The position numbers and the translations under genes are program-made. Below the pieces are notes generated by a model. The model saw nothing but the letters and a program-made list of their open reading frames with translations, searched no databases and was not told where the DNA came from. A stretch of DNA of 64,000 bases from Sphingobium sp. V4 (GTDB lineage: Bacteria; Pseudomonadota; Alphaproteobacteria; Sphingomonadales; Sphingomonadaceae), in contig NZ_CP081001.1 of the NCBI RefSeq assembly GCF_029590555.1, positions 1,054,001-1,118,000 of the forward strand. The letters run 5' to 3'. Positions 1 to 64,000 of the stretch are shown one piece after another; position 1 is the first letter of the stretch; each line of letters opens with the position of its first letter.

Positions 1-2
1 AT

Positions 3-1676
3 GGCGGGGGTGGGGAGCCGTTCACCGCCGACGTGGGCATAACGGGCTCGACCATTTCTGCGATCGGCCGCCTTGCCGAGCCTGCGCGGCGGGTGATCGA
101 TGCCGCCGGGCTTATCGTTGCTCCTGGGTGGATTGATATCCACACGCATTACGATGGGCAGGCAAGCTGGGATCCGGAACTGGAGCCGTCTTTTGGTTCG
201 GGAGTCACGACAGCCTTGATGGGGAATTGCGGCGTCGGGTTCGCGCCGGTCCGCCCTGGCATGGAAACCCGGCTGATAGAGTTGATGGAAGGCGTCGAAG
301 ATATACCTGGCACGGCGCTCCATATTGGCATGACCTGGGGATGGGAATCCTTCGCCGAATACCTCGACATTCTCGAGAGCGTTGAGCGCACCTTCGACAT
401 CGGATGTCTGGTTCCCCACGGTCCCCTGCGCTTGTGGGCAATGGGAGAGAAAGTCGGAACCGACAAATCGGCCAGTGGGGAGGATTTGGCGCGGATGTGT
501 GACGAGCTGCGCCGCGCGATGGACAGGGGTGCATTCGGCATGTCCACGTCGAGGACGCCGATGCACCGCACTAAGGCTGGGGAAATGACCCCCGACTTCG
601 ATGTCGATGAAGCCGAACTGCTCGCGCTGGCAAATGTGGTCGCGGACTCGGATGGGCTGCTGCAGGTGGTGCCAGCAGGCATCATTGGCGAAGCGCCCGC
701 CGAATTGCGTCGGGACATGAATTTGCTCGAGCGCATCGTCGACCGCACGAGGGTCGACTGTCACATCCTCATGTTCCAGAACAGCAATGATCCCGACTTT
801 TACCGGGCGCAGATTGCGCAGATCGACCGTATGAATGACAGGGCGCGAGTTACCGCACAGTTCGGTGGCAGGGGCACGGGCTCGATCATGGGCTTTCTTG
901 GCTGCAACCCTTTCTCGCATCGACCGAGCTTCGTGGAGATTACGGCACAGCCGAGAGAGTGCTGGCTCAGTGAACTGGCGCGACCGGACGTTCGTGCCCG
1001 CATCCTCGCGGAAAGCAACATTCCGGGCACGCCAGGAGCGTTCTACGAATCGAAAATGGAATATATGTACGACCTGGGTCCCGATTGCGACTTCGAGCCT
1101 GGACCGGATCGGAATATGACGGCGTATGCACGAGCCGCAAACCGTGCTGTGGACGAGACGATATTCGATTTTCTGCTCGACCATAGCGACCCCCCGCGTC
1201 TCTACCTGCCGGTAACAAATTATGCGGCTGGTGACCTAGAAGCGGTGCGGCACGCGCTTCCGCTTCCCAACGTAGTCCTGAGTTCATCGGATGCCGGTGC
1301 CCATGTCCAGGCCGTTTGTGATGGCTCGGTCCACAGCTTCATGATTTCGCACTGGACGAGGGACCGGACTAGGGGTCCGAAGGTTCCGATCGAGCAGGTG
1401 GTCCACTGGCTGGCAGCTAAGGCCGCTCGTTCTGTAGGACTGAACGATCGCGGCGTCCTCGCCCCGGGAATGAAGGCGGACGTCAATATTTTCAGTCATG
1501 CCGATCTGCGCGTTCTGCCGCCGCGGATCGAATACGACCTTCCCGGCGGCGCCAGCAGGATTATGGCCAGGGTGAGCGGCTACCGAGCGACAATCGTTTC
1601 GGGTGTCATCACGAGGGAGTTTGATCAAGCAACGGGCGCCCGCCCGGGCCGCTTGCTGCGGAGGGGATGCAGCTGA
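3..1676 (+). CDS. N-acyl-D-amino-acid deacylase-like amidohydrolase, 5' end outside window
   Basis: This is a member of the D-aminoacylase / N-acyl-D-glutamate deacylase branch of the amidohydrolase superfamily, predicted to hydrolyse an amide or N-acyl bond with a metal centre in the cytoplasm. The frame is open from the first bases of the window and the residues before the first GTG (position 33) read like the usual N-terminal beta strand, so the true start lies upstream and the gene is partial. Visible motifs are PGWIDIHTHYDG (metal-binding HxH), MGNCGVGFAPVRPG with the family cysteine, and SSDAGAHVQ near the C-terminus with the catalytic aspartate region. At least 547 residues are present, close to full length. 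It is followed by an operator-like palindrome and a strong hairpin, so it probably ends a transcription unit. The family call is secure; the substrate is unknown. Confidence 0.85.
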   Translation, partial: GGGGEPFTADVGITGSTISAIGRLAEPARRVIDAAGLIVAPGWIDIHTHYDGQASWDPELEPSFGSGVTTALMGNCGVGFAPVRPGMETRLIELMEGVEDIPGTALHIGMTWGWESFAEYLDILESVERTFDIGCLVPHGPLRLWAMGEKVGTDKSASGEDLARMCDELRRAMDRGAFGMSTSRTPMHRTKAGEMTPDFDVDEAELLALANVVADSDGLLQVVPAGIIGEAPAELRRDMNLLERIVDRTRVDCHILMFQNSNDPDFYRAQIAQIDRMNDRARVTAQFGGRGTGSIMGFLGCNPFSHRPSFVEITAQPRECWLSELARPDVRARILAESNIPGTPGAFYESKMEYMYDLGPDCDFEPGPDRNMTAYARAANRAVDETIFDFLLDHSDPPRLYLPVTNYAAGDLEAVRHALPLPNVVLSSSDAGAHVQAVCDGSVHSFMISHWTRDRTRGPKVPIEQVVHWLAAKAARSVGLNDRGVLAPGMKADVNIFSHADLRVLPPRIEYDLPGGASRIMARVSGYRATIVSGVITREFDQATGARPGRLLRRGCS

Positions 1677-1719
1677 TGGGAACTTGCCGGAGGATCCTGG
1701 AGCATACTGCCCCTTATGC

Positions 1720-1733
1720 CAACTGGTTGGTTG
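1720..1733. promoter_or_regulatory. Operator-like palindrome CAAC-N6-GTTG (site 1)
   Basis: The sequence CAACTGGTTGGTTG is an exact match to the CAAC-N6-GTTG pattern that recurs upstream of transcription units in this window. It lies 44 bp after the deacylase stop and about 200 bp before the kinase gene. A near-identical 21-base block, with two differences, occurs at 4743-4763. Its role as a transcription factor site is an inference. Confidence 0.5.
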
Positions 1734-1829
1734 ACGACTTGGGGTGCGGACGATACTTAAACAGAAAGCACGAAGTCTCCGTTCAAGCTCCTGTTCGGTT
1801 CTGATTGGGAAGTTCAAGTGGGGAGCGCC

Positions 1830-1857
1830 GGGTGCGGGGAGGAGACTCCCCGCACCC
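1830..1857 (+). terminator. Strong GC hairpin, terminator or attenuator
   Basis: A perfect 12-bp stem (1830-1841 paired with 1846-1857) encloses a GAGA tetraloop. There is no T-run after it, so it is not a textbook intrinsic terminator. It may stop transcripts from the upstream deacylase. If transcription of the kinase gene starts near the palindrome at 1720, it would lie in the kinase leader and could act as an attenuator. Confidence 0.5.
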
Positions 1858-1928
1858 CAGGCTGCCTTCGATTTGACACTTGCATCGCATTAGCTCCTCT
1901 CTAGGATTGAATATTTTACCGCACTATA

Positions 1929-3074
1929 ATGACCGGGAGAGCGTGGATCGTGAATTCTACTCCAGTTGTTCTTCAGTCGACCTCCGAAATGGAGAATATC
2001 GGCCATCGCGCGCGCGTCGAAGATATCGGGCCATCGTTCATCGCGTGGGCGCGGCAGCATTGGCCGGAACGCAGCGATTTCATCATTCGTAACTGGCGCG
2101 CGCCGGACAATGGTGCCTCCAGCCAGGTGCTCCTCTTCGATCTCGATTGGCAGGAAGAGGGGCGGGCGCATAGTTTGGGACTGGTGTTGCGGCTCGAAGC
2201 TGTGGGGTCGGTGGTCTTCCCGCGGATGTCGGACGGGTACGCCACTGGCATGGAGTTGGAATTCCTTGTGCAACGCGCGCTTCGGGAGCATTCGAGCGCT
2301 CGGGTTCCTCCCATGGTGGCGCTCGAACGGGACGAGCGCTTCCTTGGCCGTGCGTTTTATCTTGCGGAAATCGTGCCGGGCTTCGTTCCGCCGACTTTCT
2401 CGACCATGGCATCACAAGTGATGAAGGATCTCTCTCCCGCTCAACGGCGCAGAATGGTGTTGGGTGGAGTGGAGCAACTCGCCGCTATTCACGCTATGGA
2501 CTGGCAGAAGGCGGGATTGGCGATGTTGCTTCCTGGCGCGTCCGACGCTCCTGACACGCACGCCCACGTTCAGCGCTTCGCGGACGATCTTGTGGTGCGT
2601 CTCAACGGGCGCAGTCTTCCGGTGGTAGAGCGAGCCATGGATTGGTTGCTTGCGAACGTCCCAGCTGACGATCGAAATTCCATAATCTGGGGAGATTGCC
2701 GGCTTGGCAATATGATCTTCGAAACGACGGGGGATCCCGCCGCAGTGCTCGATTGGGAAGGGGCGGCAATAGCGCCTAGTGCTGCCGATGTCGGCTGGTG
2801 GCTCCATTATGACTGGCGCAATCATGAGTATGAATCGACGCCGCGCCTGCCGGGCGTGCCGGATCGGTCGGAGCAGCTCGACCATTATGTGGCGCTCACC
2901 GGGCATAGACCGGGTGATCTAGAATATTGGGCCACGATGGCCGCCATTAAGACCTTGATGGCGGTGTTGACCACGGCGAACCGCATGATTGCCAACGGGC
3001 TTGTCACGGAAGAGCAGTGCGCGTTCATCAAGAATAATCCTCACCATCATCGTCTCGAGAAACTTTTCGGATAA
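1929..3074 (+). CDS. APH-family phosphotransferase (small-molecule or hydroxyacyl-CoA kinase)
   Basis: This 381-residue protein belongs to the aminoglycoside-phosphotransferase/choline kinase fold. The catalytic loop reads IIWGDCRLGNMIF, with Trp in place of the usual His of the HGD motif but with the Asp and Asn kept, and the metal-binding motif is AVLDWEGA. APH proteins in catabolic clusters of Proteobacteria and Actinobacteria are often not resistance enzymes; LvaA and the APH domains of ACAD10/11 phosphorylate 4-hydroxyacyl-CoAs. That role is inferred here from the many acyl-CoA genes nearby. No clear ribosome binding site precedes 1929, and an in-frame ATG at 1989 is an alternative start. 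A second, longer APH gene lies at 12320. Confidence 0.8.
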   Translation: MTGRAWIVNSTPVVLQSTSEMENIGHRARVEDIGPSFIAWARQHWPERSDFIIRNWRAPDNGASSQVLLFDLDWQEEGRAHSLGLVLRLEAVGSVVFPRMSDGYATGMELEFLVQRALREHSSARVPPMVALERDERFLGRAFYLAEIVPGFVPPTFSTMASQVMKDLSPAQRRRMVLGGVEQLAAIHAMDWQKAGLAMLLPGASDAPDTHAHVQRFADDLVVRLNGRSLPVVERAMDWLLANVPADDRNSIIWGDCRLGNMIFETTGDPAAVLDWEGAAIAPSAADVGWWLHYDWRNHEYESTPRLPGVPDRSEQLDHYVALTGHRPGDLEYWATMAAIKTLMAVLTTANRMIANGLVTEEQCAFIKNNPHHHRLEKLFG

Positions 3075-3168
3075 TGCTGGGTTCGGGCGCGTTTGGCCTG
3101 CGGTGGCCTGAAGCTGTGTCGCGTCATGGTGTCAAGTGGACTCCTGTGCTTTTGTTCCGAGGCTTTTG

Positions 3169-4194
3169 ATGAGCTTGATTGTTACTCTGCCAAATGGCGA
3201 TCCGATCTGCCAATTCGTGCTTGCGGACGAGGCTCTCCATATTCCAGGTCCAGAGGAAAACTGGCAGGAAAGCGTTGCGATGTGGTGCAGCGATCTCGCC
3301 GGTCAGGCCAACCTGTTCATGCGGGTCGGCCGTGAACCGCATATGGATGGCGGCAACAACACGCTTTGGGCGTTTATGCAAACACCCGATTGCGTCTACG
3401 CTCGCAATGAGCAGTTCCCGTTGCGCCCGGGCGATATCGGGGATGCCCATATCACTTCCGGGGGGGTCGGTGGCTACGAATTCGACGGGCAAGGGACCCA
3501 CTGGTGGGTAAAGGATGAAGATGTTTCCTGGGACGTGTGGCTCACGCCTTATCATCAGCCGATTCCGCTGTTCCCAGCGCATAACTCCGATTACGTCCGT
3601 ACGGTCGGTAGCGCACACTTTGAGGCCGCTGACCGCATGGAGGGCACGATCAGAGTTAAGGGTGAGACGCGACAGATCAGGGGCTTCTCGTACCGCGATC
3701 ACAGTTGGGGACCGCGCAACTGGTCCGACATTCGGTGCCACCGTTGGACCAGCGGAGTGTTTGAGGACGATATCAGTTTCGCTTTTTCCAATTTCCTGAC
3801 GCAGTCATCAGGCATCAGTCGCCGCGGCTATATCCGCAAGGGTTCGGTTGTTCATTATACCCAAAAGGTCGATGTGATTCCTTACATGGAAGGCGACGGC
3901 TTCTCGCACCGGGGAGGCCTGATCATTGCGACGCTCGAAGACGGAACCACGCATCGGATCGAGCTTGATCTCTATGCCGAGGATTCGTTGGGCAACGTAT
4001 CACTCAAGCGCGATAGCGCAATGATCGATACACCTTGCCAGGCCCGCCTTGACGGACGCCTAGGTTACGCAATTCTGGAAGTAGGCGAGAACCCGCGCCG
4101 CGGCACCAATCTGATCGACTATGTCGAACGTGGGCTTTTTGGCTCTGGCCTACTGCGGTGGAAGGGACAGGATTTGGGAAGCCACATCCGGTAA
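3169..4194 (+). CDS. YRDHSWG-motif protein (DUF7064-like, AttH/CrtC-type lipocalin fold suspected)
   Basis: A 341-residue protein of a poorly characterised family found in sphingomonads and mycobacteria. The signature is GFSYRDHSWGPRNW near residue 180, followed by a beta-rich C-terminal half. The family is distantly reminiscent of hydroxyneurosporene synthase/AttH double-lipocalin proteins, which bind hydrophobic ligands; this is a judgement from pattern and was not searched. ATG 3169 is preferred because GAGG lies about 6 bases upstream; a GTG at 3136 would add 11 residues. No signal peptide is evident. A paralogue is encoded on the other strand at 6304-7272 with the same motif and a similar N-terminal WQES segment. 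Function unknown; a role in binding or isomerising a hydrophobic intermediate is speculation. Confidence 0.75.
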   Translation: MSLIVTLPNGDPICQFVLADEALHIPGPEENWQESVAMWCSDLAGQANLFMRVGREPHMDGGNNTLWAFMQTPDCVYARNEQFPLRPGDIGDAHITSGGVGGYEFDGQGTHWWVKDEDVSWDVWLTPYHQPIPLFPAHNSDYVRTVGSAHFEAADRMEGTIRVKGETRQIRGFSYRDHSWGPRNWSDIRCHRWTSGVFEDDISFAFSNFLTQSSGISRRGYIRKGSVVHYTQKVDVIPYMEGDGFSHRGGLIIATLEDGTTHRIELDLYAEDSLGNVSLKRDSAMIDTPCQARLDGRLGYAILEVGENPRRGTNLIDYVERGLFGSGLLRWKGQDLGSHIR

Positions 4195-4985
4195 ATGGGC
4201 TGCCTTGTCCAACCGTGAATTGAGCACCACAGCGCGTTCACTCTCAGCCTGATGTGCCAAATTGCCGTAATGGGGGCCTTGCTTCGGTTCGTGAAAAGTC
4301 GGAACGCGGCCTTGCCGATACGGCTGGCTACTCTGGTTGTAGAAAGGGCAATCTACTCTCGGCAGCGGTGTGGGGCGGTATGAGGGCGCAAACCTGCCGG
4401 AGCGACAAAGTCAACGGCTCGATTGGCTGGACGAGCTTTTCAAGCTGGAGCGCAAGCTCTCTATGGTCACAGAATCTCGGCTGTGCCATCGCATATGAAT
4501 GGCGGAATATGGCTCGCGGGTCGTGATGTGCTCATGCCCGGCCGAGGCATCCTCCTGAGGCCGCGGCCAAGATCAACCCGGCGCCCGGGCACCCCGATTG
4601 TCGTCTCAACCTACATTGAGGAGAAGGCCGACCTCGAGTGGTGGTGGACGAGGCCGACGTCACGTTCGGCCGCATCGACGTTTGGCTCCATGTGGCGGGT
4701 TGCGTTCGCGAGGGACCTTGGCCAGGGATCAGCTACCTTCCAAGCCGACTGGTTGGTTGACAACACAAGGCGCGACCAATATCCATTTATGAGCGGACCG
4801 AACTGAACAAACCGCATTGGGAAGCGGCATCGGAAGACTGCTGCGGATTTTCTTCACGGTATCTGGTTTGGTCGGGATCTACTGGGAAGGCGCAACGGTG
4901 CTGTGGGGCGACCGGATCGAGTGCCTGATCGCGTTGGTGGCGGTAACCAGCGGAATGTAAACATAACTGGACGAGGATGAGGAAT
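4195..4985. other. 790-bp stretch without an intact gene, decayed coding remnants
   Basis: Only short frames with poor start sites are present. Around 4418-4525 two frames joined by a shift read LDELFKLERKLS and SQNLGCAIAYEW, which resembles the C-terminal third of IS66 transposases. Around 4650-4730 the frame VVVDEADVTFGRIDVWLHVAG resembles the middle of an SDR enzyme. Both look like fossils of former genes. The right end holds an operator-like palindrome (4746-4759) and the leader of the next gene. Confidence 0.35.
4746..4759. promoter_or_regulatory. Operator-like palindrome (site 2)
   Basis: CGACTGGTTGGTTG matches CAAC-N6-GTTG with one mismatch. The 21-base context 4743-4763 matches the block around site 1 with two differences. 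It lies about 230 bp before the amine-dehydrogenase-like gene at 4986. Confidence 0.45.
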
Positions 4986-6098
4986 ATGAACGGCATTGTC
5001 GACCGCCCGATCAGAGCGATTGTCTGGGGCCCTGGTAATGTTGGCGGCGGCGTTCTGCGCGAGATTCTAAAGCTACCGGAGTATGAGCTCGTTGGCGTCC
5101 TGACGTTCGGGGATTCGAAGGTGGGTCTTGATGCTGGTGAGCTTGCAGGGGCCGGAGCGACAGGCGTCATCGTCACTAATGACCGCGATGCTGTGATCGC
5201 ATTGGATGCGGATGTTGTGTTCCATACGCCCATGACGACGCCGGCTGACGAAATGGACGGCGATGTTGTCCGACTCCTCCGATCGGGCAAGAACGTCGTG
5301 TCGGCAACGTCATACCATTATCCGCCGCTGAAGGGCGCGGACTATGTTGCGAAACTTGAGGCCGCATGCCGGCAGGGGAATGCGAGCCTGCATGGTACCG
5401 GCATTCATCCCAACTTCTTTATCGAGCGGCTCGGCCTTACGCTGACAGGTATCTGTACGCGTATCAAACACATGAAGTTTGCCGAAATCGTGAACAATTC
5501 CGATGCCGCGGATTCACCGCTTCGTCGCAGTCTTGGCTATGGCATGGATCCGGCAGACTTCGTACCTGGCAACACGGCATACGAAAACACCCGGCGATAT
5601 TATGAGGAATCGTTGCAGCTGTCGGCTGTCATGCTGTTTGGGGAGCGACTTGACAGGATCGAATATCGTCCGATGCCAATCCCAGCTAAGGAAGACCTTG
5701 AACTACCTAAGCGTTCTTACAAGAAGGGCACGATTGCAGAGTTCCGGCACATTTTCGTCGGTTATATTGGCGACGAACCAAAGCTGACCATGGAAGAATG
5801 CTGGCACCTTGGAGAGTATAACAGCAATCCATACCCAGATGCCAAATCATCGAATTATTATAAGATAGAGATTGAGGGCGAGCCGTGTTCCTTATCGATG
5901 GAGTTGGGCTATTGCGCTTCGATCGAAAATGGGACTGAACGTTGGCCGAACGATCCGACGCAGCCACCTTACTACGCAACAGCGGTCACAATGCTTCAGG
6001 CAGCGCCGATTGTGTGTGCCGCGGCGCCCGGACTTGTGTACCCAAAGGTCTGGGCACATTATGCGTCCGACCTGCGGACGCTGGCCAGTGGTTCCTGA
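4986..6098 (+). CDS. NAD(P)-dependent amine-dehydrogenase/dihydrodipicolinate-reductase-like protein
   Basis: A 370-residue oxidoreductase with an N-terminal Rossmann fold (WGPGNVGGGVLREI near residue 14) of the dihydrodipicolinate reductase N-terminal type. Family members annotated as NAD(P)H-dependent amine dehydrogenases include 2,4-diaminopentanoate dehydrogenase, but in sphingomonads and actinobacteria most members sit in lipid or terpenoid catabolic clusters with unknown substrates. ATG 4986 is preferred because GAGGATGAGG lies just upstream; the in-frame ATG at 4977 has no spacing to a ribosome binding site. A paralogue of similar length is at 11195. Each copy lies near a kinase gene. 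It probably reduces or oxidises a keto, hydroxy or imine group; the substrate is not inferable. Confidence 0.75.
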   Translation: MNGIVDRPIRAIVWGPGNVGGGVLREILKLPEYELVGVLTFGDSKVGLDAGELAGAGATGVIVTNDRDAVIALDADVVFHTPMTTPADEMDGDVVRLLRSGKNVVSATSYHYPPLKGADYVAKLEAACRQGNASLHGTGIHPNFFIERLGLTLTGICTRIKHMKFAEIVNNSDAADSPLRRSLGYGMDPADFVPGNTAYENTRRYYEESLQLSAVMLFGERLDRIEYRPMPIPAKEDLELPKRSYKKGTIAEFRHIFVGYIGDEPKLTMEECWHLGEYNSNPYPDAKSSNYYKIEIEGEPCSLSMELGYCASIENGTERWPNDPTQPPYYATAVTMLQAAPIVCAAAPGLVYPKVWAHYASDLRTLASGS

Positions 6099-6220
6099 TT
6101 TCCTTTGGGACCTGGTTGATCCCTAACGGTTTCATGATCATTGTGATCGCCAAGCAATTTGCCTTGGTGTGAAATATGACATGGGAGCGACCCTGCGACC
6201 AGCACGCTGATCCGCCACGT

Positions 6221-6235
6221 CAACTATATGGGTTG
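6221..6235. promoter_or_regulatory. Palindrome CAAC-N7-GTTG, variant of the operator
   Basis: CAACTATATGGGTTG has the same half-sites as the other operators but a 7-base spacer. It lies between the 3' ends of two convergent genes, so a promoter role is doubtful. It may be a relic of an earlier gene order. Confidence 0.2.
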
Positions 6236-6303
6236 CGAGAAGACGCGCTCCTTCCATAATGTCGGACTGAGGCGGGCGATGTCCGCGCAAGATACGCTCG
6301 ACT

Positions 6304-7272
6304 TCACGGCGTCCGTCGTGGGTGAACTCCGTCTTGCTCTATACCGTTAATGAGCGACGTGGCAGGCAACTGCCCCATGCGCGAATTTTCGCTCAACTCA
6401 AAATCACCGATCCCGACGCGCCCTTGGTGGCGGATACGACAGATCGACTCGAAAAGGCCACTTCCCTTCCGATACGCGTAGAATCCCTCACACATCGGTT
6501 CGATCTCAAAATTTAGACACTCGCCGGATTCAAGTACGATTGATGCTGTTCCGCCTCGATGCGTGGCGCCATCCGCCTCCATGTGGGCAACAATGTCGAT
6601 CTCTTGGGAATAATGTACGACCCCGTCACGGACCACATATCCGAGTCGACGGATATTATCTCCGTCAGAGTGGAATGTGAGCAGGCACATGCTGAGGTCA
6701 GGTCCAAACACACCGTTCAGCCAGCGGTGTGTCTTTCGTTTCCACCAATGGCGCACGCCCCAACTGTGATCGCGATAGCCCAGCGCGTCGACCTCCACTG
6801 TGTCTCCGCGAATTGAAAGCCTCCCCTTCACTCGGCACGCGGCTTCGTAATGCGGGTAGCGGTGAAAGCTGTCCTGCGGTCGCCACAGTGCCACGGGAGG
6901 ATGCAGAAGGGTGCTCTGCAGGTCGATCGTTACTTCGTCATCCGAATGCACCCATCGGGTGTCTTCACCGTCAAACTCGTAGCGCGCGGCTTCCCCTGCT
7001 TTCAACAGGCTCTTGCCGACGTCGTCGGAGCGGAGCGCGAAATCCCGGCTGGACCCATAAACCCACTTCGGCGTGAAGGCGTGACACCAGAGGGTCGTGT
7101 CGCCCGCCAACAGATTGGGGGCATAGCCAAGTCGCAAAAATCCGCCGTAATCACCGGATGGGTCGCCCCAGAGGAGAACAAAGCTCTCTTGCCAGTAGGC
7201 GTCCTTTTCGGGCGAATGCGTCTGTTGGTCGGATAAGGGAAAGACGACGTCTTCCGGAATCAAATGGATCAT
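6304..7272 (-). CDS. YRDHSWG-motif protein, second copy
   Basis: Paralogue of the protein at 3169-4194, about 322 residues, with LGYRDHSWGVRHW in the corresponding place, a shared WQES segment near residue 30 and a shared HRGG segment in the C-terminal half. Overall similarity is moderate, so the duplication is old and the two probably differ in ligand. The start is uncertain: GGAAAGG lies 12 bases before ATG 7272 and directly abuts ATG 7284, and the frame opens further upstream to 7356. It is transcribed divergently from the SDR at 7423, with an operator-like palindrome in the shared upstream region. Confidence 0.75.
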   Translation of the reverse strand: MIHLIPEDVVFPLSDQQTHSPEKDAYWQESFVLLWGDPSGDYGGFLRLGYAPNLLAGDTTLWCHAFTPKWVYGSSRDFALRSDDVGKSLLKAGEAARYEFDGEDTRWVHSDDEVTIDLQSTLLHPPVALWRPQDSFHRYPHYEAACRVKGRLSIRGDTVEVDALGYRDHSWGVRHWWKRKTHRWLNGVFGPDLSMCLLTFHSDGDNIRRLGYVVRDGVVHYSQEIDIVAHMEADGATHRGGTASIVLESGECLNFEIEPMCEGFYAYRKGSGLFESICRIRHQGRVGIGDFELSENSRMGQLPATSLINGIEQDGVHPRRTP

Positions 7273-7372
7273 GGTTCTGAGCATCCTTTCCACGAGATGG
7301 TTTCGCCGTGACGGTGATGCCAAGCTGACCACGCGCCCTTGACGCACATAGACCATAGCAATAAGCTTTGAT

Positions 7373-7386
7373 CAACTGGCCGGTTG
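7373..7386. promoter_or_regulatory. Operator-like palindrome (site 3), divergent promoter
   Basis: CAACTGGCCGGTTG is an exact CAAC-N6-GTTG and a palindrome over 12 of its 14 bases. It lies between the divergent YRDHSWG gene (leftward) and SDR gene (rightward, start 7423), which fits a shared operator. Confidence 0.5.
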
Positions 7387-7422
7387 GTTTTGCAGCCTGC
7401 CTATTTCATATGAGGGAGAGCT

Positions 7423-8169
7423 ATGCTCGAAGGTAGAGTGGCTATTGTCACCGGTGCCGGCAGCGGGATCGGAGCCGCAACGGCTGAGTTGTGTGCCGCG
7501 CAAGGCGCGGTGGTCTACGCGGTAGATGCAAACGGTCACGGCGCGCGCGAAACCGCCGAGCGAATCACGCGGGCAGGGGGAATTTGTCATGACGCGGCGC
7601 TTGATGTTGCCGATCTGGCAGCGTGCCGTTGCTTGGCTGAGAGCGTAAAGGGCGCTGAGCGAAAAGCGTCCATCCTGGTAAACTCTGCAGGTGTCAGTGT
7701 CAGGGCGGCGGTGGACGATCCGGGAGCGGAAGAGGCATGGCACCGTTGCATGGATGTCAACGCGACAGGTGTCTACAACATGGTGTTGGCCTTCACGCAC
7801 CAGATGCGGGAAACCAAGGGTGCCATCGTTAATATTGCATCAACGGCAGCCCTTCTTACGACCGGTGTTTTTGCCGCCTATTGTGCGTCCAAGGGAGCAG
7901 TGGTTGCCATGACTCGCTCCCTTGCGGTCGAATTGGGGCCGAGCGGCGTGCGCGTCAACGCTATTGCTCCCGGTTTGATCGCGACGCCGATGAGTGCGCG
8001 TTTGCGAGATAAGCCTGAGATGTTGGCGCCCATAATGACCCGCATTCCGCTGGGTCAGGTCGGCGAGCCGATCGATATTGCGGAGGCCGCGGCCTTTCTC
8101 GCATCGGATCGGGCGAGGTGGATAACGGGCGTTGTCCTGGCGGTGGATGGTGGTCTTCTGGCCGCTTGA
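7423..8169 (+). CDS. SDR family NAD(P)-dependent oxidoreductase
   Basis: A 248-residue classical short-chain dehydrogenase. It has the cofactor motif TGAGSGIG near residue 10, NSAG near residue 88 and the catalytic segment YCASKG (Tyr-x3-Lys) near residue 150, with INxAPG-type NAIAPG following. The ribosome binding site GAGGGAGAG lies 4-5 bases before the ATG. An Asp after the second beta strand (AVDANG) favours NAD(H). It probably oxidises a secondary alcohol formed in the pathway. It is followed by the TonB receptor gene 134 bp downstream. Confidence 0.9.
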   Translation: MLEGRVAIVTGAGSGIGAATAELCAAQGAVVYAVDANGHGARETAERITRAGGICHDAALDVADLAACRCLAESVKGAERKASILVNSAGVSVRAAVDDPGAEEAWHRCMDVNATGVYNMVLAFTHQMRETKGAIVNIASTAALLTTGVFAAYCASKGAVVAMTRSLAVELGPSGVRVNAIAPGLIATPMSARLRDKPEMLAPIMTRIPLGQVGEPIDIAEAAAFLASDRARWITGVVLAVDGGLLAA

Positions 8170-8303
8170 TTCGTCAGCGCTATCCGGTCCGTAAGTGACC
8201 GTGATAACGTAATTCCATTTGTTCTAGCTCAAGACAATTAATTTCTGGGCACAAGCACGCCCGGTTCGAAAAAAAGCAAGTATATCAGACAGGGGAGGAA
8301 AAA

Positions 8304-10709
8304 ATGAAAAGAAGTAAGCTCGTGGCTTCCGTTGCTTTTCTTGGTTCTTCATCGGCGCTCGGCATCACGCCGGTATGGGCGCAAGATGCGTTGGACGATG
8401 AAAGTGCAGAGCGCCGGTCGACTGTCGGTACGTCGGACATAGTGGTGACCGCAAGGCGGGGTAACGAGACTTTGCTCAAGGTTCCTGTCCAGGTTAGTGT
8501 CGTCTCCGGCACACAACTCGCTAAAGCCCGCGCCGACGACTTGGCAAAGATCGCTGAGACGATCCCGTTTGTTTCGATTGTTCGCCTCACCAGCGGCAAT
8601 GGCGGGGGCATGACCGTTCGCGGGATCGGTAACTTCGGTGTGGACGTTGGAACGGGTCAAGCGGTCGCATTGAATTTGGATAACATCTTTGTAGGACGTC
8701 CCCGTATTGTCACTCAGTCGATGTTCGATATCCGCCAAGTGGAGGTTTTAAAAGGGCCGCAGGCACTCTATTTCGGTAAAAATAGTCCTGCAGGCGTGAT
8801 TTCAATCAAGACGGCAGATCCCGGCAGCCAACTCGAGTTTGCGGGCCGCGCCGGATATGAGTTCGGTGCGGATCAACACTATATCGAAGCGGGATTGTCG
8901 GCGCCGCTGACGAACACATTCGCTATTCGTATTGCCGGTCGATACGATAAAATGCAGGGTTATATGCGCAATAATGCGCAACCTCTGCTTTCGCCGCCGA
9001 GCCTACCTACGGCAGGTGAGATATCCCCAGGCGCTTCGAGCAAGCGAACACCGCGTGATCGCAATTGGGGAACGCGCTTTACGGCGCTATGGAAGCCGAC
9101 GGATGATTTCACGGCGCGTTTTAAATACACTCATTCGAACTATATCTCCAACGGTCAAAACAACGCCTACGAGGCTTATTGCCGTGGCTCCAGTGATAGC
9201 AGGCCTCATACCTCCGGTCTGATAGATCCTTATGCTGACTGCAACGCAGACCGAGTGACAGCGTTGGCGGATCCGATCCCCGCGCTCACTTACGGCATGC
9301 GCAATCCGCGGGACTCGCGATCGTTCATCGAGACAACGTCCGATCTGGGTGTGCTTGAGCTTTCCTACGACTTCGGGGCAGTTCTGTTGACGTCCGTCAC
9401 CGGATATTATGCGCTTAAATATGAGGGCTTGGGTAATCTGGTCAATACCAGTTATGGCGTCAATGCCACATACCAGTATGAAAAGTCGTCAGGTTTCAGT
9501 CAGGAGTTCCGGTTGCAAAGCCAATTGGAAGGTCCATTCAATTTTAGCATCGGGACGTTCTACTCAAAGGAAAAGCAGTTCAACGAAAGCGACTCCGCAC
9601 AGACCGCGCTCAGACCGGACCCCCGGCCAGGAGTGGTCAACGGTCGTCGGTTCACTTATATTCGAATATTCGACTATGATACGGACACGTATTCTGCCTT
9701 TGCACAGGGCACTCTCTCCCTTCTCGACAATGTAGAGCTATCGGGTGGTGCGCGGTACACACGGACCAAAAAGGCGGGCGAGGATGGCAATGTTTATGTG
9801 AATCCCGCCGCCGCAGCTGGTTTCCGACCGGAAGGCGATCTGTTCATCCGTAGTCAGTCAGAGAATAATATCTCGCCAGAGGCTACGTTAACCTGGCATC
9901 CTAATGAAGATCAGAACATATATCTCACGTACAAGACTGGTTATCGTTCCGGTGGTTTCTCAGCTCCAGCCGTTCTTCGTCCGATCAACACAGATGCAAA
10001 TACGCGCTTCAAACCGGAGAAGAACGAAGGCTTCGAAATCGGCTACAAGGCGCGATTGCTCGACGGACGGGCCACGTTGCAGGCGACGGCATACCGGTAC
10101 ACCTACACGAACCAGCAGGTGACCACATTCATTGCGTCCGAGTTGAGTTTCCTTACGAACAATGCCGGCAAGTCGCTAGTGCAGGGCATTGAGCTCGAGG
10201 GCACTTATCGTCCTTCGCGTAATTTGTCCTTCAACAGCTCTGTCGGCTACAATGACACTCATTTTAAGGAATTTGTCGGTGCAGCCTGCTTTGCGGCTCA
10301 AACTGTGGCGGAAGGCTGCGTCGGAGGCGTTCAGGACTTAAGCGGCAGAACCGCGCCGCGCGCACCCCATTGGGCTGCAACGCTTGGAACGGTTTACACA
10401 GTATCTGTCTCTAACGGGCTTAATCTGACGCTGAACGCTGACGCAACATATACCAGCAAGCAGAATCCGAATGACGCTCTGGCACCGGCTTCCATGGAAA
10501 CGGGCTTTGTACGCATCAACACTGGAGTTTCTGTTGAAGACGAACGCGAGCGTTGGCGGATTTCCCTTTTGGTGCGCAATCTGACAAACCAGTACAAGGC
10601 ACTATTTACCCAAGATAAGCCGGCGGCCGGAACAGGAATCCGCAACGAGTTTTCTGGAATATTTACGCGACCCCGGGAAGTCGCGTTAGAAGTCGGATGG
10701 AAATTTTAA
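8304..10709 (+). CDS. TonB-dependent outer membrane receptor (copy 1)
   Basis: An 801-residue receptor. It starts with a signal peptide (basic MKRSK, hydrophobic core, PVWAQD cleavage region), then a TonB-box-like DIVVTARRG, a plug domain with VEVLKGPQALYFGKNSPAGV, and a long beta-barrel ending in Phe. AGGGGAGG lies 5 bases before the ATG. It is predicted to import a hydrophobic or complexed substrate using TonB energy, not necessarily iron; sphingomonad catabolic clusters often carry such receptors. Two paralogues in this window (46367 and 54708) share the plug sequence and the C-terminal RxREVxLxG pattern. Confidence 0.93.
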   Translation: MKRSKLVASVAFLGSSSALGITPVWAQDALDDESAERRSTVGTSDIVVTARRGNETLLKVPVQVSVVSGTQLAKARADDLAKIAETIPFVSIVRLTSGNGGGMTVRGIGNFGVDVGTGQAVALNLDNIFVGRPRIVTQSMFDIRQVEVLKGPQALYFGKNSPAGVISIKTADPGSQLEFAGRAGYEFGADQHYIEAGLSAPLTNTFAIRIAGRYDKMQGYMRNNAQPLLSPPSLPTAGEISPGASSKRTPRDRNWGTRFTALWKPTDDFTARFKYTHSNYISNGQNNAYEAYCRGSSDSRPHTSGLIDPYADCNADRVTALADPIPALTYGMRNPRDSRSFIETTSDLGVLELSYDFGAVLLTSVTGYYALKYEGLGNLVNTSYGVNATYQYEKSSGFSQEFRLQSQLEGPFNFSIGTFYSKEKQFNESDSAQTALRPDPRPGVVNGRRFTYIRIFDYDTDTYSAFAQGTLSLLDNVELSGGARYTRTKKAGEDGNVYVNPAAAAGFRPEGDLFIRSQSENNISPEATLTWHPNEDQNIYLTYKTGYRSGGFSAPAVLRPINTDANTRFKPEKNEGFEIGYKARLLDGRATLQATAYRYTYTNQQVTTFIASELSFLTNNAGKSLVQGIELEGTYRPSRNLSFNSSVGYNDTHFKEFVGAACFAAQTVAEGCVGGVQDLSGRTAPRAPHWAATLGTVYTVSVSNGLNLTLNADATYTSKQNPNDALAPASMETGFVRINTGVSVEDERERWRISLLVRNLTNQYKALFTQDKPAAGTGIRNEFSGIFTRPREVALEVGWKF

Positions 10710-10818
10710 GTGATACTGGCCTTGGACGAGCGCTGGATCGCGATCCTGCTTGGCTGTTGCTTGCTTAATCATAGAATATGATCAACGGATAAAAGCATGT
10801 CGATAACGGAGGATAGTG

Positions 10819-11133
10819 ATGGCATCCTATTATCAGGCCACGATCGTTATCAATTCGCCTATGCGCCAGCAATTCAGCGAGGTCATGGAAGAATTTATTC
10901 CCTTGATGGGAGGCTTCGGCTTCAAAATGATGCACGCCTTTTCGACCGTTACCGACCGGGTGGGCACGTTCATTCATCTCTGGGAGATCGAGGACGCCAA
11001 CATGTTGGTGGATGGTATTCAGAAATGGCGTGAGCATGAGGATTTTCCTCGGATTTCCAAAAAGCTGTATGAGTGCATCATTTCTGAATCCATCATTCTG
11101 CTGCGTAAGGCGCCCTACTTCCAACCTGAATAG
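10819..11133 (+). CDS. Small protein, probable dimeric alpha/beta-barrel (NIPSNAP-like)
   Basis: A 104-residue protein with alternating short strands and helices. A WEIEDAN...KWREH segment resembles the WR-type core of NIPSNAP and other dimeric alpha/beta-barrel proteins. GGAGG lies 8 bases before ATG 10819; the frame also begins with GTG at 10816. It sits between the TonB receptor and an amine-dehydrogenase-like gene, all in one direction, so co-transcription is likely. Such small ferredoxin-like folds can be cofactor-free oxygenases or isomerases. The family assignment is tentative. Confidence 0.6.
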   Translation: MASYYQATIVINSPMRQQFSEVMEEFIPLMGGFGFKMMHAFSTVTDRVGTFIHLWEIEDANMLVDGIQKWREHEDFPRISKKLYECIISESIILLRKAPYFQPE

Positions 11134-11194
11134 AGTGGCTCTTGCATAGGGTGAGCTTCATGGGGGCACCGCCAAGCGACGACGGAGGAGAGCG

Positions 11195-12244
11195 ATGTTT
11201 CGGGTTATTCAATGGGCAACCGGAACGGTTGGACAGAGTGCGATCAAGGCGATCGTCGGTCGTGACGATATGCAACTGGTGGGTTGCTATGTGACGAGTG
11301 ACGCGAAGAGTGGGCGCGATGCGGGAGAAATCGCGGGCACCGGGCTGACCGGGGTGACTGCCACGACCGATAAGGCCGGGATAATCGCCATGCCGGCGGA
11401 CTGCGTGATCTATGTTCCGATTCTGCATGACATCGATGACATCTGCGCCTTGCTCGAATCTGGCAAGAATGTGGTGACCGGCTGCCCCTATAACTTTATC
11501 CCTTCCGGGCCCGAGCGCGAGCGGATTGTCGGCGCTTGCCGAAAGGGGGGATCCACGTTGCTGGGCGGGGGGATCGCGCCGGGGCAGCTGACCATCGTCC
11601 TTCCCATGCTGATGAGCACGCTCAGCACGAATATCCGCCACATTCATGTGAAGGAAGGCGGCAAGCCGGCCGAATATCCCTCACCATTACTGGTTGGAGA
11701 ACGGATGAAATTCGGCCGCTCGCTGGAAGACGCTTACGACAATCCGAACCTGCGCGGCTGGGTTCTGCCCTGGTACAGCCAGAGCCTCCAACTCATCTGC
11801 GGGAGAATGGGTTTTGCGATCGATGAGGAGATCTGCAGCCGTCACCAGGTCTGGGCCGCGACCGAGGATTTCGACACGCCTATCGGTTTCATCAAGAAGG
11901 GGACCGCTGGAGCCCAACTGTTCGAAGTGCAGGCGACAGCGCGTGGCCAGCCGGTCTTCACTTATACGAAATACTGGCCTTCCGGCGCGCCAACTGAGTG
12001 CTCGATCGCCATAGAGCGGGGTTGGGAGGTCGAAATCGAAGGAGATCCGACGCTGACATGGTCATGTCGTGGTTTCGAGGCGGCGTTTCAGGGACAGATG
12101 GACCCGCCCGTGGTCCGCGCGACAGCGAATTGCCTGGTCAACGCCGTCCCACAAACATGCGAAGCCGCACCAGGATTCGCCACGCTGGCTGAACTGCCGC
12201 CAATGAGCGGCCGCGCGGATGCAGGCCTGGGACGGGGGCAATGA
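11195..12244 (+). CDS. NAD(P)-dependent amine-dehydrogenase/dihydrodipicolinate-reductase-like protein, second copy
   Basis: A 349-residue paralogue of the protein at 4986. The N-terminal Rossmann segment is IQWATGTVGQSAIKAI, and the shared motif DAGEIAGTGLTGV corresponds to DAGELAGAGATGV in the first copy. GGAGGAG lies 5 bases before the ATG. The next gene, an APH-type kinase, starts 75 bp later, so the two are likely co-transcribed. The repeated association of this family with APH kinases in one window suggests a shared step. Confidence 0.78.
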   Translation: MFRVIQWATGTVGQSAIKAIVGRDDMQLVGCYVTSDAKSGRDAGEIAGTGLTGVTATTDKAGIIAMPADCVIYVPILHDIDDICALLESGKNVVTGCPYNFIPSGPERERIVGACRKGGSTLLGGGIAPGQLTIVLPMLMSTLSTNIRHIHVKEGGKPAEYPSPLLVGERMKFGRSLEDAYDNPNLRGWVLPWYSQSLQLICGRMGFAIDEEICSRHQVWAATEDFDTPIGFIKKGTAGAQLFEVQATARGQPVFTYTKYWPSGAPTECSIAIERGWEVEIEGDPTLTWSCRGFEAAFQGQMDPPVVRATANCLVNAVPQTCEAAPGFATLAELPPMSGRADAGLGRGQ

Positions 12245-12287
12245 TCGCGCGGCGCGAAATATGTTTTTTCGTACGCACATGACGGAC

Positions 12288-12302
12288 CAACGACATAGGT
12301 TG
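12288..12302. promoter_or_regulatory. Palindrome CAAC-N7-GTTG, variant of the operator
   Basis: CAACGACATAGGTTG has the recurring half-sites with a 7-base spacer and ends 17 bp before the kinase ATG. It may be a weak regulator site or chance. Confidence 0.2.
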
Positions 12303-12319
12303 ATTTCGAGGAGTGATGC

Positions 12320-13873
12320 ATGCAGCGGACAAAAGCGGTGAGGCCTGTCCTGCCGGAAAATGATTTCGATCATGGCCCCGCCGTGATATCGCTGTCGCGC
12401 GCAGATCTGCTTGTACTTGCGTCTATCCGGCACGGTCTACGGTCTCATGTGGCTGAAGAACTTGCGTCACCGATGGCTCGGACCATTTGCAATTTTAGCG
12501 TGGAGGCGCTCGACCGCTTGATCGCCAGTCATGAATCGTGGCCCGCGATTTTGGCGGATAGGATCAAGGAACAGGCCGGGGCCCTCGGTAAAGCCGCTGC
12601 ATTACTTTCAGGCAACGGGGCTATCGGGAAGGATGAGGCGCTCGCCATTAGCGTCGACGCCGACGCCTGCGGCGATGTAGCTCATCTACCGCTTGCCGAG
12701 CTCGAACAGGCTCACCGGGTCATTCATACTTGGCTCGAGCGGATCGCCGCGCCGTTGATGCGTGCATGCGCGGCGGGAGATCGAGAAGCGGACACGCTTT
12801 TCAGCGCATTTGCCTCTGCTTACGGCGAATCCCGGCAGAAACTCGACGATGCCTCGCAGACGAGGGCCGATCACTATGCGACAGAAGCAGAGAAATATGT
12901 CCGGGTTACCCGCGAAAGCTTCGAGCGGTATCTCATCGATCGGTTTCCTGAGCGCAAGAATCTGGCTGTTACATCTTTCAAGGAACTGCCCGGCGGATCG
13001 TCGAAGACCACGCTCCTGGTTGATGTAAAGGGCCTGGAAAGCGAGGAAGTGACGTCGATCGTGGTGCGGATGGATCGACAGGGAGGCTCCACAGATACGA
13101 AAGCGGTAAATGAGGCGCCGGTCCTTGCGGCTGCGTATAGGCACGGCTTTCCGGTGGCCGAGTTGCTTTGGGTGGAACCGGACCCGGACGCTGTGGGGCT
13201 GGCCTTTATTGCGGTGCGCAAAGTCGATGCCGAACCCGCTGGCGGGATGCAGGGCGCTGTTGCGCCGGATTGCGGCCCTGCCATCGGTATGCATATCGCC
13301 GGCATCCTGGCGCGGCTGCACGCCATGAATCCGGCCGAATTCGGCCTCCCCGAAGATACGGGCGAGCACCCAATGAGACCCCTGATCGACAATGCGAGGC
13401 GCCTGTGGCTGGAAAGCAAGCTCGAACCAGATGGGCTCATCGAATGCTGTCTGTGCTGGCTGGAGGAAAATCTGCCGCCCAGACCAGAGCGGCTCTCCCT
13501 GATACACGGTGATATCGGTGTCCATAATCTGCTAATTTCGGGCAACAGAATTGCCGCCATCCTAGATTGGGAGTTGTTCCACCTCGGCGACCCTGTCGAA
13601 GAACTTGCCTACGCCCGCAATTCCATCGAGGCCATCATGCCTTGGGACGAGTTCTTGGCCGAATACCAGCGCCATGGCGGCGGCGATTATCTGGAAGAGA
13701 CTGCACGTTATTACCGTGTCTGGGTGGCGGTCCGAAACGTGATCTACACACAGCTTTGTAAGCATGCGTTTTACACGGGTGAAAACCCTGACCTGCGATG
13801 GGCCACCTATGCGAGCTATCAGGATTCGTTGCAGCGCAGGGCGTTATCGCGAATCCTGGCGGATTGTTCGTGA
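12320..13873 (+). CDS. APH-family phosphotransferase with N-terminal helical extension
   Basis: A 517-residue protein. Residues about 200-510 form the APH/choline-kinase domain, with LIHGDIGVHNLL (HGD catalytic loop) and AAILDWELFHLGDP (metal-binding Asp). Residues 1-170 form an extra domain, rich in Ala, Leu and charged residues, of unknown role that is absent from the first kinase at 1929. Here the HGD motif is intact. As with that gene, a drug-resistance role is unlikely; a hydroxyacyl-CoA kinase role like LvaA or the APH part of ACAD10/11 is an inference from the neighbouring acyl-CoA metabolism. GAGGAG precedes the ATG by about 6 bases. Confidence 0.82.
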   Translation: MQRTKAVRPVLPENDFDHGPAVISLSRADLLVLASIRHGLRSHVAEELASPMARTICNFSVEALDRLIASHESWPAILADRIKEQAGALGKAAALLSGNGAIGKDEALAISVDADACGDVAHLPLAELEQAHRVIHTWLERIAAPLMRACAAGDREADTLFSAFASAYGESRQKLDDASQTRADHYATEAEKYVRVTRESFERYLIDRFPERKNLAVTSFKELPGGSSKTTLLVDVKGLESEEVTSIVVRMDRQGGSTDTKAVNEAPVLAAAYRHGFPVAELLWVEPDPDAVGLAFIAVRKVDAEPAGGMQGAVAPDCGPAIGMHIAGILARLHAMNPAEFGLPEDTGEHPMRPLIDNARRLWLESKLEPDGLIECCLCWLEENLPPRPERLSLIHGDIGVHNLLISGNRIAAILDWELFHLGDPVEELAYARNSIEAIMPWDEFLAEYQRHGGGDYLEETARYYRVWVAVRNVIYTQLCKHAFYTGENPDLRWATYASYQDSLQRRALSRILADCS

Positions 13874-13955
13874 TCCGTCTGTGTTCTTCTGTGAATCCCG
13901 GCATCGCTGGTGAGAGATGTAAGGAAAATGCCAGATGAGCGGAGATAGCTAGGCG

Positions 13956-14690
13956 ATGACAACGTTCATTCTCGTGCACGGCGGGCTCCATGGAGGGTGG
14001 TGTTGGGAGAAGGTGGTTCCCCATCTTGAACGCGCGGGACACAAGGCGATTGCGCCCGACCTGCCGGGATCTGGCATGGACAACATATCCCCGGAACATG
14101 TCACGCTTGAGATGACTGGCGGGTTCGTGGCTGATCTCGCTCATAGGGTAGGCGAACCGGCCGTCTTGGTTGGTCACAGCCTCGGCGGCATCACCATAAG
14201 TGACGCCGCCGAGCGGGCGGCGCATGCGGTGCTCGGGTTGGTATATGTCGCAGCGATTCTGCTTCCGAACGGAGGGCAGGCGTTCGGTAATCACAATGGT
14301 GGGAACAGCCACTCGCCGGGATTTCGCGTGAGCGATGACGGGGGCACGTTGATGGCGGATCCGGCGGCGGCTGCAGAAATATTCTATAATGGCTGCGCGA
14401 AGGAGGATGTCCGTTCCGCCGTCGCGCGGCTGATGCCGCAGCCGACGCGTCCCTTGCGCGATTGCCTGTCCATTAGCGAGGCACGGTACGGAACAGTGCC
14501 GCGTGCTTATGTCGAATGCCTCCAGGACAACGCGCATCCGCTCCATCTTCAGCGTAAACAACAGGCGGCCATGCCTTGCTGGCCCGTGTTCACCATGGAC
14601 ACGGGGCATTCCCCCTTCGTTCAGGCGCCCGAAGAATTCGCGGTCTATCTTATCGAAGCGGCGGCGGCGTTTGCGGCGAAAGCAGGCTGA
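13956..14690 (+). CDS. Alpha/beta-fold hydrolase (esterase)
   Basis: A 244-residue hydrolase beginning with FILVHGGLHGGWCWEKV (oxyanion HG motif), with the nucleophile elbow GHSLGG near residue 74 and the catalytic His in TGHSPF near residue 218. Length and motifs fit the small esterase group that includes plant methyl-salicylate esterases and the sphingomonad pyrethroid hydrolase PytH. It has no signal peptide, so it is cytoplasmic. It follows the kinase by 82 bp on the same strand. It probably cleaves an ester or lactone intermediate. Confidence 0.85.
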   Translation: MTTFILVHGGLHGGWCWEKVVPHLERAGHKAIAPDLPGSGMDNISPEHVTLEMTGGFVADLAHRVGEPAVLVGHSLGGITISDAAERAAHAVLGLVYVAAILLPNGGQAFGNHNGGNSHSPGFRVSDDGGTLMADPAAAAEIFYNGCAKEDVRSAVARLMPQPTRPLRDCLSISEARYGTVPRAYVECLQDNAHPLHLQRKQQAAMPCWPVFTMDTGHSPFVQAPEEFAVYLIEAAAAFAAKAG

Positions 14691-15076
14691 TAGGCGGGTG
14701 CCCCGGGGCGCATTCTTATACACGATCATGTGCGCCGTGGATTCTCAATCTTGCTCAGATTGTGAGGTTTGTGGTGGCCGCGCCAGCCCTCTTGAGTTCC
14801 TTGGTTGAAATCCAAGAGGGGTGAACGACAGGGGTGCGGGTCAGGACCACATACGCTACTTGATCGGCGGGCGATAAGACTGGAAAGACTCACTTCGAGA
14901 ATGCGCCTGGTGGCTATCGAACGGGCCTCAAACATCCAGTTGGTGGACAAATCCGATACCGCCATATAGTGTTCTCTGGCCCTCCGAATATCCGCACCGA
15001 GAGAGCCGCTCGATCAGGGCGAAAGAGGCGTGTTCCGGCGGGCAGTACGGTTTCTTGAAAGGGACTGCAGAAATAC
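14691..15076. other. 386-bp intergenic region with one hairpin
   Basis: No convincing gene is seen. An 8-bp inverted repeat (CCCTCTTG at 14787-14794, CAAGAGGG at 14813-14820) separated by 18 bases could form a stem after the hydrolase gene; it lacks a T-run. The rest shows no recognised signal. Confidence 0.35.
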
Positions 15077-16078
15077 ATGAAGCTGATCGAGACTTCCCCG
15101 GAGCGATTTTCCTTGCTGGCAGCGCCTGCAAGGAAGCCCTGGTCGATTCGCCGGACTACATCGATCCAATTGTCCTGGCCGGATGGCGGCGCGGGTTCGC
15201 TGCAGTTGCATGGCCACGGACGCGATCTGCTAACGCGGCGGGGTATGACGGATGTCGAGATACTGATGGCCGACAATGTGCACGCCGTCATAGATCAGGC
15301 GAATGTCATAGCCAGCATCGAAACCGTTCCCGCATTGCCTGCCGACCTGGATTTGGTTGGGCAGCATGCGCGATCGGGCTTCCGGCGCGCCATTGCGCCC
15401 GCGGTGAGCGATCCGGCGTATCGCGCCCGCCCTCTCGCGCTTTTGCTTGACGATTTCGTCGGGGCCAACATCATATCAGGCTGGATCAAAGTTAAGTGGG
15501 TGGGCCAGCATAGCGGCTGGAACCGGGGCCACATGGAGGATGTCTGCGTCGGCTATGCCGCTGGGTCGACGGCCTTTGATGATTTCACCAATCTGAAGCT
15601 CAGCTACATTGTTCCGCCGATGGAGCCGTATGACGATCCGCTCGGGTTCCACGAGCTCGGCCCGGATGTCGACGGTACGGTGAGGCGGTTGCGGCGTATT
15701 GATGTCTGGTTCGACGATGGCCGGTTGATGATGGACGCGTTGTTCCAGGATAGTGGTGTCTTGCATGACCCGGTCCATCGCTCCGCAATTCACGAGTATC
15801 GCTTGCAGGCAAGTGCGGAGCGGGCGAACGACGGATGGCGGCTCTCGTCTATATCCGCCGAACCCGGAACGCTTCCTTATACCGAGTGCCGCGGGGCACC
15901 GCTCAATCTGAAGGCCCTTGTGGGTTCGTCGCTCGCCGAACTGCGGCAGACCGTGCTGGCCGAGTTGCGCGGACCGCTGGGATGCACGCACCTAAACGAT
16001 GCCGTGCGTTCGCTATCCGAAGCAGGAATGCTCGCTGACCGGCTTCAGACTGAGGCTTTTGCGGGTCGTGGCATGTGA
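15077..16078 (+). CDS. DUF2889 domain protein
   Basis: A 333-residue protein whose C-terminal half carries the DUF2889 signature: ECRGAPLNLKALVG followed by GPLGCTHLNDAVRSL. The Cys and His in these motifs could be functional. DUF2889 proteins occur widely in catabolic clusters of Proteobacteria and Actinobacteria without a proven activity. There is no strong ribosome binding site before 15077, so the start is uncertain. No membrane segment or signal peptide is seen. Confidence 0.75.
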   Translation: MKLIETSPERFSLLAAPARKPWSIRRTTSIQLSWPDGGAGSLQLHGHGRDLLTRRGMTDVEILMADNVHAVIDQANVIASIETVPALPADLDLVGQHARSGFRRAIAPAVSDPAYRARPLALLLDDFVGANIISGWIKVKWVGQHSGWNRGHMEDVCVGYAAGSTAFDDFTNLKLSYIVPPMEPYDDPLGFHELGPDVDGTVRRLRRIDVWFDDGRLMMDALFQDSGVLHDPVHRSAIHEYRLQASAERANDGWRLSSISAEPGTLPYTECRGAPLNLKALVGSSLAELRQTVLAELRGPLGCTHLNDAVRSLSEAGMLADRLQTEAFAGRGM

Positions 16079-16188
16079 TCTGCGGTGCAGCCTGCTTTGG
16101 CCGAAGCTACAGCGTCGACGGCTCTGGCGATCTGCTTTCCGCATCGCGACGTTAGTGGCGCGATCTAAAAGTTTTATCGGAGCTTGCC

Positions 16189-16365
16189 ATGCCTTGTGAA
16201 TGGAATGAGCTCTTCGGGAATGTGGAAGCAGCGTCGAGAACGTCCTTGGTTCGCGAAGTGATGAATTACCGTGAGGATAGACGACCAATCGCACTTCATT
16301 TTATCTCGACTTTCATGGAGGGCTACGTACGTTGGTACGCTGAACGAATAGGGCACGGATACTGA
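16189..16365 (+). CDS. Possible 58-residue small protein ahead of ferredoxin
   Basis: A short frame starts at ATG 16189 with GGAG 7 bases upstream and stops 4 bases before the ferredoxin ATG, a spacing typical of translational coupling. The product has a basic, aromatic C-terminal half ([21 protein letters not shown], split here only by reading) with no recognised family. It may be a real leader or small protein, or the tail of a decayed gene. Confidence 0.3.
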
Positions 16366-16369
16366 AGAT

Positions 16370-16687
16370 ATGCCAGTTTTGAATGTAACAAATCGCGAAG
16401 GCATCGAACGAACTATCGAGTGTTCGAACGGGCTCTCCTTGATGGAAATCATCAGGAACGCGAACTTTGACGAACTTTTGGCGCTGTGCGGCGGTTGCTG
16501 CTCATGCGCGACCTGTCACGTCTACGTCGATGATGATTTCACGGAGGCGCTTCCGCCGATCAGCGATGATGAGAACGACCTGCTCGATAGCTCCGACCAT
16601 CGGCAGAGTAATTCGCGGCTTGCCTGCCAAATTTCATTTAGCGACATGCTCGACGGGCTTAAGGTTCGCATCGCACCCGAAGACTGA
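16370..16687 (+). CDS. [2Fe-2S] ferredoxin, adrenodoxin/putidaredoxin type
   Basis: A 105-residue ferredoxin with cluster ligands Cys40, Cys46, Cys49 and Cys86 in the C-x5-C-x2-C-x36-C spacing of ferredoxins that serve bacterial class I P450s and Rieske oxygenases. The motif CATCHVYV follows the third ligand. It would pass electrons from a flavoprotein reductase to a cytochrome P450, and one P450 is encoded at 39935-41134. The gene immediately downstream is a destroyed ferredoxin reductase, so this ferredoxin now needs a reductase from elsewhere. Confidence 0.92.
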
Positions 16688-17389
16688 GGTCATGCGCCTA
16701 TCCCGGTGTAGCAGCACGGGCTCCGACACGTCGCATGAGCCTCGTCGGTCTGATCGTCATTTCCTCATGTTTAGATGTTTAGGGCAGTCGCATGAGAAGC
16801 TTTGATGTCCTGATTACATGGTGGCGCCCAGGCGGCGATCGCGTTGTGCCAGGCTAAATTTGAAGGCTCGATCGCGATCATCGGCGATGAGTCCCAGCCT
16901 CCCTATGAACGCCCGGCCGCTTTTTGGGACGAGCGCAATGTCGACATGTTGCTCAGCTGCCGCGTCGTCTCGGTTGATCCGGTCGCGTGCACAGTCACGA
17001 CCGATGACGGCGCCGCGATCGGCCAGAAATATCTGGTCTGGGCGACCGGCGGCTTGCCGCGGCGCCTGGCCTGCGCCGGCCATAACTCGGCTGGCGCGCA
17101 TATGGTGCGGACCCGGGCCGACGGCGACCGGATGTTGGCCGAAATGCCGAACGTCACCCGAGCGGTGGTGATCGGGGGTGAATATATCGGGCTCGAGGCG
17201 GCCGCGGTCCTCGCCAAGTTTGGCAAGAAGGTTGTCGTGCTCGCGCGCGTTGCTGGCGAGCCTTTGGCGCGCTTCTAGGAGGCCGAGCATTGCGCGCATG
17301 GAGTCGAGGTGTGCCTTGGTGCGCAGGTGGATTGCATCGAGGACGTCTACGGTAAGGCGATCGGCGTCCGCCTGCACGACCGCGAGGTC

Positions 17390-17641
17390 CTAGATGTTTG
17401 GTCCCGGCGATTGATGGTGCGGGTTTGATATAAATCGCCCTGGTTCATTTTCCCAGCATTTGCAGATATATTCGTAGGGTGTGAGGCCGCGCAGGGTCTT
17501 CAGGCGACGAGCAAAATTGTAGGCTGCGACAAAGTCACCAAGATGCAGCCGGAGTTGATGGTGCGTCTCGTAATGGTAGCGCTTGACGGTCGCCTCCTTG
17601 ATTGTCCGGTTCATCCGTTCGACCTGGCCATTATCCGGCAT
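17390..17641 (-). pseudogene. IS481-type transposase, C-terminal fragment
   Basis: This fragment encodes NGQVERMNRTIKEATVKRYH, carrying the third catalytic acid (Glu) of the DDE triad, and the C-terminal tail. It is the continuation of the transposase fragment at 19195-19962; the two halves were separated by the IS110-type insertion. The family is clear from the motif. Confidence 0.85.
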
Positions 17642-17874
17642 GAAGGCGGCGGCGCTTCAAGACTCGGCTGATCTTCGGATCGGCGCTATGGTGAGACCAT
17701 CCGGGTTCTGGGGCGCTGGAAGCACGTGAGTGCGGGCAGGCCGACTTAAGACCATGGGCTGTGAGCCCGAGCCGTTATTTGGCCGCCCCTGCGGTCCGCC
17801 CGGATGCGCTGCGAGCGCGAATCCGTAGTTGCCGTGTTGCCCGCACGCTTCCGATCTGAACGAGGAGGAAGATC
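17633..17874 (+). ncRNA. Candidate IS110 bridge RNA region
   Basis: The 240-bp non-coding left end of the IS110-type element, upstream of its recombinase gene, is where related elements encode the bridge RNA. No folding was computed and I did not find a convincing guide match to the target by eye, so only the position supports this. Confidence 0.3.
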
Positions 17875-19101
17875 ATGCGGGTGATAGGAATGGATATCCA
17901 CCGCACGTTTGCCGAGGCGGTGATGATCGACGGTGACAGGCTGGTCCGGCTGGGTCGCGTGAATATGTCGCGCGAGCACCTGGCCGCGTTCGCCGCCAAG
18001 CTGACGCACGAGGATCATATCGTCGTGGAGGCAACCGGCAACGCTCAGGCGGTGGTGGAGGCCGTCGCCCCCTTCGTTGGTCGGGTGGTCATTGCCAACC
18101 CACGGCAGGTGCATCTGATCGCGAAAGCGCGGATCAAGACCGACGTCATCGACGCGACGGTGCTCGCTCGTCTGTACGCGAGCGGCTTTTTGCCCGAGGT
18201 GTGGGTGCCGGATCAGAAGACGATGAGCCTTCGCCGGCAGGTGACACGGCGCAATCAGGTCGTGCGTCAACGCGTGCGACTAAAGACGATGATCCAGGCG
18301 ATCCTGCACGCTCACCTTGTGCCGCAATGCCCCCATGCCGACATCGCGGGTCCGAAGGGTCGCGCCTGGCTCCTGGCGCAACTGCTCCCCGACGACGAGA
18401 CCGCGGCGATCGAGCGGCATCTGCGCGAGTATGATCGGCTGACTGAGGACCTTCGGGTTCTCGAACGCGAGCTCGCGCGTGATGCGCTAGCGAGCGCCGA
18501 GACGAAGCGGCTCATGACGATCCCTGGCATCGACATGGTTGTCGCGGTCGGCCTGCTCGCGGCAATCGGGCCTGTCGACCGCTTCACCAGCCCCGGGCGT
18601 CTAGTCGCCTTCCTTGGGTTGAATCCCAGCGTGCATCAATCGGGGAACAGCCCGGCCAGGCATGGCCGTATCACCAAGCAGGGTCCCTGCCACGCCCGGA
18701 CAATGCTGGTCGAGGCAGCATGGCAGGCGGTTCGAGCACCCGGCCCGCTTCGGGCGTTCTACGAACGCGTCCGCGGGCGGCGCGGCACGCACGTCGCCGC
18801 GGTCGCCGTCGCTCGCAAGATTGCGGTCATCGTCTGGCATCTGCTCACGCGCGGCCAGGACTATGCGTGGGTCCGTCCCGCGCTCCACGCAAAGAAGCTG
18901 CGCGATCTCGAGCTGCGATCCGGCCAGCCCGCTCGCCGAGGTCAGCGCGGCGCCGGGTACGAGTACAACTTGACCAAGTCCCGGCAGGAGGAGCGGCAAC
19001 GCGGCGAACGAGCCGAAGCCGCGTACAAGCGACTAACCGAGGGTTGGACGAAGCGAGGCAGTAGGGTGCCTGCGAGCGCCTCAGAGGAGGCACGACAATG
19101 A
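17875..19101 (+). CDS. IS110-family transposase (DEDD recombinase)
   Basis: A 408-residue protein with an N-terminal RuvC-like DEDD domain (GMDIHRTFAEAV near residue 5, VVEATG near residue 52, KTDVIDATVLARL near residue 102) and a C-terminal Tnp_20 domain with the serine motif QSGNSPARHGRITKQGP. GAGGAGGAAG precedes the ATG. The frame looks intact, so this copy could be active. Confidence 0.93.
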   Translation: MRVIGMDIHRTFAEAVMIDGDRLVRLGRVNMSREHLAAFAAKLTHEDHIVVEATGNAQAVVEAVAPFVGRVVIANPRQVHLIAKARIKTDVIDATVLARLYASGFLPEVWVPDQKTMSLRRQVTRRNQVVRQRVRLKTMIQAILHAHLVPQCPHADIAGPKGRAWLLAQLLPDDETAAIERHLREYDRLTEDLRVLERELARDALASAETKRLMTIPGIDMVVAVGLLAAIGPVDRFTSPGRLVAFLGLNPSVHQSGNSPARHGRITKQGPCHARTMLVEAAWQAVRAPGPLRAFYERVRGRRGTHVAAVAVARKIAVIVWHLLTRGQDYAWVRPALHAKKLRDLELRSGQPARRGQRGAGYEYNLTKSRQEERQRGERAEAAYKRLTEGWTKRGSRVPASASEEARQ

Positions 19102-19194
19102 AGGCAACGTGGTCGGGCCTTCACCTCCAGCCCAACTCTTCGCCACGAGGTCGCCCGCAGACTCGGAGAAAATAGCACCACTGCGCGAAAGGGG

Positions 19195-19962
19195 CTATTC
19201 AATCCCATCCGTGGTCCACGGATGACGTGGTTTGGTGAGACGGTGCTGGATGTCGAGGTCGGCGCAGGCCGCTTCGAAGGCGTGGCAGCGAAACGGCAGT
19301 TTTTGCGCCCGCATTTCCTTGATGTCCTCCGGCGTCCAACCATCTCCGGCCGGATCGGTAAAATGCGTCCCGTTATCGGTGAGCACGGTGTGGATGCGGT
19401 ATGGCACGGCTGCGGCGAGATGGCGCAGGAAGTCGCCAGCGACGCGGCGAGTGGCCTTCTCATGCAGTTCGACAAAGGCGAACTTGCAGGTCCGGTCGAT
19501 GGCCACCAGCAGATAGAGCTTGCCCTGCTCGGTTCGCACCTCGGCGAGATCGATGTGGAAGTAGCCGATCGGATACGCCTTGAACTTCTTGCGTGCGGGC
19601 TTGTCGCCATCAACATCGGGCAACCGGCTGATGCCATGGCGCTGGAGGCAGCGGTGCAACGAAGATCGCGTCAGGTGCGGGATCGTCGCCTGTAGCGCAT
19701 AGAGGCAGTCGTCCAGCGGCAGCAATGTGTGACGGCGAAAGGCCACCACCACGGCCTCCTCCTCAACCGTCAGCGTCGTGGACCTGGCTTCCTTCGGCCC
19801 AGTACGCAGATCCGCCGTCGACGACCGCTTCTTCCATTTGGCGACCGTCTTCTGGTTGACCCCGTGGCGCTTTGCCAGAACTCTCAGGCTCTCTTGACTA
19901 TGCTGTATTGCTCGACGCACTGCCTCTGTCGTGCGGGCGCTCCCGTGTAAAATCTGTCCCAT
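19195..19962 (-). pseudogene. IS481-type transposase, N-terminal fragment
   Basis: From ATG 19962 this fragment encodes a helix-turn-helix region (SLRVLAKRHGVNQKTVAKWKK, positions about 20-40), the first catalytic Asp in YFHIDLAEV and the second in LTDNGTHF, and breaks off after HRLTKPRHPWT where the IS110-type element enters. The last few codons before the stop at 19195 are from the inner element. Together with 17390-17641 it would form a complete IS481-type transposase. Confidence 0.87.
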
Positions 19963-20805
19963 AGTGCGTCCTTCCACTCGCTTGCGGATATTGCACCATC
20001 AATCGCCGGGACCAAACATCTAGCGTGCGAGATGGTGATAGTCGGCATCGGCATCATTCCTGCCGTCCCGCCGTTGATCGCGGCGGGTGCTGAGAGCGTC
20101 AATGACGTCGCCTTCGATGCGGAATGCCGCACCGGCTTGCCTGACATCTTCGCGATTGGCGATTGCGCTGCGCACAGCCACGCCTTTGCCGACGGCGCTA
20201 CGATCTGGCTGAGAATGCCAACGACCAGGCAAATGTCGTCGCGAGGCGATCACCGCCGGCCGGTCGATTACTATGCCGTGTCTTGGTTTTGGTCGAACTT
20301 ATATGACTTGCGCCGGCAGGCGGTGGACCTGTCGATCAGCTTCGATGAGGCGATCGTTCGCGGCGATACAGGCGCGCGCAGCTTTTCGGTCGTCTATTTG
20401 AAGGACGGCCGGGTTATCGGGTTATCGTGCTCGACTGCGTTAACGCGACCAAGGACTATGTTCAGGATCGGAAATTGGTCGAGGGAGGGGCAAACCTGAC
20501 AAGGCCCGCCTCGCCGATGCATCGATCCCACTCAAGGAGGTGATGCCGCTTGAATCTTATCCTCCGGCTGAATGAAAGGTGACCTCGACCGAAAAGCGGA
20601 GGCTGACATTGATCTCCTCGCTGCGCGACATCCAAACGCCGCTGGTATTCTTGGGCATTTTGCTGCTCGGCCTCCCACCGAGCTGACCCGCACATTCAAG
20701 GGCGGCACCGCCTCTGATTGGCTCCCATCAATGGATTGAGGCTTTAGGGTAATGATCCAGCTATCGTGTCGAACGTCGGTCGTCGTCCCGCTAGAGGGGG
20801 CGTGC

Positions 20806-21834
20806 TCAGCTGTCGAATGTCACGATGATTTTCGAACATTCGGGTGCTCCGGCCATTGCGAATGCATCCAGTACATTATCGAATGCGAACAAGTGGCTGG
20901 TGATATCGGTGATGGCGTCTGCGAGGTCAGGGAGCGCCGCCACCACCTCGGGAATCTCGGTAGGATAGCCGATGGCGCCGACGATGGTGATCTCCTTGCG
21001 CATGACTGTAAACAGGGAAACGGTTTCCGGCTCTTCATGCACGCCGGGCAGCACCACGCGCGCGCGAAACTTGGCCATATCGAGTATGGCCGGAACGATG
21101 CCGGCTGCTCCAGCCAAATCAATGAAAACATCGGTGCCGACCACGGGGCTGTTCTTGTACAGATCAACCCCATGAAACTGGGCCAGCCTCTCCGCCACAT
21201 CTTCGCGCGACGCGTCGATGACAGAACGTGCGCCTAGTGCAAGTGCCCGGCCAAGGCGGGCGGAGGAGCGTGCGATGGTGACAATATCATTGATTCCCAT
21301 GCGCTTCAGCCAGAGAATGGCGGCCAGTCCTATCGGACCGGCGCCATAAATCACGACTTTTTCCGAGGGCTGGCACTTTCCCTGATAGATCGCGTGCAAG
21401 GCCACCCCCAACGGGTCGGTAAACGCCGCTTGCTCGTATGTGACGCCGGGTGGAATTTCGAACACGTCTTCGTTGAGCTTCACGTCCCGAACCAGAAAGC
21501 GATGAGCAAAGGCTCCCTCAGGCGCGCCATTACCAAGGATGCCCAGCTTGTTCGCTGGGTCCGCTGATTTGGCCATCGGGTTGATGATCACTCCCAAACC
21601 CGGCTGGATATCTTTTACGTGCTCGCCGACCGTTGTGACGATGCCCGTCGCTTCATGCCCGATCGGCAGTGGCTGCCCTTCTGACCTGAGCCTGCCGTTT
21701 CTCCTATAGATGAGATCCGTTCCACAGATTCCGCACGCTTTCGTCTGTACGATGATGTCATTCGGTCCCGCCAGCGGCTCTTGCACGTTATCCAGCCGAA
21801 GATCGTTGCGGCCATGGATCTGGAGTTGCAGCAT
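20806..21834 (-). CDS. Zinc-type alcohol dehydrogenase (MDR), lacking structural zinc site
   Basis: A 342-residue medium-chain dehydrogenase. The catalytic zinc region is CGICGTDLIYR with GHEATG, and the cofactor motif is VVIYGAGPIGLAA. The loop that normally carries four cysteines for structural zinc reads INPMAKSADPANKLGIL with no cysteine, so this copy has only the catalytic zinc. Start ATG 21834 is preferred because GAGG lies 6 bases upstream; the frame is open to 21936. It is divergent from the SDR at 22348, with an operator-like palindrome in between. It probably oxidises a polyol-like or secondary alcohol. Confidence 0.87.
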   Translation of the reverse strand: MLQLQIHGRNDLRLDNVQEPLAGPNDIIVQTKACGICGTDLIYRRNGRLRSEGQPLPIGHEATGIVTTVGEHVKDIQPGLGVIINPMAKSADPANKLGILGNGAPEGAFAHRFLVRDVKLNEDVFEIPPGVTYEQAAFTDPLGVALHAIYQGKCQPSEKVVIYGAGPIGLAAILWLKRMGINDIVTIARSSARLGRALALGARSVIDASREDVAERLAQFHGVDLYKNSPVVGTDVFIDLAGAAGIVPAILDMAKFRARVVLPGVHEEPETVSLFTVMRKEITIVGAIGYPTEIPEVVAALPDLADAITDITSHLFAFDNVLDAFAMAGAPECSKIIVTFDS

Positions 21835-22347
21835 AACATCCTCGCCATTATAATTATTAATCGACAATCGTCTTGCGAAGCAGACCCGTCGATCGGCTCT
21901 CATGATTGTCTTCCCCGACACGTATGACACTGTCAAAATCGACGTTCAGTCAAATGGACGGTAGATCATTTGGAAACTGCCCTATATCGACGAGTCCTGC
22001 AAGCCTTGGTTTGGGGCTGAAGGAGTGTTGGGGTCGCAAGTCTACGGTGTTCGGCGCGCTTTTTGTGCCTATTCAGGAGTGGTAATCCTTGGGCGGTTGC
22101 CTGCTTGCACGTCGCTCTCGAGGGATGCCGACACAACGCGCCGCCCTTCTTGCCAACTATTCCAACCAATCATATGGTTGACATTTAGAGGGTATCTGAG
22201 GGCGACGGCGCTCGGGAAGCGGATGCGCGACGGACGAGGCGACCATCGACTGCCCGGAAGATATCGGAATGGGCTCAGTGACTTGTCGAAGGCGATGTCG
22301 AGCGAAACTCGCGATCCCTGGTTGCGATTGAGGAAAGGGAGATAGAA
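21835..22347. other. 513-bp divergent intergenic region
   Basis: It separates the leftward alcohol dehydrogenase and the rightward SDR and contains the operator-like palindrome at 22167-22180. No protein-coding gene is supported. Confidence 0.5.
22167..22180. promoter_or_regulatory. Operator-like palindrome (site 4)
   Basis: CAATCATATGGTTG matches CAAC-N6-GTTG with one mismatch and shares the CATATG centre with site 7. It is preceded by CCAAC and followed by AC, giving AACCAATCATATGGTTGAC. It lies 168 bp before the SDR start. Confidence 0.45.
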
Positions 22348-23073
22348 ATGGACGGACGCAAAGCCCTGATCACCGGTGCAGCTTCCGGGATTGGCCGGGC
22401 CGTGGCCCGCCTTTTCGCCGAGCAGGGAGCTGCGCTTGTGCTCCTCGATCGCCACGGCGATGCGCTGCATGCCGTTGCAGGCGAGACGGGGGCGAGTGCT
22501 CTCGTACTCGATCTCGCAGACATCAGTGCGATAGATTTGGCGGTAGAGGATGCTGCGAAGGTGATGGGTGGGATTGATTGTGTCGTCAACTGCGCCGGAA
22601 TTTCGCACATCGGCCCGATTTCCGATGTTGATCGTTCAACATATAAGAGATTGATGACGATCAATCTGACTGCGCCTTTCTTCCTTTGCCGTGCTGCCAT
22701 CCCTTACCTCCTGCAACGTAAGGGATCGACCATTGTGAACATTGCGTCCGGAGCGGGGCTTGTCCCGCATGTAAGAAACAATACGCTTTATTCGACCTCG
22801 AAGGGTGGCCTGGTGCTTATGAGCAAGGCGCTTGCGACTGAACTGGCTCCCAATGTGAGGGTGAACGTCGTCTGTCCGGGGGTAACTCACACCGCGATGA
22901 CGGAAGGCATTCTGGCGGGAGCGGATGGAGGGTCCTTTTTGCGTCACTATCCGATGCAGCGCGCAGCTGACGCCGAGGAAATCGCGCAAGCTGTGTTGTT
23001 TCTCGCGAGTGACGCATCATCTTACGTCAACGGGACCGCGATGGCAGTGGACGGTGGCCGCTGCCTACACTGA
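22348..23073 (+). CDS. SDR family oxidoreductase
   Basis: A 241-residue classical SDR with TGAASGIG near residue 10, NCAG near residue 87, and the catalytic YSTSKGG near residue 149, followed by NVVCPG. An Asp after the second strand (LLDRHG) suggests NAD(H) preference. AAAGGGAGA precedes the ATG. It stands alone between a divergent alcohol dehydrogenase and the LysR/IS21 region, and probably acts on a hydroxyl or keto group of the same pathway. Confidence 0.88.
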   Translation: MDGRKALITGAASGIGRAVARLFAEQGAALVLLDRHGDALHAVAGETGASALVLDLADISAIDLAVEDAAKVMGGIDCVVNCAGISHIGPISDVDRSTYKRLMTINLTAPFFLCRAAIPYLLQRKGSTIVNIASGAGLVPHVRNNTLYSTSKGGLVLMSKALATELAPNVRVNVVCPGVTHTAMTEGILAGADGGSFLRHYPMQRAADAEEIAQAVLFLASDASSYVNGTAMAVDGGRCLH

Positions 23074-23177
23074 CCGCGGAGGATCGCAAGGCGCGTGTCG
23101 TAACAGGTCTTAGCGCGGTAGGCGTTAGTCTGTACGGGACGGAAGACGAAGCGCGTGCGGTATTCAAGCTCGAGGCG

Positions 23178-23549
23178 TCAGTTCCGTAACCTTAACCGAT
23201 CGACGAACAAAGCGAATGCAGCCGATGGCTGGCGGCGGCTCGGATAGTACAGGTGATAGCCGGGAAACGGCTGCGTCCAATCGGCAAGGATCTGCTTCAA
23301 CGCACCACTCGCGAGATATGGTGCGACCTGATCTTCCAGAACAAAGGCCAACCCAAACCCGGCTAGAGCCGCTTCCAAGACCATCTTTGCGTTGTCGAAG
23401 ATCAGCGGTCCATTCATTCTGATTCGGAGCTGCTCCCCGCCCTTCTCCAGTTCCCAAGCATAGAGACTTCCTGCGCTGCGCATGCGGAGATTGACGGCAC
23501 GATGGCGTGTAAGCTCCTCCTATAGCGCGACGATCTGGGTGAGAAGCTT
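23178..23549 (-). pseudogene. LysR regulator, C-terminal fragment
   Basis: Frame-continuous sequence encodes the C-terminal part of a LysR effector-binding domain: RHRAVNLRMRSAGSLYAWEL, then LIFDNAKMVLEAALAGFGLAFV and YYPSRRQPSAAF. A TAG stop interrupts the frame before EELTRHR. The matching N-terminal part is at 26133-26711, on the other side of an IS21 element. The two parts do not join cleanly: each carries a version of the segment corresponding to EDA/EELTR, so recombination as well as insertion seems to have taken place. Confidence 0.75.
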
Positions 23550-23620
23550 GCGTCAATCAGGATGAGAACTGATCGTCGCGGTGTTCATGTGGTGCCTGCT
23601 TTGATTGACGCTGGCAAGCG

Positions 23621-25995
<2,375 letters not shown>

Positions 25996-26048
25996 TCAAA
26001 GTACCTGACCGGCCGCAACCATCAGAAACGCCCCCGAAAAAGGGCGCC

Positions 26049-26107
26049 ATCGCCACCTGCTGATCCGGCTCCGGGCTACGCCCTACGCCGGATCAGCAGG
26101 TGGCGAT
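26049..26107. repeat. 20-bp perfect inverted repeat upstream of istA
   Basis: Arms 26049-26068 and 26088-26107 are perfectly complementary, with a 19-base loop. The position between the IS21 right end and istA suggests a structure that blocks read-through transcription into the transposase or occludes its ribosome binding site, as seen in other IS elements. This role is inferred. Confidence 0.6.
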
Positions 26108-26148
26108 TCTCATCTTGATTGACGCTGCTCTCTCATCCTGATTGTCGC

Positions 26149-26711
26149 GCGGCATCCTCCGGCGCTTCTGCAATGCCGTAGCGCTCGAAATAGGAAGGCG
26201 CGCCTACCACAACCAGTCTCAGGTCGGGTCCGATCCGCACGGCGATCATGTCCTTGGCGAGTGCTTCGCCGATGCGCACGCCTGCGTCGAAGCGCTCATC
26301 GACAATGTCGGTCATGGCGGGATCCACACTCAGTTCGACCTGCACCTCTGGATATTCCGGGAGCCAATCCTTGATCATGGGCCAGAGCACCGACTCACAA
26401 GCATGTTCGCTGGCGGTGAGCCGAATGGTGCCCGACGGGGTCTTGCGAAGCGTCCCGACTGATCGGAGGCCTTCTTCAATATTCGCCAAGGCTGGCCCCA
26501 GCCTGTCGAGCAATCTGGCACCCGCCTCGGTCGGCGACACCTTGCGAGTAGTCCGGATCAGGAGCCGGATGCCTAAGCGCGTCTCTAAGCGACGAAGCGC
26601 GTGGCTCAGAGCCGACTGCGATATGCCTAGGCGAGCAGCGGCACGTGTGAAATTGCGTTCGTCCGCGATAACTGCGAAAACGTGTAAATCGTTAAGGTCG
26701 TCGCGATGCAT
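26149..26711 (-). pseudogene. LysR regulator, N-terminal fragment
   Basis: About 188 residues: a complete winged helix-turn-helix (NDLHVFAVIADERNFTRAAA, ISQSALSHALRRLE) and the first part of the effector domain, up to SYFERYGIAEAPEDA, where the IS21 end follows. The usual LysR length is about 300, so the C-terminal third is missing. It is divergent from the SDR at 26884, the classical LysR arrangement with its target. The truncated product may still bind DNA but is unlikely to respond to an effector. Confidence 0.85.
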
Positions 26712-26883
26712 TGATCATTGTCTCCGCAGGCGGTCTGTGTGGTAGGCCGATGTCCGTTCACTCTTGCACGATTTGAGGTAAAGGCTAACCATTCATGAAT
26801 GCTGTGCATTACAGCATGCGGGCGTGTCCGCCTAATCCCAACAGCAACAAGTGATATATCCGCTCCGAACAAAGGAGCGTGAT

Positions 26884-27849
26884 ATGACCGAGCAGTATGG
26901 TTCAAATTCCACCACCGACGATGTGCTCGCCGGCATCGACTTGCGAGGCAAGCGTGCCCTTGTGACCGGCGTATCTTCGGGACTTGGCGTCGAAACCGCC
27001 CGCTCCCTGGTGGCGCACGGCGCCGACGTGATTGGTGCAGCACGAGACATCGCCAAAGCGAAGCAGGCCACGGACGCAGTGCGATCTGCAGCGGATGCCA
27101 GCGGGGGTAAGTTCGAACTGGTCTCGCTGGACTTGGCCGACCTTTCAAGCGTCCACGCGTGCGCTGGCGGGCTGCTCGCGACCGGTCTCCCCTTCGACAT
27201 CATCATTGCCAATGCCGGCGTAATGGCGCCGCCCTTGGTTCGCACGGTGGATGGCTTCGAATCGCAGTTCGCCACGAATTATCTGGGGCACTTCGCCCTG
27301 GTGAACCGGGTTGCCCCCTTGCTGAGAGAAGGCGCACGCGTCGTAATCCTTTCCTCAGCGGCGCACCAGTTGGCCGACGTCGATATGGATGATCCAAACT
27401 TTCAGCGCACGGGGTATGATCCGTGGATTGCTTATGGGAGATCGAAGACGGCAGCGGCACTGTTCGCGGTCGAGTTCGATCGGCGGCATCGAGAGCGAGG
27501 AGTGCGGGCGGTCGCTGTTCATCCTGGCGCGATCCAGACCGGCTTGCAGCAATTCACGGACCCCGCAGCAGAGCAGGGCATCATCGATTCAATCAACGCC
27601 GCCAATGCCGCGGCGGGCCTACCGCCGTTCCGGTACAAGACGGTTCCTGAGGGTGCTGCGTCGTCGGTGTGGGCAGCAGCAAGGGCCGACGCTGAGGCCG
27701 TCGGAGGTCATTACTGCGAGGACTGCCAACTAGCCGAGATCGACGACAGCGAGGGTGTCCATGGCGGGGTCAAATCTTACGCATTAGATTCGCAGCATGC
27801 CCGCGCCGTGTGGACGAGGACCGAGAAACTCCTCAATGAACACTATTAA
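26884..27849 (+). CDS. SDR family oxidoreductase (retinol dehydrogenase/WWOX-like)
   Basis: A 321-residue SDR of the longer type. It has TGVSSGLG in the cofactor loop with Arg following the second strand (AARDIAKA), which favours NADP(H), ANAGVM near residue 117, and YGRSKTA as the catalytic Tyr-x3-Lys. AAAGGAG lies 6 bases before ATG 26884; the frame also opens at 26851. It is followed by an aldo/keto reductase gene 60 bp later, probably in the same transcript, with the broken LysR gene divergent upstream. Confidence 0.88.
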   Translation: MTEQYGSNSTTDDVLAGIDLRGKRALVTGVSSGLGVETARSLVAHGADVIGAARDIAKAKQATDAVRSAADASGGKFELVSLDLADLSSVHACAGGLLATGLPFDIIIANAGVMAPPLVRTVDGFESQFATNYLGHFALVNRVAPLLREGARVVILSSAAHQLADVDMDDPNFQRTGYDPWIAYGRSKTAAALFAVEFDRRHRERGVRAVAVHPGAIQTGLQQFTDPAAEQGIIDSINAANAAAGLPPFRYKTVPEGAASSVWAAARADAEAVGGHYCEDCQLAEIDDSEGVHGGVKSYALDSQHARAVWTRTEKLLNEHY

Positions 27850-27897
27850 GAGCAAAGATGACGGCCGCGACGTATCGCGACCGCCAGACTCAGTTGA

Positions 27898-28893
<996 letters not shown>

Positions 28894-29287
28894 TCCCGTG
28901 CGCGCTGATCAATAATCGAGCGCTTGCTCTGGTTTGCGCGCAGTGGAGCCCGCCAAGTCAGTCGATTCTAATGCGGTTTGAGACACTCTCAAGGCAGATT
29001 AATGCCTGCGGATCGATCGTTGGTGGATGCCGCACGGTGTGCGAAAGTAGCCCTGAATATGGATTAGCGCCGTCGAGAGATGACTGTTCCGAGCGATCTT
29101 GACTATACACAAGCTGGCGAAAAAGAAGCCGTAGCGGATTTTCCTCGCGACACCGGTCCCGCAAAGCGGGACTCGTCGGACGGGTGCAGGCATAAGCGGT
29201 ATTGCACAAGCTACCACATCCAGCAGTGAGAACCAGGTACCGCGGCGCGATGACAGCGTCCGGCAGTACCTGGTTCTCATGATCTGG
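28894..29287. other. 394-bp intergenic region between convergent units
   Basis: No gene is supported. It holds a short hairpin, GTCCCGC-AAA-GCGGGAC (29156-29172), and the longer inverted repeat at 29228-29278 just after the leftward acyl-CoA dehydrogenase gene. Confidence 0.45.
29228..29278 (-). terminator. 13-bp inverted repeat after acyl-CoA dehydrogenase gene
   Basis: GAGAACCAGGTAC (29228-29240) and its exact complement (29266-29278) flank a 25-base loop. It begins 9 bases beyond the stop codon of the leftward acyl-CoA dehydrogenase gene. A role in transcript end formation or stability is likely, although no T-run follows. Confidence 0.45.
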
Positions 29288-30436
29288 TTATTTAAGGAGA
29301 CGCTTGGCGAGCGTCATGCGATGCACTTCGCTCGGCCCCTCATAGATGCGCATAACACGAGCGCGCTGGTACATGAGTTGCAGCGGAAGGTCCTTGGTGA
29401 GGCCGAGAGCGCCGAACGCCTGAATCGCGTTGTCGATCACTTCCTGGGCGAGCTCCGTGGCGACGATCTTAAGCATAGATGCTTCGGTGCGGACGTCTTC
29501 GCCACGATCGGCCTTTGCCGCTGCATCTTCCAGCATCAGCCGACAGGCATGAATCTTGGTATACCCATCTGCGATCCACCACTGCACTGCCTGCCGGTCG
29601 GCAAGGGCTTGGCCAAAGGTGATGCGTTCCTTGGCATGCTCAATCAGCATCTTGAGTGCCCGGTCAGCCATGCCTATGGAGATCGCAACCATTTCGATCC
29701 TGCGCGAAACGAGGCGATCCTGCATCGCGGCAAATCCTTTGCCAACCGAGCCGAGTACCTGCGTGGCCGGTACCCGGCAGTCCTCGAGCACGACCTCATA
29801 GGTGCGAAAGCCGCCGAGCATCTTGATCTCGCGCTCGACGATATAGCCCGGAGTATCCTTGTCGATGATGAAGGCGGTGATGCCCTCATGTCGCTTGCCG
29901 TCACCGACGCGGGCCATGGCGATGGTGAAATCGGCGATCGGCGCACGGCTGATCCAGATTTTGCGACCGTTGAGAACGAAGTCGTCACCGTCCTGTACGG
30001 CCTTCGTGGTCATCATGGCGGGGTCGCCGCCCGCACCGGGCTCCGAGATGCAGATTGCCGATACGGTTTTGCCCTCGATATAGGGCGTCAGATACTTCTG
30101 CTTCTGCTTCTCCGTCCCGTGACGAGCCAGCATCACCAAATTGGGCGAGTCCGGCGGGAAGGTGAATGGGACCATCGTCCGCCCCAGTTCTTCCTGGACG
30201 CGGGCCATGACCGTCGCCGGCAAATTATAGCCCCCGAACTCTTCGGGCGCATCCAGGCCCCACAGGCCCAGATCCTTGGCGCGTGCAATCAGATGTTCCG
30301 ATTCCTCGGGCAATAGCGACCAGTGGTTGCCTTCCGCTTCACGCGCCAGGACAGCGGGTTCCAACGGCAAAAGTTCGCTCGCCACAAATTTTCGGACGAG
30401 ATCCACAATCATTTCCTGTTCTTCGGTCAACGCCAT
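29288..30436 (-). CDS. Acyl-CoA dehydrogenase
   Basis: A 382-residue FAD acyl-CoA dehydrogenase. ICISEPGAGGDPAMMTT and WISRAPIADF are the flavin and substrate loops, and the C-terminal motif RIYEGPSEVHRM carries the catalytic Glu in the position used by medium-chain enzymes. AAAGGAAATGAA precedes ATG 30436; the stop of the upstream SDR gene ends 1 base before this start, so translation is coupled. It is the third gene of the leftward operon with a crotonase and a dienoyl-CoA-reductase-like SDR. Confidence 0.93.
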   Translation of the reverse strand: MALTEEQEMIVDLVRKFVASELLPLEPAVLAREAEGNHWSLLPEESEHLIARAKDLGLWGLDAPEEFGGYNLPATVMARVQEELGRTMVPFTFPPDSPNLVMLARHGTEKQKQKYLTPYIEGKTVSAICISEPGAGGDPAMMTTKAVQDGDDFVLNGRKIWISRAPIADFTIAMARVGDGKRHEGITAFIIDKDTPGYIVEREIKMLGGFRTYEVVLEDCRVPATQVLGSVGKGFAAMQDRLVSRRIEMVAISIGMADRALKMLIEHAKERITFGQALADRQAVQWWIADGYTKIHACRLMLEDAAAKADRGEDVRTEASMLKIVATELAQEVIDNAIQAFGALGLTKDLPLQLMYQRARVMRIYEGPSEVHRMTLAKRLLK

Positions 30437-30437
30437 T

Positions 30438-31289
30438 TCATTTCCTTTTCGTTCGATGCTCGTCCCATTGTTCATCCGTCCATTGCAGAAGATCTTCGGC
30501 CCCGGACGTGCGAAGGTGGTGACCGCCATCGATCACCACCATTTCGCCATTGATGTATCCGCCCGCATCCGACGCCAGAAATGCGGCCAGGTTTGCTATT
30601 TCTTCATGTCGGCCAACGCGCCCCAGTGGGTTGTCATCCGATCCGTCGCCGGAGCCTTCCAATCGCGCCGCCGGACGGAGGCGTTCATAAGCACCCTCGG
30701 TCGGGAAGCGCCCGGGCCCGATCGCCACGCACCGGATGCCGCGCGGCCCCCATTCCACAGCCAGGCTGCGCGTCATGGCAAGCAGCGCGCTCTTGGCCAT
30801 GGCAGACGGCGTAGTGAACGCGCGGCCCGTAATAACGGAAGTCGAGAGAATGGACAGCACGACACCGGCATGATCGCTTTCGATCCATCGCCTGCCCGCC
30901 GCAAGCGTCATGTAGAGCGAGCCGTGCAGCGTGATGCCGAGTACCGAGTCGGCCGCGCGCGCCGATAATTTGTGGCTCTGGGCTATGAAATTGGCGGCGG
31001 CATTGTTGATGAGCACGTCAACGGGGCGCTGCTCGAAAATTCGATCGTACATTCCTTCGACCGCTTCCGCGTCGCGAATATCGCAGACGTAACAGGTCAC
31101 ATCGATACCGAACTCCTGCCGGATTTCGCTCGCGGTTTCTTCGAGCACTTCCGCGCGCCGGCCGCAGATCACAAGGTCCGCGCCGAGCGAGGCGAAGCGG
31201 CGGCCCATGGATTTGCCGATTCCTGTACCACCCCCGCTAATGAGGATGCGCTTGCCGCGCAGAAGATCATTTTGGAATATTTCGTTCAC
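30438..31289 (-). CDS. SDR of the 2,4-dienoyl-CoA reductase type
   Basis: A 283-residue SDR with SGGGTGIG near residue 18 and NNAAANF near residue 92. The usual catalytic Tyr-x3-Lys is replaced by Ser-x3-Lys (SAMAKSAL near residue 160), and TSVITGRAFTTPSAMAKSA matches the pattern of mitochondrial 2,4-dienoyl-CoA reductase. It would reduce a conjugated dienoyl-CoA with NADPH. Its start overlaps the stop of the crotonase gene by 4 bases (ATGA), and it is coupled to the acyl-CoA dehydrogenase gene downstream. Confidence 0.85.
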   Translation of the reverse strand: MNEIFQNDLLRGKRILISGGGTGIGKSMGRRFASLGADLVICGRRAEVLEETASEIRQEFGIDVTCYVCDIRDAEAVEGMYDRIFEQRPVDVLINNAAANFIAQSHKLSARAADSVLGITLHGSLYMTLAAGRRWIESDHAGVVLSILSTSVITGRAFTTPSAMAKSALLAMTRSLAVEWGPRGIRCVAIGPGRFPTEGAYERLRPAARLEGSGDGSDDNPLGRVGRHEEIANLAAFLASDAGGYINGEMVVIDGGHHLRTSGAEDLLQWTDEQWDEHRTKRK

Positions 31290-32071
31290 TGGCCAATTCC
31301 CCTGAACCGCGGCGGGCGCTTTTCCAGGAAGGAGGAGATGCCCTCCTGGAGGTCGTCACTGCCGAAGCACTTAAACTGCTCGCGATCCGCGTTGACCACG
31401 GCCTGACCGAGCGGCCGTGATAGATCCTCGTAAATCTGGCGTTTGATAACCGCCATGGCACGAGGCGATGACCACGTCGCCAACTCTTCGGCCCGCTCGC
31501 GAACCGCTTCCTGAAAGCGCTCCGCAGGCAGGAGGTAGCCGAGTCCAATCTCACACGCCCTCTGGGCGTCGATGGCCTTTCCGGTGAGTAGCAGATCCAT
31601 CGCGTTCATGGTTCCGACCAGCCGGGGCAGGAGCCACGACGTGCCATGTTCGGCAATCAACCCGCGCCGCACGAACGCGGTGTTGATCTTGCTGCCTTCG
31701 CAAATGAACCGCAAATCCGCGTAGAGCGCAATGGCAAGCCCGACCCCCGCGGCTGCCCCATTGATCGCGGCGATGATTGGCTTGGGCACACCCAGCAAAT
31801 AGGAATATCGTTGCTCGAAGTCACCGGTCGGTGCATCGGCAGGAGGTGGCTCCCGCTTGCTGCGTGGGCCCGAAAGATCCGCGCCAGCGCAAAAGGCCTT
31901 GCCGGCGCCGGTCAGCACGATCACATGCGCTTCGGCGGTGCGCGCTGCTAGATCGATGAACTCGCGCAGCAGCTCTTCCATGGAAGGCGTCCATGCATTC
32001 AGTTTATCTGGTCTGTTCAGTGTGATGGTGGCAATCTTGTCGGTCAGATCAAAGAGAATCTCGCCAGCCAC
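31286..32071 (-). CDS. Enoyl-CoA hydratase/isomerase (crotonase)
   Basis: A 261-residue crotonase: GKAFCAGADLSG near residue 57 (first oxyanion region), INGAAAGVGLAIAL near residue 103 (second) and RRGLIAEHGTSWLLPRLVG near residue 135. The first of the two classical hydratase Glu positions is Ala; a Glu is kept in the AEHG loop, where PaaG-type isomerases use Asp, so isomerase activity is possible. It is the first gene of the leftward operon and divergent from the CoA-transferase at 32318, with an operator-like palindrome between them. Confidence 0.9.
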   Translation of the reverse strand: MAGEILFDLTDKIATITLNRPDKLNAWTPSMEELLREFIDLAARTAEAHVIVLTGAGKAFCAGADLSGPRSKREPPPADAPTGDFEQRYSYLLGVPKPIIAAINGAAAGVGLAIALYADLRFICEGSKINTAFVRRGLIAEHGTSWLLPRLVGTMNAMDLLLTGKAIDAQRACEIGLGYLLPAERFQEAVRERAEELATWSSPRAMAVIKRQIYEDLSRPLGQAVVNADREQFKCFGSDDLQEGISSFLEKRPPRFRGIGQ

Positions 32072-32178
32072 TTGATCTCTCCCAACGCATGTCCGCTAGC
32101 CCCTCGCAGTGCTCGACACAACCAAGCTTTGAATTTCAGACTCCAGGCCATTTGGACGCATTGCCGCCGTCCGTCAAC

Positions 32179-32192
32179 CAACTATATGGTTT
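32179..32192. promoter_or_regulatory. Operator-like palindrome (site 5), divergent promoter
   Basis: CAACTATATGGTTT matches CAAC-N6-GTTG with one mismatch and is preceded by GTCAAC. It lies between the two divergent acyl-CoA operons (starts at 32071 leftward and 32318 rightward), well placed to control both. Confidence 0.5.
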
Positions 32193-32317
32193 TGATCGCT
32201 GGCGGCGCTTCTTCGCTTGAGTTTTAGGAGGAGATCGCTCTATGGACGCTCTCAATTAATACGACCGGATGGTTGAGGTGGCGGCCGAACCGGGCGGCCG
32301 CGAAGAAAGGATGCCTA

Positions 32318-33553
32318 ATGAACGAAGAAGCTACTCCTGTCCGAGTGCTGTCCGGTGTAAAGGTTTTGGATTTTGGCCGCTTCATCGCTGGACCGGCTTC
32401 GGCTGCCTTTCTCGGTGATCTTGGCGCTGATGTAATTCGCATCGACAAACTTGGCGGCGGCGAGGATCGGGGGATGACCCCGGTGACGGCGTTTGGGGAA
32501 GGAACGATGTTTCTTCAAAACAACCGCAACAAGCGATCGATTGAAATGGATATCGCTTCGCCGGAGGGGCGGGACGTCGTGCGCAGGATGGTGCAGGACG
32601 CTGACGTCGTAATCGCCAACATGCCGGAAGGCACACTGAAGTCACTCGGCCTCGACTATGAATCCCTGCGGGCGATAAATCCACGGATCATCGTGTCGAC
32701 GTCATCAGCGTATGGGTCGGGGGGGCCGTATAGCAAGCGGATCGGCTTCGATGGCGTTGGGCAGGTGATGTCCGGTGCGGTGTATCGCAGCGGCACGCCG
32801 GAGCAGCCGGTGCGCGCCGCCGTGCCTTACGTCGATTTCTCGACTGCACTGAGCGGGGCAATGGCGGTGCTTGCCGCGCTTCTTCATCGCGAGCGCACCG
32901 GGGAGGGGCAGCATGTTGAGACGTGCCTGATCGGAACGGCTTTGATGATCGCTAGTTCGTTCCTGATCGAACAGGCGGCCCTTCAGGTCAATCGGCAGGC
33001 CACGTTGAATCGCGGGCAGCTTGGCGCTCCGGTGGACATGTTCCGGATGAAGGATGGATGGCTTCTGATCCAAGTCGCCGGTCAGCCCATGTACGAGCGC
33101 TGGTGCAAGCTTATCGGCGAGGACAGCTGGCGCACCGATCCCCGATTCGCGACGGATGTCCTGCGCGGAGAGCATGGTGAAATCATCAGTGCCCGGATGC
33201 AGCAATGGTGCGATTCGCGGACCAAGGCGGAGGCCATAGCGGACCTGGAAGCGATGAAAATTCCCGCCTATGCCGTCTATTCGCCGCAGGAGGCGCTCGA
33301 CGATCCCCATATCCAGGCGATGGGGTTTCTCCAGCCGGTGGAATATCACGGTCTTGAAAAGCCGGTGCCGATTGCCGGACCGCCGTTCCGAATGTCCGCT
33401 ACGCCGCCCACCATTCGCCGGAGTCCGCCTGCCAGCGGAGAGCACACGAGGCAGATTCTTGGGGACTTTGGCTATGACGAAGCGGAAATCGAGCGGTTGC
33501 ATGCGGCGGGTGTCGTTCGATCTGCTCCGGTCGAATTGCGTGTGACCGCTTAA
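32318..33553 (+). CDS. CaiB/BaiF family CoA-transferase
   Basis: A 411-residue class III CoA-transferase. VKVLDFGRFIAGPASAAFLGDLGADVIRID is the N-terminal signature, and YVDFSTALSG carries the likely catalytic Asp. It moves CoA from one acyl-CoA to another carboxylate. ATG 32318 has AGAAAGG 7 bases upstream; the frame opens at 32273. It heads the six-gene rightward operon. A second CaiB/BaiF gene lies at 57787. Confidence 0.92.
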   Translation: MNEEATPVRVLSGVKVLDFGRFIAGPASAAFLGDLGADVIRIDKLGGGEDRGMTPVTAFGEGTMFLQNNRNKRSIEMDIASPEGRDVVRRMVQDADVVIANMPEGTLKSLGLDYESLRAINPRIIVSTSSAYGSGGPYSKRIGFDGVGQVMSGAVYRSGTPEQPVRAAVPYVDFSTALSGAMAVLAALLHRERTGEGQHVETCLIGTALMIASSFLIEQAALQVNRQATLNRGQLGAPVDMFRMKDGWLLIQVAGQPMYERWCKLIGEDSWRTDPRFATDVLRGEHGEIISARMQQWCDSRTKAEAIADLEAMKIPAYAVYSPQEALDDPHIQAMGFLQPVEYHGLEKPVPIAGPPFRMSATPPTIRRSPPASGEHTRQILGDFGYDEAEIERLHAAGVVRSAPVELRVTA

Positions 33554-33712
33554 CCGGCTTGCAAACCATAGAGTGGGACAACGACGCGCGGGATAAAGAG
33601 GAGAGGACCGACAGATGTTTCGAAGGAGTTGTGTCCCAGAGGGTGACGGGCTTGGCGCTGAGAGAACCGGAGGTTCGGGCAAGTCTTGCGCCAGCAGCTT
33701 GAAACGCCGGCA

Positions 33713-34585
33713 ATGAGCTGTGAGGCCATTTTCGACCCTGGTCATCTTGTCTCATGCCCGGCACTCGAAACGAAGCAAAGCTACAGCACGCGTGATACGA
33801 TCCTTTATGCGCTCGGGGTGGGGGCCGGTGCTACAGACCTCCCCGAGCTGCAATATATCTATGAGAAGGATCTGAACGCGCTCCCTACAATGGCCACCGT
33901 CCTTGCTCATCCCGGGGCGTGGCTCAGGGATCCCCTGTATCGAATAAATTGGCGCATGGTGGTTCACGGGGAGCAATCGTCGATATTTCACCGGGCCCTC
34001 CCGCTCGAGGGCGACGTTATGACACGCCAGAGTGTAATCAGCGTTCATGACAAGGGAGCTGGCAAAGGCGCACTCATTTATACAAGGCGCGAGTTGTTCG
34101 ATGCCGTCGACGGTGAGCTGTTGGCGACGCTGATCCAGGGGAATCTTCTGCGTGGCGATGGTGGCCATGGCAGCGCAGGTGACAATACTGCGCGGTTTCC
34201 CCATGCCGTGCCGGTAGACCGCGAGCCCGATATCGTTCTGACGCTGCCGACCCGGGTCGAGCAAGCAGCGCTCTATCGCCTGCTGGGTGACTTTAATCCG
34301 CTGCACATCGATCCTGTGGCGGCCCGCACGGCCGGATATCCGGGACCCATCCTGCATGGATTGTGCTCTTACGGCATGGCGGCGCGCGCGGTGATTGCGA
34401 CATTTTGTGACGATAGACCCGGCAGCCTCCGGAGGCTGGATCTGCGGTTTACAGGACCGGTGTTTCCAGGCGAATCGATCCGCTTCGACATCTGGGTCGA
34501 AGGACCCGGACGCCTCGCGCTGCGAGCCGTCGCACACGAGCGTGACCAGGTGGTCCTCAACAATGGGTACGCCGAGCATGACTGA
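33713..34585 (+). CDS. MaoC-type double hot-dog enoyl-CoA hydratase
   Basis: About 290 residues. The C-terminal half carries the hydratase-2 motif YRLLGDFNPLHIDP with the catalytic Asp and His, and the N-terminal half is a second hot-dog domain (YALGVGAG). This is the architecture of the hydratase of peroxisomal multifunctional enzyme 2 and of actinobacterial steroid or long-chain enoyl-CoA hydratases, which form (R)-3-hydroxyacyl-CoA. The start could be ATG 33713 or TTG 33686. The stop overlaps the upstream-most ATG of the next gene by one base. Confidence 0.9.
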   Translation: MSCEAIFDPGHLVSCPALETKQSYSTRDTILYALGVGAGATDLPELQYIYEKDLNALPTMATVLAHPGAWLRDPLYRINWRMVVHGEQSSIFHRALPLEGDVMTRQSVISVHDKGAGKGALIYTRRELFDAVDGELLATLIQGNLLRGDGGHGSAGDNTARFPHAVPVDREPDIVLTLPTRVEQAALYRLLGDFNPLHIDPVAARTAGYPGPILHGLCSYGMAARAVIATFCDDRPGSLRRLDLRFTGPVFPGESIRFDIWVEGPGRLALRAVAHERDQVVLNNGYAEHD

Positions 34586-34620
34586 TGCGTCGCGCCCGGA
34601 CATTTGCAAAGGAATTTTCG

Positions 34621-35778
34621 ATGCGTGACGATGCCTGCCAGGCGAAATGGCTGACCGACGAAGTGCTGATGGTAGGTGAGACGGCTCGGCGCTTCTTCAA
34701 CCAGGAATTTGTCCCGAACATCGATAGATGGCGTGAGCAGGGTGTGATCGACCGCAGTCTCTGGAAGGCTGCAGGAGACGCTGGATTGCTTGGCTGTTCC
34801 CTTCCCGAAGAGGTTGGGGGAGCGGGAAACAAGGCCTTTATGGCCATCACTCTTGTGGAACAGGGACGGGCGGGCGACGCCGCCTGGGGCATCAGCGTAC
34901 ATGATTATGTTTGCCACTATATCCTCGCCTTTGGCACCGACGACCAGAAGAAGCGCTGGTTGCCGCGGCTCATCTCGGGGGAAATGGTGGCCGCCATTGC
35001 GCTCACGGAGCCAGACGCCGGCTCGGACCTCAAATCTATTCGAACGACCGCCGTCGACGCGGGCGCACGTTATGTCGTAAACGGACAAAAGACCTTCATC
35101 ACCAACGGGCAGACCGCCGACCTTATTTGCGTTGCGGTCAAGACCGATCCCGCTGCGGGGGCGAAGGGCGTTTCGTTGCTGATGGTGGAAACTGATGCCG
35201 CGCCCGGGTTTCGCCGCGGGCGCAAGCTGCACAAGATCGGGCTGCACGCGGCCGATACGTCTGAACTGTTCTTCGACGATATGGAGGTTCCGAAGGAAAA
35301 TCTGCTCGGCGGGCGCGAAGGCGAGGGCTTTCGCCAGCTGATGGTCCAACTGGGCTGGGAACGGTTGTCCATCGCGCTGCGATGTGTCGGGTTGGGCGAT
35401 TACGCCCTTCGCCACACCGTGCAGCATGTCACGGCGCGCAAGGCGTTCGGTGGGACGCTATTCGACTTGCAGAACACCCAATTCACACTTGCGGAGGCCA
35501 AAACCGATCTTGAGGCGATGCGGTTCTTCTGTTTCGGCGCTGTCGATGCGCTGCTTGCCGGCAAGCTGGACCCCGCGCTCGCCGCCTCCGCAAAGCTGTT
35601 TGCCACGGATCGGCTAAACGCTCTTGTTGACCAGTGTCTGCAGCTACACGGCGGCTATGGCTTCATGGATGAATATCCGATCGCTCGGTTGTTCGGCGAT
35701 GCCCGGGCCGCGAAGATTTATGGCGGGTCCAATGAAGTCATGAAAATGCTGGTTGCGCGCTCACTTGTCACTGACTGA
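34621..35778 (+). CDS. Acyl-CoA dehydrogenase
   Basis: A 385-residue FAD enzyme with IALTEPDAGSDLKSIRTTA and FITNGQTADL loops and the C-terminal motif KIYGGSNEVMK. The usual C-terminal Glu position is Gly, as in the long-chain/isovaleryl group, where the catalytic Glu sits in an internal helix; here QLGWERLSIALR is a candidate. AAAGGA lies 7 bases before ATG 34621, and ATG 34585 is an in-frame alternative. It is the third gene of the rightward operon and differs clearly from the copy at 29288, implying different substrates. Confidence 0.92.
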   Translation: MRDDACQAKWLTDEVLMVGETARRFFNQEFVPNIDRWREQGVIDRSLWKAAGDAGLLGCSLPEEVGGAGNKAFMAITLVEQGRAGDAAWGISVHDYVCHYILAFGTDDQKKRWLPRLISGEMVAAIALTEPDAGSDLKSIRTTAVDAGARYVVNGQKTFITNGQTADLICVAVKTDPAAGAKGVSLLMVETDAAPGFRRGRKLHKIGLHAADTSELFFDDMEVPKENLLGGREGEGFRQLMVQLGWERLSIALRCVGLGDYALRHTVQHVTARKAFGGTLFDLQNTQFTLAEAKTDLEAMRFFCFGAVDALLAGKLDPALAASAKLFATDRLNALVDQCLQLHGGYGFMDEYPIARLFGDARAAKIYGGSNEVMKMLVARSLVTD

Positions 35779-35800
35779 ATATAATCCGGGGAGATACGAA

Positions 35801-36568
35801 ATGAACATTAGGGTTGATCAGATCGATGACCACGTCGCGGTAGTTGAATTCAGCCAGCCTCCGCACAATTTCTTCAATCCCGACATGCTGTGGGACATCA
35901 AGGAAGCCTATAGGGAATTGGGCAACGATGGCCACACGCGTGCGATCGTTCTGGCCAGCGAAGGTAAGCATTTCTGCGCGGGGGCGAATTTCCGCAAGGC
36001 TCCCGCGGATCCGGCCGCTCCGCCGCCCAGGGAATTGCCCCACCTATATGATATCGCGCTTATGCTGCTTGAGCAGCCACTTCCGGTCGTCGCGGCCCTC
36101 CAGGGTGCGGTGGTGGGCGGCGGCCTCGGTCTGGCACTGAGCGCGGATTTCCGTATCGCCACGGCAGGCGCACGACTGACCGCCAATTTCGCGCGGCTTG
36201 GTTTCCACCATGGATTCGGCATCTCTGCCACTCTGCCGCGCGTTGTGGGTGCCCAGAAGGCGCAGGAACTGCTGTACACGGGACGGGATGTACTCGGTGA
36301 CGAGGCGCTTGGTCTGGGTCTGGTTGACAAACTGGCTGAGCCCGAAGCGCTGCGGGAAGACGCAATCGCAATGGCGAGCGAATTGGCGCTGTCCGCACCG
36401 CTGGCGCTGCGCGCAATCCGCAAGACCATGCGAATGGGACTTGTCGAGGAAGTGCGCGAGGCGGTGAAAGTCGAGCTTCGTGAACAGAATATTCTGCGCG
36501 AAACGGAAGATTTCAAACTTGGTGTGAACGCAAAGCGAGGCGAAGTGCCACAGTTCGGGGGTCGGTGA
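35801..36568 (+). CDS. Crotonase-family protein lacking the usual catalytic acids
   Basis: A 255-residue crotonase with both oxyanion-hole regions (GKHFCAGANF near residue 54, GAVVGGGLGLAL near residue 105). Both Glu positions of classical hydratases read Gly, and the acid used by PaaG-type isomerases is replaced in RLGFHHGFGISATLPR. It may therefore use His or another residue, and the reaction may be an isomerisation, hydrolysis or C-C bond step. GGGGAGA lies 7 bases before the ATG. It sits between acyl-CoA dehydrogenase and acyl-CoA ligase genes. Confidence 0.87.
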   Translation: MNIRVDQIDDHVAVVEFSQPPHNFFNPDMLWDIKEAYRELGNDGHTRAIVLASEGKHFCAGANFRKAPADPAAPPPRELPHLYDIALMLLEQPLPVVAALQGAVVGGGLGLALSADFRIATAGARLTANFARLGFHHGFGISATLPRVVGAQKAQELLYTGRDVLGDEALGLGLVDKLAEPEALREDAIAMASELALSAPLALRAIRKTMRMGLVEEVREAVKVELREQNILRETEDFKLGVNAKRGEVPQFGGR

Positions 36569-36589
36569 GCTATCAGAAGCATTGGGACC

Positions 36590-38164
36590 ATGGCTATGAA
36601 TGAATTTGTCGATGCAATCCCCGAGACGATTCCGGGTCTTCTACGCTGGGGAGCGCAGCGTTGGCCGGAACGCCTGTTTGTAACCAATCCCGATGGCTCG
36701 GAATGGAATCGGAAGCAGGCGCTTGTGGAGGCGGAGAGCGCGGCCGCCAGTTTTTGCTCGCTAGGCATTGGCCGCAACGATCGCGTTGTGGTGATGCTGC
36801 CCAATAGCGCTGACTGGCTGCGCTGCTGGTGGGGGCTGGCGATGCTCGGGGCCATCATCGTCCCGTTCAATCCGGCGCTTCGCGGCAATATCTTCAAGGG
36901 CATTTTCCAGACCATCGATCCCAAGATGATCGTTGTCGAGCGCGGCGCTGAAGATTTGTTCGATGAGGAGCAACTTCGCCGGACGCGCTTTGTCGACGAG
37001 ATTGTCGCGAAAAAGGCGCCCGCGTTAGAGACTTGGCCCGAGATCGACCCCGCCGACCCGGCGGCGATCATCATGACTTCGGGGACAACAGGGCCCTCCA
37101 AGGGGTCGCTTATGCCTAATCGCCAACTGACCCGCCAGTCCGGGTGGTTGATCGAAAAGGCAGGGGTAGGCGAGGACGACGTCTTCATGGCGGACATGCC
37201 CCTTTTCCATCTGAGCGGTCTTTCGCCGATCTCGACGACGATGGTCGCTGGCGGTCGTTTCGTGCTGAGGGTCGCGCCAGCGGTTTCGACCTATTGGGAA
37301 ACGGCTCGCGATCATGGTGCGACCTGGAGTTACATCGTCGGTACCATGTCCGGCTTTCTGACGTCAAAGCCGGAACGTCCCGCCGAGAAGGAGCATTCGC
37401 TGCGCTTTGTGCTCGCAGCTCCGCTCCCCGCAGATATCGAGGCCTTTAAGGCACGCTTCAACCTCGGCGGGATTGGAAGCAGTTATGGCATGAGCGAAGC
37501 CGGCATTGTCGTGGTCCAGTCGCCATTTGAGCCGATGCGGCCGAATAGTGCGGGTCGCGGCCGCGAAGGTTATGAATTCCGGCTTGTCGATGCTGAAGGC
37601 AAGGATGTCGAGCTGGGGCAGCCGGGGGTGTTGCTGGTTCGATCGCTCATACCCAATCGCATGACCCTAGGATATTTCGGTAACGAGGAGGCGACGAGAA
37701 ATCTCTTGCAGGATGGGTGGCTCAATACCGGCGACATCCTTTCGACGGATGAAGATGGTTATTTCTACTTCCAGGACCGTGCGAAAGACAGCTTGCGGCG
37801 CCGCGGCGAGAACATTTCGAGCTTCGAGGTCGAGCGTGAGGTGCAGTCCCACCCTGACGTGCAGGAAGCCGCGTGCGTTGCATATCCGAGCGAATATGGG
37901 GGCGATGACGAGGTCAAGGTGTTCGTCGTGCTTCGGGAAGATGCATTCATCGATTGGCCGGAGCTGGTCCAGTTTCTTGCAGCCCGGATGCCCTACTTCA
38001 TGGTGCCCCGTTATTTTGAGCCGATCGATGACTTGCCGAAGACACCGACCAATCGGGTTCAAAAGCACCTGCTTCGGGAGAAGGGCAATGGACCCAGCGC
38101 ATGGGACAGGGAAGCGGCGGGAATCATCATCGGCCGGGACGGAAAGGTCAAGCAGTCCGCTTAA
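36590..38164 (+). CDS. Acyl-CoA ligase (AMP-forming), first of a pair
   Basis: A 524-residue ANL-superfamily enzyme. The P-loop motif is MTSGTTGPSKGSLM near residue 163, YGMSEAG is the A5 motif, GWLNTGDI the A7 motif and DRAKDSLRRRGENISSFEVE the hinge; the catalytic Lys is in TNRVQKHLLRE near the C-terminus. It activates a carboxylic acid to acyl-CoA with ATP. It starts 21 bp after the crotonase stop. ATG 36596 is an alternative start. Confidence 0.93.
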   Translation: MAMNEFVDAIPETIPGLLRWGAQRWPERLFVTNPDGSEWNRKQALVEAESAAASFCSLGIGRNDRVVVMLPNSADWLRCWWGLAMLGAIIVPFNPALRGNIFKGIFQTIDPKMIVVERGAEDLFDEEQLRRTRFVDEIVAKKAPALETWPEIDPADPAAIIMTSGTTGPSKGSLMPNRQLTRQSGWLIEKAGVGEDDVFMADMPLFHLSGLSPISTTMVAGGRFVLRVAPAVSTYWETARDHGATWSYIVGTMSGFLTSKPERPAEKEHSLRFVLAAPLPADIEAFKARFNLGGIGSSYGMSEAGIVVVQSPFEPMRPNSAGRGREGYEFRLVDAEGKDVELGQPGVLLVRSLIPNRMTLGYFGNEEATRNLLQDGWLNTGDILSTDEDGYFYFQDRAKDSLRRRGENISSFEVEREVQSHPDVQEAACVAYPSEYGGDDEVKVFVVLREDAFIDWPELVQFLAARMPYFMVPRYFEPIDDLPKTPTNRVQKHLLREKGNGPSAWDREAAGIIIGRDGKVKQSA

Positions 38165-38245
38165 ACGGGCTCGTTTGAGCGGTGCGGGCTTCGCGGCGGC
38201 ACATGCCCGATGGGGCAGGGATATCTTGGATTATGGGGAGGAATT

Positions 38246-39919
38246 ATGGCGGAGCCACTTGGCGAGGATGATGTTAAAGCACTCCTTGATGAGTTGAAGC
38301 CGTGGCGGATAATACCGGACCGCCTTCGCCATTGGGCGAAGCTGAAGCCGGATGCGCGCTTCGTCCAATGTGAATCGCCATGGCTGACATTCAAAGAGTG
38401 CGATGAGCGTTCGGACAGGATCGCCGCGGGCTTCGGACAGCTGGGTATCGCGAAAGGTGATCGTGTAGCGGTGCTGCTTCCCAACCGGGTTGAAATGGTG
38501 CTGATATTCCTGGCTTTAACAAAGCTTGGGGCGATCATGGTGCCGCTCAATATCTTCCTGAAGGGCGAATTCCTAGCCTATCAGTTGCGGGATAGTGCTT
38601 CGAGAATATTGGTTACGGATGCATCGGGATCCCGCGCGCTGGCGGATGTTGCAGGTGGCTTGCCGGACTTGCGGGCTATCGTGCTGCTCGATGAAGGCAA
38701 CGGCCAAGAGGGGCAAGAGAGTCCTGTCGTGGCGGACGGCGTCGCCGTCCACGCGTTCGCGACACTGTCCGCGACGGCTGAACCTTGTCCGGTTGTTGCG
38801 CTTACGATGCACGATATCGCGCTCATCATGTACACTTCAGGCACAACCGGATTGCCTAAGGGCTGCATGCTGAGCCACGGCTATTATCTGAGCCAGCCCT
38901 GGTCTGACATTCGCGCGGGGATGCTGCGGCCGGACGATGTGCTCTACTCGGCCATGCCGCTGTTCCACGCTGCGGCCGGCGTGCGTCAACTTGGCCAGGC
39001 GCTTCTTGTCGGCGCGCCAACCTGCTTTGACGCCCAGTTCAGTGCGCGCCTCTTTTTCTCGCGGGTGAGGGAAGTGGGCGCAACCTGGGTCAGCATGGTC
39101 GCAGCGATGGTCAAGGCTGTTCTCGCGCTGCCGCCGGAAACGGATGTCACCGACCACAAGGTGCGGTATGTCACCGCCAATGCGGTTCGCGCGGAAGATC
39201 AGGAACAGTTCGAGCAACGCTTTGGGCTCGTCGCAACGACCTTGGGATTTGGGCAGACCGAAGGCATGGCTTTTACGAAGGCGCACCTTGATCATGCCGC
39301 GCGTAAGCGAGGTACGATCGGGCACGCCGGATATTATTTCGATATAGCCCTGCTTGACGATGACGGATTCCCCGTGCCGACCGGCGAGATCGGAGAGCTT
39401 TGCGTCCGACCTCTCGAACCGGAGATGATGTTTTCCGGCTATTGGGGTAAGCCCGAGAAGACGCTGGAGGCGTTCGCGGGACTTTGGTATCATACGGGCG
39501 ACCTTGCCTCGGTCGATCCTGACGGGTTTTGCCTGTTCCAGGGACGCAAGACTGATTCGATGCGTCGGCGTGGCGAGAATGTTTCCGCCGTTGAGCTCGA
39601 GGATGCGATCGGCAAATTCCATTCCGTGCATCAGGTGGCGGTTCACGCCGTGCCATCGCCGCTTGGGGAAGACGACATCAAGGCCTGCCTGATCTTGAAG
39701 GCAGACATGGATCTCGACATGGCTGCCTTTTTTGATTTCCTTCGGCGCAATGTGCCATATTTCGCCATCCCGCGGTTCGTCGAAGTGATGGATGCGTTTC
39801 CGCTCACTCCAACGACGGGCCGCGTGATGAAGCGGCTGTTGCGCGACCGGGGAGTGGGTGACGCAATCGACCTTGAGGCGATTGGCCTGATGGTCGATAA
39901 GTCACAAAGAAGGAGCTGA
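38246..39919 (+). CDS. Acyl-CoA ligase (AMP-forming), second of a pair
   Basis: A 557-residue ANL-superfamily ligase with IMYTSGTTGLPKGCML, GFGQTEG, WYHTGDLASVD and RRRGENVSAVELE motifs; the C-terminal Lys is in TTGRVMKRLLRD. GGGGAGGAAT precedes ATG 38246; the frame opens at 38210. It follows the first ligase by 81 bp. The two are related but not close, so they probably activate two different acids of one pathway, for example the entry substrate and a side-chain product. Confidence 0.93.
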   Translation: MAEPLGEDDVKALLDELKPWRIIPDRLRHWAKLKPDARFVQCESPWLTFKECDERSDRIAAGFGQLGIAKGDRVAVLLPNRVEMVLIFLALTKLGAIMVPLNIFLKGEFLAYQLRDSASRILVTDASGSRALADVAGGLPDLRAIVLLDEGNGQEGQESPVVADGVAVHAFATLSATAEPCPVVALTMHDIALIMYTSGTTGLPKGCMLSHGYYLSQPWSDIRAGMLRPDDVLYSAMPLFHAAAGVRQLGQALLVGAPTCFDAQFSARLFFSRVREVGATWVSMVAAMVKAVLALPPETDVTDHKVRYVTANAVRAEDQEQFEQRFGLVATTLGFGQTEGMAFTKAHLDHAARKRGTIGHAGYYFDIALLDDDGFPVPTGEIGELCVRPLEPEMMFSGYWGKPEKTLEAFAGLWYHTGDLASVDPDGFCLFQGRKTDSMRRRGENVSAVELEDAIGKFHSVHQVAVHAVPSPLGEDDIKACLILKADMDLDMAAFFDFLRRNVPYFAIPRFVEVMDAFPLTPTTGRVMKRLLRDRGVGDAIDLEAIGLMVDKSQRRS

Positions 39920-39934
39920 GCGAACGGGCGTCGC

Positions 39935-41134
39935 TCAGCAGCGGTCCCATTCAAGTTCGAGAGTGTCGAGCGCCAGGATAGGACCCAAACGGGAAAGCGA
40001 TGGGCTGCCGGGTTTGCGCCGGAATGTTGGGATCGCTTTCACCCACTCTTCGGTCAGAATCCGCATTTCCGCGCGGGCAAGAAAGTTACCGAGGCAGACA
40101 TGCGCTCCGGTGCCAAAGGCGAGTGTAGGCCGAGTCCGGTCGAGTTCAAACTTTTCGGGGGCGGCATAGATGGAGGGATCGAAGCCAGCACCCGGCAGCG
40201 AAGCGAGGATCATATCGCCGGCGCGCACGTCGGCCTCACCCAGCCGGCAATCCTGGGTCGCGACCCTGGGCGGTAGCACAACCGAATAGCGCCGCAACGA
40301 CTCCTCGACAAAGGCGCCGATGCGCTCGGGATTTTCACGAAGTTGCTGCTGAATATCGGGTCGCTCGGCGAGATTACGATAGGTGAAACCCAAGGTTCCG
40401 GCGACGGTATCCAGACCTGCGACGAACATCATCAGTGTAATCGATTCAATTTCCTGATCGGTCAGGTCACGGCCGCGGATCGACATGGTGACGAGGTGCG
40501 AAAAAAAGTCATCTCGAGGTTCTACGCGCCGCTGCGCCGTAATCTCGCGCATCTGGCCGGTGACAAACTCGCGCATTGCGTCGCGCTTCACCGGATCGCT
40601 CCAATGTGCGAAATATTCTCCGACGATCTGGCGGAATTCGGGGAACCGCTCGAGCGGCATTCCCATGATTTCCATGAAGACCGATACCGGGAACCGCGCG
40701 CCGATCGCTTCGGTAAACTCGCAACCTCCCTTGTCCGCTACGTCTGCGATGAGGCGCCTCGCCCAGGTTCGAATCTGGTCATTGAGTTTGCGTACCACTG
40801 CGGGTGAGAAATACCGCATCAGCTCGCTGCGATAGGGACCGTGCTCAGGTGGATCGAGGTACAGAGGGATCATCGGGAACGCCGTCTGGGCCTTGGGAAT
40901 GGAACGTTCGGCGGCCGAAAAACGGTTATGATCCTTGAGCAGCTCGGTCACCAGATCATAGCTCTGGACGACCCAATGGCCACCGTTTCGGGGTGTAAAG
41001 AACACCGGCGGGGCCTCAGCCAGCAGGTCGCGATAGCCTAGATGGATATCCTCTCGCTTGAGCCGGTCATCGTTGAAGAGGTCGAAATCGAATATGAGGT
41101 GCTGCGGAAGATTGCCATCCATCTTGATCACCAT
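39935..41134 (-). CDS. Cytochrome P450 (CYP101-like class I)
   Basis: A 399-residue soluble bacterial P450. The I-helix motif is MMFVAGLDTVAG with the acid/Thr pair, the ExxR motif is EESLRR, and the heme ligand Cys is in FGTGAHVCLGNFLAR. The N-terminal segment (PVFFTPRNGGHWVV) resembles P450cam relatives that hydroxylate terpenoids. It would need a [2Fe-2S] ferredoxin; the one at 16370 is a candidate, but its neighbouring reductase is destroyed. GGAGAGG abuts ATG 41134; ATG 41122 is an alternative. It is convergent with the ligase operon and divergent from the SDR at 41380. Confidence 0.93.
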   Translation of the reverse strand: MVIKMDGNLPQHLIFDFDLFNDDRLKREDIHLGYRDLLAEAPPVFFTPRNGGHWVVQSYDLVTELLKDHNRFSAAERSIPKAQTAFPMIPLYLDPPEHGPYRSELMRYFSPAVVRKLNDQIRTWARRLIADVADKGGCEFTEAIGARFPVSVFMEIMGMPLERFPEFRQIVGEYFAHWSDPVKRDAMREFVTGQMREITAQRRVEPRDDFFSHLVTMSIRGRDLTDQEIESITLMMFVAGLDTVAGTLGFTYRNLAERPDIQQQLRENPERIGAFVEESLRRYSVVLPPRVATQDCRLGEADVRAGDMILASLPGAGFDPSIYAAPEKFELDRTRPTLAFGTGAHVCLGNFLARAEMRILTEEWVKAIPTFRRKPGSPSLSRLGPILALDTLELEWDRC

Positions 41135-41266
41135 TTCCTCTCCTGCTGCTGGACCGACTCCAGTCAATGCCTGGGCTTCGCTCCTGAATGACGAACCCGC
41201 GTATTTTTTCTATGCCGTCGTTATGGCCGGGAAAACCAATTCCAAGTGGAATAGAAGGCTAACTTT

Positions 41267-41280
41267 CAACTCAACGGTTG
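41267..41280. promoter_or_regulatory. Operator-like palindrome (site 6), divergent promoter
   Basis: CAACTCAACGGTTG is an exact CAAC-N6-GTTG. It lies between the divergent P450 (start 41134) and SDR (start 41380) genes, 100-130 bp from each. Confidence 0.5.
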
Positions 41281-41379
41281 GCAAGGGGGAGGATCTTCTC
41301 CTATCAACTGTCGGTCTCGCCGCCAATCGTCCCAGGATGTTCGGTTGTGGCAAGGCGCTGATCTTATGATCTGGAAGGG

Positions 41380-42180
41380 ATGGCTGAATTGCGGGAAATG
41401 CTGGGGCTGCAGGGCAAGCGCGCCCTCGTTATCGGTGGCGGAGCGGGAATTGGAGCGTGCATTTCGCTTCGCCTGGCTGAGGCTGGCTGTGATGTAGCGG
41501 TGTGCGACTTCGTAGCCGATAATGCCGCAGCGGTGACCGAACAGGTCAGGGCGCTTGGCGTAGAGGGCGTCCCGGTCGTCGGGGATGTTCTGCGCCACGA
41601 AGACGTCCCCTCGTTGGTTGCGGCGGCTGAAGGCGAACTGGGCGGGATCGACGTCCTTGTGAACATCGTAGGTGTTTCACATTGGGCGTCGCTGATCGAG
41701 ATGCCCCTCGAGACCTGGAATCTCGATCATGAACTCAACCTTCGGCAAGTGTTCCTGATTAGCCGCGAGGTCGCCAAGCTGATGGTTTCCCGACGTCGGC
41801 CCGGCGTGATGACCTGCGTCACTTCGGTCAGCGGAATACAGGCGGCGCCCAATCATGCCGCTTATGGCGCCGCCAAGGCAGGCCTTGTGCAACTTGTGCG
41901 CAGCATGGCGGTGGAATGGGCTGACCACGGCATTCGCGTGAACTCCGTTGGACCCGGTTCGATCGTGACACCGCGGTTGCCGCGGACCGAGGCGCGGGAC
42001 AACTTCATGCGCAAGAATGGCGTGCCCCTTGCTCGCCGCGGGGAAGCGGATGAGGTTGCCAAAGCCATTTTATTCTTATCCTCGAATATGGCCAGCTATA
42101 TCACGGGCCAGAATCTGATGGTCGATGGGGGGTGGTCGGCCGCAAATCTTTGTGTTCGCGCCGATATCGCGACACCATGA
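41380..42180 (+). CDS. SDR family oxidoreductase
   Basis: A 266-residue SDR with IGGGAGIG near residue 19, NIVGVSHW near residue 96 where classical SDRs have NNAG, and the catalytic YGAAKAG near residue 155. Asp after the second strand (VCDFVAD) suggests NAD(H). It is divergent from the P450 gene with a shared operator-like site, so it may oxidise the P450 product. The start at 41380 has GGAAGGG close upstream; ATG 41398 is an alternative. Confidence 0.88.
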   Translation: MAELREMLGLQGKRALVIGGGAGIGACISLRLAEAGCDVAVCDFVADNAAAVTEQVRALGVEGVPVVGDVLRHEDVPSLVAAAEGELGGIDVLVNIVGVSHWASLIEMPLETWNLDHELNLRQVFLISREVAKLMVSRRRPGVMTCVTSVSGIQAAPNHAAYGAAKAGLVQLVRSMAVEWADHGIRVNSVGPGSIVTPRLPRTEARDNFMRKNGVPLARRGEADEVAKAILFLSSNMASYITGQNLMVDGGWSAANLCVRADIATP

Positions 42181-42288
42181 GCTTGGCCCGACGATATCTG
42201 CCCTGATCGTCGGCGTGGAACGCCCCTGCCGGTCATCGCAAGCGCGCGCCCGGATGCTGAGCTTGACTGCGAATGGCTGCGGGATTAC

Positions 42289-42302
42289 CAACCATATGGT
42301 TG
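42289..42302. promoter_or_regulatory. Operator-like palindrome (site 7), perfect
   Basis: CAACCATATGGTTG is a perfect 14-bp palindrome and an exact CAAC-N6-GTTG. It lies 79 bp before the nitroreductase gene that heads a four-gene rightward unit. It is the clearest example of the recurring site. Confidence 0.6.
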
Positions 42303-42380
42303 AAAAAATGCTCTCCTCGCGGCAGGTTTATCCGATGATGGAGGGGGCAGGGGCGTGATGATCGCGCGAATTGGAGGGGT

Positions 42381-43100
42381 ATGCAATTGGAACCGTTGGG
42401 TGGTGATGGCCTTGCTCACAAGCACGAGCAATCACTTGAAGAGTTCGAAGCGCTCGCTTTATCTCGCTTTACCTGCCGGGCGTTCGACTCGGCTCAGGTT
42501 CCGCGTCCGCTCATTGAGCGCTTGCTGCAGGTAGCTCAGCGAACCGCCACCTGGTGTAACACTCAGCCGTGGCAGGTTGTTGTTACCGAGGGGGATGCCA
42601 CGCGGCGATTCGCAGACGCACTTTATGCCCATGCTCTGAGTGGCGCCCCGCCGCATTCGGACGTGCCGTTTCCGGGCCCCTATGTTGGTCGGTTCGATGA
42701 GAGGCGCAAGCAGGTTGGCAAGCAACTCTATGGTGCCCTGGGGATAGAGAAGGGAGACCGCGAGGCTTCCCGTCGGCAGACCCTGGAGAATTTTCGCCTA
42801 TTCGGGGCACCCCATGTGGCGCTTGTCACCAGCGAACAAGCGTTGGGGCCGTATGGCATCCTGGATTGCGGGTTTTACATGGGGCAGTTTCTCCTTGCGG
42901 CGCAAGCGGCCGGACTGGCGACGGCAGCTCAGGCGGCCATTGCAATGCATAGTGACTTCGTCCGCAGTTACTTCAATATTCCACCCGGGCGCCTGCTGCT
43001 GTGCGGCATTTCTTTCGGCTATGCCGACCAGTCTCAGCCCGTCAACAATTTCAGGACAGGCCGTGCCCCGCTAGAGCAAGTGGCGGAATTCATTTCGTAA
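42381..43100 (+). CDS. Nitroreductase family FMN protein
   Basis: A 239-residue protein of the NAD(P)H-dependent FMN nitroreductase superfamily: SRFTCRAFD at the N-terminus (FMN phosphate contact), CNTQPWQVVV near residue 54, and GLATAAQAAI with a C-terminal FGYADQSQPVN. Length and motifs match the paralogue at 59091. Such enzymes may reduce nitro groups, quinones or enones; in this context an ene or quinone reductase role is possible. GGAGGGG lies just before the ATG. It heads a unit with SDR, epoxide hydrolase and alcohol dehydrogenase genes. Confidence 0.9.
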   Translation: MQLEPLGGDGLAHKHEQSLEEFEALALSRFTCRAFDSAQVPRPLIERLLQVAQRTATWCNTQPWQVVVTEGDATRRFADALYAHALSGAPPHSDVPFPGPYVGRFDERRKQVGKQLYGALGIEKGDREASRRQTLENFRLFGAPHVALVTSEQALGPYGILDCGFYMGQFLLAAQAAGLATAAQAAIAMHSDFVRSYFNIPPGRLLLCGISFGYADQSQPVNNFRTGRAPLEQVAEFIS

Positions 43101-43132
43101 CAATTGGAATGTTGCGATCGGGAGGAGAGGCG

Positions 43133-43912
43133 GTGGATATCAGCGGTTTGTTCGATATTCGGGGTAAGGTCGCGCTCGTGACGGGCGGAACGGCTGGTAT
43201 CGGGCGCATGATAGCCGAGGGGCTGGTCCGTGCGGGCGCGGATGTCTTCATTTGCGCGCGCAAGGTGGATCAGGTCGCCACGACGGAAGCTGAGCTTGCC
43301 GCTCTCGGTCGTTGCCGGGGTGTCGTGGCCGACATTCAGTCGGATGAGGGGCTCGCCGCCATTTTGGCCGCCATCACGCCGATGCAAAGACTGGATATTC
43401 TCGTCAATAATGCGGGGCGCACATGGGAAGCTCCCCTGGGCTCCGTCGAGAAATCGTCGATGATGAAGGTCTACGATCTGAATGTCGCATCGACATTGAT
43501 GCTCGTGCAGGCATTGCTGCCCCTTTTGCGAAGAGTGGCTACCGTCGAAGATCCAGCGCGGATCATCAATATCGCTTCGCTAAATGGTATGCGGGCCGCG
43601 GACCGGTCGAATTTTCCCTATTCCACGAGCAAAGCCGCGATGTTGATGCTCAACGAGCATCTGGCGAGGGAACTGGCCGGAGAGAATATCACGGTCAATG
43701 CGATTTCTCCGGGCTTCTTTCCGTCAAGACTGACGGCTCATATGCTTGATGATCCCGAGTTCAGAGCAAGTGTCGCGTCGCCCCTTGGTGGCCGGATCGG
43801 CGCGAGCGAGGACATCGCCGGTACGGTCATCTACCTGGCATCGAAAGCGTCAAGTTGGCTGACCGGCTGGAATATTCCCCTCGGTGGCGGACGGAAGGTT
43901 ATCGACAGCTGA
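43133..43912 (+). CDS. SDR family oxidoreductase
   Basis: A 259-residue SDR starting at GTG 43133, preceded by GGGAGGAGAGG. The motifs are TGGTAGIG near residue 16, NNAGRTW near residue 90 and YSTSKAA near residue 160. Arg in the second-strand loop (CARKVDQ) suggests NADP(H). The stop TGA overlaps the ATG of the epoxide hydrolase gene (TGATG), so the two are coupled. It probably handles a diol or hydroxy-ketone made by the next enzyme. Confidence 0.9.
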   Translation: MDISGLFDIRGKVALVTGGTAGIGRMIAEGLVRAGADVFICARKVDQVATTEAELAALGRCRGVVADIQSDEGLAAILAAITPMQRLDILVNNAGRTWEAPLGSVEKSSMMKVYDLNVASTLMLVQALLPLLRRVATVEDPARIINIASLNGMRAADRSNFPYSTSKAAMLMLNEHLARELAGENITVNAISPGFFPSRLTAHMLDDPEFRASVASPLGGRIGASEDIAGTVIYLASKASSWLTGWNIPLGGGRKVIDS

Positions 43913-45093
43913 TGTTAAAAGAGCTCCAACCATTCGAAGTGGCGGTTTCCGATGCGGAACTCGCCGAACTGGAAGACAGGATCCACCGAACGCGATGGGG
44001 CGGAGATTTCGGAGGCGACGACTGGTCATTTGGAACCAATGGCGTCTATTTGCGCGAGTTGGCCGACTACTGGCTGTACGGCTATGACTGGCGCAAAACA
44101 GAAGCGGCCATCAACGCATATCCTAATTTTCGCATGGAAATACGGGATATCCCCATCCATTTTATGTGGATCAAAGGGAAGGGGCCTTCTCCAAAGCCGC
44201 TGATATTGACCCATGGTTGGCCCTGGACCTTTTGGGATTACAGGAAGCTGATTGGCCCACTCAGCGATCCCGCCGCGCATGGCGGTGATCCGAGGGACGC
44301 GTTCGATCTCGTTATTCCCTCGCTCCCCGGCTACGGATTCTCAGGTCCCGCCGCTAACGGGATCGCGTTCTGGGAAATCGCGGATCTCTGGGCGGAATTG
44401 ATGACGGCGCTGGGCTATGCTTCGTTTGGCGCGGCCGGTTCTGACTGGGGCGCATTTGTCACGGCACAGCTCGGGCACAAATATGCCGATAGAGTCTTCG
44501 GCGTCCATTTTCCGTTGATGTTGCCGCTCGACGCGCTCAGCGGTGGTGGCGGGGTCGATCCCGCACTTTACAGCGATACCGAACAGGAGTGGTTGGCCGC
44601 GAACCTGAGGTTCAGGGCCGACGGTTACGGCTATGCCTTGCTGCAGAAGACCCGGCCGAGGACGCATTCCTTCTCAGCCAATGATTCACCTGTCGGACTC
44701 TTGGCCTGGATTGTCGAGAAACGCCGAAGCTGGAGTGACTGTTCGGGCGAGGTGGAGAGCCGTTTCAGCAAGGACGATCTTCTGGATACCGCCATGATCT
44801 ATTGGGTAACCCAGAGCTTCGGTACCGCGGCAAGGCTATATTATGAGACAACCAACCGGCCGTGGATAGCTTCCCATGATCGCTCGCCGGTTGTCGAGGC
44901 TCCCGTCGCGGTGCCCGTGTTTCCGAAAGAGGTCATGCATATGCCCCGGAAATGGGCGCAGCAATATTATAATCTCAAACGCTGGACCTCAATGAGCAAT
45001 GGCGGTCATTTTGCGCCGATGGAACAGCCGCAGGCAATGATAGCCGATTTGCGCGCCTTCTTCGCAGACTGCGCCCCGCCACAGACCCCATGA
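43912..45093 (+). CDS. Epoxide hydrolase (EHN plus alpha/beta hydrolase)
   Basis: A 393-residue epoxide hydrolase of the microsomal/juvenile-hormone type. The EHN domain lies at residues 1-110 (FEVAVSDAELAELEDRI, YWLYGYDWR), the oxyanion motif is LTHGWPWTFWDY near residue 100, and the nucleophile Asp is in AAGSDWGAF near residue 181; GHFAPMEQP near the C-terminus holds the catalytic His. It opens an epoxide to a trans-diol, plausibly a product of the nearby P450. The start overlaps the upstream stop by one base. Confidence 0.93.
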   Translation: MLKELQPFEVAVSDAELAELEDRIHRTRWGGDFGGDDWSFGTNGVYLRELADYWLYGYDWRKTEAAINAYPNFRMEIRDIPIHFMWIKGKGPSPKPLILTHGWPWTFWDYRKLIGPLSDPAAHGGDPRDAFDLVIPSLPGYGFSGPAANGIAFWEIADLWAELMTALGYASFGAAGSDWGAFVTAQLGHKYADRVFGVHFPLMLPLDALSGGGGVDPALYSDTEQEWLAANLRFRADGYGYALLQKTRPRTHSFSANDSPVGLLAWIVEKRRSWSDCSGEVESRFSKDDLLDTAMIYWVTQSFGTAARLYYETTNRPWIASHDRSPVVEAPVAVPVFPKEVMHMPRKWAQQYYNLKRWTSMSNGGHFAPMEQPQAMIADLRAFFADCAPPQTP

Positions 45094-45113
45094 TCAGAAA
45101 TGGAAGCCCTGTT

Positions 45114-46208
45114 ATGAAAACACTTGCTGCAGTTGTGCGTTCACCGGGTGGGCCTTTCCTGTTCGAAGAACATGAGCTCGAGGATCCGCGCGCGGACGAG
45201 GTTCTGGTACGCATCCATGCGACCGGTATATGCCACACAGACATCGCAGTGCGCGATCAGCACCTTCCGCTGCCGTTGCCCGTCATCCTCGGGCACGAAG
45301 GCGCCGGCGTGGTTGTGAAGGTTGGATCCGAGGTTCAGCAGATCGCTCCGGGCGATCATGTCGTGCTGACCGCGGATTCCTGTGGCCATTGTCCGATGTG
45401 CCATTCGGGCCATGAGCCCTATTGCGATCAGTTGCGCCCACTTAATATCACGGGGCTTCGAGGGGATGGCACCAGCAGGATCATCGATGAGGCGGGTTTG
45501 CGCGGATCCTTCTTTGGCCAGTCCTCCTTCGCCACTTATGCGTTGGCGACCGTCCGGAACACGGTGAAGGTTCCCGCAGATATCGACATGTCCATCTTGG
45601 GCCAGTTGGGGTGCGGGATTCAGACGGGGGCCGGCGCGGTTCTCAAGCGGCTGATGCCCGATCCGGGATCGAGCATCCTCATCTGCGGAGCTGGCCCGGT
45701 CGGGATCGCGGCGGCCATGGCGGCGCGCATCGCGGGCTGCGGCACCATTGCGGTCATGGAGAAGCACCCGGCGCGTCTGCTCGCTGCCGGCAAATTCGGA
45801 GCCACGCATGTTGTCGATGCGCAGCAAGGCGAGGCGGCGTTTGACGAACTTTCGGCGCTTGCCCCGAACGGTTTCGATGCCGTTATCGATACGACCGGGG
45901 TCCAGGCGTTGATTACCCGTCTGGTCCCTTTGGTAGCGCCTCTCAAGACATTGTTGCTTCTGGCGCCTGGCGCAACTGTAACTCTCCCTCTTTCGCCGAT
46001 GATGGCTGGCGGCCGCACGGTTAGCTCGCATTCCTGCGGTCATATCTCTTCGTCGGTCTTCATCCCTGAACTGATCGAACTCTATCGCCAGGGCACGTTT
46101 CCAATAGATCAGTTGGTCACGACATTTCCATTTTCGGCGATAGAGGAGGCATGCCGCGCTGCGGAGTTGGGCGAAGTGATCAAACCGGTCTTGGTTATGG
46201 ACTGCTGA
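45114..46208 (+). CDS. Zinc-dependent alcohol dehydrogenase (aryl/benzyl alcohol type)
   Basis: A 364-residue MDR enzyme. The catalytic zinc ligands are in GICHTD and GHEGAG, the structural zinc site CGHCPMCHSGHEPYC is intact, and the cofactor loop is ICGAGPVGIAAAM. Pattern and length fit the class III/benzyl alcohol dehydrogenase (XylB-like) branch. GGAAG lies 7 bases before ATG 45114, and ATG 45090 overlaps the upstream stop. It ends the four-gene unit. It would oxidise a primary alcohol to an aldehyde with NAD. Confidence 0.92.
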   Translation: MKTLAAVVRSPGGPFLFEEHELEDPRADEVLVRIHATGICHTDIAVRDQHLPLPLPVILGHEGAGVVVKVGSEVQQIAPGDHVVLTADSCGHCPMCHSGHEPYCDQLRPLNITGLRGDGTSRIIDEAGLRGSFFGQSSFATYALATVRNTVKVPADIDMSILGQLGCGIQTGAGAVLKRLMPDPGSSILICGAGPVGIAAAMAARIAGCGTIAVMEKHPARLLAAGKFGATHVVDAQQGEAAFDELSALAPNGFDAVIDTTGVQALITRLVPLVAPLKTLLLLAPGATVTLPLSPMMAGGRTVSSHSCGHISSSVFIPELIELYRQGTFPIDQLVTTFPFSAIEEACRAAELGEVIKPVLVMDC

Positions 46209-46272
46209 AGCTTGTCCTTGGGCAAGACAGCAAACAGTGTGGGCAGCGGCCGGGATCTCGGGATGTCCAAGT

Positions 46273-46309
46273 CAACCGTTTGGATGACGCAATATTGACT
46301 GGCTGGTTG
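46273..46309. promoter_or_regulatory. Pair of operator-like palindromes (site 8)
   Basis: CAACCGTTTGGATG (46273-46286) and TGACTGGCTGGTTG (46296-46309) each match CAAC-N6-GTTG with one mismatch. The first also extends to GTCAACC-N4-GGATGAC. They lie 58-94 bp before the TonB receptor gene. Confidence 0.45.
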
Positions 46310-46366
46310 AGTGGGCTAAGAAGGTCCTGCAGCTTGCTGCCAATTTAGACACTCAAGGAGGGGAAC

Positions 46367-48769
46367 ATGAAAAACATCGTCCAACGGACACTGTTTTGCG
46401 GGGCGTCGGCGCTTGGCCTTATCGCATTTTCACAGCCTGCGATGGCTCAGTCGGCAGATCAAGGTGGCTCAGCAACGGATGCTTCGGCCGGGGACATTAT
46501 CGTCACCGCCCGTCGAGCGTCTGAATCATACATCAACGTTCCGGTGCAGGTCGCCGTCCAGTCCGGTGAAGCGCTGGCACGTACCAACGCGAACGACTTG
46601 TCCAAGATCGCTGAGAACATCCCCTTCGTCCAGATCACAAAAACGAGCAGCGGAAGCGGCGGCGGCTTCGTCATTCGCGGCGTGGGCTCGTTCGCGATTG
46701 ACGTCGGGGTTTCCCAGGCTGTTCTCGTGAACATGGACAACGTTTTTATCGGCCGGCCGCGCATCATTTCCGCAGCGCAATATGATATCGCGCAGGTCGA
46801 AGTATTGAAGGGGCCCCAAGCCTTATTCTATGGCAAGAACACTCCAGGCGGCGTGATTTCGATCACTACCAAGGATCCGGAGGACCACCTGGAAGGCTAT
46901 GTACGCGCCTCTTACGAATTTAATGCGCGGGAGCGCATCCTGGAAGGCGGGATTTCCGTGCCCCTATCCGACACTGTGGGGGTGCGCTTCGCGGGCCGGA
47001 TCGGAGCTGCTGACGGCTGGCTGAAGAACGATGCCACGGGCTACGCGGTCAATCCGCTCACGCCTGTTGCTCCGTTTCTTGCTGCTTTTCCGGTGCCGGC
47101 GGGCGTTTCCCGCCGCGCGCCGCGGACAGATGATACGAGCGGGCGGATCACTGTGAAGTGGCAGCCTAACAGTGATTTCACTGCAAAACTGAAGTATACT
47201 TACGGTCTAAGTCATTCAGATGGCGATAACGCAACCAATGAAGCGTTTTGCGACCCCAGCCGCACCACCCATGCTACCGCGTTCGGCATTCCCGACGTGC
47301 AGAATGACTGTCGTGCGAATGGACGGGTCAATCACAGTGGCTTCCCGGTCGGTCTTACGGTCAATTACCCGCTTGCCAATGGGGGTGTGCCTTATGGGAC
47401 AACCAAGTCACACCTTGCAGGGCTTGAGCTGGATTATAATTTCGGTGGCCTGTCGCTTTCGTCCATTACGGGATATTATAATCTGAAGTACCGTGGCGCA
47501 CAGAACTCATATCATGACGGCCTAGGCAATAATTTGGCTGCCCAGTCCGAAAATGCGACCGGGTTTTCTCAAGAGCTGCGGCTTTCTTCGCAATTTGAAT
47601 TTCCAGTCAATTTCGTGATAGGCGGTTACTACGGCGACCAGAAGCAACTTAACCATTCCTATTCATACATTCTTAACTTGGGATTGGACCCCGTACGCGG
47701 TAGCTATTTCACATATGATCGCTTGACGGACCAGAAGACAACAACATGGTCCGCTTTCGGACAGCTGCGCTATGATGTGACCGATCAGCTTGAGCTGAGC
47801 GCTGGCGTGCGCTACACTTCAGAGAAGAAGTCGGATTATAATGGCAATGCCTATATACATCCTTTGGCGGCCTCTTTTCTAGAACCTGCCTTCTTCGATC
47901 GGTCGACCACCTTCACAGATTGGTCGCCGGAGGCGACCCTGCGATGGAAGCCCGCTGATGGGCAAATGATCTATCTGTCTTACAAGCAGGGATATAAATC
48001 AGGTGGGTTTTCGGCGCCGCCTGTTTTCTCGAGAGGTTACACCGACGCTTCCACGCGGTTCGATCCTGAAAAGGCGCGGGGGTTTGAAGTCGGCTATAAG
48101 GGAGAATTGTTCGATCGACGCTTGCGCGTGGAATTGGTCGGCTATCGTTATAATTATTCGAGCCAGCAGGTTTCGATCTTCGTACCGGATTCGCTGGGTT
48201 TCCTGATCAGGAACGCGGGTGAAACGCGGGTGCAAGGTATAGAAGGCTTACTCAATTGGAGGGTATCGAACGGACTCAGCCTGAATGCTTCGCTGGGTTA
48301 CAATGATGCGCACTACATAAAGTATGAAGGCGCAGGATGCTGGGCCGGCCAGACTGTGGCGCAGGGGTGTGTCCCGACTGGCGTCGGGACAGCTACTGCT
48401 CAGGATTTGAGCGGTCATCAGGCTCCGAGAGCGCCCAAATGGGCGGGAACTATCGGCATCAATTATGAGGGTGCCGTCGGTGACGGCTTGAAGGTGAAGC
48501 TATATGGTGGCGGGATTTACTCCAGCAGTTACAATGCCTCGGACAATCTTGATCCCTTCGAAACCCAGAATCAGTGGTTTAAGGTAAACGCATCGATCGG
48601 CATTGCGTCCGAGGATGACAAATATGAGTTGAGCCTTATTGGCCGCAATCTCACAAATCAATATACGCTCACTTTCTCGCAGGATAAGGCGCGCGGTCTA
48701 CCCGGGGAGTATATTGGATATTTCGGCAGAACCCGTGAAATCGCGCTTCAGGGTACCGTCCGGTTTTGA
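46367..48769 (+). CDS. TonB-dependent outer membrane receptor (copy 2)
   Basis: An 800-residue receptor with a signal peptide ending in QPAMAQS, TonB-box-like DIIVTARRA, plug motif VEVLKGPQALFYGKNTPGGV and a barrel ending RFLQ-type with terminal Phe (GTVRF). AAGGAGGGG precedes the ATG. It is clearly paralogous to copy 1 (8304), sharing the plug and a C-terminal RNLTNQY segment. It is followed by an intrinsic terminator. It probably imports the same class of substrate or an intermediate. Confidence 0.93.
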   Translation: MKNIVQRTLFCGASALGLIAFSQPAMAQSADQGGSATDASAGDIIVTARRASESYINVPVQVAVQSGEALARTNANDLSKIAENIPFVQITKTSSGSGGGFVIRGVGSFAIDVGVSQAVLVNMDNVFIGRPRIISAAQYDIAQVEVLKGPQALFYGKNTPGGVISITTKDPEDHLEGYVRASYEFNARERILEGGISVPLSDTVGVRFAGRIGAADGWLKNDATGYAVNPLTPVAPFLAAFPVPAGVSRRAPRTDDTSGRITVKWQPNSDFTAKLKYTYGLSHSDGDNATNEAFCDPSRTTHATAFGIPDVQNDCRANGRVNHSGFPVGLTVNYPLANGGVPYGTTKSHLAGLELDYNFGGLSLSSITGYYNLKYRGAQNSYHDGLGNNLAAQSENATGFSQELRLSSQFEFPVNFVIGGYYGDQKQLNHSYSYILNLGLDPVRGSYFTYDRLTDQKTTTWSAFGQLRYDVTDQLELSAGVRYTSEKKSDYNGNAYIHPLAASFLEPAFFDRSTTFTDWSPEATLRWKPADGQMIYLSYKQGYKSGGFSAPPVFSRGYTDASTRFDPEKARGFEVGYKGELFDRRLRVELVGYRYNYSSQQVSIFVPDSLGFLIRNAGETRVQGIEGLLNWRVSNGLSLNASLGYNDAHYIKYEGAGCWAGQTVAQGCVPTGVGTATAQDLSGHQAPRAPKWAGTIGINYEGAVGDGLKVKLYGGGIYSSSYNASDNLDPFETQNQWFKVNASIGIASEDDKYELSLIGRNLTNQYTLTFSQDKARGLPGEYIGYFGRTREIALQGTVRF

Positions 48770-48793
48770 GCGCAGCTTGTTTCTCCCAACTGA

Positions 48794-48822
48794 ATGGCGC
48801 GCTCCGGCGCGCCATCTCTTTT
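48794..48822 (+). terminator. Rho-independent terminator after TonB receptor copy 2
   Basis: ATGGCGCGC (48794-48802), a TCCG loop and GCGCGCCAT (48807-48815) form a perfect 9-bp GC stem followed by CTCTTTT. It starts 25 bp after the receptor stop codon. Confidence 0.85.
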
Positions 48823-48871
48823 GATGGTTGATATTACCTAAAGATTGATTGGATATCGCAGGAGAGACCCA

Positions 48872-49960
48872 ATGCGAGCTGCCATTGCCGTTCGACCGAA
48901 CGAACGGATCGTTATCGAAGATGTGAATTTCGGCGGTCTGGGCGACCGGGAAGTTCGCATCCGCACCCGCGCTTGCGGCGTGTGCCATTCCGACCTTTCC
49001 TACCATGAGGGTAAGAACGGACCCGCCGAAATGTTTCCCATGGTCTATGGCCATGAGGCGGTCGGCGAGGTCGTCGAAACCGGTTCTGCGGTAAGTCGAT
49101 GCAAGGTTGGCGACATCGTGGTCGTCAGCCTCTTTCCCGTGTGCGGGGAATGTTGGCACTGCCAACGTGGGGAAAGCCAGCATTGCGAAACATTTGGGCT
49201 GGTGGCGACGAGCCAGGGTTTTTTGCGCGAAGACGGGTCCCGAGCTTTGGCTCTGGCGGGAATCGGTGCTTTTGCCGAAGAGTTCCAGATCAGTGAAACA
49301 CTTGCAGTGCCGATCCGGACTGACGTTCCCCTGGAACAAGTCGCATTAGTGGGATGCGGCGTCACGACCGGCGTGGGTGCGGCCCTTTGGACGGCGCAAG
49401 TGACGCCCGGATCGACGGTCGCTATATTTGGCTGTGGGGGCGTCGGACAGTCAGTCGTGCAGGGAGCAAGGCTGGCTGGAGCCGGGCGAATTTTCGCGGT
49501 GGATCCTGCGCCACTCAAACGACAGGTGGCGCAGCAATTCGGCGCTACCGATTTGATAGATCCCATCGCGCAGGATCCGGTGGAGGCGTTGCGGGAGGCT
49601 ACGGACGCCCGCGGCGTCGATTTCGCCTTCGAAGTGACAGGGATACCCGCGGTTGCGCAACAGGTTTTTGCTTCGCTGCGTAGGCGTGGAATCATGGTGG
49701 CGGTAGGTATGCCGCCAGCAGGTTCCGATTATATATTATCCGGTCGTGGCTTCTTCGCGGAGGAAAAGCAGGTCCGCGGCTCGCTCTATGGCTCGGCGCA
49801 GTCGCGCTATCACTTGCCTATGTTGATTGGGCTGGCTGAGAGCGGCAAACTCGATCTAGCGAGCATGGTGAGCCGTAAGATCGGGCTGGAGGACATAAAT
49901 GAGGCCTTCGATGCAATGCGCAACGGTGAGGTGATCCGTAGCGTCATTACCTTTGATTGA
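48872..49960 (+). CDS. Zinc-dependent alcohol dehydrogenase
   Basis: A 362-residue MDR enzyme. It has GVCHSDLSYH and GHEAVGEV for catalytic zinc, a complete structural zinc site CGECWHCQRGESQHC, and the cofactor loop IFGCGGVGQSV. AGGAGAG lies 6 bases before ATG 48872; the frame opens at 48845. It is the third zinc alcohol dehydrogenase of the window. An 80-bp gap separates it from the nitronate monooxygenase gene, so they may be co-transcribed. Confidence 0.92.
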   Translation: MRAAIAVRPNERIVIEDVNFGGLGDREVRIRTRACGVCHSDLSYHEGKNGPAEMFPMVYGHEAVGEVVETGSAVSRCKVGDIVVVSLFPVCGECWHCQRGESQHCETFGLVATSQGFLREDGSRALALAGIGAFAEEFQISETLAVPIRTDVPLEQVALVGCGVTTGVGAALWTAQVTPGSTVAIFGCGGVGQSVVQGARLAGAGRIFAVDPAPLKRQVAQQFGATDLIDPIAQDPVEALREATDARGVDFAFEVTGIPAVAQQVFASLRRRGIMVAVGMPPAGSDYILSGRGFFAEEKQVRGSLYGSAQSRYHLPMLIGLAESGKLDLASMVSRKIGLEDINEAFDAMRNGEVIRSVITFD

Positions 49961-50040
49961 CATGCAGAGCGGGCGGGAAGGTCGGTGCCCATCAGCCGTC
50001 CAGGGAATTAAACCTTGAGCAATATACACTGGGAGCAGCC

Positions 50041-51174
50041 ATGAATAACGAACTGTGCAATAGGCTGGACCTTGAGTTTCCCTTGTTTGCATTTAGCCAT
50101 TGCCGGGACGTTGTGGCAGCTGTCAGCCGGGCAGGCGGGTTTGGTGTGCTCGGGATCGTCAATCGGACGCCTGAAGAGGTCGAAATTGAATTGGACTGGA
50201 TCGATGCGCACGTCCAGGGCCGGCCCTATGGCGTTGACCTCGTTTTCCCGCAAAAGCTCGCAACGAAAGGTGAGCCCGAGCTGACGTATAGCGATTTGCT
50301 CCAACGCGTACCCCAGGCACACAAGGAGTTCGCTGCCCATATTCTCGAGGCTGCGGATGTTCCCCCTGTTTCTCGGGCGGAAACCGACGAACGCCGTCCT
50401 CCATTCGATCCGGCATCCGGTCGCGCCACGTTGGAAGTCGCGTTGCGCCATCCCGTGAAGCTCGTGGTCAATGCACTTGGCATGGCGCCTCAGGATATGA
50501 TCGATGCCGCGCACGCAAGAGGGGTTCTGGTCGGCGCGTTAATTGGCTCGAAAGAGCATGCCGTCAATCAGGTCGCTGCAGGAGTCGACATCCTTATCGC
50601 ACAGGGAACCGAGGCAGCGGGCCATTGTGGGGAGGTATCGACGATGGTGCTGGTGCCGGAAGTTATTGAGGCGGTTCGTTCCTTGGGGAATGTTCCCGTC
50701 TTGGCTGCGGGAGGCATTGCGACGGGGAGGCAGATGGCCGCGGCGATGGCCATGGGGGCTGCGGGAGCGTGGACGGGTTCGATCTGGCTCGCGACGAGCG
50801 AAGGTGAATCATCTCCGGTTCTCAAGGATAAAATGCTTGCTGCTTCCAGCCGCGATACCGTTCGGACACGTACACGCACCGGTAAACCGTGCCGCAATCT
50901 GCGGTCAGCGTGGACTGATGCTTGGGAAAACGATCCCGCAAGCCCTGGACCCCTGCCGATGCCACTGATGTCGCTGCTAAGCGAGGCTGCTCTTAAAGCT
51001 GCCGATCAGGCGGCGCAGGCAGGTAATGAAAAGGCTCGAGCGATTGTTACTCATGCCGTTGGACAGGGGGTCGGACTGATCGAGCGCATCTCATCGGCGG
51101 GCAGCGTGGTGCAGGACTTCAAAAGAGATTTTCTTGAATCGGTTGAGAAGTTGAATTCTCTCGTATCATCATGA
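50041..51174 (+). CDS. Nitronate monooxygenase-like FMN protein
   Basis: A 377-residue TIM-barrel flavoprotein of the 2-nitropropane dioxygenase family. VAAVSRAGGFGVLG is near residue 22, the catalytic-His-type loop is GTEAAGHCG, and the phosphate site is PVLAAGGIATGRQMAAAMAMGAAGAW. In acyl-CoA clusters such proteins are often of unknown activity and some act as enoyl reductases. Start ATG 50041 has GGGAG 5 bases upstream; the frame extends back to 49957. Its presence beside two nitroreductase-family genes is notable but does not prove a nitro substrate. Confidence 0.87.
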   Translation: MNNELCNRLDLEFPLFAFSHCRDVVAAVSRAGGFGVLGIVNRTPEEVEIELDWIDAHVQGRPYGVDLVFPQKLATKGEPELTYSDLLQRVPQAHKEFAAHILEAADVPPVSRAETDERRPPFDPASGRATLEVALRHPVKLVVNALGMAPQDMIDAAHARGVLVGALIGSKEHAVNQVAAGVDILIAQGTEAAGHCGEVSTMVLVPEVIEAVRSLGNVPVLAAGGIATGRQMAAAMAMGAAGAWTGSIWLATSEGESSPVLKDKMLAASSRDTVRTRTRTGKPCRNLRSAWTDAWENDPASPGPLPMPLMSLLSEAALKAADQAAQAGNEKARAIVTHAVGQGVGLIERISSAGSVVQDFKRDFLESVEKLNSLVSS

Positions 51175-51689
51175 TGTGTGCGATTAACTCATTGCGGATG
51201 GAACGGCAATGTTCTGAACCGAAGTGCGTAAAGGCAAGTCGGTCAAATCTATTAACCCTTGCGTACAATATTATCTTAGGATCGGATCGATTTTGAACGC
51301 TCTTCATCAGAGATATAAGGGCACACTTCGCGTTGCTTTTCAAGGCAGCTTCTTCAAAATACGATAGATGAGACGGCGCGTTGCGTCACTACCTCATCAT
51401 TCAGACGTGGGCGACCGGCATTCATGATAAGGATTTGCTTGACTGGAATACGCTGGTGTCACGGGGCGCACTTGAAGCTATCGGCAGTATTGGGGTTCCC
51501 GGCGACGTATTTCGCCCAAAGGGGATAAGGACAGAGGGGCCTCGTGCGCCTTTGTGCTCCTGGATTGGCATCCGCCACGGTTCCTCGTTCCGGCTGGATT
51601 TCCTTGCTCTCTCCAGGCCTCAAGCCAATCCTCGATGGGTGCATTTGCCGCATCGAACGAGTCGCAAAGTTGCGCGACGGCCTGTCACG
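51175..51689. other. Intergenic region, AT-rich, no gene supported
   Basis: The first 200 bp are AT-rich compared with the surroundings. Short frames here (up to about 100 codons) have no recognised content. The right part leads into the ISL3 transposase remnant. Confidence 0.4.
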
Positions 51690-52107
51690 GCATGATGCGC
51701 CATCGTTGGCGTGCTCACGCTGGAAGCCACCATCGTCGCGCCATGCGGCTAAACTCTTCACTGCACCCGGCGGGATACTCCGCGAAGACGACGTCCGGTT
51801 CGTCGAGGCGGTGCGCGCCGCCTCGCCAGTGATCGCGCAAGCGGCGGATCTCGCCCGGCAGTTCCACGACATCCTGGTCGGACGGAATGCCGCAGGCCTT
51901 GATCCGTGGCTCACGCAGGCGCTGGGGAGCGCGATCGGCTCATTCGCGCGTGGCATCCGGCGCGATATCGACGCCTTTCGTGCCGCGTTGACGTTGCCCT
52001 GGAGCACCGGTCCGGTCGAAGGCAAGATCAACAAGCTCAAGCTTATCAAGCGATCCATGTATGGTCGCGCCGGGATCGATCTACTCCGGGCGCGGATCAT
52101 GGCATGA
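51690..52107 (+). pseudogene. ISL3-family transposase, C-terminal remnant
   Basis: The C-terminal 130 residues match the end of ISL3 (DDE) transposases: HAAKLFTAPGGILREDD, GSFARGIRRDIDAFRAAL and the hallmark LPWSTGPVEGKINKLKLIKRS, then MYGRAGIDLLRARI. The catalytic Glu is in GPVEGK. The N-terminal two thirds are missing. A possible right end with repeated GAAAGTTCGGGA lies at 52117-52153. Confidence 0.8.
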
Positions 52108-52239
52108 CCTGCACCGAAAGTTCGGGAGAACCCACATCTGGGGAAAGTTCGGGACCCGTTGACACGAAGCAAGGGCAGAGCGGCCGGTTGGGTTCCAGAC
52201 CGCTCAACGCCCAGACTTCCGTCTCTGCCCGCCGCGCTG

Positions 52240-54708
52240 TCAGAAGCGATATGTTCCTTCGATCACGAATTCGCGCGGTCGAGCGGGAACGCCGATATAG
52301 TCGCCCGGCGAGCCCCGTGAAGAATCGTTTCCAAACAGATTGATGAACTCATTGGTGAGATTGCGACCGATGAACGACAGTTTCCACGTATCGTCCTCAG
52401 CGCCAATGGAAATGCCCGCGTTCAACTTCCAGAAAGAAGCCTGGACTGTCTCGGGATCCAAGGAATCCAGCGTATTGTATGACGAGGAATAAAACGCATC
52501 GCCGTTGAAGCCAAGCTTGAGATCATTGCCAAGCGACATGTCATAGGTGGCGCCGAAGTTCCCCGACCATTTAGGTGCACGTGGCAGCCTCCTGCCGCTC
52601 AGATCTGCCAGGCAACCCGCTGGCGATCCGGCGATGCAAGCTGCACCCACGTAGGACTGATACTTCGCATCATTGTAGCCCAAAGCGCCACGCAGGTTGA
52701 GACCTTCTATCGGAACATAGGCAACCTGCATTTCGATGCCCTGTACGCGGGTTCTCCCAGCGTTGCTCACGATGAAGCTGTTGAGTGTGGCGTCGAACGA
52801 ACTGAGTTGCTGGTTCTTATAATTCGTCCGGTATGCCGCGATCTCCAAGCGTAGTCGATTGTCTAGCAACTGGGCCTTATAACCCAGTTCAAATCCCTTC
52901 GCGGTTTCCGGCTTGAACGTCGTGTTCTCGTCCGTAAACGAAGGGATCAAGATTGCGGGATAGGAAAAACCGCCGGATTTGTAGCCAGTTTTATAAGCGA
53001 TGTAGAGCGTCTGACGCGCATCGGGTCTCCAACTTAGCGTAGCTTCCGGCGAATAGTTGCTGCCCCTGTAAATGCGATCAAGATAATTACCCTGCGCACG
53101 CAGATTCGCCGCGAATGCGGGATTTACATAGGTGAGCCCGTCCAGCGAATCACGTTTGTCGCGAGTATACCGCGCGCCGGCGGTTAGTTCGAGTGAGGGA
53201 GTGATGTCCCAAATGATTTGGCCGAACACGGACTGAGACGTCGATACGAAGTCGATCAACCGATCGTAAGTGTAATATTTGCCCGTAGCAGGGTCGACCG
53301 GCAGCGGTGCAATCGCCGAGTGATTATTGTTCCACTGATGAATTCGATCGATATAACCACCGATCACAAAGTTCACCGGAGCATCGAAATCGCTCGACAG
53401 CCTAAGCTCCTGTGCAATCGACCAAGTGTGCTCTTCGGCGACGTTGTAGATACCGGCAAAGGACGTCTGGTTAGCAACGAATGAAGATGTGTTTCGCAGA
53501 TCATAGAACCCTGTGATTGCAGCTAACTTGAGCTGATCGTTAATCTCCCAGTTCGCATTTAGCGAAGCGATGTGCGTGGTTAGCCGCCCATAGGGCACGC
53601 CTCCGTTTGCCTCAGGCATGTTGGCGGTCAGCACTGCGGGGAAGTCGCTGACGGAAGTATGGCGGTCGAACGCACAATCTCCGTTCAGGTCCAGCGAGCC
53701 ATATGCGGACGGATGCGTTATGCCACGCCCGCAATAAAGGATGTACAATTCATCGTCGCCAGCATTCCTGGCCCGGCCATAGCTATATTTTAGCTTGATG
53801 TTCAGCGAAGGCGTTGCATCCCAGACAACCGTCAAACGCGCGCCAATATCTTCAGTGTTCGGTCCAAGACGCGCCGAGGCGCCTGGCAGTGTGGCGCCGG
53901 CCGCAATCCAGGGAGCAAAGGCGGGCGTATTGGGGAAAGGCTGGGCGGGAGCCGAATTGTGGATGTATCCATCCATCGCTGCATAGCGACCGGCCAAGCG
54001 AACTTTTAGAGTGTCGGTTACCGGGCCGCCGATTGCGCCTTCGAAGTAGCGTTCATCAGCTACGAACTCGTAGCCGGCACGCGCATACCCTTCAAGCTTA
54101 TTGCCCGGATCAGCTGTCGTAATCGATATGACCCCAGCAGGTGAATTTTTTCCATAGAAGAGTGCTTGCGGACCCTTTAGTACTTCCATCTGCGCAAGGT
54201 CATAAAGGCCTTGTTGTATCAGGCGGCCTCGCCCGACGAGCACATTGTCAAAGTTTACAAGTACGCTCTGCTGAACCCCCGCATCGGTTGGGGTCGACCC
54301 AATGCCACGGATAGAGAGAAGAGCTCCGTTCCCCGCAGCGAAGCGGGCAAGTGTCACGAACGGAACCAATTGGGCAGCCGATTCTAGCGTGGTAACATTA
54401 TTACGGACAAGCGCGTCCGATGACAGCGCTGTCACCGCGACTGGCACTTTGAGCAAGGATTCTGAACTGCGACGCGCGGTTACGATGATATCTTCCAGAC
54501 CGCCCGTCGATCCGGTGACTGGGGATCCTCGGTCTTGCCCGCCCTGATATTGCTCTGTAGTTGGTGCCGCAGTAACGGAGGCGCCTGAAATCGGTTGCTG
54601 CGTGTCTTGCGGAACGGTCTGGCTCTGCGCCCACGCGGAACCATTCACTGCCAGGGCGGCAATGCTCGCGCCGATCGCCAATGCGCGGCGAACTGATCGA
54701 AATTTCAT
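52240..54708 (-). CDS. TonB-dependent outer membrane receptor (copy 3)
   Basis: An 822-residue receptor with a signal peptide ending in GSAWAQS, a Gln/Thr/Gly-rich linker, then DIIVTARRSSESLLKVPVAV, plug motif MEVLKGPQALFYGKNSPAGV, and a barrel ending in GTYRF. GGGGAGGAAA precedes the ATG. It shares plug and C-terminal segments with copies 1 and 2 but is longer at the N-terminus. It is divergent from a molybdopterin oxidoreductase gene, with an operator-like site about 50 bp upstream of its start. Confidence 0.93.
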   Translation of the reverse strand: MKFRSVRRALAIGASIAALAVNGSAWAQSQTVPQDTQQPISGASVTAAPTTEQYQGGQDRGSPVTGSTGGLEDIIVTARRSSESLLKVPVAVTALSSDALVRNNVTTLESAAQLVPFVTLARFAAGNGALLSIRGIGSTPTDAGVQQSVLVNFDNVLVGRGRLIQQGLYDLAQMEVLKGPQALFYGKNSPAGVISITTADPGNKLEGYARAGYEFVADERYFEGAIGGPVTDTLKVRLAGRYAAMDGYIHNSAPAQPFPNTPAFAPWIAAGATLPGASARLGPNTEDIGARLTVVWDATPSLNIKLKYSYGRARNAGDDELYILYCGRGITHPSAYGSLDLNGDCAFDRHTSVSDFPAVLTANMPEANGGVPYGRLTTHIASLNANWEINDQLKLAAITGFYDLRNTSSFVANQTSFAGIYNVAEEHTWSIAQELRLSSDFDAPVNFVIGGYIDRIHQWNNNHSAIAPLPVDPATGKYYTYDRLIDFVSTSQSVFGQIIWDITPSLELTAGARYTRDKRDSLDGLTYVNPAFAANLRAQGNYLDRIYRGSNYSPEATLSWRPDARQTLYIAYKTGYKSGGFSYPAILIPSFTDENTTFKPETAKGFELGYKAQLLDNRLRLEIAAYRTNYKNQQLSSFDATLNSFIVSNAGRTRVQGIEMQVAYVPIEGLNLRGALGYNDAKYQSYVGAACIAGSPAGCLADLSGRRLPRAPKWSGNFGATYDMSLGNDLKLGFNGDAFYSSSYNTLDSLDPETVQASFWKLNAGISIGAEDDTWKLSFIGRNLTNEFINLFGNDSSRGSPGDYIGVPARPREFVIEGTYRF

Positions 54709-55154
54709 TATTTCCTCCCCTTACATGCTACGGTTCATTAGCCGCTGCGTCGGTCAACTAGTCAGTCGGTAGCTTTTATGCGGAGGAATGGCAAGAGGGC
54801 AAGCGCCGACATCCGATTCCGAGCGGACGTTGCGGGAAAGACGCAGGCCGACCTTGAGCGCGATCGATCGATGCCAACCTGAGTCAAAGCGAGGTTTTAA
54901 CGGCTCGCTCGGATATCGTAGCCGCGGAAGACAAAGCAATATTCGATATGGAATGGATGGATGGAAATGGTTCGACGCTGCGATTTTTATGTCATCACCG
55001 ATTAACGTGAGACTATCAACTGTCTATATGGTAGATCGCCGTTTGCTAGGGATGATCGGCGGTAGTGGCGAGGGCGAAGCGGGTGATCGCCCCCCGTGCG
55101 CAAAAGCAGGATTTTTCCATACCTAAATGGTGTATGCCGGGGAAGGCTTGAAGA
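54709..55154. other. 446-bp divergent intergenic region
   Basis: It lies between the leftward TonB receptor and the rightward molybdopterin oxidoreductase. It contains the operator-like site at 54755-54768. A second imperfect symmetric stretch, ATACCTAAATGGTGTAT, is near 55121. No gene is supported. Confidence 0.45.
54755..54768. promoter_or_regulatory. Operator-like palindrome (site 9)
   Basis: CAACTAGTCAGTCG matches CAAC-N6-GTTG with one mismatch; on the opposite strand CGACTGACTAGTTGAC aligns with the extended block of sites 1 and 2 at 13 of 16 bases. It lies 47-60 bp before the start of TonB receptor copy 3. Confidence 0.45.
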
Positions 55155-57377
55155 ATGGTAGATATTCAGTCCAAACACCGGACGTCTAGAGGGCGGCCTG
55201 ACGGCATATACCCTGGTCTGTGCCGGCTTTGCGTCGGCTACTGCCCGATTATGGTTACAGTTGAGAACGGTCGAGCTGTTAAAGTAGCCGGCGATCCGGA
55301 CGCACCGTTGTTTGATGGCTACACCTGCCCGAAGGGAAGGGCCCTTCCTGACCTGCATTACGGTCCACAACGATTGCTGCAGTGCCTGCGCCGTCACGTC
55401 GACCGAGGCTTTGTGCCGGTTCCAAGCGCAGCAGTCGTAGAGGAAATCTCAGATCGCGTTCGCTCGATCATTGATCGACATGGACCGCAGGCAATTGCGG
55501 TATATTACGGCACTGGCAGCACTAGTTCCTCTCTTCCGCTTACCGTCGCAAAGGCTTGGTTGGACGCGCTCGGCTCCACCATGTTTTTCTCGGTCAACAC
55601 GATCGATAAGCCAGGCATGCAGATTGCGCAGGCACGTCACGGGCTTTGGGAAGCGGGCCATCCCTCTTTTGAAGATGCGGAGGCTTGGATTCTTGTAGGG
55701 AGCAATCCCATCATCAGCAAGACGGGCGGTTTTCCTCAAAACAACCCGGGTATGCGGCTTAAGGAAGCAGTCAATCGGGGCCTTAAGCTGATCGTCATCG
55801 ATCCACGGCGCAGCGAGGTTGCGCGGCGTGCCCATATTCACCTGCAATGCCTACCAGGCAATGATCCCGCGGTGCTTGCGGCGATCGTCCATGTCATCAT
55901 TGCTGAGCGCCTGTTCGACGCCGATTTCGTGGACGCAAACGCGGATGGGTTGGAGGCACTAGAAAGCGCTGTCGCGTCCTTCAAGCCCGCAGCAGTTGCG
56001 GCTAGAGCCGGGGTGGAAGAGGCCGACCTCATCGAGGCGGCCCATGTGCTGGCTCGGGCACGTAGCAGCGGCATTTTCTGTGGGACTGGACCGAGTTTCG
56101 CGACATATGGGACGCTCACCGAATATCTCGCTAACTGCCTGACGACTTTGTGTGGTCACTGGGCACGGGCGGGCGACGTTCTCCAGAAGCCCAACGTTCT
56201 TCTTCCTGCATGGTCCGCTCGGGCTCAACCGATCGCACCTTATCCGGAAGCCAGCGGCGCGCAACTTCGCGTGCGGGGATTGCGTGGAAATGCGAGTGGT
56301 CTCCCGGTGGCCGCGCTTGCTGATGAGATACTGCTGGAGGGTGAGGGTCAGATCAAGGCGCTCTTCTGCCTAGGCGGGAATCCGATGATGGCTTTCCCCG
56401 ATCAAAGGCGAACCCATGAGGCGTTGCGGAAGCTCGACCTTCTTGTGGTATTGGATCCGGAAATGAACGCGACCGCGAGGCTGGCCGACTATGTCCTGCC
56501 ACCTTCTTTAATTTTGGAGACGCCGGGTACCAGCCTCTTAATGGAGGCGATAAAATACAACGCCCATTCGCGGGGCCTCGACCAGCCCTATGCGCGGTAC
56601 GCGCCGGCGATTGTCGATCCCCCGGCGGGATCAGACCTGATGGGAGACTGGGAGTTCTTTTATGAGTTGGCAAAGCATATGGGTTTGCCGCTTACGATCC
56701 ATAGCCATTACGGCATTGGGCCGCATAGGGAAGCGCCGTGTCACAGCGTGGAGCTCGATATGACTGACCGTCCTTCGACTGACGAACTGATCGAATTATT
56801 GCTTCAAACGTCACGAATTCCGTTGGCGGAGGTGAAGAACTATCCACATGGCCATATCTTCGCGGAAGTCAAAGAGCGAGTCCGTGAACGCGATCCCGCG
56901 TGTATGGCGCGATTGGATCTCGGAAACAGCACCATGATGGGCGAACTCGAGCAGATTGCCGTCGAAAGTTCTGGTGGTGTCGACGCAGAGGATTATCCTC
57001 TCCTACTCGTACCAAGGCGCGTGAATCACCTCGTCAATTCCTATGGGCGCGCAAGTCCGAGCCTTAACAGCAAGAAGCCATATAATCCGCTGTCGATCAA
57101 CCCAGCTGATGCTTCACGCTTTGCGATCTCCAGCGGTGATCAAGTGCTCGTTCAATCACGGTTCGGGGAGGTGCGCGCCATCGTCGAGGAGGACAAGGAA
57201 ATACGGCCGGGTGTTGTTTCGATGAGCCATTGCTTTGGTGGAAATCCGGGCGATGATGAAGACCCATCAACGGAAGGTGCCAACGTCGGCAGGTTGATTA
57301 GCGTTGAGGATAGACCCGATCCGATAACAGGTATTCCGCGAATGGGTGCCTTGCCAATCCGCATCGTTTCGCTTTGA
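55155..57377 (+). CDS. Molybdopterin oxidoreductase (bis-MGD, formate-dehydrogenase-like catalytic subunit)
   Basis: A 740-residue member of the DMSO-reductase superfamily. Cys23, Cys26, Cys30 and Cys58 form the N-terminal [4Fe-4S] site (CRLCVGYC ... YTCPKG). The middle carries MGD-binding segments (VGSNPIISKTGGF, VIDPRRSE, LGGNPMM) and the C-terminus the molydopterin-dinucleotide domain (VNHLVNSYGRA, LSINPADA). No Tat signal or partner subunit gene is visible, so it is probably cytoplasmic. The substrate is unknown; water-dependent hydroxylation or oxidation of an intermediate is possible. GGGGAAGG lies about 8 bases upstream of the ATG. Confidence 0.9.
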   Translation: MVDIQSKHRTSRGRPDGIYPGLCRLCVGYCPIMVTVENGRAVKVAGDPDAPLFDGYTCPKGRALPDLHYGPQRLLQCLRRHVDRGFVPVPSAAVVEEISDRVRSIIDRHGPQAIAVYYGTGSTSSSLPLTVAKAWLDALGSTMFFSVNTIDKPGMQIAQARHGLWEAGHPSFEDAEAWILVGSNPIISKTGGFPQNNPGMRLKEAVNRGLKLIVIDPRRSEVARRAHIHLQCLPGNDPAVLAAIVHVIIAERLFDADFVDANADGLEALESAVASFKPAAVAARAGVEEADLIEAAHVLARARSSGIFCGTGPSFATYGTLTEYLANCLTTLCGHWARAGDVLQKPNVLLPAWSARAQPIAPYPEASGAQLRVRGLRGNASGLPVAALADEILLEGEGQIKALFCLGGNPMMAFPDQRRTHEALRKLDLLVVLDPEMNATARLADYVLPPSLILETPGTSLLMEAIKYNAHSRGLDQPYARYAPAIVDPPAGSDLMGDWEFFYELAKHMGLPLTIHSHYGIGPHREAPCHSVELDMTDRPSTDELIELLLQTSRIPLAEVKNYPHGHIFAEVKERVRERDPACMARLDLGNSTMMGELEQIAVESSGGVDAEDYPLLLVPRRVNHLVNSYGRASPSLNSKKPYNPLSINPADASRFAISSGDQVLVQSRFGEVRAIVEEDKEIRPGVVSMSHCFGGNPGDDEDPSTEGANVGRLISVEDRPDPITGIPRMGALPIRIVSL

Positions 57378-57786
57378 CAATCGGGAGCCTCGAAATTTCG
57401 AATCTCTTTGGGCAGGTCTGGAAGTTCGGCAAAGTTGAAATATCGGCAGATTTCAACAAAAGATGGGGTGCGGCCAGCGGCCAGCCACTATTCACGATTC
57501 TAACGATAGAATATACTTGAAATCTTATTGGCATTCTCCAGGTGGCGACTGTTTCCATAGTCCTGTCAATCGGGAACAGGTGACTGGGCTGTATTGACCA
57601 CATCGGCAATTGCTTCTGGCGAGATCATTGGCAGCAATAACCTCGCTATCGTATTGGGCTTGAGACGATATTTTCTCCCAACTGAACGGTTGATTGATTG
57701 GCGCTTTTGTAGTAGCCGATACCTTCTAAGGCGTTCCGCGGCGGCAGGGCGGACCAAAGTTGCACGAATGACCGGAAAGGATTTAA
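57378..57786. other. 409-bp intergenic region with symmetric elements
   Basis: It contains a 12-bp palindrome TCGAAATTTCGA (57390-57401), an 8-bp stem GTTGAAAT/ATTTCAAC with an 8-base loop (57434-57457) that might end the molybdopterin oxidoreductase transcript, and the operator-like site at 57679. No gene is supported. Confidence 0.5.
57679..57692. promoter_or_regulatory. Operator-like palindrome (site 10)
   Basis: CAACTGAACGGTTG is an exact CAAC-N6-GTTG, close to site 3 (CAACTGGCCGGTTG). It lies 95-108 bp before the second CoA-transferase gene. Confidence 0.5.
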
Positions 57787-59028
57787 ATGCTCGGAAACAA
57801 GGCTTTACCGGACTTTGGCTGCCTTCGCGGCGTGAAAGTAGTCCATGCAACCTCCAATATCGCCGGTCCTTTCGGTGCGGAGTTGCTTGCGGAGCACGGC
57901 GCTGATGTTTTGTGGCTCGAAAATGCGCGCTCACCTGATCCATCGCGGCTCAGTGGCCGCCGGTTTTTCCAGACCGAGCGGCAAAATCAGCGGACCATGG
58001 CGCTCGATCTTCCGAGTGAGCAGGGCCGGGAAATCTTTGCCCGCATCATCCGAGAAGCTGATATTTTCATCGAGAACAGTAAGGGCGGACAATATGAGAA
58101 ATGGGGTCTCACCGATGAGGTCCTCTGGCAGATCAATCCGAGGCTCATCATTGCCCACTTAAGTGGCTTTGGCGAAACAGGATTGAAGGAGTATGTTGAA
58201 CGGCCCTCTTATGATGCGATCGCCCAAGCCTTCGGTGGATATATCGACCTGAACTCCAACGGAGTTACCGCGCCATATGCCGCACCGGCGACCGCCGACT
58301 ATGTTGCCGGACTTTTCCAAGTAGTGGGCATTCTGGCTGCGCTGCATCGCGTCAAGCAATCTGGAGTGGGCGAAAGCGTCGACGTCGCTATGTACGAGTG
58401 CATTATGAAGGTGCAGTGCGATCAGGGCAATTACTTTACCGACAAAGAGCCTGTGGCCAGGGTCGGTTATCCCTATTGGGTGGCTGGCTGGACTTGCCTG
58501 CCTTGCAAGGATGGTGAATATATCCAACTGTGCCTTACCGGCACCGGTGTTCTGAAGAAGGCCATTCCGTTCTTCGGCCTCGAATATGGTTCGGCAGAGT
58601 TCCCAGAGGGCATCTCCGGTATGCAGATTGCCAAGCCCAATGGAAGGAAATTCTCCGACGCGATCGCAGCTTACCTTCTTACTAAGACTGTCGATGAGGC
58701 GGAGAAAGAAATGATCACCGCAGGCCTTCCTGTGTCCAAAGTCAATACGCTGGCGGACATAGAGCATGATCCACACGTTCTTGCTCGCGAGACCCTTGAT
58801 GAATGGGAAGCCTTCAACGGAGAGAAAATCAAGTCTGTAGGCCCCGTGCCGAAGTTCCGAAACAATCCTGGGCGACACTGGCGCGCTGCACCGCTCTTCG
58901 GTATGGACAACGACGAAGTCCTTGCCGAACTGGGATATTCGGCGGAAGAAATCGCAGCATTTTATACCAGTCGGACTATTGCACGCCAATCCGAACCACG
59001 CACAAGAAAGCGTTCGATAGAGGTTTAA
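57787..59028 (+). CDS. CaiB/BaiF family CoA-transferase, second copy
   Basis: A 413-residue class III CoA-transferase: VKVVHATSNIAGPFGAELLAEHGADVLWLE at the N-terminus and ATADYVAGLFQVVGILAALH with the likely catalytic Asp. It is closer in pattern to the carnitine CoA-transferase branch than the copy at 32318. GGAAAGG precedes the ATG. A nitroreductase gene follows 62 bp later, so the two probably form one unit under site 10. Confidence 0.92.
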   Translation: MLGNKALPDFGCLRGVKVVHATSNIAGPFGAELLAEHGADVLWLENARSPDPSRLSGRRFFQTERQNQRTMALDLPSEQGREIFARIIREADIFIENSKGGQYEKWGLTDEVLWQINPRLIIAHLSGFGETGLKEYVERPSYDAIAQAFGGYIDLNSNGVTAPYAAPATADYVAGLFQVVGILAALHRVKQSGVGESVDVAMYECIMKVQCDQGNYFTDKEPVARVGYPYWVAGWTCLPCKDGEYIQLCLTGTGVLKKAIPFFGLEYGSAEFPEGISGMQIAKPNGRKFSDAIAAYLLTKTVDEAEKEMITAGLPVSKVNTLADIEHDPHVLARETLDEWEAFNGEKIKSVGPVPKFRNNPGRHWRAAPLFGMDNDEVLAELGYSAEEIAAFYTSRTIARQSEPRTRKRSIEV

Positions 59029-59090
59029 AGGTTACGCCATAGCTGCCGAACTTGCCCTGAACGCATCCCATCCATCGTGAGTTTCATTTG

Positions 59091-59789
59091 ATGAAAGAAC
59101 AGCCTGAGGGGACCTCGCAGTCCGCCGTATTTTTTGAAAAGCTGGTGCGCGATCGTCGTTCCGTACGCGGATTTCGGACAGATCCTGTACCAAAGCCTCT
59201 GCTTGAGAAGATATTCACAACGGCTCAACAAGCGCCCTCAAACTGCAATACGCAGCCGTGGATTGCTCATGTCGTTTCGGGGGGCTCTGCCGAGCGCGTG
59301 CGGACCTTAATGCATGAGGCTGCAGTCAACAGAGTACGTCCAACCCCCGACATTCCTATCCCGGATGCCTACACGGGGGAATATCGGGCAAGACAAATTG
59401 GTGCTGCTGTCGCTTTGTTCGGAGCGCAAGGGATTGCGCGGAATGATGTCGTGGCTCGCAATCAATCATTCTTGCGAAATTTCCGTTTTTTTGACGCGCC
59501 GCATGCCGTTTTCATTTTTATTCCCCCCCATGCTGACATTCACGAGGCGTCCGATTGCGGGATCTACATCCAGACTCTGCTTCTTGCTTTCACCGCAAAC
59601 GGTCTAGCTTCCTGTGCACAGGGCGCCCTCAGTCACTATGCTGACATCGTTCATCGGGAGTTGAACGTTCCGGATGAACATCGCCTGCTTGTTGGCATTG
59701 CATTCGGCTATCCTGATGAGGAGCATCCAGCGAACGCTGCTGTTACCGAGCGTGTTTCGCTTCTCGAAGCTGTTACATTTCACGAATAG
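59091..59789 (+). CDS. Nitroreductase family FMN protein, second copy
   Basis: A 232-residue paralogue of the protein at 42381: RDRRSVRGFR, APSNCNTQPWIAHVV, FFDAPHAVFIFIPP and GLASCAQGAL correspond one to one. The ribosome binding site is weak. The frame starts with TTG at 59088 and ATG at 59091. It ends 62 bp before the IS66 left end, so the insertion sequence defines the right border of the preserved catabolic region. Confidence 0.9.
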   Translation: MKEQPEGTSQSAVFFEKLVRDRRSVRGFRTDPVPKPLLEKIFTTAQQAPSNCNTQPWIAHVVSGGSAERVRTLMHEAAVNRVRPTPDIPIPDAYTGEYRARQIGAAVALFGAQGIARNDVVARNQSFLRNFRFFDAPHAVFIFIPPHADIHEASDCGIYIQTLLLAFTANGLASCAQGALSHYADIVHRELNVPDEHRLLVGIAFGYPDEEHPANAAVTERVSLLEAVTFHE

Positions 59790-59868
59790 GTCCAGAGCCT
59801 TTCGCCAACCGACATAAGGACGAATTTAACGTGATTATCGTCTGCAGCGCTGTAAGCGTCCGGTCTGG

Positions 59869-61409
59869 CTTTCAATTACCCACAAGTGGTCGCACGCGTG
59901 ATTCCCGTGAGCGCATTACGTTTGAAGCCCCTGACTCGGCTGTGATTCCTGCTCAGGCACGGAACCTGCGGGGTGCGTGCTATGGCGAACGACGGAGATG
60001 AAGGTGAGACCTGGATCGACGGAGAAATAGACAACACCGGGTTCGGCGATGCTCGGCTTGGTAATCGGCTGCGCAAACTGATGTGCTGCTTGGACAGCGC
60101 AACAGGTCAGCCGCTGCCGTTGGCGTGCGAAGACTGGGCAAACACCAAAGCGGCGTACCGCTTCTTGTCGAACAGCTCGGTCACCGAAGAGCACATTCTG
60201 GCTGGCCATTTCCAAGCGACAGCGCGTCGTGCAGCCAGCTGCGATGGCACCCTGCTGGTGCTGCAGGACACCACAGAATTCGTCTACCAGCGATCAGCAC
60301 CAGATAGCATCGGCTACACCAAGCATGTGAACAGCGGGCGCGACAAGGAAGGCCGCTGGCGTCAGCACAAGCTGTGCGGCGTGATGATGCATGCCAGTCT
60401 GGCCATCACGCTTGAAGGGCTTCCCCTCGGCTTGACGGCTGCCCGCTTCTGGAGCCGTGCACAATTCAAAGGGCTGCTGGCGCTCAAACGCAAGGTCAAC
60501 CAGACCCGCGTGCCGATCGAGACAAAAGAAAGCATTCGCTGGCTCGAGAATATGCGCGGCTCGACGGCATTGCTCGGAGGGGATCCCGCCCGCATCGTTC
60601 ACGTCGGCGATCGCGAGAACGACATCTATGAATTCTACTGCGCGACGCAGGAGCTCGGGACCCATTTTGTCGTCCGCACTTGCGTTGATCGTCTGGCCGG
60701 CGACGGCAAGCACACCGTGTCGGCCGAGATGGCCGAGGTCGCTGTCGAGGGACATCACCAGTTCGAGATCGCCGACGGTAGCCGCGTAAAACTGGCCCTG
60801 AAGTACAAGCGCATCGGCGTTCTGCCGCCCATTGGCAAAGCGCGGCGCTACCCACCACTCAGCTTGACCGTGATCCACGCCGTGGAAGTCGACCCTCCCG
60901 AAGGGCGCAAACCGATTGACTGGAAGCTGCTCACCGATCTTCCTGTCGGAACGGCCGCGGAGGCGATCGAGAAAATGGCCTGGTACTCGATGAGATGGAA
61001 GATCGAGCTGTTCTTCAAGATCCTCAAGTCAGGCTTCAACGCCGAGAAACTCAAGCTGCGCGCAGCCGAGCGACTGGTCAACCTGATAGCCATATTCTGC
61101 ATTCTGGGCTGGCGAATCTTCTGGCTCACGATGCTGAACAGAGCGCGCCCCAATGATGATCCCGGGTCCGCACTGACAGCCACCGAGATCGCGCTCATTG
61201 ACCGAATTGCCGCCCGCGCCGGGAGAATGACTGCAAGCGCGCCGCCGATTTCATCGTACCTGACTGAGATCGCGCGCTTGGGCGGCTATCTCGGTCGACG
61301 ACACGATCCGCCGCCCGGCAACATGATCATGTGGCGAGGTTGGACCCGACTCATGGACATCCGACTTGGGGTCGAGCTCGCCGCCGAACCACTTGTGGGT
61401 AATTGAAAG
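59869..61409 (+). mobile_element. IS4-family (Tn5/IS50-like) element with 9-bp target duplication
   Basis: Inverted ends CTTTCAATTACCCACAAGTG and its complement lie at 59869 and 61409. Flanking 9-bp direct repeats CCGGTCTGG are at 59860-59868 and 61410-61418. Length is 1541 bp. A 9-bp duplication is typical of the IS50 subgroup. It interrupts the IS66 left end eight bases after GTAAGCGT starts. Confidence 0.9.
59973..61406 (+). CDS. IS4-family transposase (Tn5-like)
   Basis: A 477-residue transposase, also readable from ATG 59982. An N-terminal DNA-binding region (GFGDARLGNRLRKL) precedes the DDE core: Asp in LQDTTEF near residue 99, Asp in HVGDRENDIYEF near residue 212, and the YREK-like signature YSMRWKIELFFKILKSG holding the Glu. 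It ends 3 bp before the element's right tip. The frame looks intact. Confidence 0.93.
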   Translation: MRAMANDGDEGETWIDGEIDNTGFGDARLGNRLRKLMCCLDSATGQPLPLACEDWANTKAAYRFLSNSSVTEEHILAGHFQATARRAASCDGTLLVLQDTTEFVYQRSAPDSIGYTKHVNSGRDKEGRWRQHKLCGVMMHASLAITLEGLPLGLTAARFWSRAQFKGLLALKRKVNQTRVPIETKESIRWLENMRGSTALLGGDPARIVHVGDRENDIYEFYCATQELGTHFVVRTCVDRLAGDGKHTVSAEMAEVAVEGHHQFEIADGSRVKLALKYKRIGVLPPIGKARRYPPLSLTVIHAVEVDPPEGRKPIDWKLLTDLPVGTAAEAIEKMAWYSMRWKIELFFKILKSGFNAEKLKLRAAERLVNLIAIFCILGWRIFWLTMLNRARPNDDPGSALTATEIALIDRIAARAGRMTASAPPISSYLTEIARLGGYLGRRHDPPPGNMIMWRGWTRLMDIRLGVELAAEPLVGN

Positions 61410-61487
61410 CCGGTCTGGGGCGCCTTGCGGGGTAGGTGAGCGGCAAGCCACAGGTGCGGCACTGTGGTTTGCACCGGTGCGGCACCT

Positions 61488-61868
61488 ATGGCTACGCGGA
61501 TTATCGACGTTTCGGAGTTCGGGAAGCGCCCGCGCCGCTCATGGCCGAATGAGGAGAAGGCGCGACTGGTGACGGCGACGTTGGAGCCGCGGGCGACGGT
61601 GCGATCGGTGGCGCGCCGCCATGGCGTTGATCCATCACTGCTTTACCGCTGGCGGCGCGCCTTCCTCGCTGATCGTCTGACGGCGACGCCAGCCCAGGCG
61701 GATGGGTTCGTGCCAGTGCAGCTGGCACTGCCGGCACCGGCAGGGCAGCCGCTATCGCTCCCTGCGGGCTCGATCGAGGTACTGACCGCCGGCGGTCACC
61801 GGGTGCGGATCATACCGCCGGTAGATCGTGCTACGCTACGGCTGGTGTTGGACGCGCTCGGCCGATGA
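61488..61868 (+). CDS. tnpA: IS66 TnpA-like accessory protein
   Basis: A 126-residue protein with a helix-turn-helix (TVRSVARRHGVDPSLLYRWRR) typical of the first gene of IS66 elements. Start ATG 61488 gives MATRIIDVSEF; the frame opens at 61464. Its stop overlaps the start of tnpB by 4 bases. Confidence 0.87.
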   Translation: MATRIIDVSEFGKRPRRSWPNEEKARLVTATLEPRATVRSVARRHGVDPSLLYRWRRAFLADRLTATPAQADGFVPVQLALPAPAGQPLSLPAGSIEVLTAGGHRVRIIPPVDRATLRLVLDALGR

Positions 61869-62211
61869 TCGGTCCTCCCGTGGGCGTGCGGGTGTTTCTA
61901 GCTGCGGGCGCCACGGATATGCGCAAAGGGTTCGACGGTTTGGCCGCTATGGCGCAGAGCGTGCTCGGCAAAGACCCGTTCTCCGGCGCGGTGTTTGCGT
62001 TTCGCGGCAAGCGGGGCGATCTGATCAACTCCTGTGGTGGGACGGCCAAGGCATGGTGCTGCACGCCAAGCGGCTAGAGCGGGGTCGGTTCACCTGGCCA
62101 ACCACCGCCACCGGCGTTGCGGTGCTGACGCCGGCGCAACTTTCGATGCTCCTGGAGGGGGCGGACTGGCGGGTGCCGAAGCGGAGCGCCGAGCCGGAGT
62201 TCGCGTGGTAA
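61865..62211 (+). pseudogene. tnpB: IS66 TnpB with frameshift
   Basis: The N-terminal part (VFLAAGATDMRKGFDGLAAM, FAFRGKRGDLI) is in one frame, and the C-terminal part (LLWWDGQGMVLHAKRLERGR, LTPAQLSMLLEG) is in the next. The loss of one base near 62025, where the family reads RGDLIKLLWWDG, explains the break. The full family protein is about 115 residues, so this copy is inactive unless frameshifting occurs. Confidence 0.85.
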
Positions 62212-62271
62212 GAAGCGGCACTTTATGGCGGTTTTGCGTGCTTTGTTAGTGGCCTGGTGCTATGCTCGGGC

Positions 62272-63576
62272 ATGTCGCTCGACGTTGCATCTCTGCCCGA
62301 CGATGCCGCCTTTCTGAAGGCGCTGCTGGTAGAGGTTGATGCCGATCGCAACGCGCACAAGCTGATCGCCGAGCGGCTCAAGATCCAGCTGGCGCGGCTC
62401 CGCCGGATGCAGTTTGGCACCTCGTCGGAGAAGATCGAGCGCGAGATCGAGCAGCTGGAGCTGGCGCTTGAAGAGGTCGAGGCGGAGGCCGCTGCGACCG
62501 TCGTCTCACCCGTGCGAGCCGATGTCGTGAAGCCCTTCCGCCAGCCGCTGCCCGAGCACCTTTCGCGCGACGAGGTCGCGCATGAGCCCGCCTGCATCTG
62601 CCCCGACTGCGGCGGTCCGATGCGTCGCATCGGCGAGGATGTCACTGAGCAGCTGGATTATGTGCCCGCCTCGTTCCGCGTCATCCGCCACCTGCGCCCC
62701 AAGCTCGGCTGTCGGACCTGCGACAGGATCGTTCAGGCGTCGCTCCCCAGCATGCCGATCGAGCGCGGCAGGCCAGGCGCTGGCCTGCTCGCTCATGTGC
62801 TCGTCGCCAAGTACGCCGACCACCTGCCACTCTATCGCCAGTCGGAGATATACGCACGCGAAGGTGTCGATCTCGCCCGTTCCATCATGGCGGACTGGGT
62901 TGGCCGCTCGGCGGCGCTGCTTGAGCCGCTGGTCGATGCGCTCGCTCGTCACGTCATGGCCGGCAGCACGCTGCACGCCGACGACACGCCTGTGCCCGTG
63001 CTCGCACCCGGTGCGGGGCGGACCAGGACGGGTCGGCTCTGGGTCTATGTGCGCGATGAGCGCGGCCACGGTGGCGAAGCGCCGCCTGCCGCGCTGTTCC
63101 GCTATGCGCCGGACCGCAAGGGCGAGCGCCCCGCAGCCCACCTCGGCGGCTTCTCAGGTCACATGCATGCCGACGGCTATGCCGGGTTCAACAAGCTCTA
63201 CGGCAACCGTATCGCCGAGGTGGCCTGCATGACGCACGTCCGGCGCAAGTTCTTCGACATCCATGCCGCCAATGGCTCGGCAGTCGCCCGTGAGGCGCTC
63301 GAACGGATCGCCGCTCTTTATGGCGTCGAGGACGCCATCCGCGGCGCGCCTCCAGACCAGCGTCGGAGCGAGCGGCAGGCACGCGCCGGGCCGCTCCACC
63401 AAGACCTGCGTGCGTGGCTGGAAGCGATGCTGCCAAAGCTCTCGCGCAAGTCCGACCTGGCGGTCGCCGTCCGCTACGCCCTGTCGCGTTGGCAGGCACT
63501 CGGCCATTACGTCGACGATGGTCGCCTCGAGATCGACAATAACGCCGCCGAGCGCGCGCTTCGCGGCGTCGCCATC
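62272..63576 (+). pseudogene. tnpC: IS66 transposase TnpC, 3' truncated
   Basis: Family sequence runs from MSLDVASLPDD through a coiled coil (EKIEREIEQLELALEEVEAE), the zinc-finger-like CICPDCGG ... CRTCDR, and the DDE core (LHADDTPVPVL, HMHADGYAGF, EIDNNAAERALRGVAI). After GVAI at 63576 the sequence no longer matches IS66, although the frame stays open to 63819. About 100 C-terminal residues are replaced. The transposase is therefore probably dead. Confidence 0.87.
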
Positions 63577-63613
63577 TCGCAGACATTCTGCCCATGTCGG
63601 GCGCGACGTCGTT

Positions 63614-64000
63614 ATGTGGTATCGGTGGCATCCGTATTTCGAGCGCACGGTTCGATGCGAGTATACGGAGGATCGGGCGACCGGCAGAGTCGCTCATATC
63701 GTCGTGCGCCACGGCGAGGTGATTGTCGTTCCGGCGTGGATGCTGGATCGCGGCGTTTGCGAGGCGTTCAGCCTGGGCAGCCCTCGTGTCACCGTGGGTG
63801 CGCTCACCGATCTCCATAATCTCTTGATCGAAGCCGGTCTTCGACATGCGCTGCTGAGCGGATCGAACGCTCAGGAGGACATCGATGAAGCTCTTGCCCC
63901 CACCGACGCGGCTGCCGGCGCCACGCCAACTGATCATGCCACTCGACTCCAGAAGCCTGGACGGTCTGACGAGGGCCCAGCGCGACGTTGCGGTGGCAAG
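63614..64000 (+). CDS. Recombinase-associated small protein (DUF5372-like), open at window end
   Basis: The frame from ATG 63614 reads MWYRWHPYFERTVRCEY, then VAHIVVRHGEVIVVPAWMLDR and VGALTDLHNLLIEAGL, and has no stop before the window ends. The RWHP...VPAWM pattern resembles small DUF5372-type proteins found next to large serine recombinases or transposase cassettes. It overlaps the start of the next frame (63885), so the true gene may end just beyond the window. The family call is from memory of the pattern. Confidence 0.5.
   Translation, partial: MWYRWHPYFERTVRCEYTEDRATGRVAHIVVRHGEVIVVPAWMLDRGVCEAFSLGSPRVTVGALTDLHNLLIEAGLRHALLSGSNAQEDIDEALAPTDAAAGATPTDHATRLQKPGRSDEGPARRCGGK
63885..64000 (+). 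CDS. Small recombinase-accessory protein, 5' part only
   Basis: ATG 63885 is preceded by AGGAGG with 4-bp spacing, a strong ribosome binding site. The product begins MKLLPPPTRLPAPRQLIMPL and continues SRSLDGLTRAQRDVAVA to the window edge. This proline-rich start followed by a LxGLTxxQR motif is typical of the short protein encoded just before a large serine recombinase. The frame overlaps the end of the gene starting at 63614. Confidence 0.55.
   Translation, partial: MKLLPPPTRLPAPRQLIMPLDSRSLDGLTRAQRDVAVA

Follow-up and report, generated by a model that had tools for sequence, protein, structure and literature searches.

Among described systems, the nearest match in both sequence and fold to the candidate regulator considered here is PfmR of Thermus thermophilus HB8 (TTHB023; 3vpr), for which PMC7022988 gives nine promoter-linked sites in the Thermus genome, the consensus (a/c)Y(g/t)A(A/C)YGryCR(g/t)T(c/a)R(g/t), and TACCGACCGNTNGGTN, and lists two 16-bp sites 4 bp apart at TTHA0987. 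KstR, whose regulon serves mycobacterial cholesterol catabolism, has 31 intergenic motif instances and 83 predicted genes in M. smegmatis according to PMC1995591, with the operator TnnAACnnGTTnnA. In the alphaproteobacterium Caenibius tardaugens, the TetR repressor EdcR (estrogen catabolism) acts on two operons and may also regulate itself, its proposed operator being TnnCnnTACnAnTnGTAnnGnnA (PMC8700777). Finally, DarR binds a 20-bp operator, TAGATACTCCGGAGTATCTA, as a dimer of dimers and has cyclic-nucleotide ligands (PMC10636190).

Here, we analyzed a palindrome, CAAC-N6-GTTG, that recurs in a stretch of 64,000 nucleotides (the window), together with the 181-kb catabolic island to which its sites belong. 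Judging from sequence, the palindromes are very probably the operators of one TetR-family repressor (C1:1129967-1130731, hereafter TetR-1129967), which would control about 30 upstream regions of the island. The whole is probably a KstR-like local regulon, with steroid- or terpenoid-like catabolism as its role: as with KstR, one TetR repressor would act on many operators and tens of lipid genes. However, the island sites gather in one island, unlike those of the KstR regulon, 6 bp rather than 2 bp separate AAC and GTT, and TetR-1129967 scores 22.8 bits against the KstR protein model, far under the 280-bit cut-off. EdcR is alike in being an alphaproteobacterial TetR repressor of a steroid cluster, but its proposed operator differs; DarR is a fold relative of TetR-1129967, while its operator and ligands differ from the island system. 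PfmR and TetR-1129967 are ~30% identical with different recognition helices (SLNKGTLYYY in TetR-1129967, GLSKAALYHH in PfmR); the PfmR and island sites have the common core ACYRnnYRGT with differing outer bases. The 4-bp offset listed at TTHA0987 is the geometry of the 20-bp island sites, the two sites before the Thermus gene (locus L127) also form a double core, and the PfmR operon resembles the island in its acyl-CoA dehydrogenase, SDR, MaoC, and AMP-ligase genes. By analogy, TetR-1129967 may thus work like PfmR, although we do not file it as PfmR. Among the papers listed in literature searches, none describes the regulon in its title or abstract opening, and a search with motif strings matched one unrelated paper.

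Copies of the palindrome in the window and the form of the operator

Exact CAACN6GTTG occurs eight times in the window, against 0.62 expected by chance (100 dinucleotide shuffles, none with at least eight). The earlier note, which had called five exact copies unusual, was right about the excess and too low in its count: its five sites (1720, 7373, 41267, 42289, and 57679) are in place outside called genes, and three exact copies lie inside coding DNA (7478, 11273, and 36775). The window makes up 1.4% of the genome yet holds 8 of its 37 exact core copies, a genome-wide number slightly above the 28 of the control, while the loose pattern with up to one mismatch is only about twofold enriched in the window (38 copies vs 20.6 expected). 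The weaker sites reported at 4746, 22167, 32179, 46273, 46296, and 54755 also stand at those positions outside genes, except that 46296 has two mismatches rather than one. That the palindrome marks most transcription units was too strong a statement: the 14 merged operators of the window (Table 1), including four missing from the earlier list (14928, 21946, 32257, and 55016), are spread over 11 of 28 intergenic regions (at least 80 bp, upstream of a called gene), a set that was defined with a simple custom gene caller and includes transposase genes and gaps left by the caller.

Table 1 Predicted operators, and one weak second site, by position in the window
Feature	Position	Setting	Details
Operator	1715..1734	before APH-type kinase gene (1929, +)	exact CAACN6GTTG; 20-bp score 21.4; double core
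Operator	4741..4760	before DapB-like dehydrogenase gene (4977, +)	20-bp score 20.5
Operator	7372..7391	between DUF7064/DUF7065 gene (6304-7356, -) and SDR gene (7423, +)	exact copy; score 16.5, 16-bp 19.0
Operator	14928..14947	before DUF2889 gene (15077, +)	score 21.1; double core
Operator 1 of 2	21946..21965	between alcohol dehydrogenase gene (-) and SDR gene (22348, +)	score 18.3
Operator 2 of 2	22162..22181	between alcohol dehydrogenase gene (-) and SDR gene (22348, +)	score 22.4
Operator 1 of 2	32174..32193	between enoyl-CoA hydratase gene (-) and CoA-transferase III gene (+)	score 22.8
Operator 2 of 2	32257..32276	between enoyl-CoA hydratase gene (-) and CoA-transferase III gene (+)	score 19.0
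16-bp operator	41266..41281	between P450 gene (39935-41167, -) and SDR gene (41380, +)	exact copy; 16-bp score 18.5; single core
Operator	42284..42307	before nitroreductase gene (42381, +)	exact copy; 16-bp score 23.1
Operator	46268..46287	before TonB-dependent receptor gene (46367, +)	16-bp score 20.2
Weak second site	46291-46310	before TonB-dependent receptor gene (46367, +)	score 10.7
Operator 1 of 2	54754..54769	between TonB receptor gene (-) and molybdopterin oxidoreductase gene (+)	16-bp score 16.7
Operator 2 of 2	55016..55035	between TonB receptor gene (-) and molybdopterin oxidoreductase gene (+)	score 21.4
Operator	57674..57697	before CoA-transferase III gene (57787, +)	exact copy; 20-bp score 20.5, 16-bp 21.3

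CAAC-N6-GTTG proved to be embedded in a 16-bp site, YCAACYRNNYRGTTGR; a second, weaker copy of this site often overlaps it at an offset of 4 bp, giving a 20-bp palindrome. The operator before the nitroreductase gene has a perfect palindrome, CAACCATATGGTTG, at its centre. The longer form, TCAACCAWCYRGWTGGTTGA, was recovered by seedless motif discovery, which in 101 island intergenic segments yielded TCAACCAAmyrkwTGG with a log-likelihood of 161 (best listed shuffled run, 60). Seeded runs gave log-likelihoods, uncorrected for parameter number, of 180 for a palindromic 20-mer and 116 for a palindromic 16-mer, with wider or non-palindromic models higher still (up to 223). Only 16 of the 39 operators were called as having a double core. 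One dimer would bind each 16-bp site, and two dimers would occupy the overlapping sites 4 bp apart at the 20-bp sites.

A reading of the palindromes as chance matches or repeats spread by mobile elements, for which the window's transposase genes and the island's tRNA and integrase neighbors could speak, is barely credible given that the flanks beyond the 16-mer carry little information, that the sites stand before genes, and that the same motif recurs close to members of a single protein family across unrelated genomes.

Sites across the island, the genome, and the family

Merged operators number 38 in intergenic and one in coding DNA of the 181-kb island and none in 83 kb of flank, and the intergenic excess of the 20-bp matrix is partly built in because the matrix was trained on intergenic DNA of the island. 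The earlier note had named, as evidence against one regulon, a motif found just as often within coding sequences or upstream of unrelated housekeeping genes; the refined sites instead gather in the island, in that 38-to-1 proportion. Across 208 kb of other loci there was one match at the 20-bp threshold. The genome holds 15 matches to the 20-bp pattern with up to two mismatches, and the 264-kb region that was read likewise holds 15. Within the island, 42 of the 72 intergenic regions upstream of a gene have no operator. Elsewhere in the genome, a tandem pair at C1:701743/701785 precedes what appear by eye to be SRPBCC and ArsR genes and was taken for another system, and a copy at C2:598029 precedes a gene of no assigned role.

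A family-wide regulon was rejected on two counts: the 16-bp pattern has six exact copies in this genome vs at most four in any of 198 other sampled genomes, and the 20-bp pattern has 15 copies vs at most five in any of 396 other family genomes, none of which held a comparable number of sites. The island adjoins a tRNA and an integrase gene, and several transposase genes lie in the window; attachment-site repeats longer than 14 bp were absent from the 264 kb read.

Candidate regulators in and around the island

The TetR-1129967 gene lies 12 kb past the end of the window. Its 255-aa product matches TetR_N with 46.5 bits (cut-off 24) and TetR_C_24 with 68.2 bits (cut-off 26.4), and its AlphaFold2 model (mean pLDDT 78) has an all-helical TetR fold with TetR proteins as the best PDB matches. 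Among the 24 TetR loci of the genome, this one only carries the helix LNKGTLYY, and only this locus and that at C1:1151552 have an operator scoring at least 14 within 1.5 kb. Together with the tie between helix and motif in foreign genomes (below), this candidate lends sequence-level support to the earlier proposal of a single TetR-type regulator encoded outside the window. As to the site expected in the regulator's own promoter, an operator scoring 24.0 (C1:1129631-1129650) lies in the divergent upstream region of the gene, although nearer to the acyl-CoA dehydrogenase gene on the other side of that region.

The regulon might instead be real and answer to another TetR protein. Two operators (19.0 and 17.1) stand ~0.7-0.9 kb before the gene for TetR C1:1151552-1152229, which is related to the mycobacterial Rv0078/EthR2, and one (22.6) lies upstream of the P450 gene that precedes the TetR-like C1:1178124-1178717. 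We consider either of these an unlikely regulator, since neither has a homologue in the motif-bearing foreign loci (E up to 1e-5) and 11 foreign loci around homologues of the former, sought in family genomes and proteins, contain no motif at up to one mismatch, with a best 20-bp score of 12.9.

Lux boxes are often palindromes of about 20 bp, and a LuxR-type protein is encoded at the right island edge (C1:1208736-1209488), where its gene may end a same-strand gene row behind two operators. That the sites are lux-box-like targets of this protein is nevertheless very improbable, and it was rejected as the regulator on homologue loci almost devoid of the motif and foreign loci without a LuxR homologue: in 29 of 30 loci around the protein and its relatives, no 20-bp site reaches a score of 14 (one has 17.3), a single match at up to one mismatch occurs in 104 kb, the motif-bearing foreign loci encode no homologue, and most plasmid-borne homologues (64 of 105 records) belong to conjugative plasmids. 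In all, homologues of four island regulators other than TetR-1129967 were absent from the foreign loci that bear the motif; the island also carries LysR genes.

With TetR-1129967 as repressor, binding would silence genes of transport and degradation, perhaps including the repressor gene itself, until an acyl-CoA from the hydrophobic (steroid- or terpenoid-like) substrate of the island releases it; inducer and substrate are the least certain steps of this sequence-based proposal. Catabolic islands of this kind hold many genes with unknown substrates, and the operator and candidate repressor would show which of these genes group together; both also offer a handle for switching on the island genes jointly, by deleting the repressor and looking for new activity.

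The LNKGTLYY helix and the palindrome in unrelated bacteria

Two bait peptides from the TetR-1129967 family fetched six loci in unrelated bacteria, all carrying LNKGTLYY; the shared helix is a selection condition because one bait was the recognition helix itself, and overall identity to TetR-1129967 is only 28-37%. Thirteen other homologues share 47-59% identity. Exact 16-mers occur in five of these six loci (20 kb each; shuffled mean at most 0.03), and over whole foreign genomes 8 of 13, 5 of 6, 2 of 5, 2 of 5, and 2 of 4 exact 16-mers lie on the TetR contig. Pseudonocardia is the weak case, with no exact copy in 20 kb and three genome-wide vs four in the control, two of the three being separated from the TetR gene by 13-16 kb; in locus L132, six of eight matches fall inside called ORFs. 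As an independent test, a motif learned only from the TetR-homologue contig of one foreign genome (G400), TCAACTrwATAGTTGA, was applied at a threshold of 10 and found 21 intergenic and three coding sites in the island (window 11 and 0, flanks 0 and 1); a second foreign motif, learned off-centre, discriminates less (45 intergenic, 21 coding). In unrelated bacteria, relatives of TetR-1129967 thus tend to have copies of this palindrome around them.

TetR homologues without the helix gave no motif match at up to one mismatch in 29 loci and no 16-bp match at threshold 13 in eight loci, and a six-frame check found LNKGTLYY in none of 29 family homologues. Of 392 genomes of the order searched for closer relatives, eight had a match, with no new locus bearing the helix or a 16-bp match.

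We give about even weight to a broader reading, in which a new TetR repressor family (helix LNKGTLYYYY, operator TCAACYRNNYRGTTGA) would be the master switch of, and travel with, large catabolic islands for hydrophobic (steroid- or terpenoid-like) substrates in Alphaproteobacteria, Pseudomonadales, and perhaps actinobacteria; here, one repressor and ~38 operators would make up an almost self-contained regulon next to conjugation genes, many operators now being 20-bp two-dimer sites. The pairing of helix and operator allows similar islands to be searched for in other genomes. Conservation of operator targets across genomes is suggestive only, with operators on both sides in 3 of 13 comparable genes (Fisher P 0.41); the 60% identical homologue of the DapB-like dehydrogenase in locus L138 has an operator upstream there too.

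Core palindrome and predicted operators

The palindrome signal is real and local. We counted eight exact CAACN6GTTG copies in the window, versus 0.62 for shuffled sequence; the five copies that an earlier note had placed in intergenic DNA are indeed intergenic, but they are not the full count, and the exact copies at 7478, 11273 and 36775 are coding. Across the genome (4.54 Mb) there are 37 exact copies versus 28 for a reversed control, and the signal is local because 8 of these 37 sit in the window. The flank-extended pattern YCAACYNNNNRGTTGR (at most one mismatch) gave 90 genome matches versus 40 for its control; the 264-kb region surrounding the window has 25, and our own gene calls place 21 of these in intergenic DNA. 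A 20-bp pattern (up to two mismatches) matched 15 times in the genome, 15 times in the 264-kb region and never in the control.

Among 22 sites, two of them mutually overlapping, 41 of the 44 half-sites had a purine at a column unused in selection. Motif discovery without a seed, run on 101 intergenic segments (40 kb) of the island, the 181-kb catabolic gene block holding the window, returned TCAACCAAmyrkwTGG at a log-likelihood of 161, versus 60 for shuffled DNA (best among the runs listed). Seeded runs reached 180 for the palindromic 20-mer TCAACCAwCyrGwTGGTTGA, 116 for a palindromic 16-mer and up to 223 for wider and non-palindromic models, these being raw values compared across models of differing parameter number. 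Matches to the 16-bp matrix were offset by exactly 4 bp 17 times, every other offset up to 120 bp occurring at most twice, and double cores (two ACYRNNYRGT copies 4 bp apart, at most one mismatch each) occupied 17 positions in 39 kb of intergenic versus 6 in 144 kb of coding island DNA.

Merging matches of the 16-bp and 20-bp matrices over C1:1028500-1209500 (C1, the contig holding the window) gave predicted operators, 16 of 39 called double-core and the other 23 single; 38 are intergenic and one lies within a called gene, not, in this island, the equal frequency in coding DNA that the earlier note had named, for a genome scan, as fatal to its reading. Operators occur in 30 of 72 island upstream regions, and the window's 14 are spread over 11 of 28. 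No merged operator fell in the other 83 kb of the 264-kb region, and the 20-bp matrix (score at least 14) matched once in 208 kb of other own-genome loci. Since the island's intergenic DNA served as training set for both matrices, the foreign-motif scan is the decisive test. Separately, a tandem GCAACC-N4-GGTTGC at C1:701743 and 701785 (L010), upstream of apparent SRPBCC and ArsR genes, is taken for a look-alike site of another system.

Candidate regulator and foreign loci

Judged from sequence, the palindromes very probably form one TetR regulon. The earlier note's expectation of a single regulator, perhaps TetR-type, absent from the window agrees with a TetR gene at C1:1129967-1130731, 12 kb past the window end, and with the foreign motif and helix-motif pairing described here; its suggested search was for a TetR/GntR gene carrying the site in its own promoter, and among 24 own-genome TetR loci only this gene and C1:1151552 have an operator of score 14 or higher within 1.5 kb. 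The candidate has 13 relatives among 5.8 billion proteins (47-59% identity, at least 75% of length), and its recognition helix, SLNKGTLYYYY, is invariant in the 12 that were aligned with it.

A genome-contig scan with this family, using two bait peptides of which LNKGTLYY was one, yielded six loci (Pseudomonadales and Alphaproteobacteria MAGs, a Phenylobacterium MAG and Pseudonocardia). LNKGTLYY is present in 6/6 of these bait loci and in one of the 24 own TetR loci, the candidate's, and both it and the 16-bp motif are absent from loci of other TetR homologues (0/29, 0/8 and 0/11). The six 20-kb loci carry 2, 1, 2, 4, 1 and 0 exact 16-bp palindromes (shuffled mean at most 0.03) and 3, 3, 3, 9, 5 and 1 with one mismatch (at most 0.2); the whole genomes hold 5, 5, 6, 13, 4 and 3 exact 16-mers versus 1, 2, 1, 1, 1 and 4 for controls. 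With contigs assigned by position to the bait-scan loci, the TetR contig accounts for 8/13 (L131), 5/6 (L130), 2/5 (L128), 2/5 (L129) and 2/4 (L132), and two of the three Pseudonocardia copies flank its TetR gene, 13-16 kb away. At a 16-bp matrix score of at least 13, 22 of 28 matches in L128-L132 are intergenic and upstream of a gene, the other six all in L132.

A motif learned de novo from the 32-kb TetR contig of one foreign genome (G400), without any reference to the window, was TCAACTrwATAGTTGA (log-likelihood 101, against 53 for the best shuffled run). With the threshold set at 10, this motif matched 21 intergenic versus 3 coding positions in the island (19% intergenic), 11 and 0 in the window, and 0 and 1 in the flanks; a motif learned jointly on four loci was off-centre and separated less well (45 intergenic, 21 coding). 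As for rival regulators, a search of the motif-bearing loci covered four of them, the TetR at C1:1151552-1152229, the TetR-like protein at C1:1178124-1178717, an IclR and the LuxR at C1:1208736-1209488, and found no homologue of any of the four with an E-value of 1e-5 or lower. Operator-target pairs were kept for 3 of 13 comparable genes, non-significant alone (P 0.41).

A second relative of the candidate, with helix LNKGTIYYYY, lies on the motif-rich foreign contig G399:C15 (L138:8276-8827). On contig G093:C18 (L098, L112), two TetR homologues, one with helix MNKASIYYYF, lie near a related but different palindrome (20-bp score 13.8 each).

Proposed mechanism

PfmR (3vpr) is the closest solved relative of the candidate, and its published sites (PMC7022988) have the core ACYRnnYRGT in common with the island operators. 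The same paper lists two 16-bp sites 4 bp apart at TTHA0987, each bound by PfmR at nanomolar or better affinity, and the fold relative DarR occupies a 20-bp operator as a dimer of dimers (PMC10636190); from these precedents, a 16-bp operator would take one dimer and a 20-bp operator two. CoA thioesters are ligands of AibR, FadR and MbdR, all fold relatives of the candidate, so the inducer may be an acyl-CoA. KstR2 is likewise a CoA-thioester binder. Family membership suggests repression rather than activation. KstR is a precedent beside which the island regulon would be ordinary in kind; no description of this regulon appeared in the literature searched.

Gene content and island edges

Behind the operators lie genes for TonB receptors, a P450, SDRs, CoA transferases, enoyl-CoA hydratase, nitroreductase and a molybdopterin oxidoreductase, and elsewhere in the island a KshA-type oxygenase (also in one foreign locus), a ChsH2-like protein, thiolases, a second P450 and acyl-CoA dehydrogenases. 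The KshA-type oxygenase, ChsH2-like protein and thiolase suggest steroid-like side-chain and ring degradation, and the gene content as a whole suggests, short of proof, steroid- or terpenoid-like substrates.

Features of the island and its edges (C1 coordinates unless marked)
Feature	Position	Locus	Remark
tRNA-Lys beside phage-type integrase gene	1028343-1028418 and 1028674-1030110	L005	Left island edge
Conjugation genes, LuxR gene nearby	1210210-1231514	L051, L052	Right of island
KshA-type oxygenase, ChsH2-like OB-fold protein, thiolase	1203359-1204270 and 1199822-1202528	L051	
Enoyl-CoA hydratase			Operator conserved with target
DapB-like gene	window 4977		Operator conserved with target
Acyl-CoA dehydrogenase			Operator conserved with target; divergent from regulator

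An integrated conjugative element may have brought the island in. The right-edge conjugation genes match a 191-kb Sphingobium indicum UT26S plasmid (85% identity over 85% of a 14-kb query), and no repeat above 14 bp matching the left edge was found elsewhere in the 264 kb. Within the window, an IS21-type istA/istB pair (23178-26711) splits an apparent single LysR gene, its downstream piece recognized by eye, and at 16370-21936 a ferredoxin-like piece (by eye) and an apparently fragmentary ferredoxin reductase lie amid transposase genes.
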